Shown here piece after piece: positions 1 to 43,511 of a DNA stretch of 43,511 nt. This DNA comes from Gammaproteobacteria bacterium (GTDB lineage Bacteria; Pseudomonadota; Gammaproteobacteria; Pseudomonadales; Azotimanducaceae): assembly GCA_009843635.1 (NCBI GenBank), contig VYDB01000055.1, positions 1 to 43,511 on the forward strand, written 5' to 3'. Position numbers and translations under genes: made by a program. How positions within the stretch are numbered: position 1 is the first letter of the stretch; every line of letters begins with the position of its first letter. Below the pieces are notes generated by a model, which was given only the letters and a program-made list of their open reading frames with translations, ran no database searches and was not told the DNA's origin.

Positions 1-61
1 TCCGTTCCCGGAAGCAGACCGCATCAAGTTCCTGCCGGCCTCGATCGATTGGTGCCAGTAA
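1..61 (+). CDS. 3' end of an unidentified gene (partial)
   Basis: An open frame enters from the left edge and ends at the TAA at 59-61. Its last residues read PFPEADRIKFLPASIDWCQ. I do not recognise the family from so short a tail. It is kept as a gene end because the frame is uninterrupted, has coding-like third positions, and its stop codon is exactly the left target-site duplication of the MITE that follows. The same arrangement is seen at the verified end of petC at 19372. It could be a chance open frame. Confidence 0.5.
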   Translation, partial: PFPEADRIKFLPASIDWCQ

Positions 62-159
62 GGACTCTCGCCAAAATAAATTGTCCGTTTCATGTGACGG
101 AAGCCAGCATTTGCAAGGCATTGGGCGGGTTGTTGGATAGTTTAATTTGACGAGACTCC
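62..159 (+). mobile_element. 98-bp MITE-like element, copy 1, with 3-bp TAA target duplication
   Basis: The element begins GGACTCTCG and ends CGAGACTCC. The first 25 bases match the reverse complement of the last 25 at 20 positions, so it has imperfect terminal inverted repeats. TAA at 59-61 is repeated at 160-162 as a 3-bp target duplication. A second copy at 19274-19371 is identical over all 98 bases. There is no room for a transposase, so it must be mobilised in trans. A TNA duplication is the pattern known for the IS1031 group of the IS5 family; assignment to that group is inference. Confidence 0.85.
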
Positions 160-162
160 TAA

Positions 163-570
163 GGCTTGGCGTTGCCCATGGCGGCCAGCAAGGCGCCCGG
201 AACCGGGACGCAAAAAGCCCCCAAGGGAAGTTGAATCCCATGGGGCTTGCGGAGGCGGGCACTGTGCTGGTTGCCTGGCCGTCCTGCAGGGCTTCTCGCC
301 CGCTCCGCAATTGCTGCGGAGTTCGGTTCACGGTGTTGGCTGGCGCTGATATCCGTGGTTGCAGCCCGCCGAACATGCAGTGGCGGCCTGCTGATCTGCA
401 ATCTCGACCACCCCACCGCCGCCCGGCCGGGATCGATCTGACCCGTTCCCAAACGCAAATGCAGGGCGCCTCCTTCTGCGACTACCGCTATCGGCGCAGG
501 GCTTGAGCCACCGCACGGCCTGACGGCTGTGCCGGCAGGGGGGATGGCCTACAGCAACTGCGGAGATTGA
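163..570. other. Stretch without a recognisable gene
   Basis: No frame here resembles a known protein on either strand; the open frames are typical of random GC-rich sequence. I looked for RNase P RNA, which lies upstream of mraZ in some gammaproteobacteria, and did not find its conserved core. The only structured element I see is a hairpin with a T-run on the minus strand at 212-248. Confidence 0.5.
212..248 (-). terminator. Rho-independent terminator on the minus strand
   Basis: Read on the minus strand there is AAGCCCC, an inner GGGA/TCCC pair around a short loop, then GGGGCTT running into TTT. This is a strong stem followed by a T-run. No minus-strand gene ending here was recognised, so its client transcript is unknown. 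Confidence 0.5.
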
Positions 571-688
571 CCATGGCGCGGCGGGAACCGCGTGGCCCAT
601 GCCATCTCCGAATTCAGAGCGGGGAAGCGGCATGGCGGAATCAGTCAGCCACGACCAGAACTTCAAGAACCTCATCGTGAACTACCCC
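571..688 (+). repeat. Conserved leader plus Rpn 5' coding repeat, copy A
   Basis: This segment is similar, base for base and without gaps up to the start codon, to 42802-42919. Both have 61 bases ahead of the ATG and then encode nearly the same 19 residues (SHDQNFKNLIV is shared). Conservation of the upstream part suggests that the leader travels with this gene family. Confidence 0.65.
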
Positions 689-775
689 CGCGAGGCGCTC
701 TCCTTCTTCGCGCCCGATGAGGCGCCTCGGACTCCACAAGGGGGTTCGGCCCCAATGGGAACTGTTGCTGAGTGA
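632..775 (+). pseudogene. Rpn-type nuclease/transposase remnant, N-terminal piece
   Basis: The frame begins MAESVSHDQNFKNLIVNYP and continues REALSFFAPDEAP, which matches the start of Rpn (recombination-promoting nuclease, PD-(D/E)XK) proteins as I know them. After about 32 residues the similarity stops and the frame closes at 773-775, so only about a tenth of a normal roughly 300-residue protein remains. The nuclease core is absent. A second remnant at 42863 shares this N-terminus and upstream leader. It is probably a decayed member of a multicopy family. Confidence 0.6.
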
Positions 776-785
776 ATGCAGGGAA

Positions 786-823
786 TTGACCGCTTGCATC
801 ACATGTGTACGATTCTTACACAT
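786..823 (+). promoter_or_regulatory. Promoter and palindromic operator of the vapBC-type operon
   Basis: TTGACC (786-791) and TACGAT (808-813) form a -35/-10 pair with a 16-bp spacer. The -10 lies inside a perfect inverted repeat, ATGTGTA (803-809), 7-base gap, TACACAT (817-823). A palindrome over the -10 box just ahead of an antitoxin gene is the expected layout for autorepression by the toxin-antitoxin complex. Confidence 0.55.
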
Positions 824-843
824 CACCCCCGCAGAGTTGGCAC

Positions 844-1122
844 ATGGCAAGAGTTCAACGGGTGATCCCCGACGATGACCAAGCCCGCTTGCTTCGTCAG
901 GCGCGGTTGGAAGGCCCATCGTTCAGCGCTTGGCTACGCGCCGCCGCACGGGAGCGGCTCGAGCGCATGCGTCCCAATCGGCGATTCGGGGGGCAGGAAG
1001 ATCTGGCGGCCTTTTTTGCCGCATGCGACGCTGCGGAAGGCGCCGACGAGATGGAACCCGATTGGGAACAGCACAAGCAAGCCATTGTCCGGTCACGTCG
1101 GAAAGGACTGCCCGAAACATGA
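844..1122 (+). CDS. VapB-like antitoxin of a type II toxin-antitoxin pair
   Basis: The product is 92 residues. The N-terminal part (about 1-40: MARVQRVIPDDDQ, then SAWLRAAARERL) looks like a short ribbon-helix-helix DNA-binding region. The acidic C-terminal part would bind and block the toxin. An in-frame GTG at 805 would add 13 residues, but it lies inside the operator, so the ATG at 844 is preferred. The stop overlaps the toxin start (ATGA), implying translational coupling. By family knowledge it neutralises the partner RNase and, with it, represses the operon. The exact antitoxin family is uncertain; the antitoxin role rests mainly on position. Confidence 0.7.
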   Translation: MARVQRVIPDDDQARLLRQARLEGPSFSAWLRAAARERLERMRPNRRFGGQEDLAAFFAACDAAEGADEMEPDWEQHKQAIVRSRRKGLPET

Positions 1123-1502
1123 CTTTCGTGGACACCAATGTGTTCATGTACGCCGTGGGACGAACACATCCCCTCCGCGCCGAGGCACGCGGGTTCTTTG
1201 CCGGCGCCTTAGTAAGACGGGTGCCGTTGGCAACCTCAGCGGCGGTTCTGCAGGAACTCATTCACGCTTGCATCCCCGTGGGCAGGCAAGCCACTTTGGA
1301 GCGGGCGATGGCCTTGATGGACGGTCACGCCGTTACGGTCTGGCCACTTGGGCGAGAGGACGTGGTTCTAGCGGCACAGTTGCACGACCGTTTCCCCAAC
1401 CTCGGCGCTCGCGACCTATGCCACCTTGCGAGTTGCAGACGCGGGAACGCCTCGGCTGTCAAGACCTTCGACAAGGCGCTTGCGGCAGCACTGGGCGCAT
1501 AG
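1119..1502 (+). CDS. vapC: PIN-domain toxin ribonuclease, VapC family
   Basis: The product is 127 residues, normal for a VapC toxin. It starts MTFVDTNVFMYA, the standard first strand of a PIN domain. Four acidic residues are in expected places: Asp5, Glu46 (LQELIHA), Asp99 (GARDLCHLA) and Asp118. They would coordinate the metal ions that cleave RNA; VapC toxins usually cut tRNA or rRNA and stop growth. The ATG at 1119 overlaps the antitoxin stop. The frame is complete with no missing catalytic residue, so the toxin is probably functional. Its RNA target cannot be told from sequence. Confidence 0.85.
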   Translation: MTFVDTNVFMYAVGRTHPLRAEARGFFAGALVRRVPLATSAAVLQELIHACIPVGRQATLERAMALMDGHAVTVWPLGREDVVLAAQLHDRFPNLGARDLCHLASCRRGNASAVKTFDKALAAALGA

Positions 1503-1612
1503 CAAGTTCCATATCTTCCAGCTTGTCGAGCAAGGCTTCCTAGGCCGCGGCGGGAACAGGGTAAAAGACAGCCAAGGACAACTCGGAAACCGGCTCCCCC
1601 AGCCAGTCCGGC

Positions 1613-1849
1613 TCAGTCCAAAGCCATGCTCACGACTGCCGCGAGCGTGCCTAGGCTGATCGCCATCTGAATGCCCATCATCCATCGCATCGCCGACATT
1701 TCAGCCCGCAACGCCAGAACGTCCTCCCGCGTCGCTAGGTTACCTTGGCCTGCACGAATGGCCGTTGCCACGGCCTCGGCCTGGGGGCGGTCCATTCCGG
1801 CGCGCTCAAGTTCCCGGGCTGCGTTCAGCGAGTCAAAGGTGGAATCCAT
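1613..1849 (-). CDS. Small coiled-coil protein with C-terminal membrane helix (DUF1640-like)
   Basis: The product is 78 residues, beginning MDSTFDSLNAARELERAGMDRPQ. The middle part (about 35-55) is charged and coiled-coil-like (TREDVLALRAEM). The last 22 residues form one hydrophobic helix. This is the layout of DUF1640-like proteins, whose function is unknown to me. A distant paralog lies at 23118-23426 and shares the GMDR.QA.AV motif. The in-frame start further upstream (1921) was rejected because the sequence before MDSTF overlaps the mraZ promoter and lacks similarity to the paralog. The gene is transcribed divergently from mraZ. Confidence 0.6.
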   Translation of the reverse strand: MDSTFDSLNAARELERAGMDRPQAEAVATAIRAGQGNLATREDVLALRAEMSAMRWMMGIQMAISLGTLAAVVSMALD

Positions 1850-1912
1850 GTTGTCGAGGCTACCATACTTCTGTTTCAGCCACTCTCGTTTTGTGCGGTT
1901 CGAAAATCCGCC

Positions 1913-1941
1913 TTGACACAAATATAGGGGCGCGGTAGTGT
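1913..1941 (+). promoter_or_regulatory. Sigma-70 promoter of the dcw operon
   Basis: A perfect TTGACA (1913-1918) is followed after 17 bases by TAGTGT (1936-1941), a weak -10. Transcription would begin near 1948, at the first MraZ-type box, so a repressor on those boxes would block initiation or escape. Confidence 0.6.
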
Positions 1942-1947
1942 CGCCAG

Positions 1948-1992
1948 TTGGGGAAAAGTGCTATAAAGTGGGAGATAGTGGGAAAAAGGGGC
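1948..1992 (+). promoter_or_regulatory. MraZ-binding box array
   Basis: Pentamers recur every 10 bases: TTGGG (1948), GTGCT (1958), GTGGG (1968), GTGGG (1978), GGGGC (1988), two of them perfect. Known MraZ operators are GTGGG-like direct repeats with 5-base spacers upstream of mraZ. Position, period and sequence fit autoregulation by MraZ. Confidence 0.7.
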
Positions 1993-2008
1993 TAAAGCGA
2001 GGCTTCCT

Positions 2009-2482
2009 GTGTCGGCGACTGTCGGATTTCGCGGAATATCCAACGCCACGTTGGATGCCAAAGGACGCATGGCCCTGCCATCGCGTTACCGCGAGGTTGT
2101 GTCCGCCGTATCCCAAGGTCAGGTGGTGGTCACCATCGACCGGGCGGAGCCTTGCCTGCTGCTCTATCCGCGAACGGAATGGGATGCCGTGCAGGAGAAG
2201 CTTGAAGCCCTGCCCAACATCCGGCCCGGAGTGCGGCAACTTCAGCGTCTTCTGATCGGGCACGCCACCGACTTGGAACTTGATGGCAGCGGGCGGCTGT
2301 TGCTGCCGGTGCCGCTGCGCGAGCATGCCGGTCTTGACAAGAAGCTGACGCTGGCGGGCCAAGGCAACAAGATCGAGATCTGGGATGATGCCAGGTGGCG
2401 CGAAGGCATGGCCTTGTGGCGCTCCGAAGAGAACGGCGAACTGGCCGCGGAATTCGAAGGCATAACGGGGCTGTCAGTATGA
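2009..2482 (+). CDS. mraZ: Transcriptional regulator MraZ
   Basis: The product is 157 residues, close to the usual 150. It has the two SpoVT/AbrB-like half domains typical of MraZ, each with its signature: DAKGR in the first (about residue 18) and DGSGR in the second (about 92). Family members form a ring that binds repeats in front of mraZ and represses the division cluster. The start is a GTG at 2009, giving MSATVGFRGIS; the conserved FRGIS follows at once, so no later start is possible. It is the first gene of the dcw operon, and its stop overlaps the rsmH start (ATGA at 2479). Confidence 0.95.
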   Translation: MSATVGFRGISNATLDAKGRMALPSRYREVVSAVSQGQVVVTIDRAEPCLLLYPRTEWDAVQEKLEALPNIRPGVRQLQRLLIGHATDLELDGSGRLLLPVPLREHAGLDKKLTLAGQGNKIEIWDDARWREGMALWRSEENGELAAEFEGITGLSV

Positions 2483-3399
2483 ACGGCCGGCACGAGCCCG
2501 TGTTGCGCCGTGAGACCATCGACCACATTGCCGAGCCGGGGGCGGCGGGCAACTTCGTTGACGCCACCTTTGGCCGAGGAGGCCACAGTCGAGCCCTGCT
2601 TGGCCGCGTCGGCCCCGACGCCCGGTTGCTGGCGCTCGATCGGGACGCCGAGGCCTTTGCCTGCGCGGGGGCCTTGGCCGCCGAGGATGCCCGCGTCGTT
2701 GCCCGCCGGTCGGCCTTTGGCAGCGTCGCGGAGATCCTGCCCGCGGTGGGCATGAACGACGTGCAGGGCGCAGTGATGGACCTCGGCCTCTCCTCCGCGC
2801 AGCTTGATGATCCCGAACGCGGATTCAGCTTCCGCGCCGACGGCCCCCTGGACATGCGCATGGACCAGCGCGCCGCCGCCACGGCCGCCGACTGGCTGAA
2901 CGAAGCGCCGGTCGCGGAAATCGCCAGCGTCATTCGGCGCTACGGCGAGGAGCGCTTCGCCGGCCGCATCAGCCGCGCCATCATCGCTGCCCGTCCGCTT
3001 AAGACGACGGGCGAGCTCGCGGGCTTGGTCGCCGCCAACCAACCGCGCCGGGCGCCGGGCAAGCACCCTGCCACGCGGGTTTTTCAGGCCATCCGCATCT
3101 TCATCAACCAAGAGCTCGGCGAACTGCAATCGGGCCTGGAAGGCCTGTTCAACGCCTTGGGCGTAGGTGGCCGCTTGGCCGTGATCAGCTTTCATTCCTT
3201 GGAGGACCGGATCGTCAAACGCTTCTGCAAGGCCCGCAGTTCGCCGCCGCCGGTGCCAAGGCATGTGCCCATTCGCGCTGCCGAGGCGCGGGTCGAGGCG
3301 CGCATCGTCGCCGGCCCCGTGCGTCCAACAGCCGCCGAGGTGCGCCGCAACGGTCGCGCTCGAAGCGCAGTGCTGCGCGTGCTGGAGCGCATCGCGTGA
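2479..3399 (+). CDS. rsmH: 16S rRNA (cytosine-1402-N4) methyltransferase RsmH (MraW)
   Basis: The product is 306 residues, the normal length. It begins MNGRHEPVL and carries the SAM-binding motif DATFGRGGHSRALL near residue 30, the MDLGLSSAQLDDPERGFSF block near 96, and VISFHSLEDR in the C-terminal half, all diagnostic of RsmH. It methylates C1402 in the decoding centre of 16S rRNA. The ATG at 2479 overlaps the mraZ stop, and the gene's own stop overlaps the GTG of ftsL. This is its standard place, second in the dcw operon. Confidence 0.95.
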   Translation: MNGRHEPVLRRETIDHIAEPGAAGNFVDATFGRGGHSRALLGRVGPDARLLALDRDAEAFACAGALAAEDARVVARRSAFGSVAEILPAVGMNDVQGAVMDLGLSSAQLDDPERGFSFRADGPLDMRMDQRAAATAADWLNEAPVAEIASVIRRYGEERFAGRISRAIIAARPLKTTGELAGLVAANQPRRAPGKHPATRVFQAIRIFINQELGELQSGLEGLFNALGVGGRLAVISFHSLEDRIVKRFCKARSSPPPVPRHVPIRAAEARVEARIVAGPVRPTAAEVRRNGRARSAVLRVLERIA

Positions 3400-3662
3400 A
3401 GTGGGGCGCCGCCGCCGTCGCGGCCATCCTGCTGGCGGGCGTCGTCGCCTCCGGGGTGCAGGTGGTGGCGCGGACCCACGAAGTCCGGCTGCTTCACCAG
3501 GCCCTCGAGGCCTCCCGGCACCACCAGGATCGGCTGGCAGCCGAGCACAGCCGCCTGCTGCTCGAGCGGGGCGCCCGCTCCGCCTACTACAACGTTGAGC
3601 AGATGGCGCAGACCAAGTTGGGAATGCGCTTCCCGGACCGGGTCGAGCGGGTGCCCCGGTGA
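3396..3662 (+). CDS. ftsL: Cell division protein FtsL
   Basis: The product is 88 residues, a little shorter than typical FtsL. A short cytoplasmic start (MKW) is followed by one transmembrane helix (about 4-24), then a heptad-like periplasmic segment (HEVRLLHQALEAS onward) that would form the coiled coil with FtsB. Sequence similarity is weak, as usual for FtsL; the call rests on topology and on position between rsmH and ftsI. The start is a GTG at 3396 that overlaps the rsmH stop. The ftsI start overlaps its end. Confidence 0.85.
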   Translation: MKWGAAAVAAILLAGVVASGVQVVARTHEVRLLHQALEASRHHQDRLAAEHSRLLLERGARSAYYNVEQMAQTKLGMRFPDRVERVPR

Positions 3663-5338
3663 AGGTCTGGCGCCACCATGCCGTGCTCTGCCTGTTCATC
3701 GCGGGTTGCGCGGCGCTTGCCGCCCGAGTGGTTTACCTGGCGTTGCTGGACAAGGAATTCCTGCAGGATCAAGGGGACGCCCGTTCGGTGCGGGAAGTCG
3801 TCATCCCGTCCCGCCGGGGCGTCATCTACGATCGGCTCGACGAGCCGTTGGCCATCAGCACGCCGGTGGTGGCCGTCTGGAGCGACCCGAGCAAAAGGAA
3901 GCTGAGCCGTGCCGACATCAACCGCTTGGCTCCCCTGCTGGGGCGGGATGCGGAGCAGTTGGCGGACCATCTGGTCCGCCATGCAAACAAGGCTTTCGTC
4001 TATCTGAAGCGACGGCTTTCGTGGACCGCCGCAGAGCGTGTCCGCGCCTTGGGGATCGAGGGACTGCACTTCAGCGAAGAGTACCGGCGCTACTATCCCG
4101 GCGCGGAAACCGCCGCCCACGTGGTGGGCGTCACCAACATCGACGACCGCGGCCTGGAGGGCGTCGAGCTGGCTTTTGACGACCTGCTGAGCGGCGAGCA
4201 TGGGCGCAAGGTCGTGCTCAAGGACCGCCTCGGCGCGACCATCCGTGATCTGGAGTACATCGCCGTGCCACGCCTCGGCCAGGACGTCGCGCTCAGCATT
4301 GATCTGCGCCTGCAGTACTTCGCCTATCGGGAGCTCAAGGATGCGGTGGCGGGGCACCGGGCGGCCTCGGGATCCATCGTCATTCTCGACGCCCGCACCG
4401 GGGAGATTCTCGCCTTGGTGAACTCCCCATCATACAACCCCAATGAATCCCTTGAACTGGGGTTTGCCGGGATGCGCAACCGGGCGGTGACCGACAACTA
4501 CGAACCGGGCTCCACGATCAAGCCCTTTGCCGTGCTGGCGGCGCTGGAAACGGGCGAGTACCAGCCGGATACCGTGGTCAACACCGCACCGGGCTATTGG
4601 GCGGTGCGCCGCAAGCTGATTGAGGATCCCGTCAACTACGGGGAACTGACGTTGGCGGGCATCGTGCGCAAGTCGAGTCAGGTCGGCATTTCCAAGGTGG
4701 CCCTAGCGCTGCCCGAAAGGGCCGTGTTCGAGGTGCTGCAGCGGGCCGGGGTCGGCGACTTCGTCGGCAGCGGACTGCCTGGCGAGGCGATCGGCACCTT
4801 TGACGACTCGGGACTCCGCAGCGAGGTGGTGCGCGCCACCCTGGCCTACGGCTACGGTTTGAGCGTCTCGCCCTTGCAGCTTGCCCAAGCCTATCTGCCC
4901 ATCGCCAATGATGGCGTTCGCCTGCCTCTCAGCGTGGTTAAGCTCAGCCAGCCACCCCAAGGCGAACGAGTTTTCGCGGCGGCCATGACCCGGCAACTGC
5001 TGTCGATGATGGAAGGGGTCACGGAACGGACGGGCACGGCACCCGATGCCCAAGTGCCCGGCTATCGCGTGGCCGGCAAGACCGGGACCGCTCGTGTGGT
5101 CGTCAGCGATGGCTACACGGATCAGCGCCACGTGGCGTTGTTCGCCGGCGTGGTGCCGCTGACGGATCCGCAGATCGTCATGGTGGTGGTGATCAACCAG
5201 CCCAGCGGCCCCAAGATCAGCGGTGGCGCCGTCGCCGCACCCATTTTTGCCCGGGTCGCTGAGCGGGCGTTGCGCCTGCTTGGGGTCGCGCCCGATGCGC
5301 AGCATTTGATCGCCGCCGTCGAAGGGAGGAGGTCATGA
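3659..5338 (+). CDS. ftsI: Septal peptidoglycan transpeptidase FtsI (PBP3)
   Basis: The product is 559 residues (E. coli 588). An N-terminal membrane anchor (about 6-28) is followed by the PBP dimerisation region (IPSRRGVIYDR) and a transpeptidase domain. The catalytic STIK begins at Ser285 and the KTG box is at 474-476. It crosslinks peptidoglycan at the septum with FtsW as partner. Oddity: the second active-site motif, normally SxN, reads SSQ (339-341, in RKSSQVGISK), so the Asn is Gln. All else looks intact. The start is GTG at 3659, overlapping ftsL; GGAGG near the end of the gene serves murE, whose ATG overlaps the stop. Confidence 0.95.
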   Translation: MKVWRHHAVLCLFIAGCAALAARVVYLALLDKEFLQDQGDARSVREVVIPSRRGVIYDRLDEPLAISTPVVAVWSDPSKRKLSRADINRLAPLLGRDAEQLADHLVRHANKAFVYLKRRLSWTAAERVRALGIEGLHFSEEYRRYYPGAETAAHVVGVTNIDDRGLEGVELAFDDLLSGEHGRKVVLKDRLGATIRDLEYIAVPRLGQDVALSIDLRLQYFAYRELKDAVAGHRAASGSIVILDARTGEILALVNSPSYNPNESLELGFAGMRNRAVTDNYEPGSTIKPFAVLAALETGEYQPDTVVNTAPGYWAVRRKLIEDPVNYGELTLAGIVRKSSQVGISKVALALPERAVFEVLQRAGVGDFVGSGLPGEAIGTFDDSGLRSEVVRATLAYGYGLSVSPLQLAQAYLPIANDGVRLPLSVVKLSQPPQGERVFAAAMTRQLLSMMEGVTERTGTAPDAQVPGYRVAGKTGTARVVVSDGYTDQRHVALFAGVVPLTDPQIVMVVVINQPSGPKISGGAVAAPIFARVAERALRLLGVAPDAQHLIAAVEGRRS

Positions 5339-6795
5339 CGCGGTCGAGCTTGCGCGAGCTTATCCATGGGCCGGACACGCCCGACTTGGAAATCGCCGGG
5401 CTGTCCGAAGACTCCAGGCTGATCCAGCCGGGCGAAGCCTTCATCGCCACTCGGGGCGCGACCCTCGATGGCCACGACTACGCGGCAGAGGCTGTTGGCC
5501 GGGGCGCGGCCTGCGTGCTTGCGGAACGGCCGCTGCCGGGCCTCGGCGCACCAGTGGTTCAGGTTGAGAACCTGCGGGCGCGGCGCGGGGCGCTAGCTGA
5601 TAAGTTCTACGCCGCGCCCAGCCGCGCGCTGACTTGCGTCGGCGTCACCGGCACCAATGGCAAGACGACCATCGCCCACCAGGTGGCCAGCCTCGCCAAT
5701 GCAGTGGGCCTCGACGCCGCCTACATGGGCACCATTGGTTGGGGACGGCCAAGCCGGTTGGCGCCTTCGCGCCTGACCACGGAAAGCGCCATCCTCACCC
5801 ACAAGCGTCTGGCTTGCCTTCGTGGGCGGGGCTGCTCCTGGGCGGCGGTGGAAGTGAGTTCCCATGCCTTGGCCCAAGGGCGTGCCGATACGATCGCCTT
5901 CGACTACGCGGTCTTTTCCAATCTCACGCGGGACCATCTGGACTACCACGCCGACTTTGACGCCTATGGGGCGGCCAAACGACGGTTGTTCGAATTCCCT
6001 TCGCTGCGCTGCGCGATCATCAACATTGACGACGAGTTCGGCCACAAGCTGGCCCGCGAGCTCGTCCGCAGCTTGGCGCAGGTGGACGTTCTGACCTATG
6101 GTCAAGGGCAGGCGGACATCTCCTGGGAGGACATCGAGCATCGAGCGGACGGATTGCGGGCTCGGCTGCGCACGCCATGGGGCAGCGCCTTCGTCTCGGC
6201 GCCAGTGTGCGGTGACTTCGGCTTGGCCAATCTGGCCGCTGCCATCGGCGTGTTGGCCGCCGCCGAACAGCCGTTGGAGGCGGTCTGCGAGGCAGCGAGC
6301 GCCTTGCCCCCGGTGCCGGGACGCATGGAGTTCTTCCGCGTTGCCGGGTATCCCACCGTGGTGGTCGACTACGCCCATACGCCAGACGCGCTCGCCAAGG
6401 CGCTTGCCGCGGTCCGGCGCCATGCCGAGGGTGCCTTGCTGTGCGTGGTCGGCTGCGGCGGCGACCGGGACGCCGGCAAGCGGCCGATTATGGGGCGCAT
6501 CGCCGCATCCTTGGCCGACCGGGTGTGGCTGACCAGCGACAACCCACGCTCTGAAGATCCGATGGCCATCATGCGCGACATGGCGGCGGGGATCGAGGAT
6601 GCGTCGCCGGTGACCTTGGAAGCTGATCGCGGTGCGGCCATCGCGCAGGCCATCGCCGGTGCCGATGCTCACGATTTGGTCATCGTTGCTGGCAAGGGCC
6701 ACGAGGAAACGCAGGAGATCGATGGGCGTCGGCATCCGTTCAGCGACCGGGAGGCCGTGCGGCAAGCCATGGGCCTGCCGGGAGGGGGCGCCTGA
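5335..6795 (+). CDS. murE: UDP-MurNAc-L-Ala-D-Glu:meso-diaminopimelate ligase MurE
   Basis: The product is 486 residues, a normal length. The ATP-binding loop [10 protein letters not shown] is at about 103-112, and DNPRSEDP near 402 is the motif that selects meso-diaminopimelate rather than lysine, so the wall is of the Gram-negative type. KGHEETQE lies near the end. The enzyme adds the third residue to the peptidoglycan stem peptide in the cytoplasm. Its ATG lies inside the ftsI stop region, and its TGA shares a base with the mraY ATG. murF normally follows but is absent here. Confidence 0.96.
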
Positions 6796-7877
6796 TGCTG
6801 CTCTGGCTCACCGACTATCTGGCCCAATTCATCAGCGGCTTCACGGTCTTTCAGTACTTGACCTTCCGCACCATGGTCAGCGTGGTGACGGCGCTTTCGT
6901 TGTCGCTGCTGATAGGCCCTTGGGTGATCGACCGCCTCAACCGTCACCAGATTGGCCAACCAGTGCGCGGCGACGGTCCGGAAAGCCATTTCAGCAAGGC
7001 TGGCACCCCGACCATGGGCGGGGCGTTGATCCTGATCGTCATTTTCTTCACCACCTTGATGTGGGGCGAGCTTGGCAACCGCTATGTGTGGACGGTGCTG
7101 CTGGTCACCTTGGCCTTTGGCGGCATTGGTTGGGTGGACGACTACCTCAAGATTCGGCGCCAGAGCTCCGACGGCTTGGCGGCCCGGACCAAGTACGCTT
7201 GGCAGTCGCTGTTCGGGCTGGCGGCGGCGCTGTTTCTCTACTTGAGCGCGGAGCTGCCGGTGGAAACGGACTTGATCGTGCCCTTCTTCAAAGAGGTCGC
7301 CATTCCCTTGGGGGTGGGTTACGTGTTGGTGGCCTACCTCGTCATCGTCGGCATGAGCAACGCCGTCAACCTGACCGATGGCCTGGACGGGCTGGCGATT
7401 CTGCCCACCGTGATGGTCGGGGCGGCCTTGGGACTGATCGCGTACTTGGCTGGCCACGTGGAGTTCGCCAGCTACTTGCAGATTCCCCACATCCCCCAAG
7501 CCGGTGAACTGGCGGTGTTCTGCGGCGCGTTGATTGGCGCTGGCCTGGGCTTCCTGTGGTTCAACGCCTACCCCGCCGACGTGATCATGGGCGATGTGGG
7601 CGCCTTGGCTTTGGGGGCGGCCTTGGCGGTGGTGGCCATCATCATCCGCCATGAGATCGTGCTGCTTGTCATGGGCGGCTTGTTCGTCATCGAGACTGCG
7701 TCGGTCATCATCCAGGTGGCCTCCTATCGCCTCACCGGACGGCGCATCTTCCGCATGGCGCCCATTCACCATCACTTCGAACTCAAGGGTTGGCCGGAGC
7801 CTCGTGTGATCGTGCGCTTTTGGATCTTGACGCTGGTGCTGGTGCTGGTCGGCCTTTCCACGTTGAAGCTGAGGTAG
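6795..7877 (+). CDS. mraY: Phospho-MurNAc-pentapeptide transferase MraY
   Basis: The product is 360 residues, the usual length, with about ten hydrophobic helices. Family signatures are present: the Asp pair in WVDDYLK (115-116), [10 protein letters not shown] in the middle, and [11 protein letters not shown] near residue 322. It moves phospho-MurNAc-pentapeptide from UDP to undecaprenyl phosphate in the inner membrane, making lipid I. The ATG is coupled to the murE stop (TGATG). In E. coli murF sits between murE and mraY; here the two genes touch directly. Confidence 0.97.
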
Positions 7878-7931
7878 GCGTGACGCAGCGGGGCCATTCC
7901 AAATCAGAGCTGAGGTGGACGTGACACAGCG
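7867..7931 (+). repeat. Imperfect direct repeat across the mraY-murD junction
   Basis: AGCTGAGGT followed by a GTGAC.CAGCG block occurs at 7867-7890 and again at 7908-7931, 41 bases apart, with 21 of 24 bases alike. The first copy contains the end of mraY, the second the ribosome-binding region and GTG start of murD. It looks like a small tandem duplication that opened a gap between genes that otherwise overlap in this operon. Confidence 0.7.
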
Positions 7932-9252
7932 CACGTTGATCGTTGGCCTCGGCGTGACCGGCCTCTCCTGCATCAAGCACTTGGCCGGAGGCGATGAATT
8001 GACCGTCCTCGACACGCGGGAGCAGCCGCCGGGACTGGCTGAGGCCTGTGCCCAGCATCCAGAGATCGATTATCGGCTCGGCGCTTGCGACATCGATTTT
8101 GCGCCCTTCGACCGGGTGGTCCTAAGCCCCGGGTTGAGGCTGCAAAGCGCCCTCGGACAGCGCATTCAGGCGTCAAGCCTGCCGGTGTTGAGCGACATTG
8201 ACCTGTTCTGCCGGGCAGTGGACGAACCCATCTACGCGATCACCGGCACCAACGGCAAGAGCACGGTGACCGCTTGGGTGGGGCACGCATTGGCGCGGCT
8301 CAATCACCGCCCCGGTGTCGGCGGCAACCTAGGCGAAGCCGCGCTGGACATCATCGGCCCTGATCGGGACTGCTACGTGCTCGAGTTGTCCAGTTTCCAA
8401 TTGGAGCGCATGCAAACCTATCCCTACCGGGCGGCTACCGTCCTCAACGTCAGTGCCGACCATCTTGATCATCATGCGAGCTTGAGCGCCTACGCGGCCG
8501 TCAAGCGCCGCATCTACCGCCAGGCGGAGCGGCTGGTCGTCAATCGGGACGACCCCTTGAGCCAGCCGGATCCAGAAGCCGGGGGCAGCGCAGTCACCTT
8601 TGGCGCGAGCCCGCCAGCGGCGGGCCAATGGGGCGTTCGCACCTTGGGCCGGAAGCGCTGGCTGGCCAAGGGCGTGGAAGCCGTGCTGGAAGCCCGCAGG
8701 CTGCCCCTTGCCGGTGGCCACAACGAATGCAACGCGCTGGCGGTGATGGCCCTGATCAACGGCAGCGAAAACGGCGGCGGGCTTGCGGCTCTTGGCGAAT
8801 CCGTCCTGGGCTATCAAGGCTTGGCCCACCGCTGCGAGGTCGTGGGCGTGGTGGATGGCGTCACCTACATCAACGACTCCAAGGCAACCAACCCTGGCGC
8901 CACTATGGCGGCGTTAAGCAGCCTCTCCGACGGACCGGGCCGCATCGTGCTCATTGCGGGGGGCGAGGGCAAAGGTGCGGACTTTGCGGCCCTGGGCCAA
9001 GCCATCGCCGCCTGCACCCGCTGCCTAATCCCCATTGGCCAGGACGGGCCGGCGATTGCCAAGGCTGCGGGCCTTGACCTGCAAGGTGGCCGCCCGCGCC
9101 GCTTGGCGGAGGCGGTGCGCCAAGCCGTCAAGTGCGCCCGGCCAGGAGACACGGTGCTGCTTTCACCGGCCTGCGCGAGCTTCGATCACTTCAGCGATTT
9201 CCGCGCCCGAGGGGAGGCGTTTCGCGCCTTGGTCAAGGAGCTTGGGCCATGA
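7915..9252 (+). CDS. murD: UDP-MurNAc-L-alanine:D-glutamate ligase MurD
   Basis: The product is 445 residues, normal for MurD. An N-terminal Rossmann part starts with IVGLGVTGLSC; the ATP loop GTNGKSTVTAW is near residue 111; NVSADHLDHH and YINDSKATNPGAT follow as in other Mur ligases. It adds D-glutamate as second residue of the stem peptide. Two GTG codons (7915 and 7921) could start it; both are in a duplicated segment, and 7915 keeps the GAGG of the upstream Shine-Dalgarno very close, so 7921 may be the real one. The stop overlaps ftsW. Confidence 0.95.
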   Translation: MDVTQRTLIVGLGVTGLSCIKHLAGGDELTVLDTREQPPGLAEACAQHPEIDYRLGACDIDFAPFDRVVLSPGLRLQSALGQRIQASSLPVLSDIDLFCRAVDEPIYAITGTNGKSTVTAWVGHALARLNHRPGVGGNLGEAALDIIGPDRDCYVLELSSFQLERMQTYPYRAATVLNVSADHLDHHASLSAYAAVKRRIYRQAERLVVNRDDPLSQPDPEAGGSAVTFGASPPAAGQWGVRTLGRKRWLAKGVEAVLEARRLPLAGGHNECNALAVMALINGSENGGGLAALGESVLGYQGLAHRCEVVGVVDGVTYINDSKATNPGATMAALSSLSDGPGRIVLIAGGEGKGADFAALGQAIAACTRCLIPIGQDGPAIAKAAGLDLQGGRPRRLAEAVRQAVKCARPGDTVLLSPACASFDHFSDFRARGEAFRALVKELGP

Positions 9253-10328
9253 TTCGCCTTGATGCGCCGCTCATGGTCTCTTGGGGCTTGGTGCTTGGCT
9301 TTGGCCTGGTCATGGTGGCTTCAGCCTCCGTGGCCATGGAGGCGCCCTTTCTGGCCCGCCACGGCATCTACTTGGCCATGGGTCTGATGGGTTTTCTCTT
9401 CATGTTGTGCGTGCCCCTCAAGGTCTGGAACCGCACCTACATGATGGCGCTGCTCGGCGCATTGACACTTTGCGGCTTGGTGCTTGTTCCAGGCGTCACC
9501 GAGGAGATCAAGGGCGCCCGGCGATGGATTGACCTTGGCAGCTTCACCCTCCAGCCGGCGGAGATTGCCAAGGCCGCCATGATTGTTTACTGGGCCGGGT
9601 TCCTGGCCCGCCGCGACGAGGCGTTGCGCGAATCACCCCTGCCGGCGCTTCTGCCGCTGGTGTTCTTCGCGGCCTTGGTGGCGCTGCTGATCCTGCAACG
9701 GGACTTCGGCAACGTGGTGGTGCTGAGCGCGGTGCTTGGCGCCATGCTGTTCCTAGCGGGGCTGCGACTGCGTTACTTCGGCCTGCTGGTGCTGGCTGCC
9801 TTCGGGGCGTTGGCCGGGTTGATCTGGATGGAACCCTACCGCGTGGAGCGGCTGGTCAGCTTCAGCGATCCTTGGGCGTCGGCCTTCGACAGCGGCTATC
9901 AACTGACTCACTCGCTGATCGCCTTCGGCCGGGGCGAAGTGTTCGGCTTAGGTCTGGGCGAGGGAATCCAGAAGCTCTGGTACCTGCCCGAGGCCCACCA
10001 CGACTTCATATTTGCCGTGATCGCGGAAGAACTCGGCTTGGCCGGTGCTTTAGCGCTCATGGCGTTGTTGGGGCTGATCGTCGCGCGCATCCTGCACACT
10101 GCCCGCACGGCCCTTGGGGCTGGCGACAAGTTCGCCGGCTACCTCTGCTACGGCGTGGCGCTGCTGTTGGGCGTGCAGACGCTCATCAACGTTGGCGTGG
10201 CCACCGGCAGTTTGCCCACCAAGGGGCTGACCATGCCGTTCATCAGCTATGGCGGCAACAGCCTCATCGTGTGCGCAGCGCTGGTGGGCTTGGTCGGCCG
10301 GGCGCAGTTGGAGCGGGATTCGCGATGA
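9249..10328 (+). CDS. ftsW: Septal peptidoglycan glycosyltransferase FtsW
   Basis: The product is 359 residues, a SEDS-family membrane protein with about ten helices. Recognisable blocks are [20 protein letters not shown] near the middle and, toward the end, [14 protein letters not shown] and PFISYGGNS. It polymerises lipid II at the septum, with FtsI crosslinking the product. The ATG at 9249 overlaps the murD stop; longer upstream readings lie inside murD and were rejected. murG normally follows ftsW; here murC begins in the ftsW stop codon. Confidence 0.96.
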
Positions 10329-11761
10329 GTGGCGGAAACGGCCCACCGGTTGTTGACGGCGAAGTGCCGGGAATGGGGCAAGTGCGGCGCGTCCACTTCG
10401 TCGGCATTGGCGGCGCTGGCATGTCCGGCATCGCCGAAGTGATGCGCAACATGGGCTATGAGGTGTCGGGCTCGGATCTGCGCCAGTCGCCAGCTACCGA
10501 GCGGCTAGCCGCGCTCGGCGCAACGGTCTATGAAGGTCACGTCGCCGAGCAGGTGGCAGGCGCCGATGTCGTGGTGCGGTCGAGCGCCGTGGAGGAGTCC
10601 AACCCGGAGATCGCCAGCGCCCACGAGCGGCGCATACCGGTGGTTGCGCGGGCCGAAATGCTGGGCGAACTGATGCGCTACCGGCACGGCATCGCCATCG
10701 CGGGAACCCACGGCAAGACCACCACCACCAGCCTGCTGACCGCCATCTACCAGGCGGCAGGGCTGGATCCGACGTTCGTCATCGGGGGCCTGCTTGAAAG
10801 CGCCGGTGCCAACGCCCGTTTGGGAGCGAGCCGCTTCATCATCGTCGAAGCCGACGAGTCCGATGCCTCCTTTCTGCACTTGCAGCCCATGCTGGCGGTT
10901 GTCACCAACATCGACGAAGACCACATGGCGACCTACGGCCACGACTTTGAGCGCCTGTGCGCGACCTTCATCGAGTTCATCCACCGCCTGCCCTTCTACG
11001 GCACTGTGGTCCTGTGCATCGATGATCCGGTGCTGCGCGACCTGCTGCCCAAGGTGTCGCGGCCCATGCTCACCTACGGCTTTGCGCCGGACGCGGACTA
11101 TCGCGTTAGCGGGCTGGCGGCGAATGGCCGTTGTTGGCGCTTTCGGGCGCACCGTCCGGGGGGGCGCGAACCCTTGGACATCAGCCTGGCAGCGCCCGGC
11201 GAGCACAATGTGCGCAACGCCTTGGCCGCCATTGCCGTGGCCACCCATGAGGGCGTTGCCGATGCGGCCATTGGCGAGGGCTTGGCCGGTTTTGCCGGCG
11301 TTGGCCGCCGCTTTCAGATCTTTGATGGCATTGAGATCGGCGGTGCCAAGGTCACCTTGGTGGACGACTACGGCCACCATCCCACGGAAATCGCCGCGGT
11401 TCTGCGCACGGCCCGCAAGGTGTGGCCGGGCCGCCGCTTCGTGATGGCCTGCCAGCCCCATCGTTATAGCCGGACCCGAGACCAATTCGATCAGTTCGTC
11501 CGGGTGCTTTCGGGAGTGGATCAACTGATCCTGCTTGATGTCTATGCGGCTGGCGAGTCGCCCATTCCCGGTGCCGACGGCCACGCACTGTGCCACGGCA
11601 TCCGCAGCCGCGGCGCCATGGCGCCGGTCTTCGCCGTCGATTCGAGCGAGGCCTTGGCGTTGCTGCCGGGCATCGTCCAGAGCGGCGATGTCGTGCTGGT
11701 GCAGGGCGCTGGCAGCGTCAGTGAGATATCCAACCGTCTGCGGAGTGGACATGTTGAGTAA
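10325..11761 (+). CDS. murC: UDP-MurNAc:L-alanine ligase MurC
   Basis: The product is 478 residues, a usual length. [18 protein letters not shown] at about 20-38 is the UDP-binding loop, [13 protein letters not shown] near 126-138 the ATP loop, and [10 protein letters not shown] and QPHRYSRT lie in the C-terminal domain. It adds L-alanine to UDP-MurNAc, the first stem peptide step. The ATG at 10325 overlaps the ftsW stop, and the stop overlaps ftsQ by 11 bases. murB and ddlB, which commonly lie between murC and ftsQ, are absent. Confidence 0.97.
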
Positions 11762-12440
11762 GCTGGGTGCCGTCGCCGCTCTGCTGGGGCTCGCGGCAGT
11801 GGCGGGGTGGATCTACGTCTCGCTCGACCGGCCCGTGCGCAGCGTCGAAGTGGTTGGCGCCTTGGCGCCCGCCGAAGCGGCGGAAGTGCAGCGGCGGCTC
11901 ACCGAGTTCAAGCCCGGGCGGTTGCTGTCAACCGACCTTGGCGCGTTGCGCGAACATCTCATGGCGCTGTCCTGGCCGCGGCTGGTTCAGGTTCGGCGGG
12001 TCTGGCCGGATACCATTTCGATCCGCATCGAGCGCCAGTTGGTGGTGGCCAAGTGGGGCGGCGAGGGCTACCTGACGGCGGGCGGCGAACTGGTCAGCGG
12101 TGTTGATCGGGCGGCGAGCGTGCCGCTGCTCGACTGCGAAATCACCAGCCCGCAAAAGGCGCTGGAGATCTATCGACACCTGCAGGACATCGCTGCCGAG
12201 GATGGCCTTGAGATTCGTTCATTGGCCGAGAACGCGCTGGGCGAGTGGCGGCTGGAACTGGCCAATGGCGTGCGCGCCCACCTTGGTGCCGATGCCCTGC
12301 GCAGCCGCATGGGGCGCTTCATGGAAGTCCATCGCCATCTGGCCCAAAAGAGCGAGCAGGGGGTGCGCTATCTGGACCTGCGCTACGCCAACGGCGCCGC
12401 GGTGCGCTTTGATGGACCCGAACTACTCGCGGCTAGATGA
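11751..12440 (+). CDS. ftsQ: Cell division protein FtsQ
   Basis: The product is 229 residues, a little short for FtsQ. It has a short cytoplasmic N-terminus, one transmembrane helix (about 5-24), a POTRA domain beginning VRSVEVVGA, and the FtsQ/DivIB domain with [15 protein letters not shown]. It sits in the inner membrane and recruits FtsL/FtsB to the septum. The start ATG at 11751 lies 11 bases inside murC; longer readings are murC shadows. ftsA follows after 16 bases. Confidence 0.93.
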
Positions 12441-12456
12441 GGATGAGGGCAGCAAG

Positions 12457-13689
12457 ATGACAGCGGACAGCGGCGCGGCACAGAGGATCGTCGGGCTGGA
12501 CATCGGCACCAGCAAGGTGGCCGCCATCGTCGGCGAAGTGACGGCGGACAACGAGCTCGAAATCAAGGGCATCGGCACCCAGGCCTCCCGGGGGCTGCGC
12601 AAGGGCGTGGTGGTGAACATCGAGTCCACCGTGCATTCCATTCAGCGGGCCGTCGAGGAGGCGGAGCTGATGGCGGGCTGCAACATCGAGTCGGTGTACG
12701 CGGGCATCGCCGGCAGCCACGTCAAAAGCACCAATTCCCACGGCGTCGTCGCGGTGCCGGACCGGGAAGTGCTCGCCCACGACGTGGAGCGCGTCATCGA
12801 TGCCGCCGAGGCAATGGCCATCCCGACCGACCAGAAGATGCTTCATGTCCTGCCCCAAGAGTACATCATCGACCATCAGGATGGCGTGAGGGACCCCTTG
12901 GGCATGTCTGGGGTGCGCCTTGAAGCCAAGGTGCACTTGGTCAGTTGCGCCGCCAACGCGCTGCAGAACATCGAGAAGTGCATTGAGCGGTGTGGCTTGA
13001 AGGTCAACGGCATCATCCTGGAGCAATTGGCGTCGAGCTATTCGGTGCTCTCGGACGATGAACGCCAGCTTGGCGTCTGCCTCGTGGACATCGGCGGCGG
13101 CACCTCGGACATCGCCGTCTTCACCGGCGGCGCCATTCGCCACACAGCCGTCATCCCCATCGCCGGCGACCAGGTGACCAACGACATCGCCATGGCCCTG
13201 CGCACCCCCACACCCAATGCCGAGGAAATCAAGATCCGCTACGGACGCGCACTATCGCAGCTCGCGCGGGCCGATCAAATGATCGAGGTGCCCGGCGCCG
13301 GCGACCGGCCGCCTCGCGAACTCTCGCAACAAACCTTGGCCGAGGTGGTGGAGCCGCGCTACGACGAACTGTTCAGCCTCATCCAGGCGGAGTTGCGCCG
13401 CAGCGGCTTCGAGGAGCTGATCGCCGCCGGCGTGGTCCTCACGGGCGGCGCCGCCAAGATGAAGGGCGCGATCGAACTCGCCGAGGAGATCTTCCACATG
13501 CCGGTCAGCCTCGGGTCGCCGAAGGCGGTCTCTGGGCTCAAGGACATCGTGCGCAATCCGATTCACGCCACCGGCGTCGGCCTGATGCTGTACGGCAAGG
13601 AGCAACGCCGCGACGCCGGCGGTGCCAGCCAGGACGGGAACGGCGGTCGAATGAGTCGGCTGCGGAAGTGGCTTGCGGACAATCTTTAG
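12457..13689 (+). CDS. ftsA: Cell division protein FtsA
   Basis: The product is 410 residues, normal for this actin-like ATPase. GLDIGTSKVAAIVGEV starts the first phosphate-binding region, DIGGGTSDIAVF the second, and VVLTGGAAKMKG the adenosine motif. The last dozen residues (MSRLRKWLADNL) form the amphipathic helix that tethers FtsA and hence FtsZ to the membrane. The ATG at 12457 follows GGATGAGGG at good distance; an ATG at 12412 inside ftsQ was rejected. The stop codon lies inside a 17-bp tandem duplication. Confidence 0.96.
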   Translation: MTADSGAAQRIVGLDIGTSKVAAIVGEVTADNELEIKGIGTQASRGLRKGVVVNIESTVHSIQRAVEEAELMAGCNIESVYAGIAGSHVKSTNSHGVVAVPDREVLAHDVERVIDAAEAMAIPTDQKMLHVLPQEYIIDHQDGVRDPLGMSGVRLEAKVHLVSCAANALQNIEKCIERCGLKVNGIILEQLASSYSVLSDDERQLGVCLVDIGGGTSDIAVFTGGAIRHTAVIPIAGDQVTNDIAMALRTPTPNAEEIKIRYGRALSQLARADQMIEVPGAGDRPPRELSQQTLAEVVEPRYDELFSLIQAELRRSGFEELIAAGVVLTGGAAKMKGAIELAEEIFHMPVSLGSPKAVSGLKDIVRNPIHATGVGLMLYGKEQRRDAGGASQDGNGGRMSRLRKWLADNL

Positions 13690-13717
13690 CCGTAGAAAGC
13701 CTTTAGCCGTAGAAAGC
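13684..13717 (+). repeat. 17-bp perfect tandem duplication over the ftsA stop codon
   Basis: The unit CTTTAGCCGTAGAAAGC occurs at 13684-13700 and at once again at 13701-13717. The first copy contains the ftsA stop (TAG, 13687-13689). The repeat starts the roughly 140-bp ftsA-ftsZ gap, the largest gap in this otherwise overlapping operon. Confidence 0.9.
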
Positions 13718-13830
13718 GCAATCAACTGGGACCAATGCCATGCGAAGCAGTAACCATGCCAATCATCCAACAAACCGAACTCGACTTCTTGGAAGTCGCC
13801 AACCAACCATCTGCAACGGGAGACAAGCCC

Positions 13831-14973
13831 ATGTTTACAATTGAGGAAATCGAACCGCAAAACGCCGCCATCAAGGTCATCGGCGTGGGCGGCGGCGGCG
13901 GCAACGCCGTTCAGCACATGGTGAGCAACAGCCTGCCCGGCGTGGAGTTCGTTGCCATGAACACCGACGTGCAGGCGCTCAGGGCGCTGAACGTGCCAAT
14001 GAAGCTGGCCATCGGCACTTCGGTGACCAAGGGGCTCGGTGCGGGGGCCAACCCGGAGACCGGGCGCCAGGCGGCCTTGGAGGAGACGGCGCGCATCAGC
14101 GAACTGCTTGAGGGTTCCAACATGGTGTTCATCGCTGCCGGCATGGGCGGCGGCACCGGCACGGGTGCTGCGCCAGTGGTGGCGAAACTGGCTCGGGAGA
14201 AGAACATTCTGACCGTGGCCGTGGTCACCCGGCCCTTCGCCCATGAACGGCGCGATGCCCAAGCCGATGCGGGCCTCGACCAACTCGCCGAGTACGTCGA
14301 TTCCCTGATCACGATCTCCAACGACAAGCTGAAGGATGCCGACCCGAGCTTCACGCTCATGAACGCCTTTGCGGCCGCCAATGACGTGCTGCTTGGCGCG
14401 GTCGAGGGCATTTCGGACCTGATCGTGAGCCACGGCGTCATGAACGTTGACTTTGCCGACGTGCAGACGGTCATGGGAATCAATGGCACGGCCATGATGG
14501 GCACTGGCCGGGCGTCCGGGGAGAGCCGGGCGCGCCGCGCTGCGGAGGCGGCCATTGATTGCCCGTTGCTGGACGACATCGACATGCGCGACGCTCGGGG
14601 CGTGTTGCTGAACGTCACGGCCGGCCCGTCCTTCGTGCTCGATGAGTACTATGAAATCAATGGCATGATCAACGAGATCGCTTCGGACAAGGCCACTTTC
14701 ATCGGCGGTCTGGTGATTGACGAATCGATGGAGGAAGAGGTCAAGGTCACCATCGTGGCCACTGGCTTGGCGGATCAGGTGCGGGGCAAGGCGGCGGGGC
14801 CGCGCGCCGTTGCGATTGACGTTGGCAGTGACTACAGCGAGTACGATCGGCCGCCTTTACGGCGAGGCATTCATGACGAGCGGCATAGGAAGCCCGACCG
14901 GGATGCGGTGGCGGCGGACACGGACCCGGAGTTCCTCGACCTGCCGACCTTCCTGCGCCGTCAAGCCGACTAG
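13831..14973 (+). CDS. ftsZ: Cell division GTPase FtsZ
   Basis: The product is 380 residues from the chosen ATG (MFTIEEIEPQN). IKVIGVGGGGGNAVQHM opens the GTPase domain, GMGGGTGTGAAP is the tubulin signature loop, and the C-terminal peptide LDLPTFLRRQAD is the docking site for FtsA and ZipA. It assembles the Z-ring. The ATG at 13831 has GGGAG eight bases upstream and aligns with the usual FtsZ start; an in-frame ATG at 13735 would add 32 unconserved residues. It closes the dcw operon. lpxC, often next in gammaproteobacteria, is not present here. Confidence 0.97.
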   Translation: MFTIEEIEPQNAAIKVIGVGGGGGNAVQHMVSNSLPGVEFVAMNTDVQALRALNVPMKLAIGTSVTKGLGAGANPETGRQAALEETARISELLEGSNMVFIAAGMGGGTGTGAAPVVAKLAREKNILTVAVVTRPFAHERRDAQADAGLDQLAEYVDSLITISNDKLKDADPSFTLMNAFAAANDVLLGAVEGISDLIVSHGVMNVDFADVQTVMGINGTAMMGTGRASGESRARRAAEAAIDCPLLDDIDMRDARGVLLNVTAGPSFVLDEYYEINGMINEIASDKATFIGGLVIDESMEEEVKVTIVATGLADQVRGKAAGPRAVAIDVGSDYSEYDRPPLRRGIHDERHRKPDRDAVAADTDPEFLDLPTFLRRQAD

Positions 14974-14989
14974 GGTGGGTCCGTAGCTC

Positions 14990-15004
14990 CTGCCCTAGGG
15001 GCAG
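14990..15004 (+). terminator. Possible weak terminator hairpin after ftsZ
   Basis: CTGCCC (14990-14995) and GGGCAG (14999-15004) form a perfect 6-bp stem with a 3-base loop, 16 bases after the ftsZ stop. The following TCGATTGTTTCG is only moderately T-rich, so termination may be partial. Confidence 0.4.
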
Positions 15005-15049
15005 TCGATTGTTTCGCTGGCTTGGCCGACCGCCTGCGGGTTCGACATC

Positions 15050-17899
15050 TTGACGCCCGGCGAGTTCATCGCCAAGTGGCGGGCATCGGAGTTGAAGGAG
15101 CGCTCGGCTGCGCAGTCGCACTTCATTGATCTGTGCCGGCTGCTTGGCGAACCGACACCGACGGACGCCGACCCGGCGGGCGAGTGGTACTGCTTCGAAC
15201 GCGGCGCGCGTAAGGACACCGGCGGCGACGGCTGGGCCGACGTGTGGAAGCGCGGCTGCTTCGCTTGGGAGTACAAGGGCCGCCGCGCAGACCTGGACGC
15301 GGCGTTCAACCAGTTGCGGCAGTACGCGCTCGCGCTGGAGAACCCGCCGCTGCTGATCGTCTCCGACATGGCGCGGTTCCGCATCCGCACCAACTGGACC
15401 AACAGCGTTAGCGTGACGCGCGAACTCACGCTCGACGACCTCGCCGACGGCGCGAACCGCGACCTGCTCAAGTGGGCGATGTCGGAGCCGGAGCGGCTGC
15501 GGCCGGGAGAGACGCGGCAGGCGGTGACGGAGCGGGCGGCGGCGACCTTCGCGGAGCTTGCCCAAGGCTTGCGCGACCAAGGCCAAGACCCGCAGGCGGT
15601 GGCGCACTTCGTCAACCGAATGGTGTTCTGCATGTTCGCGGAGGACGTGGGCCTGCTGCCGGGCAACATGTTCACCCGCATGCTGGAACGCACGCGGCAC
15701 GATCCCGATGGATTCGCTGACTACGCCTCGCGGCTGTTCGGCGCCATGGCCACGGGCGGCGACGTGGGGTTCGAGCCGGTGCCTTGGTTCAACGGCGGGC
15801 TCTTTGACGACGATGCCGCCCTGCCGCTCGATCGGGAGGGGGTCGAGACGGCGCTCAGGGCGGCGGCGCTGGATTGGTCGGAGATCGACCCGTCAATCCT
15901 CGGCACGCTGTTCGAGCGCGGTCTCGACCCGCGCAAGCGTTCGCAGCTGGGAGCGCACTACACCGACCGGGACAAGATCATGCGCATCGTCGAGCCGGTG
16001 ATCGTCCGCCCCCTGCTTGCGGAGTGGGAGACGGCGAAGGCCGGAATCGCGGCCACGGTGGAGCGCGCCGACGCGGAGGGCTCATCGGCGGCTCGGACCA
16101 GGCTGCGGCGGCGGGCGGACCGGGCGCTGCGGACCTTCCTCGAACGGCTGCGCCGGTTCGCCGTGCTCGACCCGGCCTGCGGCTCGGGGAACTTCCTCTA
16201 TCTGGCGCTTCATGCGCTCAAGGACTTGGAGCACCGGGTTCAGCTTGAGGCGGAGGCGCTCGGCCTCGAGCGCGGGTTCCCGGCGGTCGGCCCAGCCAAC
16301 GTGAAGGGCATCGAGATCAACGCCTACGCCGCCGAGCTTGCCCGTGTGACGGTGTGGATCGGCGAACTCCAATGGATGCGGCGCAACGGGTTCAGCCACT
16401 CGACCAATCCGATACTGGATCCGCTCGACACCATCGAATGCCGTGACGCGATCCTTGCGCCGGACGGCAGCGAGCCGGACTGGCCGGATGCCGATGTTGT
16501 GATCGGCAACCCGCCATTCTTAGGGGATCGGGTCATGCGGGGTGGTCTGGGCCACGAATACACGGAGCGCCTGCGTCGGACCTATAGGGGTTCCGTCCCC
16601 GGTTCCGCCGATCTGGTCTGCTATTGGTTCGCAAAGGCAGGTGCTCTGGTGGCCGGAGGAGCAATCGCCCGCGCTGGCTTGGTAGCCACGAACTCCATCC
16701 GGGGCGGCAACAACCGGCCTGTCCTCGACCAGATTGTCGCCAACTGCTCCATATTCGATGCGTGGTCGGACGAACCGTGGGTGATCGACGGGGCGGCAGT
16801 CCGAGTCTCGCTGGTCTGCTTCGGCGGGAGCGACAAGGGCCTTTCCATCCGACTGAACGGCAGGGCAACTGCCCGTATTCATGCTGACCTTACGGGCGGT
16901 AGCATCGACCTCACGCAAGCGGCAAGTCTGCCAACAAATCGTTCGATAGCCTTCCTTGGCGTCAACAAGAATGGCGCGTTCGACATTCCGGGCAATGTTG
17001 CGCGGGAATGGCTGCGGCTTCCCGCCAATCCAAACGGGCGACCGAACGCCGATGTCCTGAAACCTCGAATTGTGGGTAAGGACTTGGTTCAGCGATCATC
17101 GGATCAATGGATCATCGACTTCGGTGCCACGATGACCGAAGCGGATTGCGCGCTCTACGAGGAGCCGTTCGCGCATGTCGCAAAGCACGTAAGGCCGGTT
17201 CGAGCGACCAATCGGGTCAAGCCATTGAGGGAGAATTGGTGGCGGCACATGCGGCCTCGACCGGCCATGTGGCGAGCCCTTGAAGGCATGGCCCGCTGCA
17301 TCGTGACCCCCACCCTCGCAAAGCACCGCTTGTTCGCTTGGCTCGACACGAACGTCTGTCCGGACCATCAGTTGATCGTCATCGCCCGCGACGACGACGT
17401 GACCTTCGGAATCCTGCACAGCCGGTTCCACGAGGCGTGGTCACTACGGCTCGGAACATGGCTCGGCAAGGGCAACGATCCGCGCTACACGCCGACCACC
17501 ACCTTCGAAACCTTTCCCTTCCCCGAGGGTCTCTCGCCGGACGTTCCCGCCGCCGACTATGCCGAAGATCTGCGCGCCATCGCCATTGCCGAGCCCGCGC
17601 GGCGGCTGGTTGAGCTCCGCGACCGCTGGCTCAACCCACCCGAATGGGTGGAGTGGGTGGATGAGCCTGTGCCGGGCTATCCGAAGCGTCCGGTGGCCCG
17701 AGACGAGGTGGCGGCCAAGGAACTCAAGGTGCGCACGCTGACCAACCTCTACAACGCCCGTCCGCAATGGCTGGCGGACGCGCACACGAGGCTCGATGCC
17801 GCCGTTGCGGCTGCCTACGGGTGGGAAGCGGGGATTCTTGAAGACGAAGCCCTGCGGCGCCTGTTGGCGCTGAACTCGGCAGGCGGAAGTAGAAAATGA
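15050..17899 (+). CDS. MmeI-like Type IIL restriction-modification enzyme
   Basis: The product is 949 residues, the length of MmeI-type enzymes that combine endonuclease, N6-adenine methyltransferase and target recognition in one chain. The N-terminal nuclease has Asp64, then nine residues, then Glu74-Tyr-Lys76, the PD-(D/E)XK pattern of MmeI. A helical linker follows. The SAM motif DPACGSGNFLY is near 374 and the catalytic NPPF near 486, followed by the target-recognition region (about 620-830). All motifs look intact, so it should both cut and methylate. The start is TTG at 15050 (MTPGEFIAKWR); no better start is in frame. It sits just after ftsZ and overlaps the next gene. Confidence 0.9.
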   Translation: MTPGEFIAKWRASELKERSAAQSHFIDLCRLLGEPTPTDADPAGEWYCFERGARKDTGGDGWADVWKRGCFAWEYKGRRADLDAAFNQLRQYALALENPPLLIVSDMARFRIRTNWTNSVSVTRELTLDDLADGANRDLLKWAMSEPERLRPGETRQAVTERAAATFAELAQGLRDQGQDPQAVAHFVNRMVFCMFAEDVGLLPGNMFTRMLERTRHDPDGFADYASRLFGAMATGGDVGFEPVPWFNGGLFDDDAALPLDREGVETALRAAALDWSEIDPSILGTLFERGLDPRKRSQLGAHYTDRDKIMRIVEPVIVRPLLAEWETAKAGIAATVERADAEGSSAARTRLRRRADRALRTFLERLRRFAVLDPACGSGNFLYLALHALKDLEHRVQLEAEALGLERGFPAVGPANVKGIEINAYAAELARVTVWIGELQWMRRNGFSHSTNPILDPLDTIECRDAILAPDGSEPDWPDADVVIGNPPFLGDRVMRGGLGHEYTERLRRTYRGSVPGSADLVCYWFAKAGALVAGGAIARAGLVATNSIRGGNNRPVLDQIVANCSIFDAWSDEPWVIDGAAVRVSLVCFGGSDKGLSIRLNGRATARIHADLTGGSIDLTQAASLPTNRSIAFLGVNKNGAFDIPGNVAREWLRLPANPNGRPNADVLKPRIVGKDLVQRSSDQWIIDFGATMTEADCALYEEPFAHVAKHVRPVRATNRVKPLRENWWRHMRPRPAMWRALEGMARCIVTPTLAKHRLFAWLDTNVCPDHQLIVIARDDDVTFGILHSRFHEAWSLRLGTWLGKGNDPRYTPTTTFETFPFPEGLSPDVPAADYAEDLRAIAIAEPARRLVELRDRWLNPPEWVEWVDEPVPGYPKRPVARDEVAAKELKVRTLTNLYNARPQWLADAHTRLDAAVAAAYGWEAGILEDEALRRLLALNSAGGSRK

Positions 17900-18171
17900 A
17901 CGCCCTTCCCGAAGGCGTCGCGGCCTACGCCCGCACGGCTACGTTCTCGGCTCGGACGATACCCGAGAACCTTCGCCGGTCCCATCGGACCAAAGCCGGG
18001 ACTTGGGCGAAGATCGTCGTTCTTGAGGGAAAGCTGCGCTATCGCGTACTGGAGCCGGAAATCCGCGAGTTTGAGTTATCGCCCGATTGCCCCGGCGTGG
18101 TCGAGCCGAAGGTGCGGCACGAGGTCGAAGCCGTGGGCGATGTGCGGTTCTACGTGGAGTTCCATCGCTGA
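17896..18171 (+). CDS. Small cupin-like protein, DUF1971 family
   Basis: The product is 91 residues and reads as a single small beta-barrel domain: MNALPEGVAAYARTATF, KAGTWAKIVVLEGKLRYRV, PGVVEPKVRHEVE and RFYVEFHR. This matches DUF1971 domains, which also occur in some tellurite-resistance and YeaR-like proteins. The biochemical role is not established. The ATG at 17896 overlaps the stop of the restriction enzyme, so the two are co-translated, but such genes also occur alone and I do not claim a restriction function. Confidence 0.75.
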   Translation: MNALPEGVAAYARTATFSARTIPENLRRSHRTKAGTWAKIVVLEGKLRYRVLEPEIREFELSPDCPGVVEPKVRHEVEAVGDVRFYVEFHR

Positions 18172-18230
18172 CAACGCCGGGCTGGCCAACTCTCGCTCAG
18201 GGCATTTGGATGCGTTGGGTGTGCCGAGGT

Positions 18231-18602
18231 TCAGGTGACCAGCTTCAGCGCCGGGCTGCGGCTGGCCTTGGGGGCTTCATCGGGCGCCGGCGCATCCTCG
18301 TTGAACATCATGCCTTCGCCGGTTTCCTTGGCATAGATGGCCATCACGCTTGATGTAGGTGCTGATACCCGAAAGGCTTGGCCTGCGAACCGTCCGTCGA
18401 AGGACAGGGTGTCGTTGGCGATCGTGAGGCTGCGCACAGCCGTGGGAGAGACATTGAGCACAATGCGCCCGTCGGCGACGTATTCCCTAGGCACGACCAC
18501 CGCTTCCGAGGCGGCATCTATCAGCAAGTGGGGGGTCAGGCCGCTGTCCACCATCCAATCGTAGAGCGCCCGCAACAGGTAGGGCTGCTTGTTGATGGCT
18601 AT
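18231..18602 (-). CDS. sspB: ClpXP adaptor SspB, with apparent AUA start
   Basis: The frame encodes QPYLLRALYDWMVDSGLTPH and IVLNVSPTAV, then SVMAIYAKETGEGMMF, clear SspB blocks, and a variable tail ending PALKLVT that docks to ClpX. SspB delivers ssrA-tagged proteins to ClpXP. No ATG, GTG, TTG or CTG lies in frame between the first conserved residues and a TTG at 18734 deep inside sspA. An ATA at 18602 has GGAG eight bases upstream, overlaps the sspA stop as ATAG, and gives about 123 residues with the normal N-terminal length. I therefore place the start there. A one-base error or use of AUC at 18596 are alternatives. Confidence 0.85.
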   Translation of the reverse strand: MAINKQPYLLRALYDWMVDSGLTPHLLIDAASEAVVVPREYVADGRIVLNVSPTAVRSLTIANDTLSFDGRFAGQAFRVSAPTSSVMAIYAKETGEGMMFNEDAPAPDEAPKASRSPALKLVT

Positions 18603-19231
18603 TCGCCCATCTCCTGTTCGGCCTCGCTGAGGCTTTTTTGGAACGAGTCGCGCTCGAAGATCTGTTGCATGTAGTTTCTCAAGGGCCGGGAGCGGCGGTC
18701 GCGCAGCACGATGCCGGCGGCGTTCAGACGCCAAAGGATTGGCGCGACGCAGCAGTCCACCAAGGTGAACTCCTCGTTCATGAAAAAGGGTTTCTGGCTG
18801 AAGATGGGTGCCGTGTCGGACAGGCTGGCGCGCAGGTCGGCTTTGGCCTGCTGCCTAAAGACCTCTGAGCCTTGGCCCGCGATCAGCGGATCCAGCCTGC
18901 TGCTCCATTCCTTGTCGATGCGGTGGACCCACAGCCGTGCCATTGACCGTTCCACCGGGTACACCGGCAGCAGCGGTGGATGGGGGAAGCGCTCGTCAAG
19001 GTACTGCATGATGATGTTGGCGTTATAGAGCACCAAATCCCGGTCGGTGAGGGTGGGCACCGTGTTGTAGGGGTTTTGGCTCGCCAGCTCCGCCGGCGGG
19101 TTTTCCGCATCGACGTCCACCAAGTCCACGATAACGCCTTTCTCCGCCAGCATCATCCGCACCCGGTGGGAATACTGGTCCCGGGGGTCCGAATAGAGCA
19201 GCATCGACGATTGGCGGTCCCCCAGGTTCAT
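18599..19231 (-). CDS. sspA: Stringent starvation protein A
   Basis: The product is 210 residues, normal for SspA. It has a glutathione S-transferase fold: a thioredoxin-like N-terminal part (MLLYSDPRDQYSHRVRMMLAEKG, of which only SDPRDQYSHRVR is the core) and a helical C-terminal part. SspA binds RNA polymerase and helps in stationary phase and stress. The ATG at 19231 has AGAGG seven bases upstream, and its nine extra residues match the length of the E. coli N-terminus before MTLFSGP. The stop overlaps the apparent sspB start. A MITE separates it from petC upstream. Confidence 0.93.
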   Translation of the reverse strand: MNLGDRQSSMLLYSDPRDQYSHRVRMMLAEKGVIVDLVDVDAENPPAELASQNPYNTVPTLTDRDLVLYNANIIMQYLDERFPHPPLLPVYPVERSMARLWVHRIDKEWSSRLDPLIAGQGSEVFRQQAKADLRASLSDTAPIFSQKPFFMNEEFTLVDCCVAPILWRLNAAGIVLRDRRSRPLRNYMQQIFERDSFQKSLSEAEQEMGE

Positions 19232-19273
19232 CGGCTGGCCTCTTGGGTGACGGGACGGTTGACGGTTACCTTA

Positions 19274-19371
19274 GGACTCTCGCCAAAATAAATTGTCCGT
19301 TTCATGTGACGGAAGCCAGCATTTGCAAGGCATTGGGCGGGTTGTTGGATAGTTTAATTTGACGAGACTCC
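19274..19371 (+). mobile_element. 98-bp MITE-like element, copy 2, with 3-bp TTA target duplication
   Basis: This copy is identical in all 98 bases to the one at 62-159. TTA at 19271-19273 is repeated at 19372-19374. On the minus strand the right-hand TTA is the TAA stop of petC, so insertion happened in the stop codon and the duplication restored it. The element now sits between petC and sspA in an otherwise compact operon. Confidence 0.88.
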
Positions 19372-20094
19372 TTAGTGGACATCCTTCCAAAATTCCCGAT
19401 TGAGCAGGTAGGTGAAGATGCCAAGGAAGGCCAGAAAGCCCAGTACGTAGATGCCGAGACGCTCGCGGTCACGGCGCGACGGCTCGCCGACGTAGTGCAG
19501 GAAGTTCACGAGGTCGAAGACAGCCTGATCGTACTGTTCGGCGGTCAGCAGGCCGCTGCCCGAATCGATGGCCAGTTGGTTGCAGTCCTCCACGCCGGGT
19601 GGACAGGCATCCCGCTGGACACCCTGCAGGTCGATCAGCGCATGGGGCATGCCGACGTTCTCGAACACCTTGTTATTGACCCCGAAGGGCCTCGACTCGT
19701 CCAGGTAGAAGGTCTTGAGATAGTTGTATGTCCACTCCGGGCTGCGCACTCGGGAGACCATGGTGAGGTCCGGAGGCGGTGCGCCAAACCAAGCCTTGGC
19801 GCTTTCCGGGTCCATGGCGGTGGTCATCAGTTCGCCGATCTTCTGGCCGGTGAAGATGAGTTCGTCCGCAGCCACGTCGTGGGGAATGCCGAGATCGTCG
19901 GCAGTTCGCTCGTAGCGTTGAAACTGCAGTGAGTGGCAGCCCAAGCAGTAGTTGGCGTACAGCTTGAAGCCCCGTTGCAGCGACGGTTGGTCCTCCAAGT
20001 TGGGCTGCATTGGCTCCATCGGCCAATCGCTCGCGGCTGCCCAGGCCCCGGCGGCGGGGCAGGCGATCAATGCCAGCAGCAGAAACACCCTCAT
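19372..20094 (-). CDS. petC: Cytochrome c1 of the bc1 complex
   Basis: The product is 240 residues. A cleavable signal peptide (about 1-20) precedes the heme site Cys50-Leu-Gly-Cys53-His54 in NYCLGCHS. The Met ligand region follows in the second half, and a membrane anchor lies near the C-terminus (LGIYVLGFLAFLGIFTYLL). It passes electrons from the Rieske centre to soluble cytochrome c at the periplasmic face. The ATG at 20094 overlaps the petB stop (ATGA). The TAA stop is the target duplication of a MITE. Confidence 0.95.
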   Translation of the reverse strand: MRVFLLLALIACPAAGAWAAASDWPMEPMQPNLEDQPSLQRGFKLYANYCLGCHSLQFQRYERTADDLGIPHDVAADELIFTGQKIGELMTTAMDPESAKAWFGAPPPDLTMVSRVRSPEWTYNYLKTFYLDESRPFGVNNKVFENVGMPHALIDLQGVQRDACPPGVEDCNQLAIDSGSGLLTAEQYDQAVFDLVNFLHYVGEPSRRDRERLGIYVLGFLAFLGIFTYLLNREFWKDVH

Positions 20095-21368
20095 CGCATC
20101 GTCACCCGGTCCGGCGGCGGCTTGGTTTTCTCCACCCGCGTGTACCAAGGCATAAGCACGAAGTAGGCGAAATACAGCACCGTGAAGACCTGCGCAGCGG
20201 CCGTGGCCACCGGCGAGGGCGGCGTGATGCCCAGATACCCAAGGATGACGAAGCTCACCACGAAAAGGCCCAGCATCCACTTGGAGGCCAAGCCCTTGGA
20301 GCGAATGGAGGCCACTGGGCTGCGGTCGAGCCACGGCAGCAGCGCCGGGATGATGATGGCCCCGCCCATCACCACCAGCCCCCAGAACTTGGCGGGCATC
20401 CCGAACAGCGGATAGGTGGCGGCGCGCAGCATGGCGTAGAAGGGCGTGTAGTACCACACGGGCACGATGTGCTCCGGGGTCTTCAGCGGGTTGGCCATCT
20501 CGAAGTTGGGCCTCTCCAGGAAATAGCCGCCCATCTCCGGGGCGAAGAACACCGCCGCGCAGAAAATGAACAGGAACACCACGGTGGCATGCACGTCGTG
20601 GGTGACGGTGTAGGGCCAGAAGGGAATGCCGTCCAGGGGCTTGCCGGTGGCGTCCTTGTGCTTCTTGATGTCCGCGCCGTCGGGTGCGGTGGAGCCAACG
20701 TGGTGCAGTGCCACGAGGTGGACGAACACCAGCCCCACCAGAACCAGCGGCAGGGCCACCACGTGCAGCGCGAAGAAGCGGTTGAGGGTGATTTCGGACA
20801 CCAGGAAGTCGCCCCGTATCCACTCCATCAGGTCGGGGCCGATGTAGGGGATGGCGCCGAACAGCGAGATGATCACCTGCGCCGCCCAGTAGGACATGTT
20901 GCCCCAAGGCAGCAGGTAGCCGAAGAAGCCCTCCGCCATCAAGGCCAGGTAGATGGCCATGCCGATCAGCCACAGCAACTCCCTCGGCTTGCGGTAGGAG
21001 CCGTACATGAGGCCGCGGAACATGTGAAAGTAAACGATGACGAAGAATGCCGAAGCGCCGGTGGAGTGCAGGTAGCGCAGCAGCCAGCCGAACTCCACGT
21101 CGCGCATGATGTACTCGACCGAGGCGAACGCGCCCTCGTCGCTCGGCACGTAGCTCATGGTCAGCCAGATGCCGGTGATGAGCTGGTTGGCCAGGATGAC
21201 CATGGCCAGCCAGCCCATCAGGTACCAGAAGTTATGGTTCTTGGGCGCGTAGTATTTCGCTAGATGGTAGTTCCAGGTCTCCGTGGCCGGGAAACGGTCG
21301 TCAAACCAATCGACCAACTCGCCCCACAGCCGGGGGATGGTGCCCTTTGCTTGCGGCGTCTGTTCCAC
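20091..21368 (-). CDS. petB: Cytochrome b of the bc1 complex
   Basis: The product is 425 residues with eight to nine hydrophobic helices. Heme-ligand regions are visible in RYLHSTGASAFFVIVYFH and in FFALHVVALPL. The quinol-oxidation motif reads PVWY rather than the PEWY of mitochondria and alphaproteobacteria; PVWY is the form I associate with beta- and gammaproteobacteria. It oxidises ubiquinol and moves protons across the inner membrane. The start is a GTG at 21368 that shares a base with the petA stop (TAGTG); longer readings are petA shadow. Confidence 0.95.
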   Translation of the reverse strand: MEQTPQAKGTIPRLWGELVDWFDDRFPATETWNYHLAKYYAPKNHNFWYLMGWLAMVILANQLITGIWLTMSYVPSDEGAFASVEYIMRDVEFGWLLRYLHSTGASAFFVIVYFHMFRGLMYGSYRKPRELLWLIGMAIYLALMAEGFFGYLLPWGNMSYWAAQVIISLFGAIPYIGPDLMEWIRGDFLVSEITLNRFFALHVVALPLVLVGLVFVHLVALHHVGSTAPDGADIKKHKDATGKPLDGIPFWPYTVTHDVHATVVFLFIFCAAVFFAPEMGGYFLERPNFEMANPLKTPEHIVPVWYYTPFYAMLRAATYPLFGMPAKFWGLVVMGGAIIIPALLPWLDRSPVASIRSKGLASKWMLGLFVVSFVILGYLGITPPSPVATAAAQVFTVLYFAYFVLMPWYTRVEKTKPPPDRVTMR

Positions 21369-22009
21369 TACGCGGCTTCCTCGTCCTCGCCGATCACCAC
21401 CGTGTTTTCGGAGGCGAACCGATGTGGCGGCACCTCCAGGTTGTCCGGGGCAGGCACCGCCTTGACCACGCGCCCGGCGAGGTCGAAGCGGGAGCCGTGG
21501 CAGGGGCAGAAGAAGCCGCCCTGCCAGTTGGCGTCGAAGGATTCGGGCTGCACGGCGCCATAGAACTTGGGCGAGCAGCCGAGATGGGTGCAAAGGCCCA
21601 AGTAGATGCCGATTTCAGGCCGCCGGGAGCGCCACGCATTGCGGGCGTATTCGGGCTGCATTTCCGAATTGTTGGAATCCGGATCGGCCAGGTTCGAATT
21701 GGCCTGCTCAAGATGGGCAACTGCCTCGTCGCTGCGACGGACCACGAACACCGGCTTGCCCCGCCAAGCCGGAATCGGGCCGAGCATTTCGCCGGGCCGC
21801 AGCTTGCCGATGTCCAGCGTGACCGGGGCGCCGGCCGCCCGGGCCTTGGCGCTCGGCATCCAAGACTGCACAAAGGGGATGGCGGCGCCCACTGCGCCAA
21901 TGCCGCCGACCGTCGCCGTGGCGCCAATCAGGAAGTAACGGCGCTCGCGATTGACCGGGTTCGGCGCCGTGGAAGCTGTCTCCCCGCCGACCGCTGTTTC
22001 GGTGCTCAA
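21368..22009 (-). CDS. petA: Rieske iron-sulfur protein of the bc1 complex
   Basis: The product is 213 residues. NRERRYFLIGATATVGG carries a twin-Arg-like signal and membrane anchor (about 20-50). The 2Fe-2S ligands are Cys140-Thr-His142-Leu-Gly-Cys145 and Cys168-Pro-Cys170-His171. The protein shuttles electrons from cytochrome b to cytochrome c1. The ATG at 22009 lies 14 bases after rpsI, and petB and petC follow with overlapping codons, so the three subunits are co-expressed. Confidence 0.96.
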   Translation of the reverse strand: MSTETAVGGETASTAPNPVNRERRYFLIGATATVGGIGAVGAAIPFVQSWMPSAKARAAGAPVTLDIGKLRPGEMLGPIPAWRGKPVFVVRRSDEAVAHLEQANSNLADPDSNNSEMQPEYARNAWRSRRPEIGIYLGLCTHLGCSPKFYGAVQPESFDANWQGGFFCPCHGSRFDLAGRVVKAVPAPDNLEVPPHRFASENTVVIGEDEEAA

Positions 22010-22023
22010 GGCTCGATGGCTCC

Positions 22024-22425
22024 TTACCGTTTGGAGTATTGCGGTCGCTTGCGGGCCTTGCGCAGCCCCACCTTCTTGCGCTCCACGGCGCGGGCGTCAC
22101 GGGTCAGGAAGCCGGCCCGGCGCATGGGCGTGCGCAGGGTTTCGTCGCACGCCACCAAGGCCCTGGCGATGCCGTGGCGGATGGCGCCGGCTTGGCCGGA
22201 GGTGCCGCCGCCGCGAACGCTGACCCGCACGTCCACCTGGTCGCCCAATTCCGCCACGTCGAGCGGTTGGCGAACGATCATGCGCGCGGTTTCGCGCCCG
22301 AAGTACTCGTCCAGGGGCTGGGCGTTGACGGTGATGTTGCCGGTGCCGCTGGATATGAACACACGCGCCGCCGACGTCTTGCGCCGGCCCGTGCCGTAGT
22401 CGGATTGACTTGCCGCTGTTGCCAT
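22024..22425 (-). CDS. rpsI: 30S ribosomal protein S9
   Basis: The product is 133 residues, normal for S9. It begins [20 protein letters not shown] and ends with the basic tail [11 protein letters not shown] that reaches the P-site t[22 protein letters not shown] is the conserved core. It follows rplM by 46 bases, the near-universal rplM-rpsI pair, and leads into petABC as in other gammaproteobacteria. Confidence 0.97.
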
Positions 22426-22471
22426 TAGCCGTCCAATGCTCCTTAGTTCCGCTCTTGCAGGTCTTGTGGGG

Positions 22472-22900
22472 TCAGATGTTGAGGGGTTCCGGCTGCTGCG
22501 CGGCGTGGGGGTGGTTGGGGCCGGCATAGACCTTGAGCTTGCGGAACACCGCCCTGCCCAAGGGGTTGCGCGGCAGCATGCCCTTGACCGCCTTCTCGAT
22601 GATTCGCTCCGGGTGGGCGGCGCGCAGCTTGCCTAAGGTGGTGCTCTTGATGCCGCCGGGATAGCCGCTGTGGCGATGGTAGATCTTGCCGGTCTCCTTG
22701 TTGCCGGTCACCTGCACCTTGTCGGCGTTGATCACGATGACATAGTCGCCGGTATCCACGTGGGGCGTGTACTCGGGCTTGTGCTTGCCGCGCAGGCGAA
22801 CGGCGATGGCGGACGCGAGACGACCCAGCGTCTTGTTTTCGGCGTCCACAACATACCAAGCGCGCCGCACGTCCTGAGCGCGCATGCTCAACGTCTTCAT
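22472..22900 (-). CDS. rplM: 50S ribosomal protein L13
   Basis: The product is 142 residues, the same as E. coli L13. It begins [20 protein letters not shown], followed by LGRLAS, the block [19 protein letters not shown], and MLPRNPLGR toward the end. It is an early assembly protein of the large subunit. The ATG at 22900 was chosen over the upstream TTG/ATG frame because it gives the family length and start. It is the first gene of the rplM-rpsI-petABC-sspAB unit, with a promoter just upstream. Confidence 0.97.
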
Positions 22901-22932
22901 AACCCTTGGAGTGCCCGGTTTGGGGAGCGCGA

Positions 22933-22961
22933 ATGTTAGCGAAGGGTTTTCGGATTTACAA
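22933..22961 (-). promoter_or_regulatory. Promoter of the rplM operon
   Basis: On the minus strand TTGTAA (22961-22956) and TAACAT (22938-22933) have a 17-base spacer, each with four of six consensus bases. It lies 32 bases ahead of the rplM ATG and is the only good pair in this gap. Confidence 0.5.
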
Positions 22962-23117
22962 CTCAAGGTGTGCGACAGGTGCGTGCGGCATGCGCACTGC
23001 CTCGATTACACAGGGTCAATGTCTCACGGGCATTGCAGACATATCCACTAGGCAGGCTTGGGATTGGGGTGCTTTGATGGCTTTTTTCGCGATTCAGCCA
23101 TCGGAGGGCTATACTGC

Positions 23118-23426
23118 ATGCAACAGGCAGCAAGGGAGATCCAGGGGATGGCCCAGCGACTGGAGTCCTCGGGAATGGACCGCGCCCAAGCCTACGCAGT
23201 GATCGAGGAGATGGGCAACGCCATCGAGAAGTTCGCCGTCACGCCCGAGGTGCTGCGCCGGGAACTCGAAGCGAACAACAAGGTCATCTTCCAACGCATG
23301 GATGAAAGGCTCAGGCAAACCGACAAGCGCATAGACCGGCTGGAGTCGCTGATGAAGCTGGGCATGGGCTGGCTGTTCGCGTTGCAGTTGGCCTTGCTGG
23401 GCTTGGTGGGCACGCTGGCGGTTTGA
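23118..23426 (+). CDS. Small coiled-coil protein with C-terminal membrane helix (DUF1640-like)
   Basis: The product is 102 residues. It shares with the protein at 1613-1849 an N-terminal GMDR.QAYAV-type motif, a coiled-coil stretch (about 38-80, rich in Glu, Arg and Gln) and a hydrophobic C-terminal helix (about 82-101, MGWLFALQLALLGLVG). This layout fits the DUF1640 group. Function unknown. The ATG at 23118 gives an N-terminus of the same length as the paralog. A TATACT sits at 23110-23115, too close to the ATG to be its -10 unless the message is nearly leaderless. Transcribed away from rplM. Confidence 0.6.
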   Translation: MQQAAREIQGMAQRLESSGMDRAQAYAVIEEMGNAIEKFAVTPEVLRRELEANNKVIFQRMDERLRQTDKRIDRLESLMKLGMGWLFALQLALLGLVGTLAV

Positions 23427-23509
23427 CTCCGCCTTGACCTCCCCGGCAAGAACGCGCCTGCTGAGCCGAATCTCAGGCGTACTTCCCCAATTGATGCCCG
23501 CTGCGTCTT

Positions 23510-23640
23510 GGTGGTGGTCACGATGCAGCAACCGCGCAATCTTGAGCGTACCATCAAGGTAGCGACTCTCACCGGTTGCCTTGTGCACCTCGCCGAGCGC
23601 AAACCCTATTCCGCTTAGGCCAAGGTGCAGACCGGGCTGA
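23510..23640 (-). pseudogene. Relic of a LanC-like (lanthionine synthetase C-like) domain
   Basis: On the minus strand the frame reads GLHLGLSGIGFALGEVHKAT, then GESRYLDGTLKIARLLH. This is the repeat pattern of LanC-like proteins (GLxGIGxxL...TGxxxYL). Only about 45 residues survive: upstream the frame opens into unrelated AT-rich sequence and downstream it runs into the coiled-coil gene. The zinc-binding Cys/Cys-His motifs of a complete LanC are not present. It reads as the leftover of a deleted gene. Confidence 0.5.
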
Positions 23641-23682
23641 TTGCCGTCTTCCTTCGTTTGCCCTTGTAACGCAAAAATATAT

Positions 23683-23716
23683 TTGTATTGACCATACAAT
23701 CGATATGCGTTAATTT
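23683..23716 (+). promoter_or_regulatory. Promoter with inverted repeat ahead of the SnoaL pair
   Basis: TTGACC (23688-23693) and TAATTT (23711-23716) have a 17-base spacer. A perfect inverted repeat, TTGTAT (23683-23688), 5-base gap, ATACAA (23694-23699), covers the -35 and could be an operator. It lies in a short AT-rich stretch about 45 bases ahead of the first gene. Confidence 0.45.
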
Positions 23717-23758
23717 CAATCGTACTACTAGCGAGCTGTTGGCAGGAGGGCCGAGACG

Positions 23759-24292
23759 ATGCGAATGAAGGGAGTGCTGCTTTGGGCCATGGTGCTGGCG
23801 CCCAGCGCTGCGCTGGCCGATGACGGCAAGAGCCATGAGCAATTGACCGCTGAGACGCGAGCGCTCATGGAGCGGTACTTCGAAGTCCATCAGGCCAATG
23901 ACTTCACCATAGAAGAGTTCATCAAGTTCTATCACGACGACTTGAAGGCTACCTACTATCGCCCAACGGGCATCTTCACGTTTACCAGTGCCCAGCAGTA
24001 CTACGACACCTACAAGCCGGAACGCCTTACCACGTTCGATTTCGACTACAAGCCGTGGACGGTGTCCCTGCTGATGCTCGTGGACGGTGAGAATGCGGTG
24101 ACCCGCTACGTGGCTCACGCGCGGACGAAGGATGGCGAGTACCACAACCACTACATTCACATGTACAAGGTGCGCGACGGGAAGATCGTCGAGTTCCACG
24201 CCATCACCAATCCGGATAGCGGCGCCCACTACCTCAGAAACCGCAAATTTCTAACCGACCTTGGGCTCTACAAGGGGCAAGACCAACCATGA
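23759..24292 (+). CDS. Exported SnoaL-like (NTF2-fold) protein
   Basis: The product is 177 residues. A signal peptide is evident (MRMKGVLLWAMVLAPSAALA, cleavage near 20), so the protein is periplasmic or outside. The rest fits a SnoaL-like alpha+beta barrel: an N-terminal helix (ALMERYFEVHQANDF), a strand-rich middle, and HNHYIHMYKVRDGKIVEFH, the usual last strands of the fold. Members can be isomerases, hydrolases or simple binding proteins; no catalytic role can be assigned. GGAGGG lies eight bases before the ATG. Its stop overlaps the next gene, a related protein. Confidence 0.7.
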   Translation: MRMKGVLLWAMVLAPSAALADDGKSHEQLTAETRALMERYFEVHQANDFTIEEFIKFYHDDLKATYYRPTGIFTFTSAQQYYDTYKPERLTTFDFDYKPWTVSLLMLVDGENAVTRYVAHARTKDGEYHNHYIHMYKVRDGKIVEFHAITNPDSGAHYLRNRKFLTDLGLYKGQDQP

Positions 24293-24897
24293 AAACGCCA
24301 ACAATTGTGAAAAATCTCGCCCATGTGTCCCTGATGGCGGTGTCCGCATTCTGGGTTGCCGTAGCGACGGCTGAGGCAAGCCAGACTGAACAGACTCGTG
24401 CGTGGACCCAGCAGTACTTCGAGCGTCTGTCTGCCGCCGACGCCTCTGTTTCAGACTTTTGGGCGGATGACATCGTTCTGTTTGTGAACAACCACGGTCC
24501 CTGGGGCGGTCACTACGGCAGCAAGGCTTCAGTCACGCAGTACTACCGCGATATGGCTAGCATGTTTGACTTGGAGAAGGGCCTGACGTTCGAGCTGCTG
24601 CAAACCGTGGTGGAAGGAAACCACTCGTCCATCCGGTTCCGCGTTCAGGGTCAGCACAAGTCAGGCGCATACGACAATCACTACATGCAGGTTTATACCT
24701 GGAACGAGGATGGCAAACTCAGTCGGATTGAGAACTTTTATGGCTGGGGACCCTTTGCGGAGTTCCATCGCCAGGCGCTGGCCAAGGACCAGGCGCGTCA
24801 GGAGACGCCAGGGCAGGCGCGTCCCGGGACGCCAGGGCAGGCGCGTCCGGGGACGCCAAGGCAGGCGCGTCCGGGGACGCCAAGGCAGGCGCCATGA
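24289..24897 (+). CDS. Second exported SnoaL-like protein with repetitive C-terminal tail
   Basis: The product is 202 residues. A signal peptide (about 1-30, ending AEAS) precedes a SnoaL-like domain (to about 165) with the same closing pattern as its neighbour (YDNHYMQVYTWNEDGKLSRIE). The last 35 residues are four copies of an 8-residue unit like QARPGTPG, encoded by 24-bp tandem repeats, giving a Pro-, Gly- and Arg-rich flexible tail. The ATG overlaps the stop of the first SnoaL gene, so the two are a translationally coupled pair, probably from an old duplication. Substrate unknown. Confidence 0.7.
   Translation: MKTPTIVKNLAHVSLMAVSAFWVAVATAEASQTEQTRAWTQQYFERLSAADASVSDFWADDIVLFVNNHGPWGGHYGSKASVTQYYRDMASMFDLEKGLTFELLQTVVEGNHSSIRFRVQGQHKSGAYDNHYMQVYTWNEDGKLSRIENFYGWGPFAEFHRQALAKDQARQETPGQARPGTPGQARPGTPRQARPGTPRQAP
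24790..24894 (+). repeat. 24-bp tandem repeat, four copies plus a partial
   Basis: Units begin CAGGCGCGTC at 24790, 24814, 24838 and 24862, with a 9-base remnant at 24886. The last two full units are identical; the first two differ at a few bases. The unit length is a multiple of three, so copy number can change without breaking the reading frame of the second SnoaL-like gene. Confidence 0.9.
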
Positions 24898-24950
24898 GCC
24901 CGAACAGCGGGTACCATGAATCCTCTCGTTGGGTGGAAGCCTAAGCAACC

Positions 24951-26993
24951 ATGTTGGTCATCGGAATAGACGTAGGGGGGACCTTTACGGACGTCGTGTG
25001 CAGCGATGGAGCCACGACGTGGAAGGCCAAGTCGCCCACCATTCCCGACAACTTCGGCGAAGGCGTGATCAAGGGGTGCGAATTGATTGCGGGGCAAATG
25101 GAAGTCGGCCTGGAAGACATGTTGAGCGCCGTCGAGCGGTTCGGCCTGGGAACGACTGCCGTGACCAACGTGCTGGCCACCCGCCAGGGGCTGCGGGTTG
25201 GGTTGCTCACCACCGCTGGCTTTGAAAAACACCTCCACTTGGCGCGAGGGTCAAGGGTGAATGTGGATGGCTGGCTTGAGATGCCATGGAACCCGGTGGG
25301 CAGCGCCGACATCCTGGGCATCGAAGAACGCATTGATCGTGGGGGCAACGTTGTTGAACCGCTCAATCAGGCGGCGGTGGAGAGGGCGGTTCACCGACTT
25401 TGCGCTGAGCGTGGGGTCGAAGCGCTCGCGGTGTCCTTTCTTTGGTCATGCCGAAATTCGACCCACGAGAAAGCGGCCGCGGACATAGCCCGCCGGGCTT
25501 ATCCGGGGCTGCCGGTGTTTTCGGGCGTTGAGTTGCACCCCATTCAACGGGAGTACGAGCGAACCACCATGGCGGTGCTCAATGCCTATACGGCCCGGGC
25601 GCTGGATGGCGTCGAGGACTTGGAACGGGACCTGCGGACATTGGGCTTGAAGGTGCCATTGCTCCTGCTCCATTCCGGGGGCGGCGCCATGACCGTGGCC
25701 GACGCCCGCGAGTCACCGCTGGGGCTTGCGTCTTCAGGTCCGGCAGCGGGAACCGTGGCTGCGGGCGAGCTGGCCCGGGTGGTGGGCCCTGAGGATGCCA
25801 TGTGCTGTGACATGGGCGGCACCAGTACCGATGTCAGCGTGGTGATGGAGGGCACGGCCGAACGGCGCCAGCAAGCGATCATTAACGGCTTGGTGACCGG
25901 CGTGTCGTCCATTGATGTTGAATCGATCGGCGCCGGTGGCGGTTCCATTGCGTGGATAGACAGCCGTGGCATGTTGCGCGTAGGTCCAAAGTCCGCGCGC
26001 GCGATTCCCGGGCCGGTTTGCTACGGGCGAGGGGGGACGACACCGACCATCACCGACGCCAACCTGTTGCTGGGCTACATCTCTCCTGAGTCGTTCAAGA
26101 GCGGTGGGATCGAGCTGGACATTGAGGCAGCGTCTGCAGCGTGCGAATCGCTGGGCGCGGAAATCGGGTTATCCGCGATGGAAGTGGCCTACGGCATCCG
26201 CGAGATCGCAATCGCGGAGATGGAGAAAGCCATCCTCGCCCGCCTGGCCAGCAGTGGGCACGATCCAAGGAAGCTGTCCATCGTTTCGATTGGCGGGTCT
26301 GGGTCGTTGTTCGTGCCGACGATCGCCAAGCAACTGGGCTTCAAATCGACCATCTCCTCGGAATTCTCCTCGGTGTTGTCTGCCTATGGGGCGGCAAGTG
26401 CGGACATCAGGTATGAAAAGGTGCTGCCGGTTGACCTTGTGTTGCCCTTGCAATCGGATTTTGCGGCTGAATTCGAAGGCTTGAAACACGCCTTGGATTC
26501 CCATCTGGAAGCCAACGGCGTTCCCGGCGACCAGCGTGAGTATTACTGCGAAGCGGATGTTCGGCTGTACCGGCAGAAGGCATTCATCACGCTACCCTTG
26601 GATGAGGCTCGAATCGATTCCGACCAGCTTGCGCAGACGTTCAAGGCACTGTATGCCGAGCGCTACGGCCCCGCAGCCTACTCGGAGACCACCATGGTGG
26701 AACTCTCGACGCTAAGGGTGGTTGGGGTCGGCCGAACCACTCGTGCGAGGCTGCCTGAAGATGCCAGGGGAGCCGAGCCCGCTGGTCAGTTGGACCCGTC
26801 CGCCGCCCGTGAAGTCTGGACGGAGCGAGAATCTCCGATTGAAGTGCCGGTCTATCATCTGGATGCCCTGCACACAGGCCACGTTGTGGAAGGGCCCGCT
26901 TTGATCGATACGTCGGACACGACAATCTGGACGCCACCTGAAATGTCCACGCACGTCAGGTCGAATCGTTCGCTGGAGACCCTCGTAGCTTAG
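24951..26993 (+). CDS. hyuA: Hydantoinase/oxoprolinase family protein, HyuA-type ATPase subunit
   Basis: The product is 680 residues, normal for HyuA. It begins MLVIGIDVGGTFTDVV, the phosphate loop of the ASKHA ATPase fold, and later has DMGGTSTDVSVV and SIGAGGGSIAWID, family hallmarks. Relatives use ATP to open cyclic amides or imides (5-oxoproline, N-methylhydantoin, lactams) or to carboxylate ketones, with HyuB as partner. The substrate cannot be named. HyuB is normally the next gene; here it is at 34906, with eight genes' worth of DNA between. The ATG at 24951 gives the canonical start. Convergent with the SDR gene. Confidence 0.92.
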   Translation: MLVIGIDVGGTFTDVVCSDGATTWKAKSPTIPDNFGEGVIKGCELIAGQMEVGLEDMLSAVERFGLGTTAVTNVLATRQGLRVGLLTTAGFEKHLHLARGSRVNVDGWLEMPWNPVGSADILGIEERIDRGGNVVEPLNQAAVERAVHRLCAERGVEALAVSFLWSCRNSTHEKAAADIARRAYPGLPVFSGVELHPIQREYERTTMAVLNAYTARALDGVEDLERDLRTLGLKVPLLLLHSGGGAMTVADARESPLGLASSGPAAGTVAAGELARVVGPEDAMCCDMGGTSTDVSVVMEGTAERRQQAIINGLVTGVSSIDVESIGAGGGSIAWIDSRGMLRVGPKSARAIPGPVCYGRGGTTPTITDANLLLGYISPESFKSGGIELDIEAASAACESLGAEIGLSAMEVAYGIREIAIAEMEKAILARLASSGHDPRKLSIVSIGGSGSLFVPTIAKQLGFKSTISSEFSSVLSAYGAASADIRYEKVLPVDLVLPLQSDFAAEFEGLKHALDSHLEANGVPGDQREYYCEADVRLYRQKAFITLPLDEARIDSDQLAQTFKALYAERYGPAAYSETTMVELSTLRVVGVGRTTRARLPEDARGAEPAGQLDPSAAREVWTERESPIEVPVYHLDALHTGHVVEGPALIDTSDTTIWTPPEMSTHVRSNRSLETLVA

Positions 26994-27085
26994 GCGCCAG
27001 CCAGCCCCACGAGTTTCCGACTGACCTCATCAAGACGCTCTGCGACGGCATCGTCATTTGCATTGGGGTTGGGGGAGCGCATTGG

Positions 27086-27919
27086 TCAACCCCCGCTGTG
27101 GTCGGCCTTGTCGGGGTAGTAGGGGCTTCTCTGGCTAAAGTACTCACCGCTGTGTTGCGGCGCATTGGGGTCCAGCAGGCAGTGAAGTTGGGACTGGGCA
27201 CCTTCCTCTATGGACAGCATTTCGTGTCCCTCGTAGAGGGAGGGGTCGGTGTGGCGAACCAGATTGGATTTGACCGTCCCCGGATGCGTCGAGAACACGC
27301 TGACGCCCGTATCCCTAAGGCGCTTGGCAAGTTGACGGGCATGGAGGACGTTGGCGAGCTTGGCTTGCATGTAGGCCGTTCCGCCATTGTATTGCCGTGA
27401 TTCAAAGTGCAGATCGTCGAAGTCCATGGTGACAAACCCATCGAAATAGGCCGCATGCCCCGCGCTTGAAACGATGACAATGCGGCTGGGCGCGCTCGCC
27501 TTCAAGGTCTCGAGCAGCAATTCGGTCAGCAGGTAGTGCCCCAAGTGATTGACTCCGAACTGCGTCTCGAACCCATCCGCCGTGCGGCCTTCGGGTGTGT
27601 TCATGACACCGGCGTTGTTCACCAGTCCATCGAGCCCAGCGTGCCGGGCGCGGAAGGCGTCGGCGAACCGGCGTATGGATTCGAGGTTCGCGAGATCCAG
27701 TTCCATGACCTCAGCGCTGCCCGGTTCATCGGCGAGAAATTCGGTTGCATCCATGCCGGCCTGAACGCGTCGGCAGGCAGCGATGACCTTCGCACCCTGT
27801 CTCACGAGTTGAGTGGTGGTGGAGAGGCCTGTGCCTGAATTGGCCCCGGTCACGATGTAGGTGCGATCGGTCAAGTCCTGCGCCAGTAGTTTGGGGTCGC
27901 ACATGAGCGTTTCAGCCAT
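27086..27919 (-). CDS. Short-chain dehydrogenase/reductase
   Basis: The product is 277 residues, a classical SDR. TGANSGTG (24-31) binds the nucleotide, NNAG (101-104) supports the central sheet, and Ser151/152, Tyr183 and Lys187 (YMQAK) are the catalytic residues. The overall pattern resembles retinol dehydrogenase-type SDRs acting on hydroxyl or keto groups of hydrophobic substrates. Arg50 after the second strand hints at NADP. The ATG at 27919 has AAGGA upstream and lies 8 bases inside the end of the MFS gene, so the two are one operon. Confidence 0.9.
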   Translation of the reverse strand: MAETLMCDPKLLAQDLTDRTYIVTGANSGTGLSTTTQLVRQGAKVIAACRRVQAGMDATEFLADEPGSAEVMELDLANLESIRRFADAFRARHAGLDGLVNNAGVMNTPEGRTADGFETQFGVNHLGHYLLTELLLETLKASAPSRIVIVSSAGHAAYFDGFVTMDFDDLHFESRQYNGGTAYMQAKLANVLHARQLAKRLRDTGVSVFSTHPGTVKSNLVRHTDPSLYEGHEMLSIEEGAQSQLHCLLDPNAPQHSGEYFSQRSPYYPDKADHSGG

Positions 27920-29204
27920 TGGTAGGGATCCTTGCAGGTGATGTTGGGTTGGGGATTTTCAGGGATGCCAGCAGCGCGCCTCCGAGCGCTATGACGGCCA
28001 TCTGCGCGACGAAGGCGTGCGCGTAGGAGCCGGTTGCGCCGAGGTAGCCCTGGCTTCCAAAGTTTGCGCCGGCGACCAGCAGCATGACCATCACACCCCC
28101 GATTCCACTGGCTCTGCCAAAGTTCGCGCGACCGAAGAGGCGTCCCATGAGGAACTGTTGCAACGGGGGCAACCCGCCGAAGCCGAGGCCGTAAATCGCG
28201 CCGGTGACCAGAAAGAGGGCGTACCCCGGTTCGAGGTAGAGAACCGCCCAGACCAGCAGGTTGAGCAACACGGCAACGGCCAGAACCGGCTTTAAGGGGG
28301 CGATGTCGGCGACGCGCCCGATGGTGATCTTGCCGAGAATTGAGAATGGAATCATCACGAGGTAGAAGTGCACCGCTTTTATGGGTTCGATGCCGAGGCC
28401 GGTCTCCGCGTAGCGGATGAGCAGCGGTATCAGCACAGCCCCCGACGTCAGCAGCAGCCCCAGGCCGAGCGATGCGATCCACAGCCCTGGCATTTTCAAC
28501 AGGTCGGTGGTGCCGAGCGCAGCCAATTCGCCGTCGTGGGCGGCCGCACCCTGATCGAGCGCTTCGCCGGATTCGGGTTCTGCGGATTGCGGCTTTCCGT
28601 CGGGAGCCTGGCCGGCGAACTCCGGGCGAGCAACCAGCAGCCACCCGTATAACGGTGCAACCACGACGAGTATCACTGCACCCAGCGCAGACATTGCCGT
28701 CCGCCAGTCTGCGACCTGCATGATCGATTCGACGAAGAATGGGCCGATCCACATGGCAAACGTGGGACCGGTGAGCGCCAGCCCCATCATCAGGCCGCGG
28801 TTGCGGCGGTACCAACTCGTGATCAACCCCGCAGTGGCGATGTGGCCACAGAATGCGAGCCCAGGGGCGACGAGACAGAGAAAGCAGAGAACCAGTTGCG
28901 TGAAGGTCGTGGCTCGCGCGAGCAGTAGGAGTCCGCAGCCAACGACCGCAGCGCCTAGCGCCATCATGACGCGGGTGTGGCCGGAGTCGATGGCACGACC
29001 TACCAGTGGGCCTAGTACGCCGAGTATCAGTGTGAGAATCCCCAGCGACAGGCCGATGGTCGTGGGAGGTACGCTGAATGTTGCGCCGATCGGTCCGACA
29101 AAGTTCCCGACAACGGCCATGATCACACCATAGGTGGCCAGCGACCCGAAGAACGAGACGGCGACTATTCTCGGGCCCATGAACGGCCGGGCGGCGTCAC
29201 TCAT
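27912..29204 (-). CDS. Major facilitator superfamily transporter, monocarboxylate/OFA-like
   Basis: The product is 430 residues with twelve hydrophobic helices and a central cytoplasmic loop rich in Glu, Asp and Ala (about 195-225). The pattern, including GLITSWYRRNRGLMMGLA, resembles bacterial monocarboxylate- or oxalate/formate-type antiporters, so an organic acid is a likely cargo; this is inference. The ATG at 29204 (MSDAARPFMGPR) was chosen because the sequence before it lacks coding character. Divergent from the LLM gene, with a palindrome in between. The SDR gene overlaps its end. Confidence 0.85.
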   Translation of the reverse strand: MSDAARPFMGPRIVAVSFFGSLATYGVIMAVVGNFVGPIGATFSVPPTTIGLSLGILTLILGVLGPLVGRAIDSGHTRVMMALGAAVVGCGLLLLARATTFTQLVLCFLCLVAPGLAFCGHIATAGLITSWYRRNRGLMMGLALTGPTFAMWIGPFFVESIMQVADWRTAMSALGAVILVVVAPLYGWLLVARPEFAGQAPDGKPQSAEPESGEALDQGAAAHDGELAALGTTDLLKMPGLWIASLGLGLLLTSGAVLIPLLIRYAETGLGIEPIKAVHFYLVMIPFSILGKITIGRVADIAPLKPVLAVAVLLNLLVWAVLYLEPGYALFLVTGAIYGLGFGGLPPLQQFLMGRLFGRANFGRASGIGGVMVMLLVAGANFGSQGYLGATGSYAHAFVAQMAVIALGGALLASLKIPNPTSPARIPTNG

Positions 29205-29360
29205 GGTCGAGACCGTTTGGGCGTGATCAATCTCCACTGATGTCAGCGGGCTCCTGTGGAATGAGGCAGCGCGACCCGTCCGGCCGCCCGGCCCCGCAAT
29301 CGTGATTCTGCGGGAAGAAAATAGCGCAAAGAAGATCATATTGGCCTATATTACCTGTTC

Positions 29361-29379
29361 ATGCAAAGTACAATTGCAT
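29361..29379. promoter_or_regulatory. Palindrome in the divergent MFS/LLM promoter region
   Basis: ATGCAA (29361-29366), a 7-base gap and TTGCAT (29374-29379) make a perfect inverted repeat in an AT-rich patch between the two divergent genes. It is followed by TTGACTATCGAATAATTTAA, which may contain promoter elements. A regulator binding here could control both directions. Confidence 0.4.
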
Positions 29380-29478
29380 ATTGACTATCGAATAATTTAA
29401 ATTGCGAGCGGCAGGGGCCGAACCGGCAAGGCATTGGAAGCGGCTCCGCTCGAGGACGTTGGCGTCGAGGTTTAATTT

Positions 29479-30360
29479 ATGGAAAAAGAGCAGTTGGGCC
29501 GCTTGGGTGTCTGGGCGGCAACCTGCTTCAGCCCCATCTCGGAAGTCGTTGGGCTGGCCCAAGATATCGAGCGCTGGGGCTACGGCACCCTTTGGATACC
29601 AGATGCGCTGGCGCGGGACCAGTTCGTTGAGTTGACGGCAGTGGCTCGCCAAACCACCGACCTAAAGCTTGCCACCGGGATCGTCAGCATCTACAGCCGC
29701 GATCCGGTGACGATGGTGGGCTGCCAAAACGCACTGGATGAAGTGAGCGATGGACGCTTGGTGCTTGGCCTTGGGGTATCCCACGGCGAAGTCGTCAGTA
29801 GCGTCCGTCAACACCAATACGCAAAGCCATTAAGTGCGATGCGCAGCTATCTCGAGCAGATGGCGGGGGTACCCTACAACTCGCCGCCGGTCGAGGCCAG
29901 AGGCTTGGTGGTGCTTGCCGCTTTGCAGGACAAGATGATTCGGCTGGCTGGCGAGCAGGCTGATGGCGCCCACCCGTTTTTCGTCACACCGGAACACACG
30001 GCGCGGGCTAGGGGGATCATGGGTCCGGGGCCGTTGCTGGCGCCGGAACAGCACGTTCTGTTCATCGAAGACGCGAGCGAGGCGAGGCGAGTCGCTCGAC
30101 AGCACATGGCCTTGCACCTGGGGCTTGCCAACTATCGCAACTACCTCTTGGCCATGGGCTACACCGAGGAAGACTTCGAGAACGGCGGCAGCGACCGGCT
30201 GGTGGACGGCATCGTCGCCTGGGGCGATGAGACCGCCATCATGAAACGGGTGGAGGAACACTGGGCGAATGGGGCTGATCACGTTTGCATTCAGCCGCTC
30301 ACCCCGGACGGTGAGTTTGGCATTGATCGTAAGGCCTTGGAGGCGCTTGCGCCGGGCTAG
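29479..30360 (+). CDS. Luciferase-like (LLM class) flavin/F420-dependent oxidoreductase
   Basis: The product is 293 residues, a TIM-barrel of the bacterial luciferase superfamily. GRLGVWAATCF opens the barrel, LATGIVSIYSRDP and GRLVLGLGVSHGE are conserved strands around the cofactor, and the C-terminus has ADHVCIQPLTPDG. The pattern is closest to the LLM group annotated as F420-dependent, but whether the cofactor is F420 or FMN cannot be decided, and F420 synthesis genes are not in the window. It probably oxidises or reduces an intermediate of the local pathway. GAGG lies eight bases before the ATG; TauD follows after 26 bases. Confidence 0.85.
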   Translation: MEKEQLGRLGVWAATCFSPISEVVGLAQDIERWGYGTLWIPDALARDQFVELTAVARQTTDLKLATGIVSIYSRDPVTMVGCQNALDEVSDGRLVLGLGVSHGEVVSSVRQHQYAKPLSAMRSYLEQMAGVPYNSPPVEARGLVVLAALQDKMIRLAGEQADGAHPFFVTPEHTARARGIMGPGPLLAPEQHVLFIEDASEARRVARQHMALHLGLANYRNYLLAMGYTEEDFENGGSDRLVDGIVAWGDETAIMKRVEEHWANGADHVCIQPLTPDGEFGIDRKALEALAPG

Positions 30361-30386
30361 GGTGATAGGGAAGGGGGGTACTCGAC

Positions 30387-31307
30387 ATGTCTTTGTCCAT
30401 CGAACCGCTCGAGCACGTCGGCGTGCAGGTGCTCGACTTCGACCTCCGCCAGCCAATCTCAGACGCGATGGCTGAAGAGCTCAAGGCGCTCTGGTACGAG
30501 CACGCCATACTCGTCTTCCGCGAACAGGACATTGATGCCGAGACACAGATCGAACTCAGCCGTGTCTTCGGACCGCTGGCCATTCACCCGCTGCCCAGCA
30601 CACGGCATCCCGACCATCCTGAGCTTTTCATTAACAAGGCCGGCGATGAGGACGATTACCTCACCTTAGCCTACTTTGACGGCGAGCCTCTGGTGGCCCG
30701 GTTGGACTGGCATGTCGATCTCATCTATACAGGCAAGCCCAATCACGGCGCGGTGCTCCGCGCGGTTCAGGTACCGGACAACGAGGGGATGACCGGCTTC
30801 GGTGATCGCGCTCTGGCGTACGACCGGTTGGACTCGGAAACGCAGGCGCTGTTGTCCGATCTCGAAGTGGCCTATCACTTCGTGCAGAACCAAGGCCAGA
30901 TGCGCTTTTGCGACAACGTGAAGTTTGAACCCGGCCCCAACCTCCCCAAAAGCGTCGAGGAGGCAGGCGTGCCGGATTTCCCCGATGCCGCTTATCCGGC
31001 TGTGGGCACGCACCCGGTGTCTGGCCGCCAAGTGCTCCAGATCGTGCCGTTCTTCCTGAATCGAGTGATCGCGCCAGAAAAGGCAGGCCTGTCCGAAGAC
31101 GAGGCGGACGATCTGCTGCGGCGCATCGTCAAGCACGTGCGGCGTCCGGAGCTTCACTATTTCCACGAGTGGTCCCCGGGCGACGTGATCATGTGGGACA
31201 ACTGGCGCGCGATGCACTGCACCACCGGCACGAGGCCGGGCACCAAGCGGCTCGTACACCGGACCACGATTTTGGGCGATGCGACTCTGGGGCGACAGCT
31301 CGCCTAG
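30387..31307 (+). CDS. TauD/TfdA-family Fe(II)/2-oxoglutarate dioxygenase
   Basis: The product is 306 residues, normal for the family. The iron ligands are His109 and Asp111 (WHVD) and the distal His277 (MHCTTG); an Arg in RLVHRTT would bind 2-oxoglutarate. Relatives hydroxylate next to a sulfonate, sulfate ester, aryloxy ether or quaternary amine so that the molecule falls apart. The close coupling with a sulfotransferase gene 3 bases downstream is unusual and might mean a sulfated intermediate. A strong GGGGGG Shine-Dalgarno precedes the ATG. Confidence 0.9.
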   Translation: MSLSIEPLEHVGVQVLDFDLRQPISDAMAEELKALWYEHAILVFREQDIDAETQIELSRVFGPLAIHPLPSTRHPDHPELFINKAGDEDDYLTLAYFDGEPLVARLDWHVDLIYTGKPNHGAVLRAVQVPDNEGMTGFGDRALAYDRLDSETQALLSDLEVAYHFVQNQGQMRFCDNVKFEPGPNLPKSVEEAGVPDFPDAAYPAVGTHPVSGRQVLQIVPFFLNRVIAPEKAGLSEDEADDLLRRIVKHVRRPELHYFHEWSPGDVIMWDNWRAMHCTTGTRPGTKRLVHRTTILGDATLGRQLA

Positions 31308-31310
31308 AGC

Positions 31311-32468
31311 ATGTTTGATGCCGACGAGTTGGTGGCCAGTGCGCGAGCGCGGACTGGTTTGGCTGACTTTGGCGATGAACGCTTTCTCGTCGGTCTGCAC
31401 CAGTTCGTCGACGGCCTGAACGCAACAGACAACATCATTCCAGGCCGGGAAGGCGAGCTCAGAAAGCTGATGCTGAGGTTGCTGTGCAACCTGCTCTGGC
31501 GTCAAGTGGACTTTGCTCAACACCCGGAGATTCTTGAAGAACGGTTGCTGCCACCGGTCTGCATCCTGTCGCTGCCGCGTGTGGGCACCACCAAGCTGCA
31601 GCGGCAGTTGGGCGTGACGGGTGCCTTTCAGAACCTGCTGTACTGGCACCTCCACATGCCGTCGCGTGTTCCGGGCCTCCCGGAGGGTGGTCGGCAGAAG
31701 CGCATCGAGATCACGGAGGAGTTCTGCCAGTGGCGCGAAGCGGTTTCGCCGACCATCAACGTGACCCATCGCAGTTTCACGCACGAGCCGGACGAGGATG
31801 CCTTTCTGCAGCAGCTTTGCTTTTGTAGTGCGTATCTAGCGCAGACCCACAACCTGTCGCTGTACAACGAGTGGTTCGCAGCCCAAGACCCTAGTTTCGC
31901 CTATGACTTCGAAAAACAGCAACTGCAGTATCTGCAGTGGCAGTTTCATCGGCAGCATCCGAAGGCCTGGTTTCTGAAGTCGCCCGGTCATCTAGGGCAG
32001 GAAGATCAGCTCCAGCGAATCTTTCCTGGAGGTTGCCGCATCATCTGCCCGCACCGGGAACCGGCGGAGATCTTCCCTTCCGCCATTCGTCTTGGTGAAG
32101 ACTTCAGCAAGCTCTACAACAGCCTGCCCATGCCCGTTGAGGCGTTCGGCCACATGGTGGTCGATCTGCTGCACAACGGCATGGAGCGGCACATGGCTTG
32201 GCGCGAGGCCAATCCGCAAGTGGAGGTTCTGGATTTGAGTTTCCGCGAGATTTGCGATGATTCGCTGGGCACGGCCGAGAAGATCCACGATTTCCTGGAG
32301 TTGCCCTTGACCGCCAATGCCAGGCGGCGCATTGAGTCCTGGGATCAGGAGAATCCGCGCCACAAGCATGGGAAACTCGAGCTAACGCTGGAGATGTATG
32401 GGCTTGACGAGCGCGTGATCAACGCCAAGTTTGGGCCGTACCGGGAGGCTTTTGGTCAGTTTCTTTGA
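31311..32468 (+). CDS. Sulfotransferase family protein
   Basis: The product is 385 residues. LSLPRVGTTKLQRQL (about 90-104) is the loop that binds the 5'-phosphosulfate of PAPS, and FLKSPGHLGQ further on fits the conserved KSP.HL block of this bacterial sulfotransferase group. CPHREPAEIFPS matches the 3'-phosphate-binding stretch. It would move a sulfo group from PAPS to a hydroxyl of an unknown acceptor. The start lies 3 bases after the TauD stop, so translation is coupled. No signal peptide: cytoplasmic. Confidence 0.88.
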   Translation: MFDADELVASARARTGLADFGDERFLVGLHQFVDGLNATDNIIPGREGELRKLMLRLLCNLLWRQVDFAQHPEILEERLLPPVCILSLPRVGTTKLQRQLGVTGAFQNLLYWHLHMPSRVPGLPEGGRQKRIEITEEFCQWREAVSPTINVTHRSFTHEPDEDAFLQQLCFCSAYLAQTHNLSLYNEWFAAQDPSFAYDFEKQQLQYLQWQFHRQHPKAWFLKSPGHLGQEDQLQRIFPGGCRIICPHREPAEIFPSAIRLGEDFSKLYNSLPMPVEAFGHMVVDLLHNGMERHMAWREANPQVEVLDLSFREICDDSLGTAEKIHDFLELPLTANARRRIESWDQENPRHKHGKLELTLEMYGLDERVINAKFGPYREAFGQFL

Positions 32469-32644
32469 CTCCAGCAGCGCTGCGCTCACCAAGGCGGGTG
32501 CAGCCGCAACCACCAACCCCCTCATGTGGGTCGCATAAATGAGCGTCTCGGCCATAATGGTAAGAAATGCGAAAAAAAGGCTTTAGTATGGGGCGAATGC
32601 GTGATACCTTGCGGCGCTAGGGTCAGATATTCAGGAGAAAACCC

Positions 32645-34861
32645 ATGATCAAGCCCATGTTTCGAGCTGCAGTGCCTTTCGGGATTTTTGTCGCAGGTAT
32701 GACGGGCGGGCCAATGCCCAGCACGGTTGCCGCCCAAGAGCGCGAACTCGAAGAGATTGTGGTCACCGCGACCCGGCGGGACAACAACATCATGGATGTC
32801 CCGGCATCAGTCACCGCCTTCGGATCCGAGACGCTTGAGAACCGACAGCTTCGTGAGGTGGTGGATCTCAATATGCTGGTACCCAATTGGCAGATCGAGG
32901 AGTACAACGGCCAAACACTGGCCACCGTTCGCGGAATCACCAATACCATCATCCAGGGGCCGCAGGAATCTTCAGTGGCGACGCACATCAATGGGGTGTA
33001 CATCACGCGAACCAGCTCGATGCGAGCGGCTTACAGCGACCTCGAATCAGTGGAAGCGCTGAGAGGGCCGCAAGGCACGCTCTACGGCCGAAACGCCACG
33101 GCGGGCGCCATGAACATCATTACCAAGAAACCGACTGATGAATTCGAAAGTCGGGTGAGCGTACTGTTCGGCGACTACGACCGCATCGGTGGCACAGCCA
33201 TGGTTTCTGGGCCGCTAGCTGACAACTTTTTTGCCAGGGCGTCGATCTACTACAACGACCGCGACGGCTACACGGAGAATCTCTTTCCTGGCGGTCAAGA
33301 CCTGGATGCGGAAGAACTGGTTAGCGGCAAGCTCAGCCTTCGATGGCTGCCGAGCGAAGACGTCACCGTGGACTTGATGGCTACCCTTGAAGAGCGAGAT
33401 GGCGGGTCTGGCTTCCTGCCCTATACGCCGCCGCAATCCCTGTTCTTTCCCATCTATGCGACTGCCGACTATACCCTTGAGCCCCATAAGGCGATCACCG
33501 ACTACCCCAACGAAGACACTCGAAAAGACACGCTGGTCGCGCTCAATGTCGAATGGCAGATGTCTGACAACCTGACCCTTCGCTCCACAACGGGGTACAA
33601 CGACAGTAAATTCGATCAGCAGTACGATTCCGACGGCACCAGCGCGGCCGCGACGGAACTGATCTATTTCAGCGAATCCGATTCGTTCTCGCAGGAAATC
33701 GTGTTGGACATTAGCTTGGCCAACGAGAAGCTGGATGTGCTGATCGGGGGCTTTTACTACGAAGATGACGTGAGCTTCGGATTCGACGCAATACTCGGGG
33801 CTGTAGCCGGTGCTTTCGGCCTGCCTCCCAGTTTCTTCCGGATTCTTCAGAATTGGGATCAGGAAACGACGGCATATGCCGGCTTTTTGGACGCGACCTA
33901 TCACGTGTCGGACCACTTCAGGATCTACGGCGGTGTTCGCGCAAGCTACGAAGAGAAAGACATTTTCGTACGGTATCAGCCGATTGCGCCTGCTTGTGGA
34001 TTTGGTGGTATTCCACCCTCCGATACGGGCGATGACTGGGACGACTGGTCTCCACGAGCGGGCCTGCAATGGGACTTCTCCGAGAACGCGATGGTTTACG
34101 CGCAGTTCCAGCAGGGCTTTCGTAGCGGTGGATTCAGCTCCGGTCAGTGCAATGATCCCTTCCAACCCGAAGAGGTTAACTCCTGGGAGGTCGGACTGAA
34201 GATGAACTTTAATGAAGGACGCGGCTCTCTGCTGGCCTCGGCCTTCTATTATGACTACCAGGATCTTCAGGTTCAGCAACTGGTTGGATTCGCCGTTGAG
34301 ATCACCAATGCTGCGGAGTCGGAGATCTATGGGTTTGAGCTTGAGGGCGCTCACCTGTTTGGCGACTACACAACCGTTGGCTTCCGCTACAGCTATCTCA
34401 GCGCCGAGTATGAGGACTTTGCCGATTGCGATCCGATCCTGTTCCCTGGCAACTGCTCATCAGCCGTGGTTGCCGCCGGATTGGCTGTGGTTGAAGATCT
34501 CTCCGGCAACACACTTACACGGGCGCCCGAACACACGGTGGGCCTGAGCTTGGATCAGCAAGTACCCATCAGCGAGGGGGAACTGGTGCTGTCTGCCGAC
34601 ATCACCTATGTCGACGAGCGGCATGGGCGCGTGTACAACCGGGATTCAGAGGTACTGGATGACTACACCTTGCTCAATGCGTTTCTCACCTGGACGCCCG
34701 GATTCGCGCCCAATGCAAGTGTGCAGTTGTTTGGCAAGAACCTCTTCGGTGAAGATTATCTAGCTCAAATTCTTGCCAATGGAGGCCTCTCGATCAATCT
34801 GCAATCCGGTCTCTACCAGCCCCCCCGGACCTGGGGAGTGGAGCTTGCTCTGAACTTCTAA
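32645..34861 (+). CDS. TonB-dependent outer-membrane receptor
   Basis: The product is 738 residues. A signal peptide (about 1-34, ending VAAQ) is followed by the TonB box ELEEIVVTATRR, a plug domain with VRGITNT and LRGPQGTLYGRNATAGAMNI, and a 22-strand barrel that ends in ALNF with the terminal Phe needed for outer-membrane insertion. It imports a ligand too large or scarce for porins, powered by TonB. The ligand is unknown; it need not be a siderophore, since no iron genes are near and the neighbours are catabolic. AGGAG lies eight bases before the ATG. It probably imports the substrate of the surrounding pathway. Confidence 0.93.
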   Translation: MIKPMFRAAVPFGIFVAGMTGGPMPSTVAAQERELEEIVVTATRRDNNIMDVPASVTAFGSETLENRQLREVVDLNMLVPNWQIEEYNGQTLATVRGITNTIIQGPQESSVATHINGVYITRTSSMRAAYSDLESVEALRGPQGTLYGRNATAGAMNIITKKPTDEFESRVSVLFGDYDRIGGTAMVSGPLADNFFARASIYYNDRDGYTENLFPGGQDLDAEELVSGKLSLRWLPSEDVTVDLMATLEERDGGSGFLPYTPPQSLFFPIYATADYTLEPHKAITDYPNEDTRKDTLVALNVEWQMSDNLTLRSTTGYNDSKFDQQYDSDGTSAAATELIYFSESDSFSQEIVLDISLANEKLDVLIGGFYYEDDVSFGFDAILGAVAGAFGLPPSFFRILQNWDQETTAYAGFLDATYHVSDHFRIYGGVRASYEEKDIFVRYQPIAPACGFGGIPPSDTGDDWDDWSPRAGLQWDFSENAMVYAQFQQGFRSGGFSSGQCNDPFQPEEVNSWEVGLKMNFNEGRGSLLASAFYYDYQDLQVQQLVGFAVEITNAAESEIYGFELEGAHLFGDYTTVGFRYSYLSAEYEDFADCDPILFPGNCSSAVVAAGLAVVEDLSGNTLTRAPEHTVGLSLDQQVPISEGELVLSADITYVDERHGRVYNRDSEVLDDYTLLNAFLTWTPGFAPNASVQLFGKNLFGEDYLAQILANGGLSINLQSGLYQPPRTWGVELALNF

Positions 34862-34905
34862 TGGGGCTTGTGGAACTTTAGTCAATTTCGCACCGAGAAA
34901 GCGTC

Positions 34906-37017
34906 ATGGATCCGATTACACTTGAAGTCATCCGCGCCAAGCTCGAGGCCATTGCAGATGATGGCGCTCGAACCATTGTGCGCACCGCCATCAGCCCGAT
35001 CGTCGCCGACGCAAAGGACTGTTCCTGTGCAATCTACACAACCGAAGGTGAACTCATCGTCGGTGGTGGTCACGTGGAAGCGCACTTCCACACCGGTGTG
35101 AATGGTGTGCGGGCGATTCTCGAAACCCATGGCGGCACCATCGCGTCCGGCGATCTGTTCCTCGTGAACGATCCCTACACGGGGGGCGGCTTCCACGCCC
35201 AGGACGTGTTTATCCATCAGCCCGTGTTTCACCACGATGAGTTGGTGGCCTGGGTGGGGACATCAGCCCACATGATGGACATGGGGGGAGGGGCGCCGGG
35301 GTCCTTTGTGCCCGCCGCCACTGAGTGCTACCAGGAGGCAATTCGCATCCCGCCCGTTCGCCTTGCCAGAGCGGGTGAGGAGCAGGCCGATGTGTGGGCC
35401 ATTCTGCTGAACAACATCCGCGTGGCCGACATCGTATCCATGGATATGCGTGCGCTGATCAGCGGAACCAACTTTGTGGCAAGCGCACTTGACGAACTCG
35501 CTGATAGCTACGGCGCCGATGTGTTCAAGGAGAGTGCGCGAACGCTGATCAGCTTGAGCGAAATTGAGTTTCGCAAGCGCATCAACGGGCTCGCGACCGG
35601 CGAGTATTCTGCCATTCGCTGGGTGGAGTGGACGGAAAGCGACTATCGCGTCCCCTGCAGGCTGACGATCGAGCAGGACACGCTGGTCTTTGACTTTTCC
35701 GGCTCGTCGCCCCAAACCACGCACTACTACAACTCCAAGCCCTACGTCATACTGAGCCTGCTCGGGGTTCAGCTCGCAGGGCTGATGGCACAGGACCTGC
35801 CCTTCAATGAGGGCCTTTTCAGGTGCATCAGGCTCGTTTGCCCTGACGGATCCATCGTTAACGCCCGTCCGCCGGCGCCCATCGGCGGGCCCCATCTGGA
35901 AGTGGGCAACACGGCCGTCGAAGCGGCGATGCATTCACTCATTCTTGCGGTTGCAGCCAGCCCGGAACACGACGCGCACCGCATGCTTGCCAACCCCTTG
36001 GCGACCGGTGGCATGGGTCTTCATGGCTGGGCGGCATCTGGGCACATGGGGCAGCCGGACAATTGGCTCATGCTGGAGGGTGGCGGCGCGCTTGGGCCGA
36101 GTGCCGGGCATGATCGCGACGCCAACGACTGGGGCCCCTACGAAATGGCCAAGGGTGCAATGACCGAGTTCCCGGATACTGAGTCGATGGAAGACCACTA
36201 TCCCATCAGCATCTGCAGCCGCGACATACGCAAGGGTCCACAGGGCGCGGGGCGCTTCAGGTCTGGCCACGGTGCCGAGGTGTCCTACCGGGGATTTGGC
36301 GACACCACGCTGTTCGGGCTTACCATGGGCAACCGCGAGCGCATACCGAGCCCAGGGCTCGCCGGGGGTTATCCGGGCAGCCTTAACGTTTTCGAGATTG
36401 AAGGCGTCGATGGCAAAGTGCGGCCGGTTCTTTGCCACCGGCAGGACATTGTTCTGCAGCCCGGTGAGACCTTCACCATGCGCATTTGCAGCGGCGGAGG
36501 GTGGGGCGACCCAATCGACCGCGACGTGGCGGCTGTGGAACGGGACGTAAGGGAAGGCCGCATCACGGAAGAAGAAGCGCTTGAGACCTATGGCGTGATT
36601 GTCGGCAATGCTGAACGCACCGAACAGCAGCGAGCCGCCATCTTGACGGAACGGCTTTCGCGAGCTACCCCCGCACCAAAAGCAATGGCTGGTTCCGCGG
36701 CCAATCCATTGGGATCGGGCCGTGCGCTGTATCCGGGTGTGGAGGATCAAGGCGGCGTTGCCGTGAGCCTGAGATCAGGTGCTGTGCTGGCAAGGAGCCC
36801 GGATCACTGGATGGAAGGCTGTCCGCGGATTCATGGCTTTCTGGACAGTCACCCCAGCGTTGACATCGTTGCTTATCTGGACCCCCTGACCGGCCACACC
36901 CTGGTGGTGGATGTCGTCAAAGCCGGCGATGTAGAAAGGGGATTTGACAGCCTTCCGGATTTCTGGGCGGGCGATTCCCACGGTCTTGAAACAGGAAAGA
37001 GCGCGTTGGCTGCTTAA
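34906..37017 (+). CDS. hyuB: Hydantoinase/oxoprolinase family protein, HyuB-type subunit with C-terminal extension
   Basis: The product is 703 residues; typical HyuB has about 520-590. Residues 1-585 are standard: MDPITLEVIRAKLEAIADD, VNDPYTGGGFHAQDV, GGGAPGSFVP and SGGGWGDPIDRD. HyuB provides the catalytic partner of HyuA in ATP-dependent opening of cyclic amides or in carboxylation. Residues 586-703 form an extra part (YPGVEDQGG, HWMEGCPRIHGFL, AYLDPLTGHTLVVDVV) that I cannot assign; a faint likeness to small third subunits of related complexes is a guess. HyuA is 8 kb upstream. The amidohydrolase follows after 33 bases. Confidence 0.92.
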   Translation: MDPITLEVIRAKLEAIADDGARTIVRTAISPIVADAKDCSCAIYTTEGELIVGGGHVEAHFHTGVNGVRAILETHGGTIASGDLFLVNDPYTGGGFHAQDVFIHQPVFHHDELVAWVGTSAHMMDMGGGAPGSFVPAATECYQEAIRIPPVRLARAGEEQADVWAILLNNIRVADIVSMDMRALISGTNFVASALDELADSYGADVFKESARTLISLSEIEFRKRINGLATGEYSAIRWVEWTESDYRVPCRLTIEQDTLVFDFSGSSPQTTHYYNSKPYVILSLLGVQLAGLMAQDLPFNEGLFRCIRLVCPDGSIVNARPPAPIGGPHLEVGNTAVEAAMHSLILAVAASPEHDAHRMLANPLATGGMGLHGWAASGHMGQPDNWLMLEGGGALGPSAGHDRDANDWGPYEMAKGAMTEFPDTESMEDHYPISICSRDIRKGPQGAGRFRSGHGAEVSYRGFGDTTLFGLTMGNRERIPSPGLAGGYPGSLNVFEIEGVDGKVRPVLCHRQDIVLQPGETFTMRICSGGGWGDPIDRDVAAVERDVREGRITEEEALETYGVIVGNAERTEQQRAAILTERLSRATPAPKAMAGSAANPLGSGRALYPGVEDQGGVAVSLRSGAVLARSPDHWMEGCPRIHGFLDSHPSVDIVAYLDPLTGHTLVVDVVKAGDVERGFDSLPDFWAGDSHGLETGKSALAA

Positions 37018-37050
37018 GCGCCAACTGGGCGTGCTACAACGGAGCGAACA

Positions 37051-38799
37051 ATGCTAGAACTATTGATTGAAAATGGAACGGTCATTGACGGAACCGGCGA
37101 CGCCGGCACCAAAGCCAACGTTGGCATCGAAAATGGGCGTATCGTCTATGTCGGCCCGGATCAGCCTGAAGCTGAAAAAGTGATCGATGCTGCCGGAAAA
37201 TACGTGACGCCGGGATTTGTCGACGTCCACACGCACTATGACGCCCAGGTGATGTGGGATCCGAATCTCGACCCGCATCCGCGCCATGGCTTCACCTCCA
37301 TTGTCTTGGGCAACTGCGGATTCAGCCTGGCGCCCATTACACCGGAAACGGCCGAATACCTAGTGCCCATGCTTTCGAAAGTGGAGGCCATACCGCTGGA
37401 AACGCTCCGGGCAGGCGTGGATATCAACTGGTCGACCACGGCGGAAATGTTCGACCGCGTTGACGGCCACGTGACGCCGAACATTGCGTTTGGCACCGGT
37501 CACAGCGCGCTGCGCACATTGGTCATGGGCGAGCGGGCGCATACCGAGAAAGCCACGCCGGAAGACATCGAAAAGATGCAGGCGTTGCTCCGGGAGTCGC
37601 TCGAGGCGGGTTCCGTCTCATTCAGCTCTTCGCATGCCGATACCCATCGTGATCACAAGGGCGACCCCGTCCCGTCACTGATTGCTGACCGTGAAGAGCT
37701 TCTCGCGCTCGCATCCCAGGTGAAGGACTACGAGGGAACGCACTTAGGCTTTGTTTCCTCGGTTGGCATCATGACGGACGAAACTAAGGCCTTGGTGGCC
37801 GACATGTCTCTTGCTGGCCAACGCACTGTGAATTGGCCGCTCTTCGTGCCGGGTCAGCTTCCGGAAGAACTTGCGGAAAATCAGCTCAGCACAGCCGATT
37901 TCGCCCGTGAAAGGGGAGCGGAGGTTCGGGTTCAGTGCAGCAGCCAACCGCAGGATGTACGGATTAACTTCAAAACGGGGCTCGGTTACGACACCTACCC
38001 AGGAGTCTTCAAGGAGCTCTATCACCTGCCCCTCGAGGCGCGCATGGAGCGCATGAAGGAACCGGAAACGCGAAAGCAGATGCAGGTGGCCTTGGATGAG
38101 GTGGCCCAGAGTGCCAACCCCGTTGGTATCTTTGCGAAGCTGGAGCTATTCACGGTGGATGCGAGTTCCCATCCGGACAATGCCGCTTTCGTCGGCCGAA
38201 AAGTCGTTGATATTGCAGCGGAGCAAGGTTGTTCAGTTCTCGACGTGTGCCTTGATATCGCTATTCGGGATGATCTGAAAACAACCTTCTTGGTTGCAAA
38301 CTTCCCAGAACACACGAAGGAAGGGTGGGCGCTGATCGCGAGGTCGCTTGCGGACGACCGCACGCTCTGGGCAGCCACCGACGGAGGTGCGCACGTTGAC
38401 GTGCTGTTCGGAGCGAGTCACGCGACGAGCTTTCTATCGAATGCCGTTCGCGACCACCAGGTGATGCCGATCGAGCAGGCGATTCATCTGTTCACCCAGG
38501 TGCCGGCTGAATATGTCGGCGTGAGAGACCGGGGCGTCATTCGCGAGGGCGCTTGCGCAGACTTGCTGGTGATCGATCTCGACCGGTTGGAAACCTGCCC
38601 CCTGGAAGTCAAGTCCGACCTGCCGGGCGGGGGCATGCGCCTGTATGCGGATGCACGTGGATACGACTACGTTCTCGTCAATGGCGTGCCGGTGGTCGAT
38701 CATGATGCATACACGGGCGCACAACCCGGCATTGTTCTCCGGCGCGGCCGCGATACCTATACGGCTACGATCCCTGCGGCGCGACAAAACGCTGCATGA
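37051..38799 (+). CDS. N-acyl-D-amino-acid deacylase-like amidohydrolase
   Basis: The product is 582 residues. PGFVDVHTHYDAQ supplies metal ligands His60 and His62, and Cys89 in GNCGF is in the place of the metal-bridging Cys of D-aminoacylases. GTGHSALR and WAATDGGAHVD give further metal and active-site residues, and the C-terminal GACADLLVIDLDRL completes the small beta-domain of the fold. Such enzymes hydrolyse N-acyl- or N-carbamoyl-D-amino acids or dihydropyrimidine-type amides. After HyuB this fits hydrolysis of the ring-opened product. GGAG precedes the ATG. Exact substrate open. Confidence 0.9.
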   Translation: MLELLIENGTVIDGTGDAGTKANVGIENGRIVYVGPDQPEAEKVIDAAGKYVTPGFVDVHTHYDAQVMWDPNLDPHPRHGFTSIVLGNCGFSLAPITPETAEYLVPMLSKVEAIPLETLRAGVDINWSTTAEMFDRVDGHVTPNIAFGTGHSALRTLVMGERAHTEKATPEDIEKMQALLRESLEAGSVSFSSSHADTHRDHKGDPVPSLIADREELLALASQVKDYEGTHLGFVSSVGIMTDETKALVADMSLAGQRTVNWPLFVPGQLPEELAENQLSTADFARERGAEVRVQCSSQPQDVRINFKTGLGYDTYPGVFKELYHLPLEARMERMKEPETRKQMQVALDEVAQSANPVGIFAKLELFTVDASSHPDNAAFVGRKVVDIAAEQGCSVLDVCLDIAIRDDLKTTFLVANFPEHTKEGWALIARSLADDRTLWAATDGGAHVDVLFGASHATSFLSNAVRDHQVMPIEQAIHLFTQVPAEYVGVRDRGVIREGACADLLVIDLDRLETCPLEVKSDLPGGGMRLYADARGYDYVLVNGVPVVDHDAYTGAQPGIVLRRGRDTYTATIPAARQNAA

Positions 38800-38886
38800 T
38801 CAGCAGGACGGTCATTGGCTGGTGATTTCTATCGACCAGCTATGCTGCTAACCTGTCCGCTGTCTGACTTGGCCGAAGAATGATCA

Positions 38887-39837
38887 GTGGAGACTATCGA
38901 CAGCACCGATCAGTTGATCGTGGCGTGCTTGCGGAGCAATCCAAGGGCGACGAATAGAGAGGTCGCCGAAGAGCTCGGTGTGGCGGAGCTCACGGTCGCG
39001 AATCGGCTCCGTCGGATGGCGGAAAAATCCCAGATGCGTGTGGTCGCGCAGAAGCATCTGTTTGCGGATGGCCACACGACGATCTGCATGTACTTCGTCA
39101 CCACATCAGCGAGCACTGTGCAGGAAATTTCCCAGGTTATTGCGGCAATCGCGGATGTGTTCAGCGTGTCGCAGGGGATGGGAAATCCTGACATCGTTGT
39201 GATGGCCCGCACAGCAGGCAATGCGGAAGTTCACGGGTTGGCCAAGCAGATAGGCGCCATTCGAGGTGTCTCGATGGTCGAATCCGTCGTTGTTTTCGCC
39301 ATTCACAAAATGCGCACCGGCTATGGTGATCATGCGATTGAGATGGAATGCCCGGAAGAAAGCAGTGACGACTTGGATGACAGGATTTTCGCCGCGTTTC
39401 GCAGAGACGGGCGGCAGAGCAATCGAGAAGTCGGAAGGCAGGTGGGCGTATCGGAAACCAGTATCCGCCACCGCCTTAACAAGATGCTGACCTCGGGGCT
39501 GATGCAGTTCGAAGTCGTATGTCATCCAAGTTTTGTGGGCATGGCGGTCATCGCTGTGGGCCGAGTTCAGACCCTGCCTGGGAGTGCGGGCGCCATCATC
39601 GACAGGCTAGCGGAGTCCGACCTCGTTGGATGGCTCGCGGAAACGTCGGGGGAGCACAACATTCACCTCATACTCACCGCTTCCTCGAATGCGGAGCTTG
39701 GGGACTTTTGCGACAACATCATCCTGCCCTTGCAGGGGCTCCAGAAGCTGGAAATTCAGATTCAGGTTGCGCGGTTCAAGCACGAATATCACTTGGCGTA
39801 CTTCGATCCGAGGGAGTCCATTCCGAAGCGGAAGTAG
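38887..39837 (+). CDS. Tandem Lrp/AsnC-family transcriptional regulator
   Basis: The product is 316 residues, twice the usual length of about 150. The first helix-turn-helix (about 6-46, NREVAEELGVAELTVANRL) and its effector domain are followed by a second helix-turn-helix (about 161-202, NREVGRQVGVSETSIRHRL) and a second effector domain. Both halves look complete, so this is a fused duplication. Lrp-type proteins sense amino acids or similar small molecules, fitting control of the neighbouring catabolic genes. The start is GTG at 38887. Siroheme decarboxylases also have tandem Lrp-like folds, but no heme genes are near. Confidence 0.85.
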   Translation: METIDSTDQLIVACLRSNPRATNREVAEELGVAELTVANRLRRMAEKSQMRVVAQKHLFADGHTTICMYFVTTSASTVQEISQVIAAIADVFSVSQGMGNPDIVVMARTAGNAEVHGLAKQIGAIRGVSMVESVVVFAIHKMRTGYGDHAIEMECPEESSDDLDDRIFAAFRRDGRQSNREVGRQVGVSETSIRHRLNKMLTSGLMQFEVVCHPSFVGMAVIAVGRVQTLPGSAGAIIDRLAESDLVGWLAETSGEHNIHLILTASSNAELGDFCDNIILPLQGLQKLEIQIQVARFKHEYHLAYFDPRESIPKRK

Positions 39838-39908
39838 GCACATTCAGCTTGAGTAAGCTATCGGAGGAATTGCTTTCTTTGGTCGTTGTGTATCAACAAG
39901 AAACTGGC

Positions 39909-39923
39909 TGGCACATAATTTGC
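39909..39923 (+). promoter_or_regulatory. Sigma-54 (RpoN) promoter of the molybdenum hydroxylase genes
   Basis: TGGCAC (39909-39914), five bases, then TTGC (39920-39923) matches the -24/-12 consensus exactly, including the ten bases between GG and GC. It lies about 60 bases ahead of the ATG at 39983. Such promoters need an enhancer-binding activator, none of which is encoded in the window. Confidence 0.65.
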
Positions 39924-39982
39924 CCCTTTTTGCCAGATGACAAGAATCTGAGGCCGCAGCCTACTCGAACGGACGGAGACTT

Positions 39983-40441
39983 ATGGCGAGATACTCAATC
40001 AATGTAAATGGAGCGACACGGAACGTAGACGTTCAGCCGGATACGCCTGTTCTGTGGGTACTTCGCGACGATCTGAAATTGACAGGCACCAAATATGGAT
40101 GCGGAGTTGCGATGTGCGGTGCTTGCACGGTCCACTTGGATGGCGAAGCCATCCGGTCCTGTTCTTTGCCGGTCTCAGCCGTTGGCAATAGAAGGGTCAC
40201 TACGATTGAGGGGCTTTCGGAAAACGGCGATCACCCGGTTCAACAGGCCTGGATCGAACACGACGTTCCGCAATGCGGGTATTGTCAGGCGGGGCAGATC
40301 ATGGCCGCTGCTGCGTTTCTTGAGACCAACCCCAATCCCACCCAAGAAGAGGTCGCACAGGCAATGAGTGGAAACTTCTGCCGCTGCGGGACCTACACCA
40401 GAATCAACAGAGCTGTGCGTACAGCGGCCAAAAGCTCGTAG
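39983..40441 (+). CDS. 2Fe-2S subunit of an IorA-type molybdenum hydroxylase
   Basis: The product is 152 residues, normal for this subunit. The plant-ferredoxin-like cluster uses Cys40, Cys45, Cys48 and Cys60; the second cluster uses Cys98, Cys101, Cys133 and Cys135. It carries electrons from the molybdenum centre of the large subunit to an acceptor. The pattern is closest to the small subunit of isoquinoline 1-oxidoreductase and related aldehyde oxidoreductases. No FAD subunit is nearby, as expected for the two-subunit IorAB type. The large subunit follows after 33 bases. Confidence 0.93.
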
Positions 40442-40474
40442 ATAGATTGCAGAGCCACGAGCGTTGAGGCACTC

Positions 40475-42688
40475 ATGACACAGATTAAAACGCACTGCAA
40501 CAGGCGATCATTTCTCAAGGTTTCAGCCACCGCAGGTGGCGGAATGATGATTGGCTTTAGCTGGTTGGCTGGACCGACATCCGCGGCCGCATTGGAAGGT
40601 CGCCCCGATGTTCCGGAAGAATGGTTTGATATCAACGGTTACATCAGAATCAGTAACAAGGGAATCGTCACAATTTTCAGCCCTAATCCTGAAATCGGCC
40701 AAAACGTCATGACATCGATGCCGATGATCGTTGCTGACGAGCTGGATGTCAGTTGGGAAAACGTGGTCGTTGAGCAAGGCATGCTCGATGAAGACGCGTT
40801 CAACAACCCGCAATTCGCCGGCGGCAGCTTATCCATTATGCTGGCGTGGAATGCCCTGCGCATGGCGGGAGCCGCTGGCAAGTACATGCTAACCCAGGCT
40901 GCGGCGAGGGAATGGGGCGTGAGCGCTGCAGACTTGGTGGTGAGCGAGGGCGTGATCCGCGAAAAGAATGGCAGCCGATCCATCGGCTACGGCGAGATTG
41001 CCTCTAAAGCCGTGGACATTGAAGTTCCGGCCGAGCTTACCCTGAAGGACCCGAAAGACTTCACCATTATTGGTACGGCGAAGAAAAACGTTCGGGGCAA
41101 GCAGATTGTGACCGGCCAACCCCAGTTTGGGTTGGACTTTCAGCGTGAAGGCATGAAACTTGCCATGATTCACCATCCGCCGGCGTTCGGGCAGAGGGTC
41201 ATCGACTTTAACGTTGATGAGATTAAGGCAATGCCCGGCGTCACGGATGCCTTCATGATTGATACGTCGCATCCCAATCCCTCACTCTACGCGGTCAATG
41301 CGTTCAATAACCTGGTCGCTATCGTCGGCGACTCAACTTGGCAGTTGGTGAAGGCCAAGAAAGCCATTAAAGCTCGATATGAGACTGTCAGTGCGCCGGA
41401 AAGCACTGAGATGATCAACCAGCGCATGCTGGAAGGTCTGACTACAGGGAAAGTTGTTGAAGAGCGGTTTGATGGGGACGCAGAAGCCGCGTTCGCGCTC
41501 GCGGACAAAGTGATTGAGCGGACCTACACCGCCGCGTTTCTGCCGCACAATTGTCTTGAGCCCTTGAACTTCTTTGCCCATGTGACGAATGATGCGGCCG
41601 AGCTGGTGGGTCCAACGCAGACGCCAAAGGAGCTCGAAAAAGCCGTCTCTTCGATGCTGGGCCTACCGGTAGAGAACGTGACGGTGGAGATGACTCGGAT
41701 AGGTGGCGGATTCGGTCGAAGACTGCTTACGTTCTATGGTCTGGAAGCGGCCGCCATTTCAGAAAAGGCGGGTTTGCCCATCAAACTGATTTACAGCCGC
41801 GAAGATGACACGACTCAGGGCAGCTACCGGTCACCTTATCTGTCGACCTACAAGGCGGGGTTGGATGCAGACAATCAGTTGATTGCGTTTGCCGTTAAAG
41901 GTGTTGCGCCTTCGGATGGACGGCCGACCGGGGGCGTTTTTCCGAACCGTTTTCCAGCTGGTGCTGTAGATAACTACTCCGCAGAAAAAATGCACATCGA
42001 TTCAAACATTACGATGTGTGCCTGGAGAGCGCCTCGTTCACACTTTGCCGCGGCGGCAGAACAGTCGTTTCTGGACGAAGTGGCCGAAGCGGCCGGGAAG
42101 GATCCCATTGAGATGCGACTTGAACTGTTCGAACGGGTGAAAAGGAACCCGGTCGGTGCGGAGCACGAGTACGATGCCGACCGATACGCGGGGGTACTCA
42201 AACTCGTGAAGGAAAAGTCCGGTTGGGGTAGTGAGAAACCGGGCGTCCATCGTGGCGTGTCAGCATACTTCTGCCATAACACCTATGCGGCTCAGGTGCT
42301 GGACATTGTCATGGAGGAGGGTAAGCCTGTCGTCGATAAGGTTTGGTGTGCTGTCGATTGCGGCATTGTCGTGAACTACGAGGGTGCTAGGAACGTCATT
42401 GAAGGCGGCATTGTCGATGGGATAGGCCACGCGATGGTTGGCGAGCTCACATTTGAGAGTGGCATCCCCAAGCAGGAGAACTTCGATACGTTTCAGATAC
42501 CACGGCATACGTTGGCACCGAGAGAGATCGAGGTGTTTTTTGTCGAGAGCGAAATCGCGCCAACAGGGTTGGGCGAACCAGGATTGCCACCGGCGGTGGG
42601 TGCGTTAGCCAACGCGCTCTATAAGGCGACTGGCGTGCGACACTACCACACCCCGTTCAGCACCAAGCCGCAGGATCAACAGTCGTAG
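40475..42688 (+). CDS. Molybdopterin-binding large subunit of an IorB-type hydroxylase, Tat-exported
   Basis: The product is 737 residues. A twin-arginine signal (Arg10-Arg11 in NRRSFLK) shows export of the folded, cofactor-loaded enzyme to the periplasm, normal for IorB. Conserved blocks include RIGGGFGRR, CAWRAPRSHF and the active-site Glu701 in GLGEPGLPP. IorB-type enzymes hydroxylate N-heteroaromatic rings next to nitrogen, or oxidise aldehydes, using water as oxygen source. It is preceded by the 2Fe-2S subunit and a sigma-54-type promoter. Cofactor-insertion (XdhC-like) genes are not in the window. Confidence 0.93.
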   Translation: MTQIKTHCNRRSFLKVSATAGGGMMIGFSWLAGPTSAAALEGRPDVPEEWFDINGYIRISNKGIVTIFSPNPEIGQNVMTSMPMIVADELDVSWENVVVEQGMLDEDAFNNPQFAGGSLSIMLAWNALRMAGAAGKYMLTQAAAREWGVSAADLVVSEGVIREKNGSRSIGYGEIASKAVDIEVPAELTLKDPKDFTIIGTAKKNVRGKQIVTGQPQFGLDFQREGMKLAMIHHPPAFGQRVIDFNVDEIKAMPGVTDAFMIDTSHPNPSLYAVNAFNNLVAIVGDSTWQLVKAKKAIKARYETVSAPESTEMINQRMLEGLTTGKVVEERFDGDAEAAFALADKVIERTYTAAFLPHNCLEPLNFFAHVTNDAAELVGPTQTPKELEKAVSSMLGLPVENVTVEMTRIGGGFGRRLLTFYGLEAAAISEKAGLPIKLIYSREDDTTQGSYRSPYLSTYKAGLDADNQLIAFAVKGVAPSDGRPTGGVFPNRFPAGAVDNYSAEKMHIDSNITMCAWRAPRSHFAAAAEQSFLDEVAEAAGKDPIEMRLELFERVKRNPVGAEHEYDADRYAGVLKLVKEKSGWGSEKPGVHRGVSAYFCHNTYAAQVLDIVMEEGKPVVDKVWCAVDCGIVVNYEGARNVIEGGIVDGIGHAMVGELTFESGIPKQENFDTFQIPRHTLAPREIEVFFVESEIAPTGLGEPGLPPAVGALANALYKATGVRHYHTPFSTKPQDQQS

Positions 42689-42801
42689 GGCTGGGTGTTG
42701 AGTCACACGGGGTATGGAAGTACCCGACTAATTCAGGGGACGACATTGGGCAGCATTCCTGGAGGCTAGGGCGGATTTCCCACAGCTATGTAAGCGATTG
42801 G

Positions 42802-42919
42802 CCATAGCGCGGGGCACGGCGCGTAGCCCATGCTATCCCCGAATTTTCAACGGGGACGCGGCATGGCCGAACCAATCAGCCACGACCAGAACTTCAAGAA
42901 CCTCATCGTGGACTATCCT
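42802..42919 (+). repeat. Conserved leader plus Rpn 5' coding repeat, copy B
   Basis: This is the partner of 571-688, with the same 61-base leader length before the ATG and nearly the same first 19 codons. Similarity ends where the coding region was deleted. Confidence 0.65.
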
Positions 42920-43196
42920 TGAATTCATAGACATCCATGCTGACCTTAGCGACAATGAGCTTCGCGTCTACCGGAAGCAGCATCCCAAGGAGAGCGGAAT
43001 CATGACAGGAATGTTCCAGCGGGGTCGAATGGAAGGCGAGCGCAAGTTGCTAGAGCGACAGCTACGCCGAAAGTTCGGCACACTGTCGTCGGTGGTGGAC
43101 GCACGACTCAGCAAGGCATCAGCGACCGACTTGGAGGCTTGGGGGGACAATGTGCTTGACGCCGACTCGATTGACGAGGTGTTCAATCCGCATTAG
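42863..43196 (+). pseudogene. Rpn-type nuclease/transposase remnant with internal deletion
   Basis: The ATG at 42863 begins MAEPISHDQNFKNLIVDYP and then hits a stop at once. In another frame the DNA continues as the C-terminus of the same family: ELRVYRKQHPKESGIMTGMF, then GERKLLERQLRRKFGTL and DSIDEVFNPH, which is the usual DUF4351-like tail. So the nuclease core was deleted, joining the two ends out of frame. No functional protein is expected. The N-terminus is shared with the remnant at 632, marking debris on both sides of the window. Confidence 0.75.
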
Positions 43197-43355
43197 CCGG
43201 ACCTTCGTCCACCAAGTGCGGGCGCGGCCAGAGATTTCCGATGAGCGAAGGTTCCGGAGCGAGGGCCTCCCGCCCTCAATGTCGCCAGCAGCTCGAATCG
43301 AGGGCGTGAACCTTCTGTTCCTCATGCCCTCGCACCGCCAAAACGGGAGTTGCTG

Positions 43356-43493
43356 ATGGATATGAACTTCAGTGCAGCCGATGCACAGTTTCGGCAGCAG
43401 GTTCGAGAGTTCTTTAGCACCCAATATCCAAAGGACCTTCTTCAGAAGGCCGCCAGCGGCAGGCCTATTCAAAAGTCCTTGATTTGCCGTTGA
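43356..43493 (+). pseudogene. Acyl-CoA dehydrogenase N-terminal fragment, frame broken
   Basis: The frame reads MDMNFSAADAQFRQQVREFF, then STQYPKDLLQKAASGRPIQKS, the typical first helices of an acyl-CoA dehydrogenase. It ends early at 43491-43493 after SLICR. A complete enzyme has about 390 residues, so this is 45 residues of a broken gene, or one interrupted by an insertion near 43475 whose remainder lies beyond the window edge. GGGAG sits before the ATG. Fragment size makes the family call moderate. Confidence 0.55.
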
Positions 43494-43511
43494 TCGGTCG
43501 GGTTTTTGGAG

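Follow-up and report, generated by a model that had tools for sequence, protein, structure and literature searches.

Two copies of a 98-bp element at gene ends

The window, meaning the whole stretch of 43,511 bp that was analysed, contains two copies of a 98-bp element (Table 1) that are identical to each other over their entire length and have imperfect inverted ends, in which 20 of 25 positions match. Each copy is flanked by a 3-bp duplication, TAA in one case and TTA in the other, and one half of each duplication is the stop codon of a neighbouring gene. The element is oriented oppositely relative to the two host genes. It is short, has no coding gene, possesses terminal inverted repeats, duplicates its target and is present in several copies, as expected of a MITE. 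The identity, the inverted ends, the duplications, the stop codons and the opposite orientations had been pointed out in the original prediction and were borne out by inspection of the bases, by comparison of the ends and, for the two stop codons, by paralogous and orthologous genes; the prediction was right in that the element is a MITE, duplicates 3 bp of TNA form and lies in two stop codons that are rebuilt.

Table 1. Elements, target duplications and adjoining genes in the window.
Feature	Position	Strand	Evidence
Gene 3' end, 19 codons and stop	2..61	+	paralogous frame of 253 codons on contig C140
TAA target copy, stop codon of upstream gene	59..61	+	sequence; paralog on C140 ends at corresponding TAA
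MITE copy 1	62..159	+	sequence; 5 full copies in genome; end comparison
MITE copy 1 inverted repeats	left 62-86, right 135-159	+	end comparison
TAA, second copy of target duplication	160..162	+	sequence
Glutathione-S-transferase-fold gene, downstream of petC	18599..19231	-	gene call; GST_N_3, E 8.5e-14
TTA (minus-strand TAA), second copy of target duplication	19271..19273	-	sequence
MITE copy 2, identical to copy 1	19274..19371	+	sequence; genome copies; end comparison
MITE copy 2 inverted repeats	19274-19298 and 19347-19371	+	end comparison
TTA (minus-strand TAA), petC stop codon	19372..19374	-	sequence; orthologs
petC, cytochrome c1 (start approximate)	19372..20094	-	gene call; PF02167, E 1.2e-17; 7 orthologs

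The host gene of copy 2, petC, has a match in seven of the eight same-genus relatives searched, and in all seven the gene closes at the corresponding codon, with ...WKDVH followed by a stop (TAG in five, TAA in one and TGA in one), and the MITE is absent from the petC end. The glutathione-S-transferase-fold gene that follows petC is taken, from its position, to be sspA-like. Only the last codons of the host gene of copy 1 lie within the window, and the paralogous contig C140 (L201) carries a 253-codon frame that ends at a single TAA, with no MITE; downstream of the stop codon, 346 bp of C140 align with the window at 97.4% identity. C140 thus shows directly what the site of copy 1 looks like when empty. 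The 253-codon frame has no Pfam match. Two more gene ends resembling the 19-codon end were found in the same genome, and on contig C145 the position corresponding to the copy 1 stop codon is TGA, as read by eye from the bases.

Other copies and probable assignment to the ISAzo13 family

The genome contigs searched contain five full 98-bp copies, those of the window included, of which four are identical and one has a single mismatch, which excludes chance likeness between the copies. All five are flanked by a 3-bp duplication. Contig C133 has a 94-bp sibling with the same kind of termini, and the end of contig C120 holds the end of a longer element, 52 bases in length. TAA or TTA stands beside the element in all seven of these insertions and is matched on both sides in all six that are complete. 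C120 breaks off 55 bases after the duplication starts, and the end of C145 has bases 1-55 of the window in common with it. Both lengths are consistent with an overlap of 55 in the assembly, so that several copies of the longer element have probably been collapsed. Lone 14-mer matches to a terminus (C95:38625, for example), which have no partner end or T-N-A flank, were left out.

Four of the seven insertions are at stop codons, three are inside genes and none is intergenic. Besides the petC TAA (copy 2) and the TAA confirmed by C140 (copy 1), the stop codons are a TAG that closes a frame of 499 codons or more (score 237, without a Pfam match), overlaps a TTA target and is rebuilt by the first G of the element, and the TAA of a 64-codon called gene, likewise without a Pfam match, beside the 94-bp sibling on C133. 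The interrupted genes are those of an acyl-CoA dehydrogenase and an aldehyde dehydrogenase (at codon 3), each containing a full copy, together with a short frame that has a weak gene call and presumably encodes a B12-binding domain. A genome-wide search for copies had been proposed as the check on the original prediction: the 3-bp duplications held at all five full copies, but two of the three outside the window lie away from stop codons, the third being the one that overlaps the TAG.

The RNA of the element folds into one long hairpin (z -2.9), and copies might have been retained for service as a terminator or mRNA 3'-end structure of the host gene. Any element with 25-bp inverted ends would be expected to fold in this way, however, no run of T follows either window copy as judged by eye, and copies are found inside genes too, all of which makes such a function highly unlikely.

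At its left end the MITE agrees with the 3' end of the longer C120 element in 30 of 34 positions, and at its right end it agrees with a 5' element end in the same-genus genome G002 in 22 of 25, the best of the ends compared, both reference elements being cut by contig ends. The bases beside the C120 element end resemble those at a 3' end in G002, which adjoins a PF07592 gene match, and past the 5' end in G002 an ISAzo13-like transposase begins. A genome of the Vicinamibacterales has complete elements of ~1.3 kb with similar termini, encoding a 409-aa transposase that matches NF033519 (the ISAzo13 family, E 6e-178) and PF07592 (E 1e-143). The MITE thus has its termini in common with autonomous ISAzo13-family elements, and its target and duplication are also those of the family (TAA or TTA in 38 of 40 sites).

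The IS1031 group of the IS5 family makes a 3-bp TNA duplication, and a link to an IS5-family transposase had been suggested on the basis of the window. The duplication would fit an IS1031-like MITE, but termini of the kind found here flank transposases of PF07592 and NF033519; IS5 origin was set aside for this reason and is very unlikely. No PF07592 match was found in the contigs of this genome that were searched, C120 ending 52 bases into such an element; the genome may encode a working ISAzo13 partner transposase.

A 15-base core of the terminus matched in five of 398 genomes of the phylum, four besides this one; a search of 206 genomes of the host family gave four with matches, including this genome and one (G928) whose match is chance-like. 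The terminus pattern was found in 20 stretches of genome contigs, about half of which were judged from their flanks to be chance matches, and in none of the viral contigs.

Target sequence and the excess of stop codons

Forty target sites were resolved, belonging to 34 ISAzo13 elements from distant bacteria and to six MITE or sibling insertions of this genome. Read on one strand, the target is TAA in 38 (TAA or TTA) and TGA in two; the preceding base is C in 29 and G in ten, the following base is G in 27, and the commonest five-mer is CTAAG (18 of 40). No further strong consensus is visible in the 40 sites within 10 bases of the target, beyond roughly CTAAG. The T-N-A form was partly built into the choice of sites, and the preponderance of TAA or TTA over TGA or TCA and the outer bases were not. 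For the filtered set, 40 loci were tried and only end pairs with a matching T-N-A duplication were kept, so that 24 were used and 16 dropped (L159, L160, L162, L166, L170, L174, L177, L179, L180, L184, L186-L190 and L193, with L166 replaced by L078 of the same place); for a set in which T-N-A earned a bonus, five of six loci were used and L108 was dropped. In an unfiltered set of 18 loci, six (L037, L045, L048, L051, L066 and L065) offered no pair of ends that could be used, and the wider stretch around L046 supplied the site for that locus; the usable sites of this set are TAA or TTA as well. Three of the kept pairs (L175, L176 and L107) have weak ends, at 11-12 of 20. The two-sided sites L044, L047, L049, L050 and L109 are included in the target consensus and stand outside the count of stop codons that follows.

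The target appears to be a sequence and not a gene end, because three of the seven insertions in this genome interrupt genes, and strict targeting of stop codons is rejected on the same count. How often such a target would meet a stop codon was estimated from 443 kb of the genome (20 stretches and the window, one of the stretches, C120, containing a MITE of its own). A hexamer-based caller with little training sequence for some groups supplied the gene calls, here and at the other sites. The motif S-TWA-S, picked after the sites had been seen, occurs 530 times in this sample: 33 times at stop codons, 110 times in intergenic DNA and 387 times in coding sequence, which places 6.2% of all sites and 23% of the non-coding ones at stop codons. 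The corresponding figures are 4.9% and 18.9% for plain TWA, and 2.1% and 18.8% for T-N-A.

Against the 6.2% null, four or more of seven insertions at stop codons have a probability of 0.00045, so that random choice of TWA sites without selection does not suffice. If the two copies by which the pattern was discovered are removed, two of five insertions are at stop codons (P 0.034); among non-coding insertions only, the count is four of four (P 0.003), or two of two without the discovery copies (P 0.053). Most of the excess is covered if insertion was random and the gene-breaking copies were then lost, because 23% of the non-coding sites are at stop codons, where an insertion does not alter the protein. 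Counting against selection as the whole account is the absence of intergenic insertions among the seven, though intergenic and stop-codon S-TWA-S sites stand at 110:33; intergenic insertions may hit promoters.

The wider set of 29 sites, taken from other genomes and plasmids, has 15 in coding sequence, 11 in intergenic DNA and three at stop codons, compared with 1.2 expected from all TWA sites (binomial P 0.12) or 1.6 from the 14 non-coding ones; of the three stop codons, those at L172 and L173 belong to weakly called genes of 57 and 28 codons, and that at L181 is TGA. None of the four insertions in the Vicinamibacterales genome is at a stop codon. Relatives with nearly the same termini have two clear cases, one at the stop codon of a Uma2 gene (G002) and one at that of an NhaA gene ending in TGA (G970). 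One-sided ends in these relatives (L039, L212, L216 and L217) read TTA or TCA; two of them, L039 and L217, possibly represent the opposite flanks of the Uma2 and NhaA insertions. Two one-sided members of the subgroup (L079 and L088) lie outside called genes, L088 directly past a called stop codon, and another member (L073) overlaps a weak gene call.

Together, this genome, G002 and G970 have stop codons at six of 11 insertions when the duplications are used to pair contig ends, or at six of 13 without such pairing; six of 11 gives P 2e-5. Against the non-coding null of 23%, the host family has six of nine (P 0.007), or four of seven without the discovery copies (P 0.054), the three counted misses (L039, L212 and L216) being one-sided ends. 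These tests, chosen once the pattern was known, carry the null of this genome over to G002 and G970, where one of the two stop cases (L214) has a TGA target outside that null. The excess in the host family reaches nominal significance but owes much to the discovery copies, and a mild real bias is possible.

These counts bear on whether the transposase of this ISAzo13 subgroup truly prefers gene ends, for instance through DNA structure or features linked to termination. Four of seven insertions in this genome and six of 11 with G002 and G970 speak for such a preference, as does the lack of intergenic insertions in this genome; the three insertions inside genes, the lack of stop codons among the four Vicinamibacterales insertions, the mere three among all 29 sites of the wider set, the absence of a strong consensus beyond roughly CTAAG and the fall to two of five without the discovery copies speak against it, and on balance the preference is unlikely. 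Equally doubtful is the specific form in which ISAzo13 elements of the subgroup and their MITEs in the host family would insert preferentially at stop codons by means of a CTAAG-like target, with the GG end of the element rebuilding TAA or TAG. Between selection and real preference, the two explanations that the original prediction had left side by side, selection among TWA sites is favoured, with room for a mild bias.

Origin of the element and comparison with known systems

The 98-bp MITE probably arose from an ISAzo13-family element and is moved by its transposase, the copies at stop codons being survivors of random insertion at TWA. According to this explanation, the MITE would be a non-autonomous derivative formed by internal deletion and mobilised in trans by an ISAzo13-family DDE transposase, which would cut at TWA, mostly in CTAAG-like sites, and thereby duplicate those 3 bp. 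Such a target would read TAA on one strand and, with G next to it, TAG on the other. The element starts with GG, and its first G also restores a TAG stop codon that overlaps a TTA target; whichever strand carries the stop codon, the insertion would leave the protein unchanged. Loss of harmful insertions could then leave many of the survivors at stop codons.

The analysis links a MITE with the ISAzo13 family and, from 40 sites, mostly in distant bacteria, derives a target rule for that family (CTAAG-like, with TWA duplicated). It also shows a simple route to gene-neutral insertion: the target may serve as a stop codon on either strand, and the end of the element restores it. If the stop-codon bias is real, it would be a form of safe-site targeting that depends on sequence only, and if the preference is true, the transposon would be using the gene-safe trinucleotide of the genome.

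In the titles and abstract openings of the literature searched, which covered few subscription papers, no ISAzo13 MITE and no element targeting stop codons was found. The element is a MITE of a known insertion-sequence family, and its kind is already known; for the most part it looks like any other mobile element, and any inclination towards gene ends is mild at most. It resembles the insertion sequences of the ISAzo13 family (PF07592, NF033519) in its termini, which are close to those of elements in this genome and genus, and in the duplication of TWA in CTAAG-like targets; it differs in being 98 bp long, in being without a transposase and in having diverged ends (30/34 and 22/25). With the IS1031 group of IS5 it shares a 3-bp TNA duplication, and the difference is one of transposase family, that of ISAzo13 being evident from profile matches. 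The ISAzo13 transposase scores 50.6 bits against the IS630 profile, below the cut-off of 100. The IS630-linked RUP of pneumococcus, as described in a review (PMC2229807), is likewise a short non-autonomous element whose ends match those of a partner insertion sequence, and differs from the MITE in that its targets contain TA, whereas the MITE duplicates 3 bp at TWA.

Short elements and their insertion sites

The 98-bp MITE copy near the start of an aldehyde dehydrogenase gene places a TAG just behind the presumed start codon. A sibling on contig C133 of the same genome as the window has termini of the same kind as the 98-bp MITE but a different middle, and it sits where a small called gene ends in TAA.

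Positions of the elements within the compared stretches (L numbers) and in the window's own genome (G000)
Element	Stretch	Genome position	Site
MITE copy	L002 1501-1598		codon 3 of aldehyde dehydrogenase gene
94-bp sibling MITE	L017 1501-1594	G000:C133:24939-25032	
Longer ISAzo13 element, cut by contig end	L006 1498-1552	G000:C120 end	

Contig ends in the window's own genome

A longer ISAzo13 element sits inside a short, weakly called frame and is cut off after 52 bases by the end of contig C120; this truncation suggests that the genome has several collapsed copies of the element. Positions 1-55 of the window recur where contig C145 ends. This match probably reflects an overlap made in assembly, at a gene family that is repeated in the genome and has three or more members (C87, C140 and C145).

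ISAzo13 elements in other bacteria

The termini are almost alike in metagenome-assembled genomes of Rhodobacteraceae, Vicinamibacterales, Bryobacterales and Gammaproteobacteria (L073, L075, L079, L088 and L092), suggesting that ISAzo13 elements may have been transferred between these distant bacteria. Within one Vicinamibacterales genome (L078 5499-7324), the transposase gene of one copy is interrupted by another ISAzo13 element. Resolved elements measure about 1.7-1.8 kb in the Streptomyces plasmid group (L104, L105, L130, L131 and L135), where the annotated transposase genes encode 542-594 amino acids, whereas most others are about 1.3 kb.
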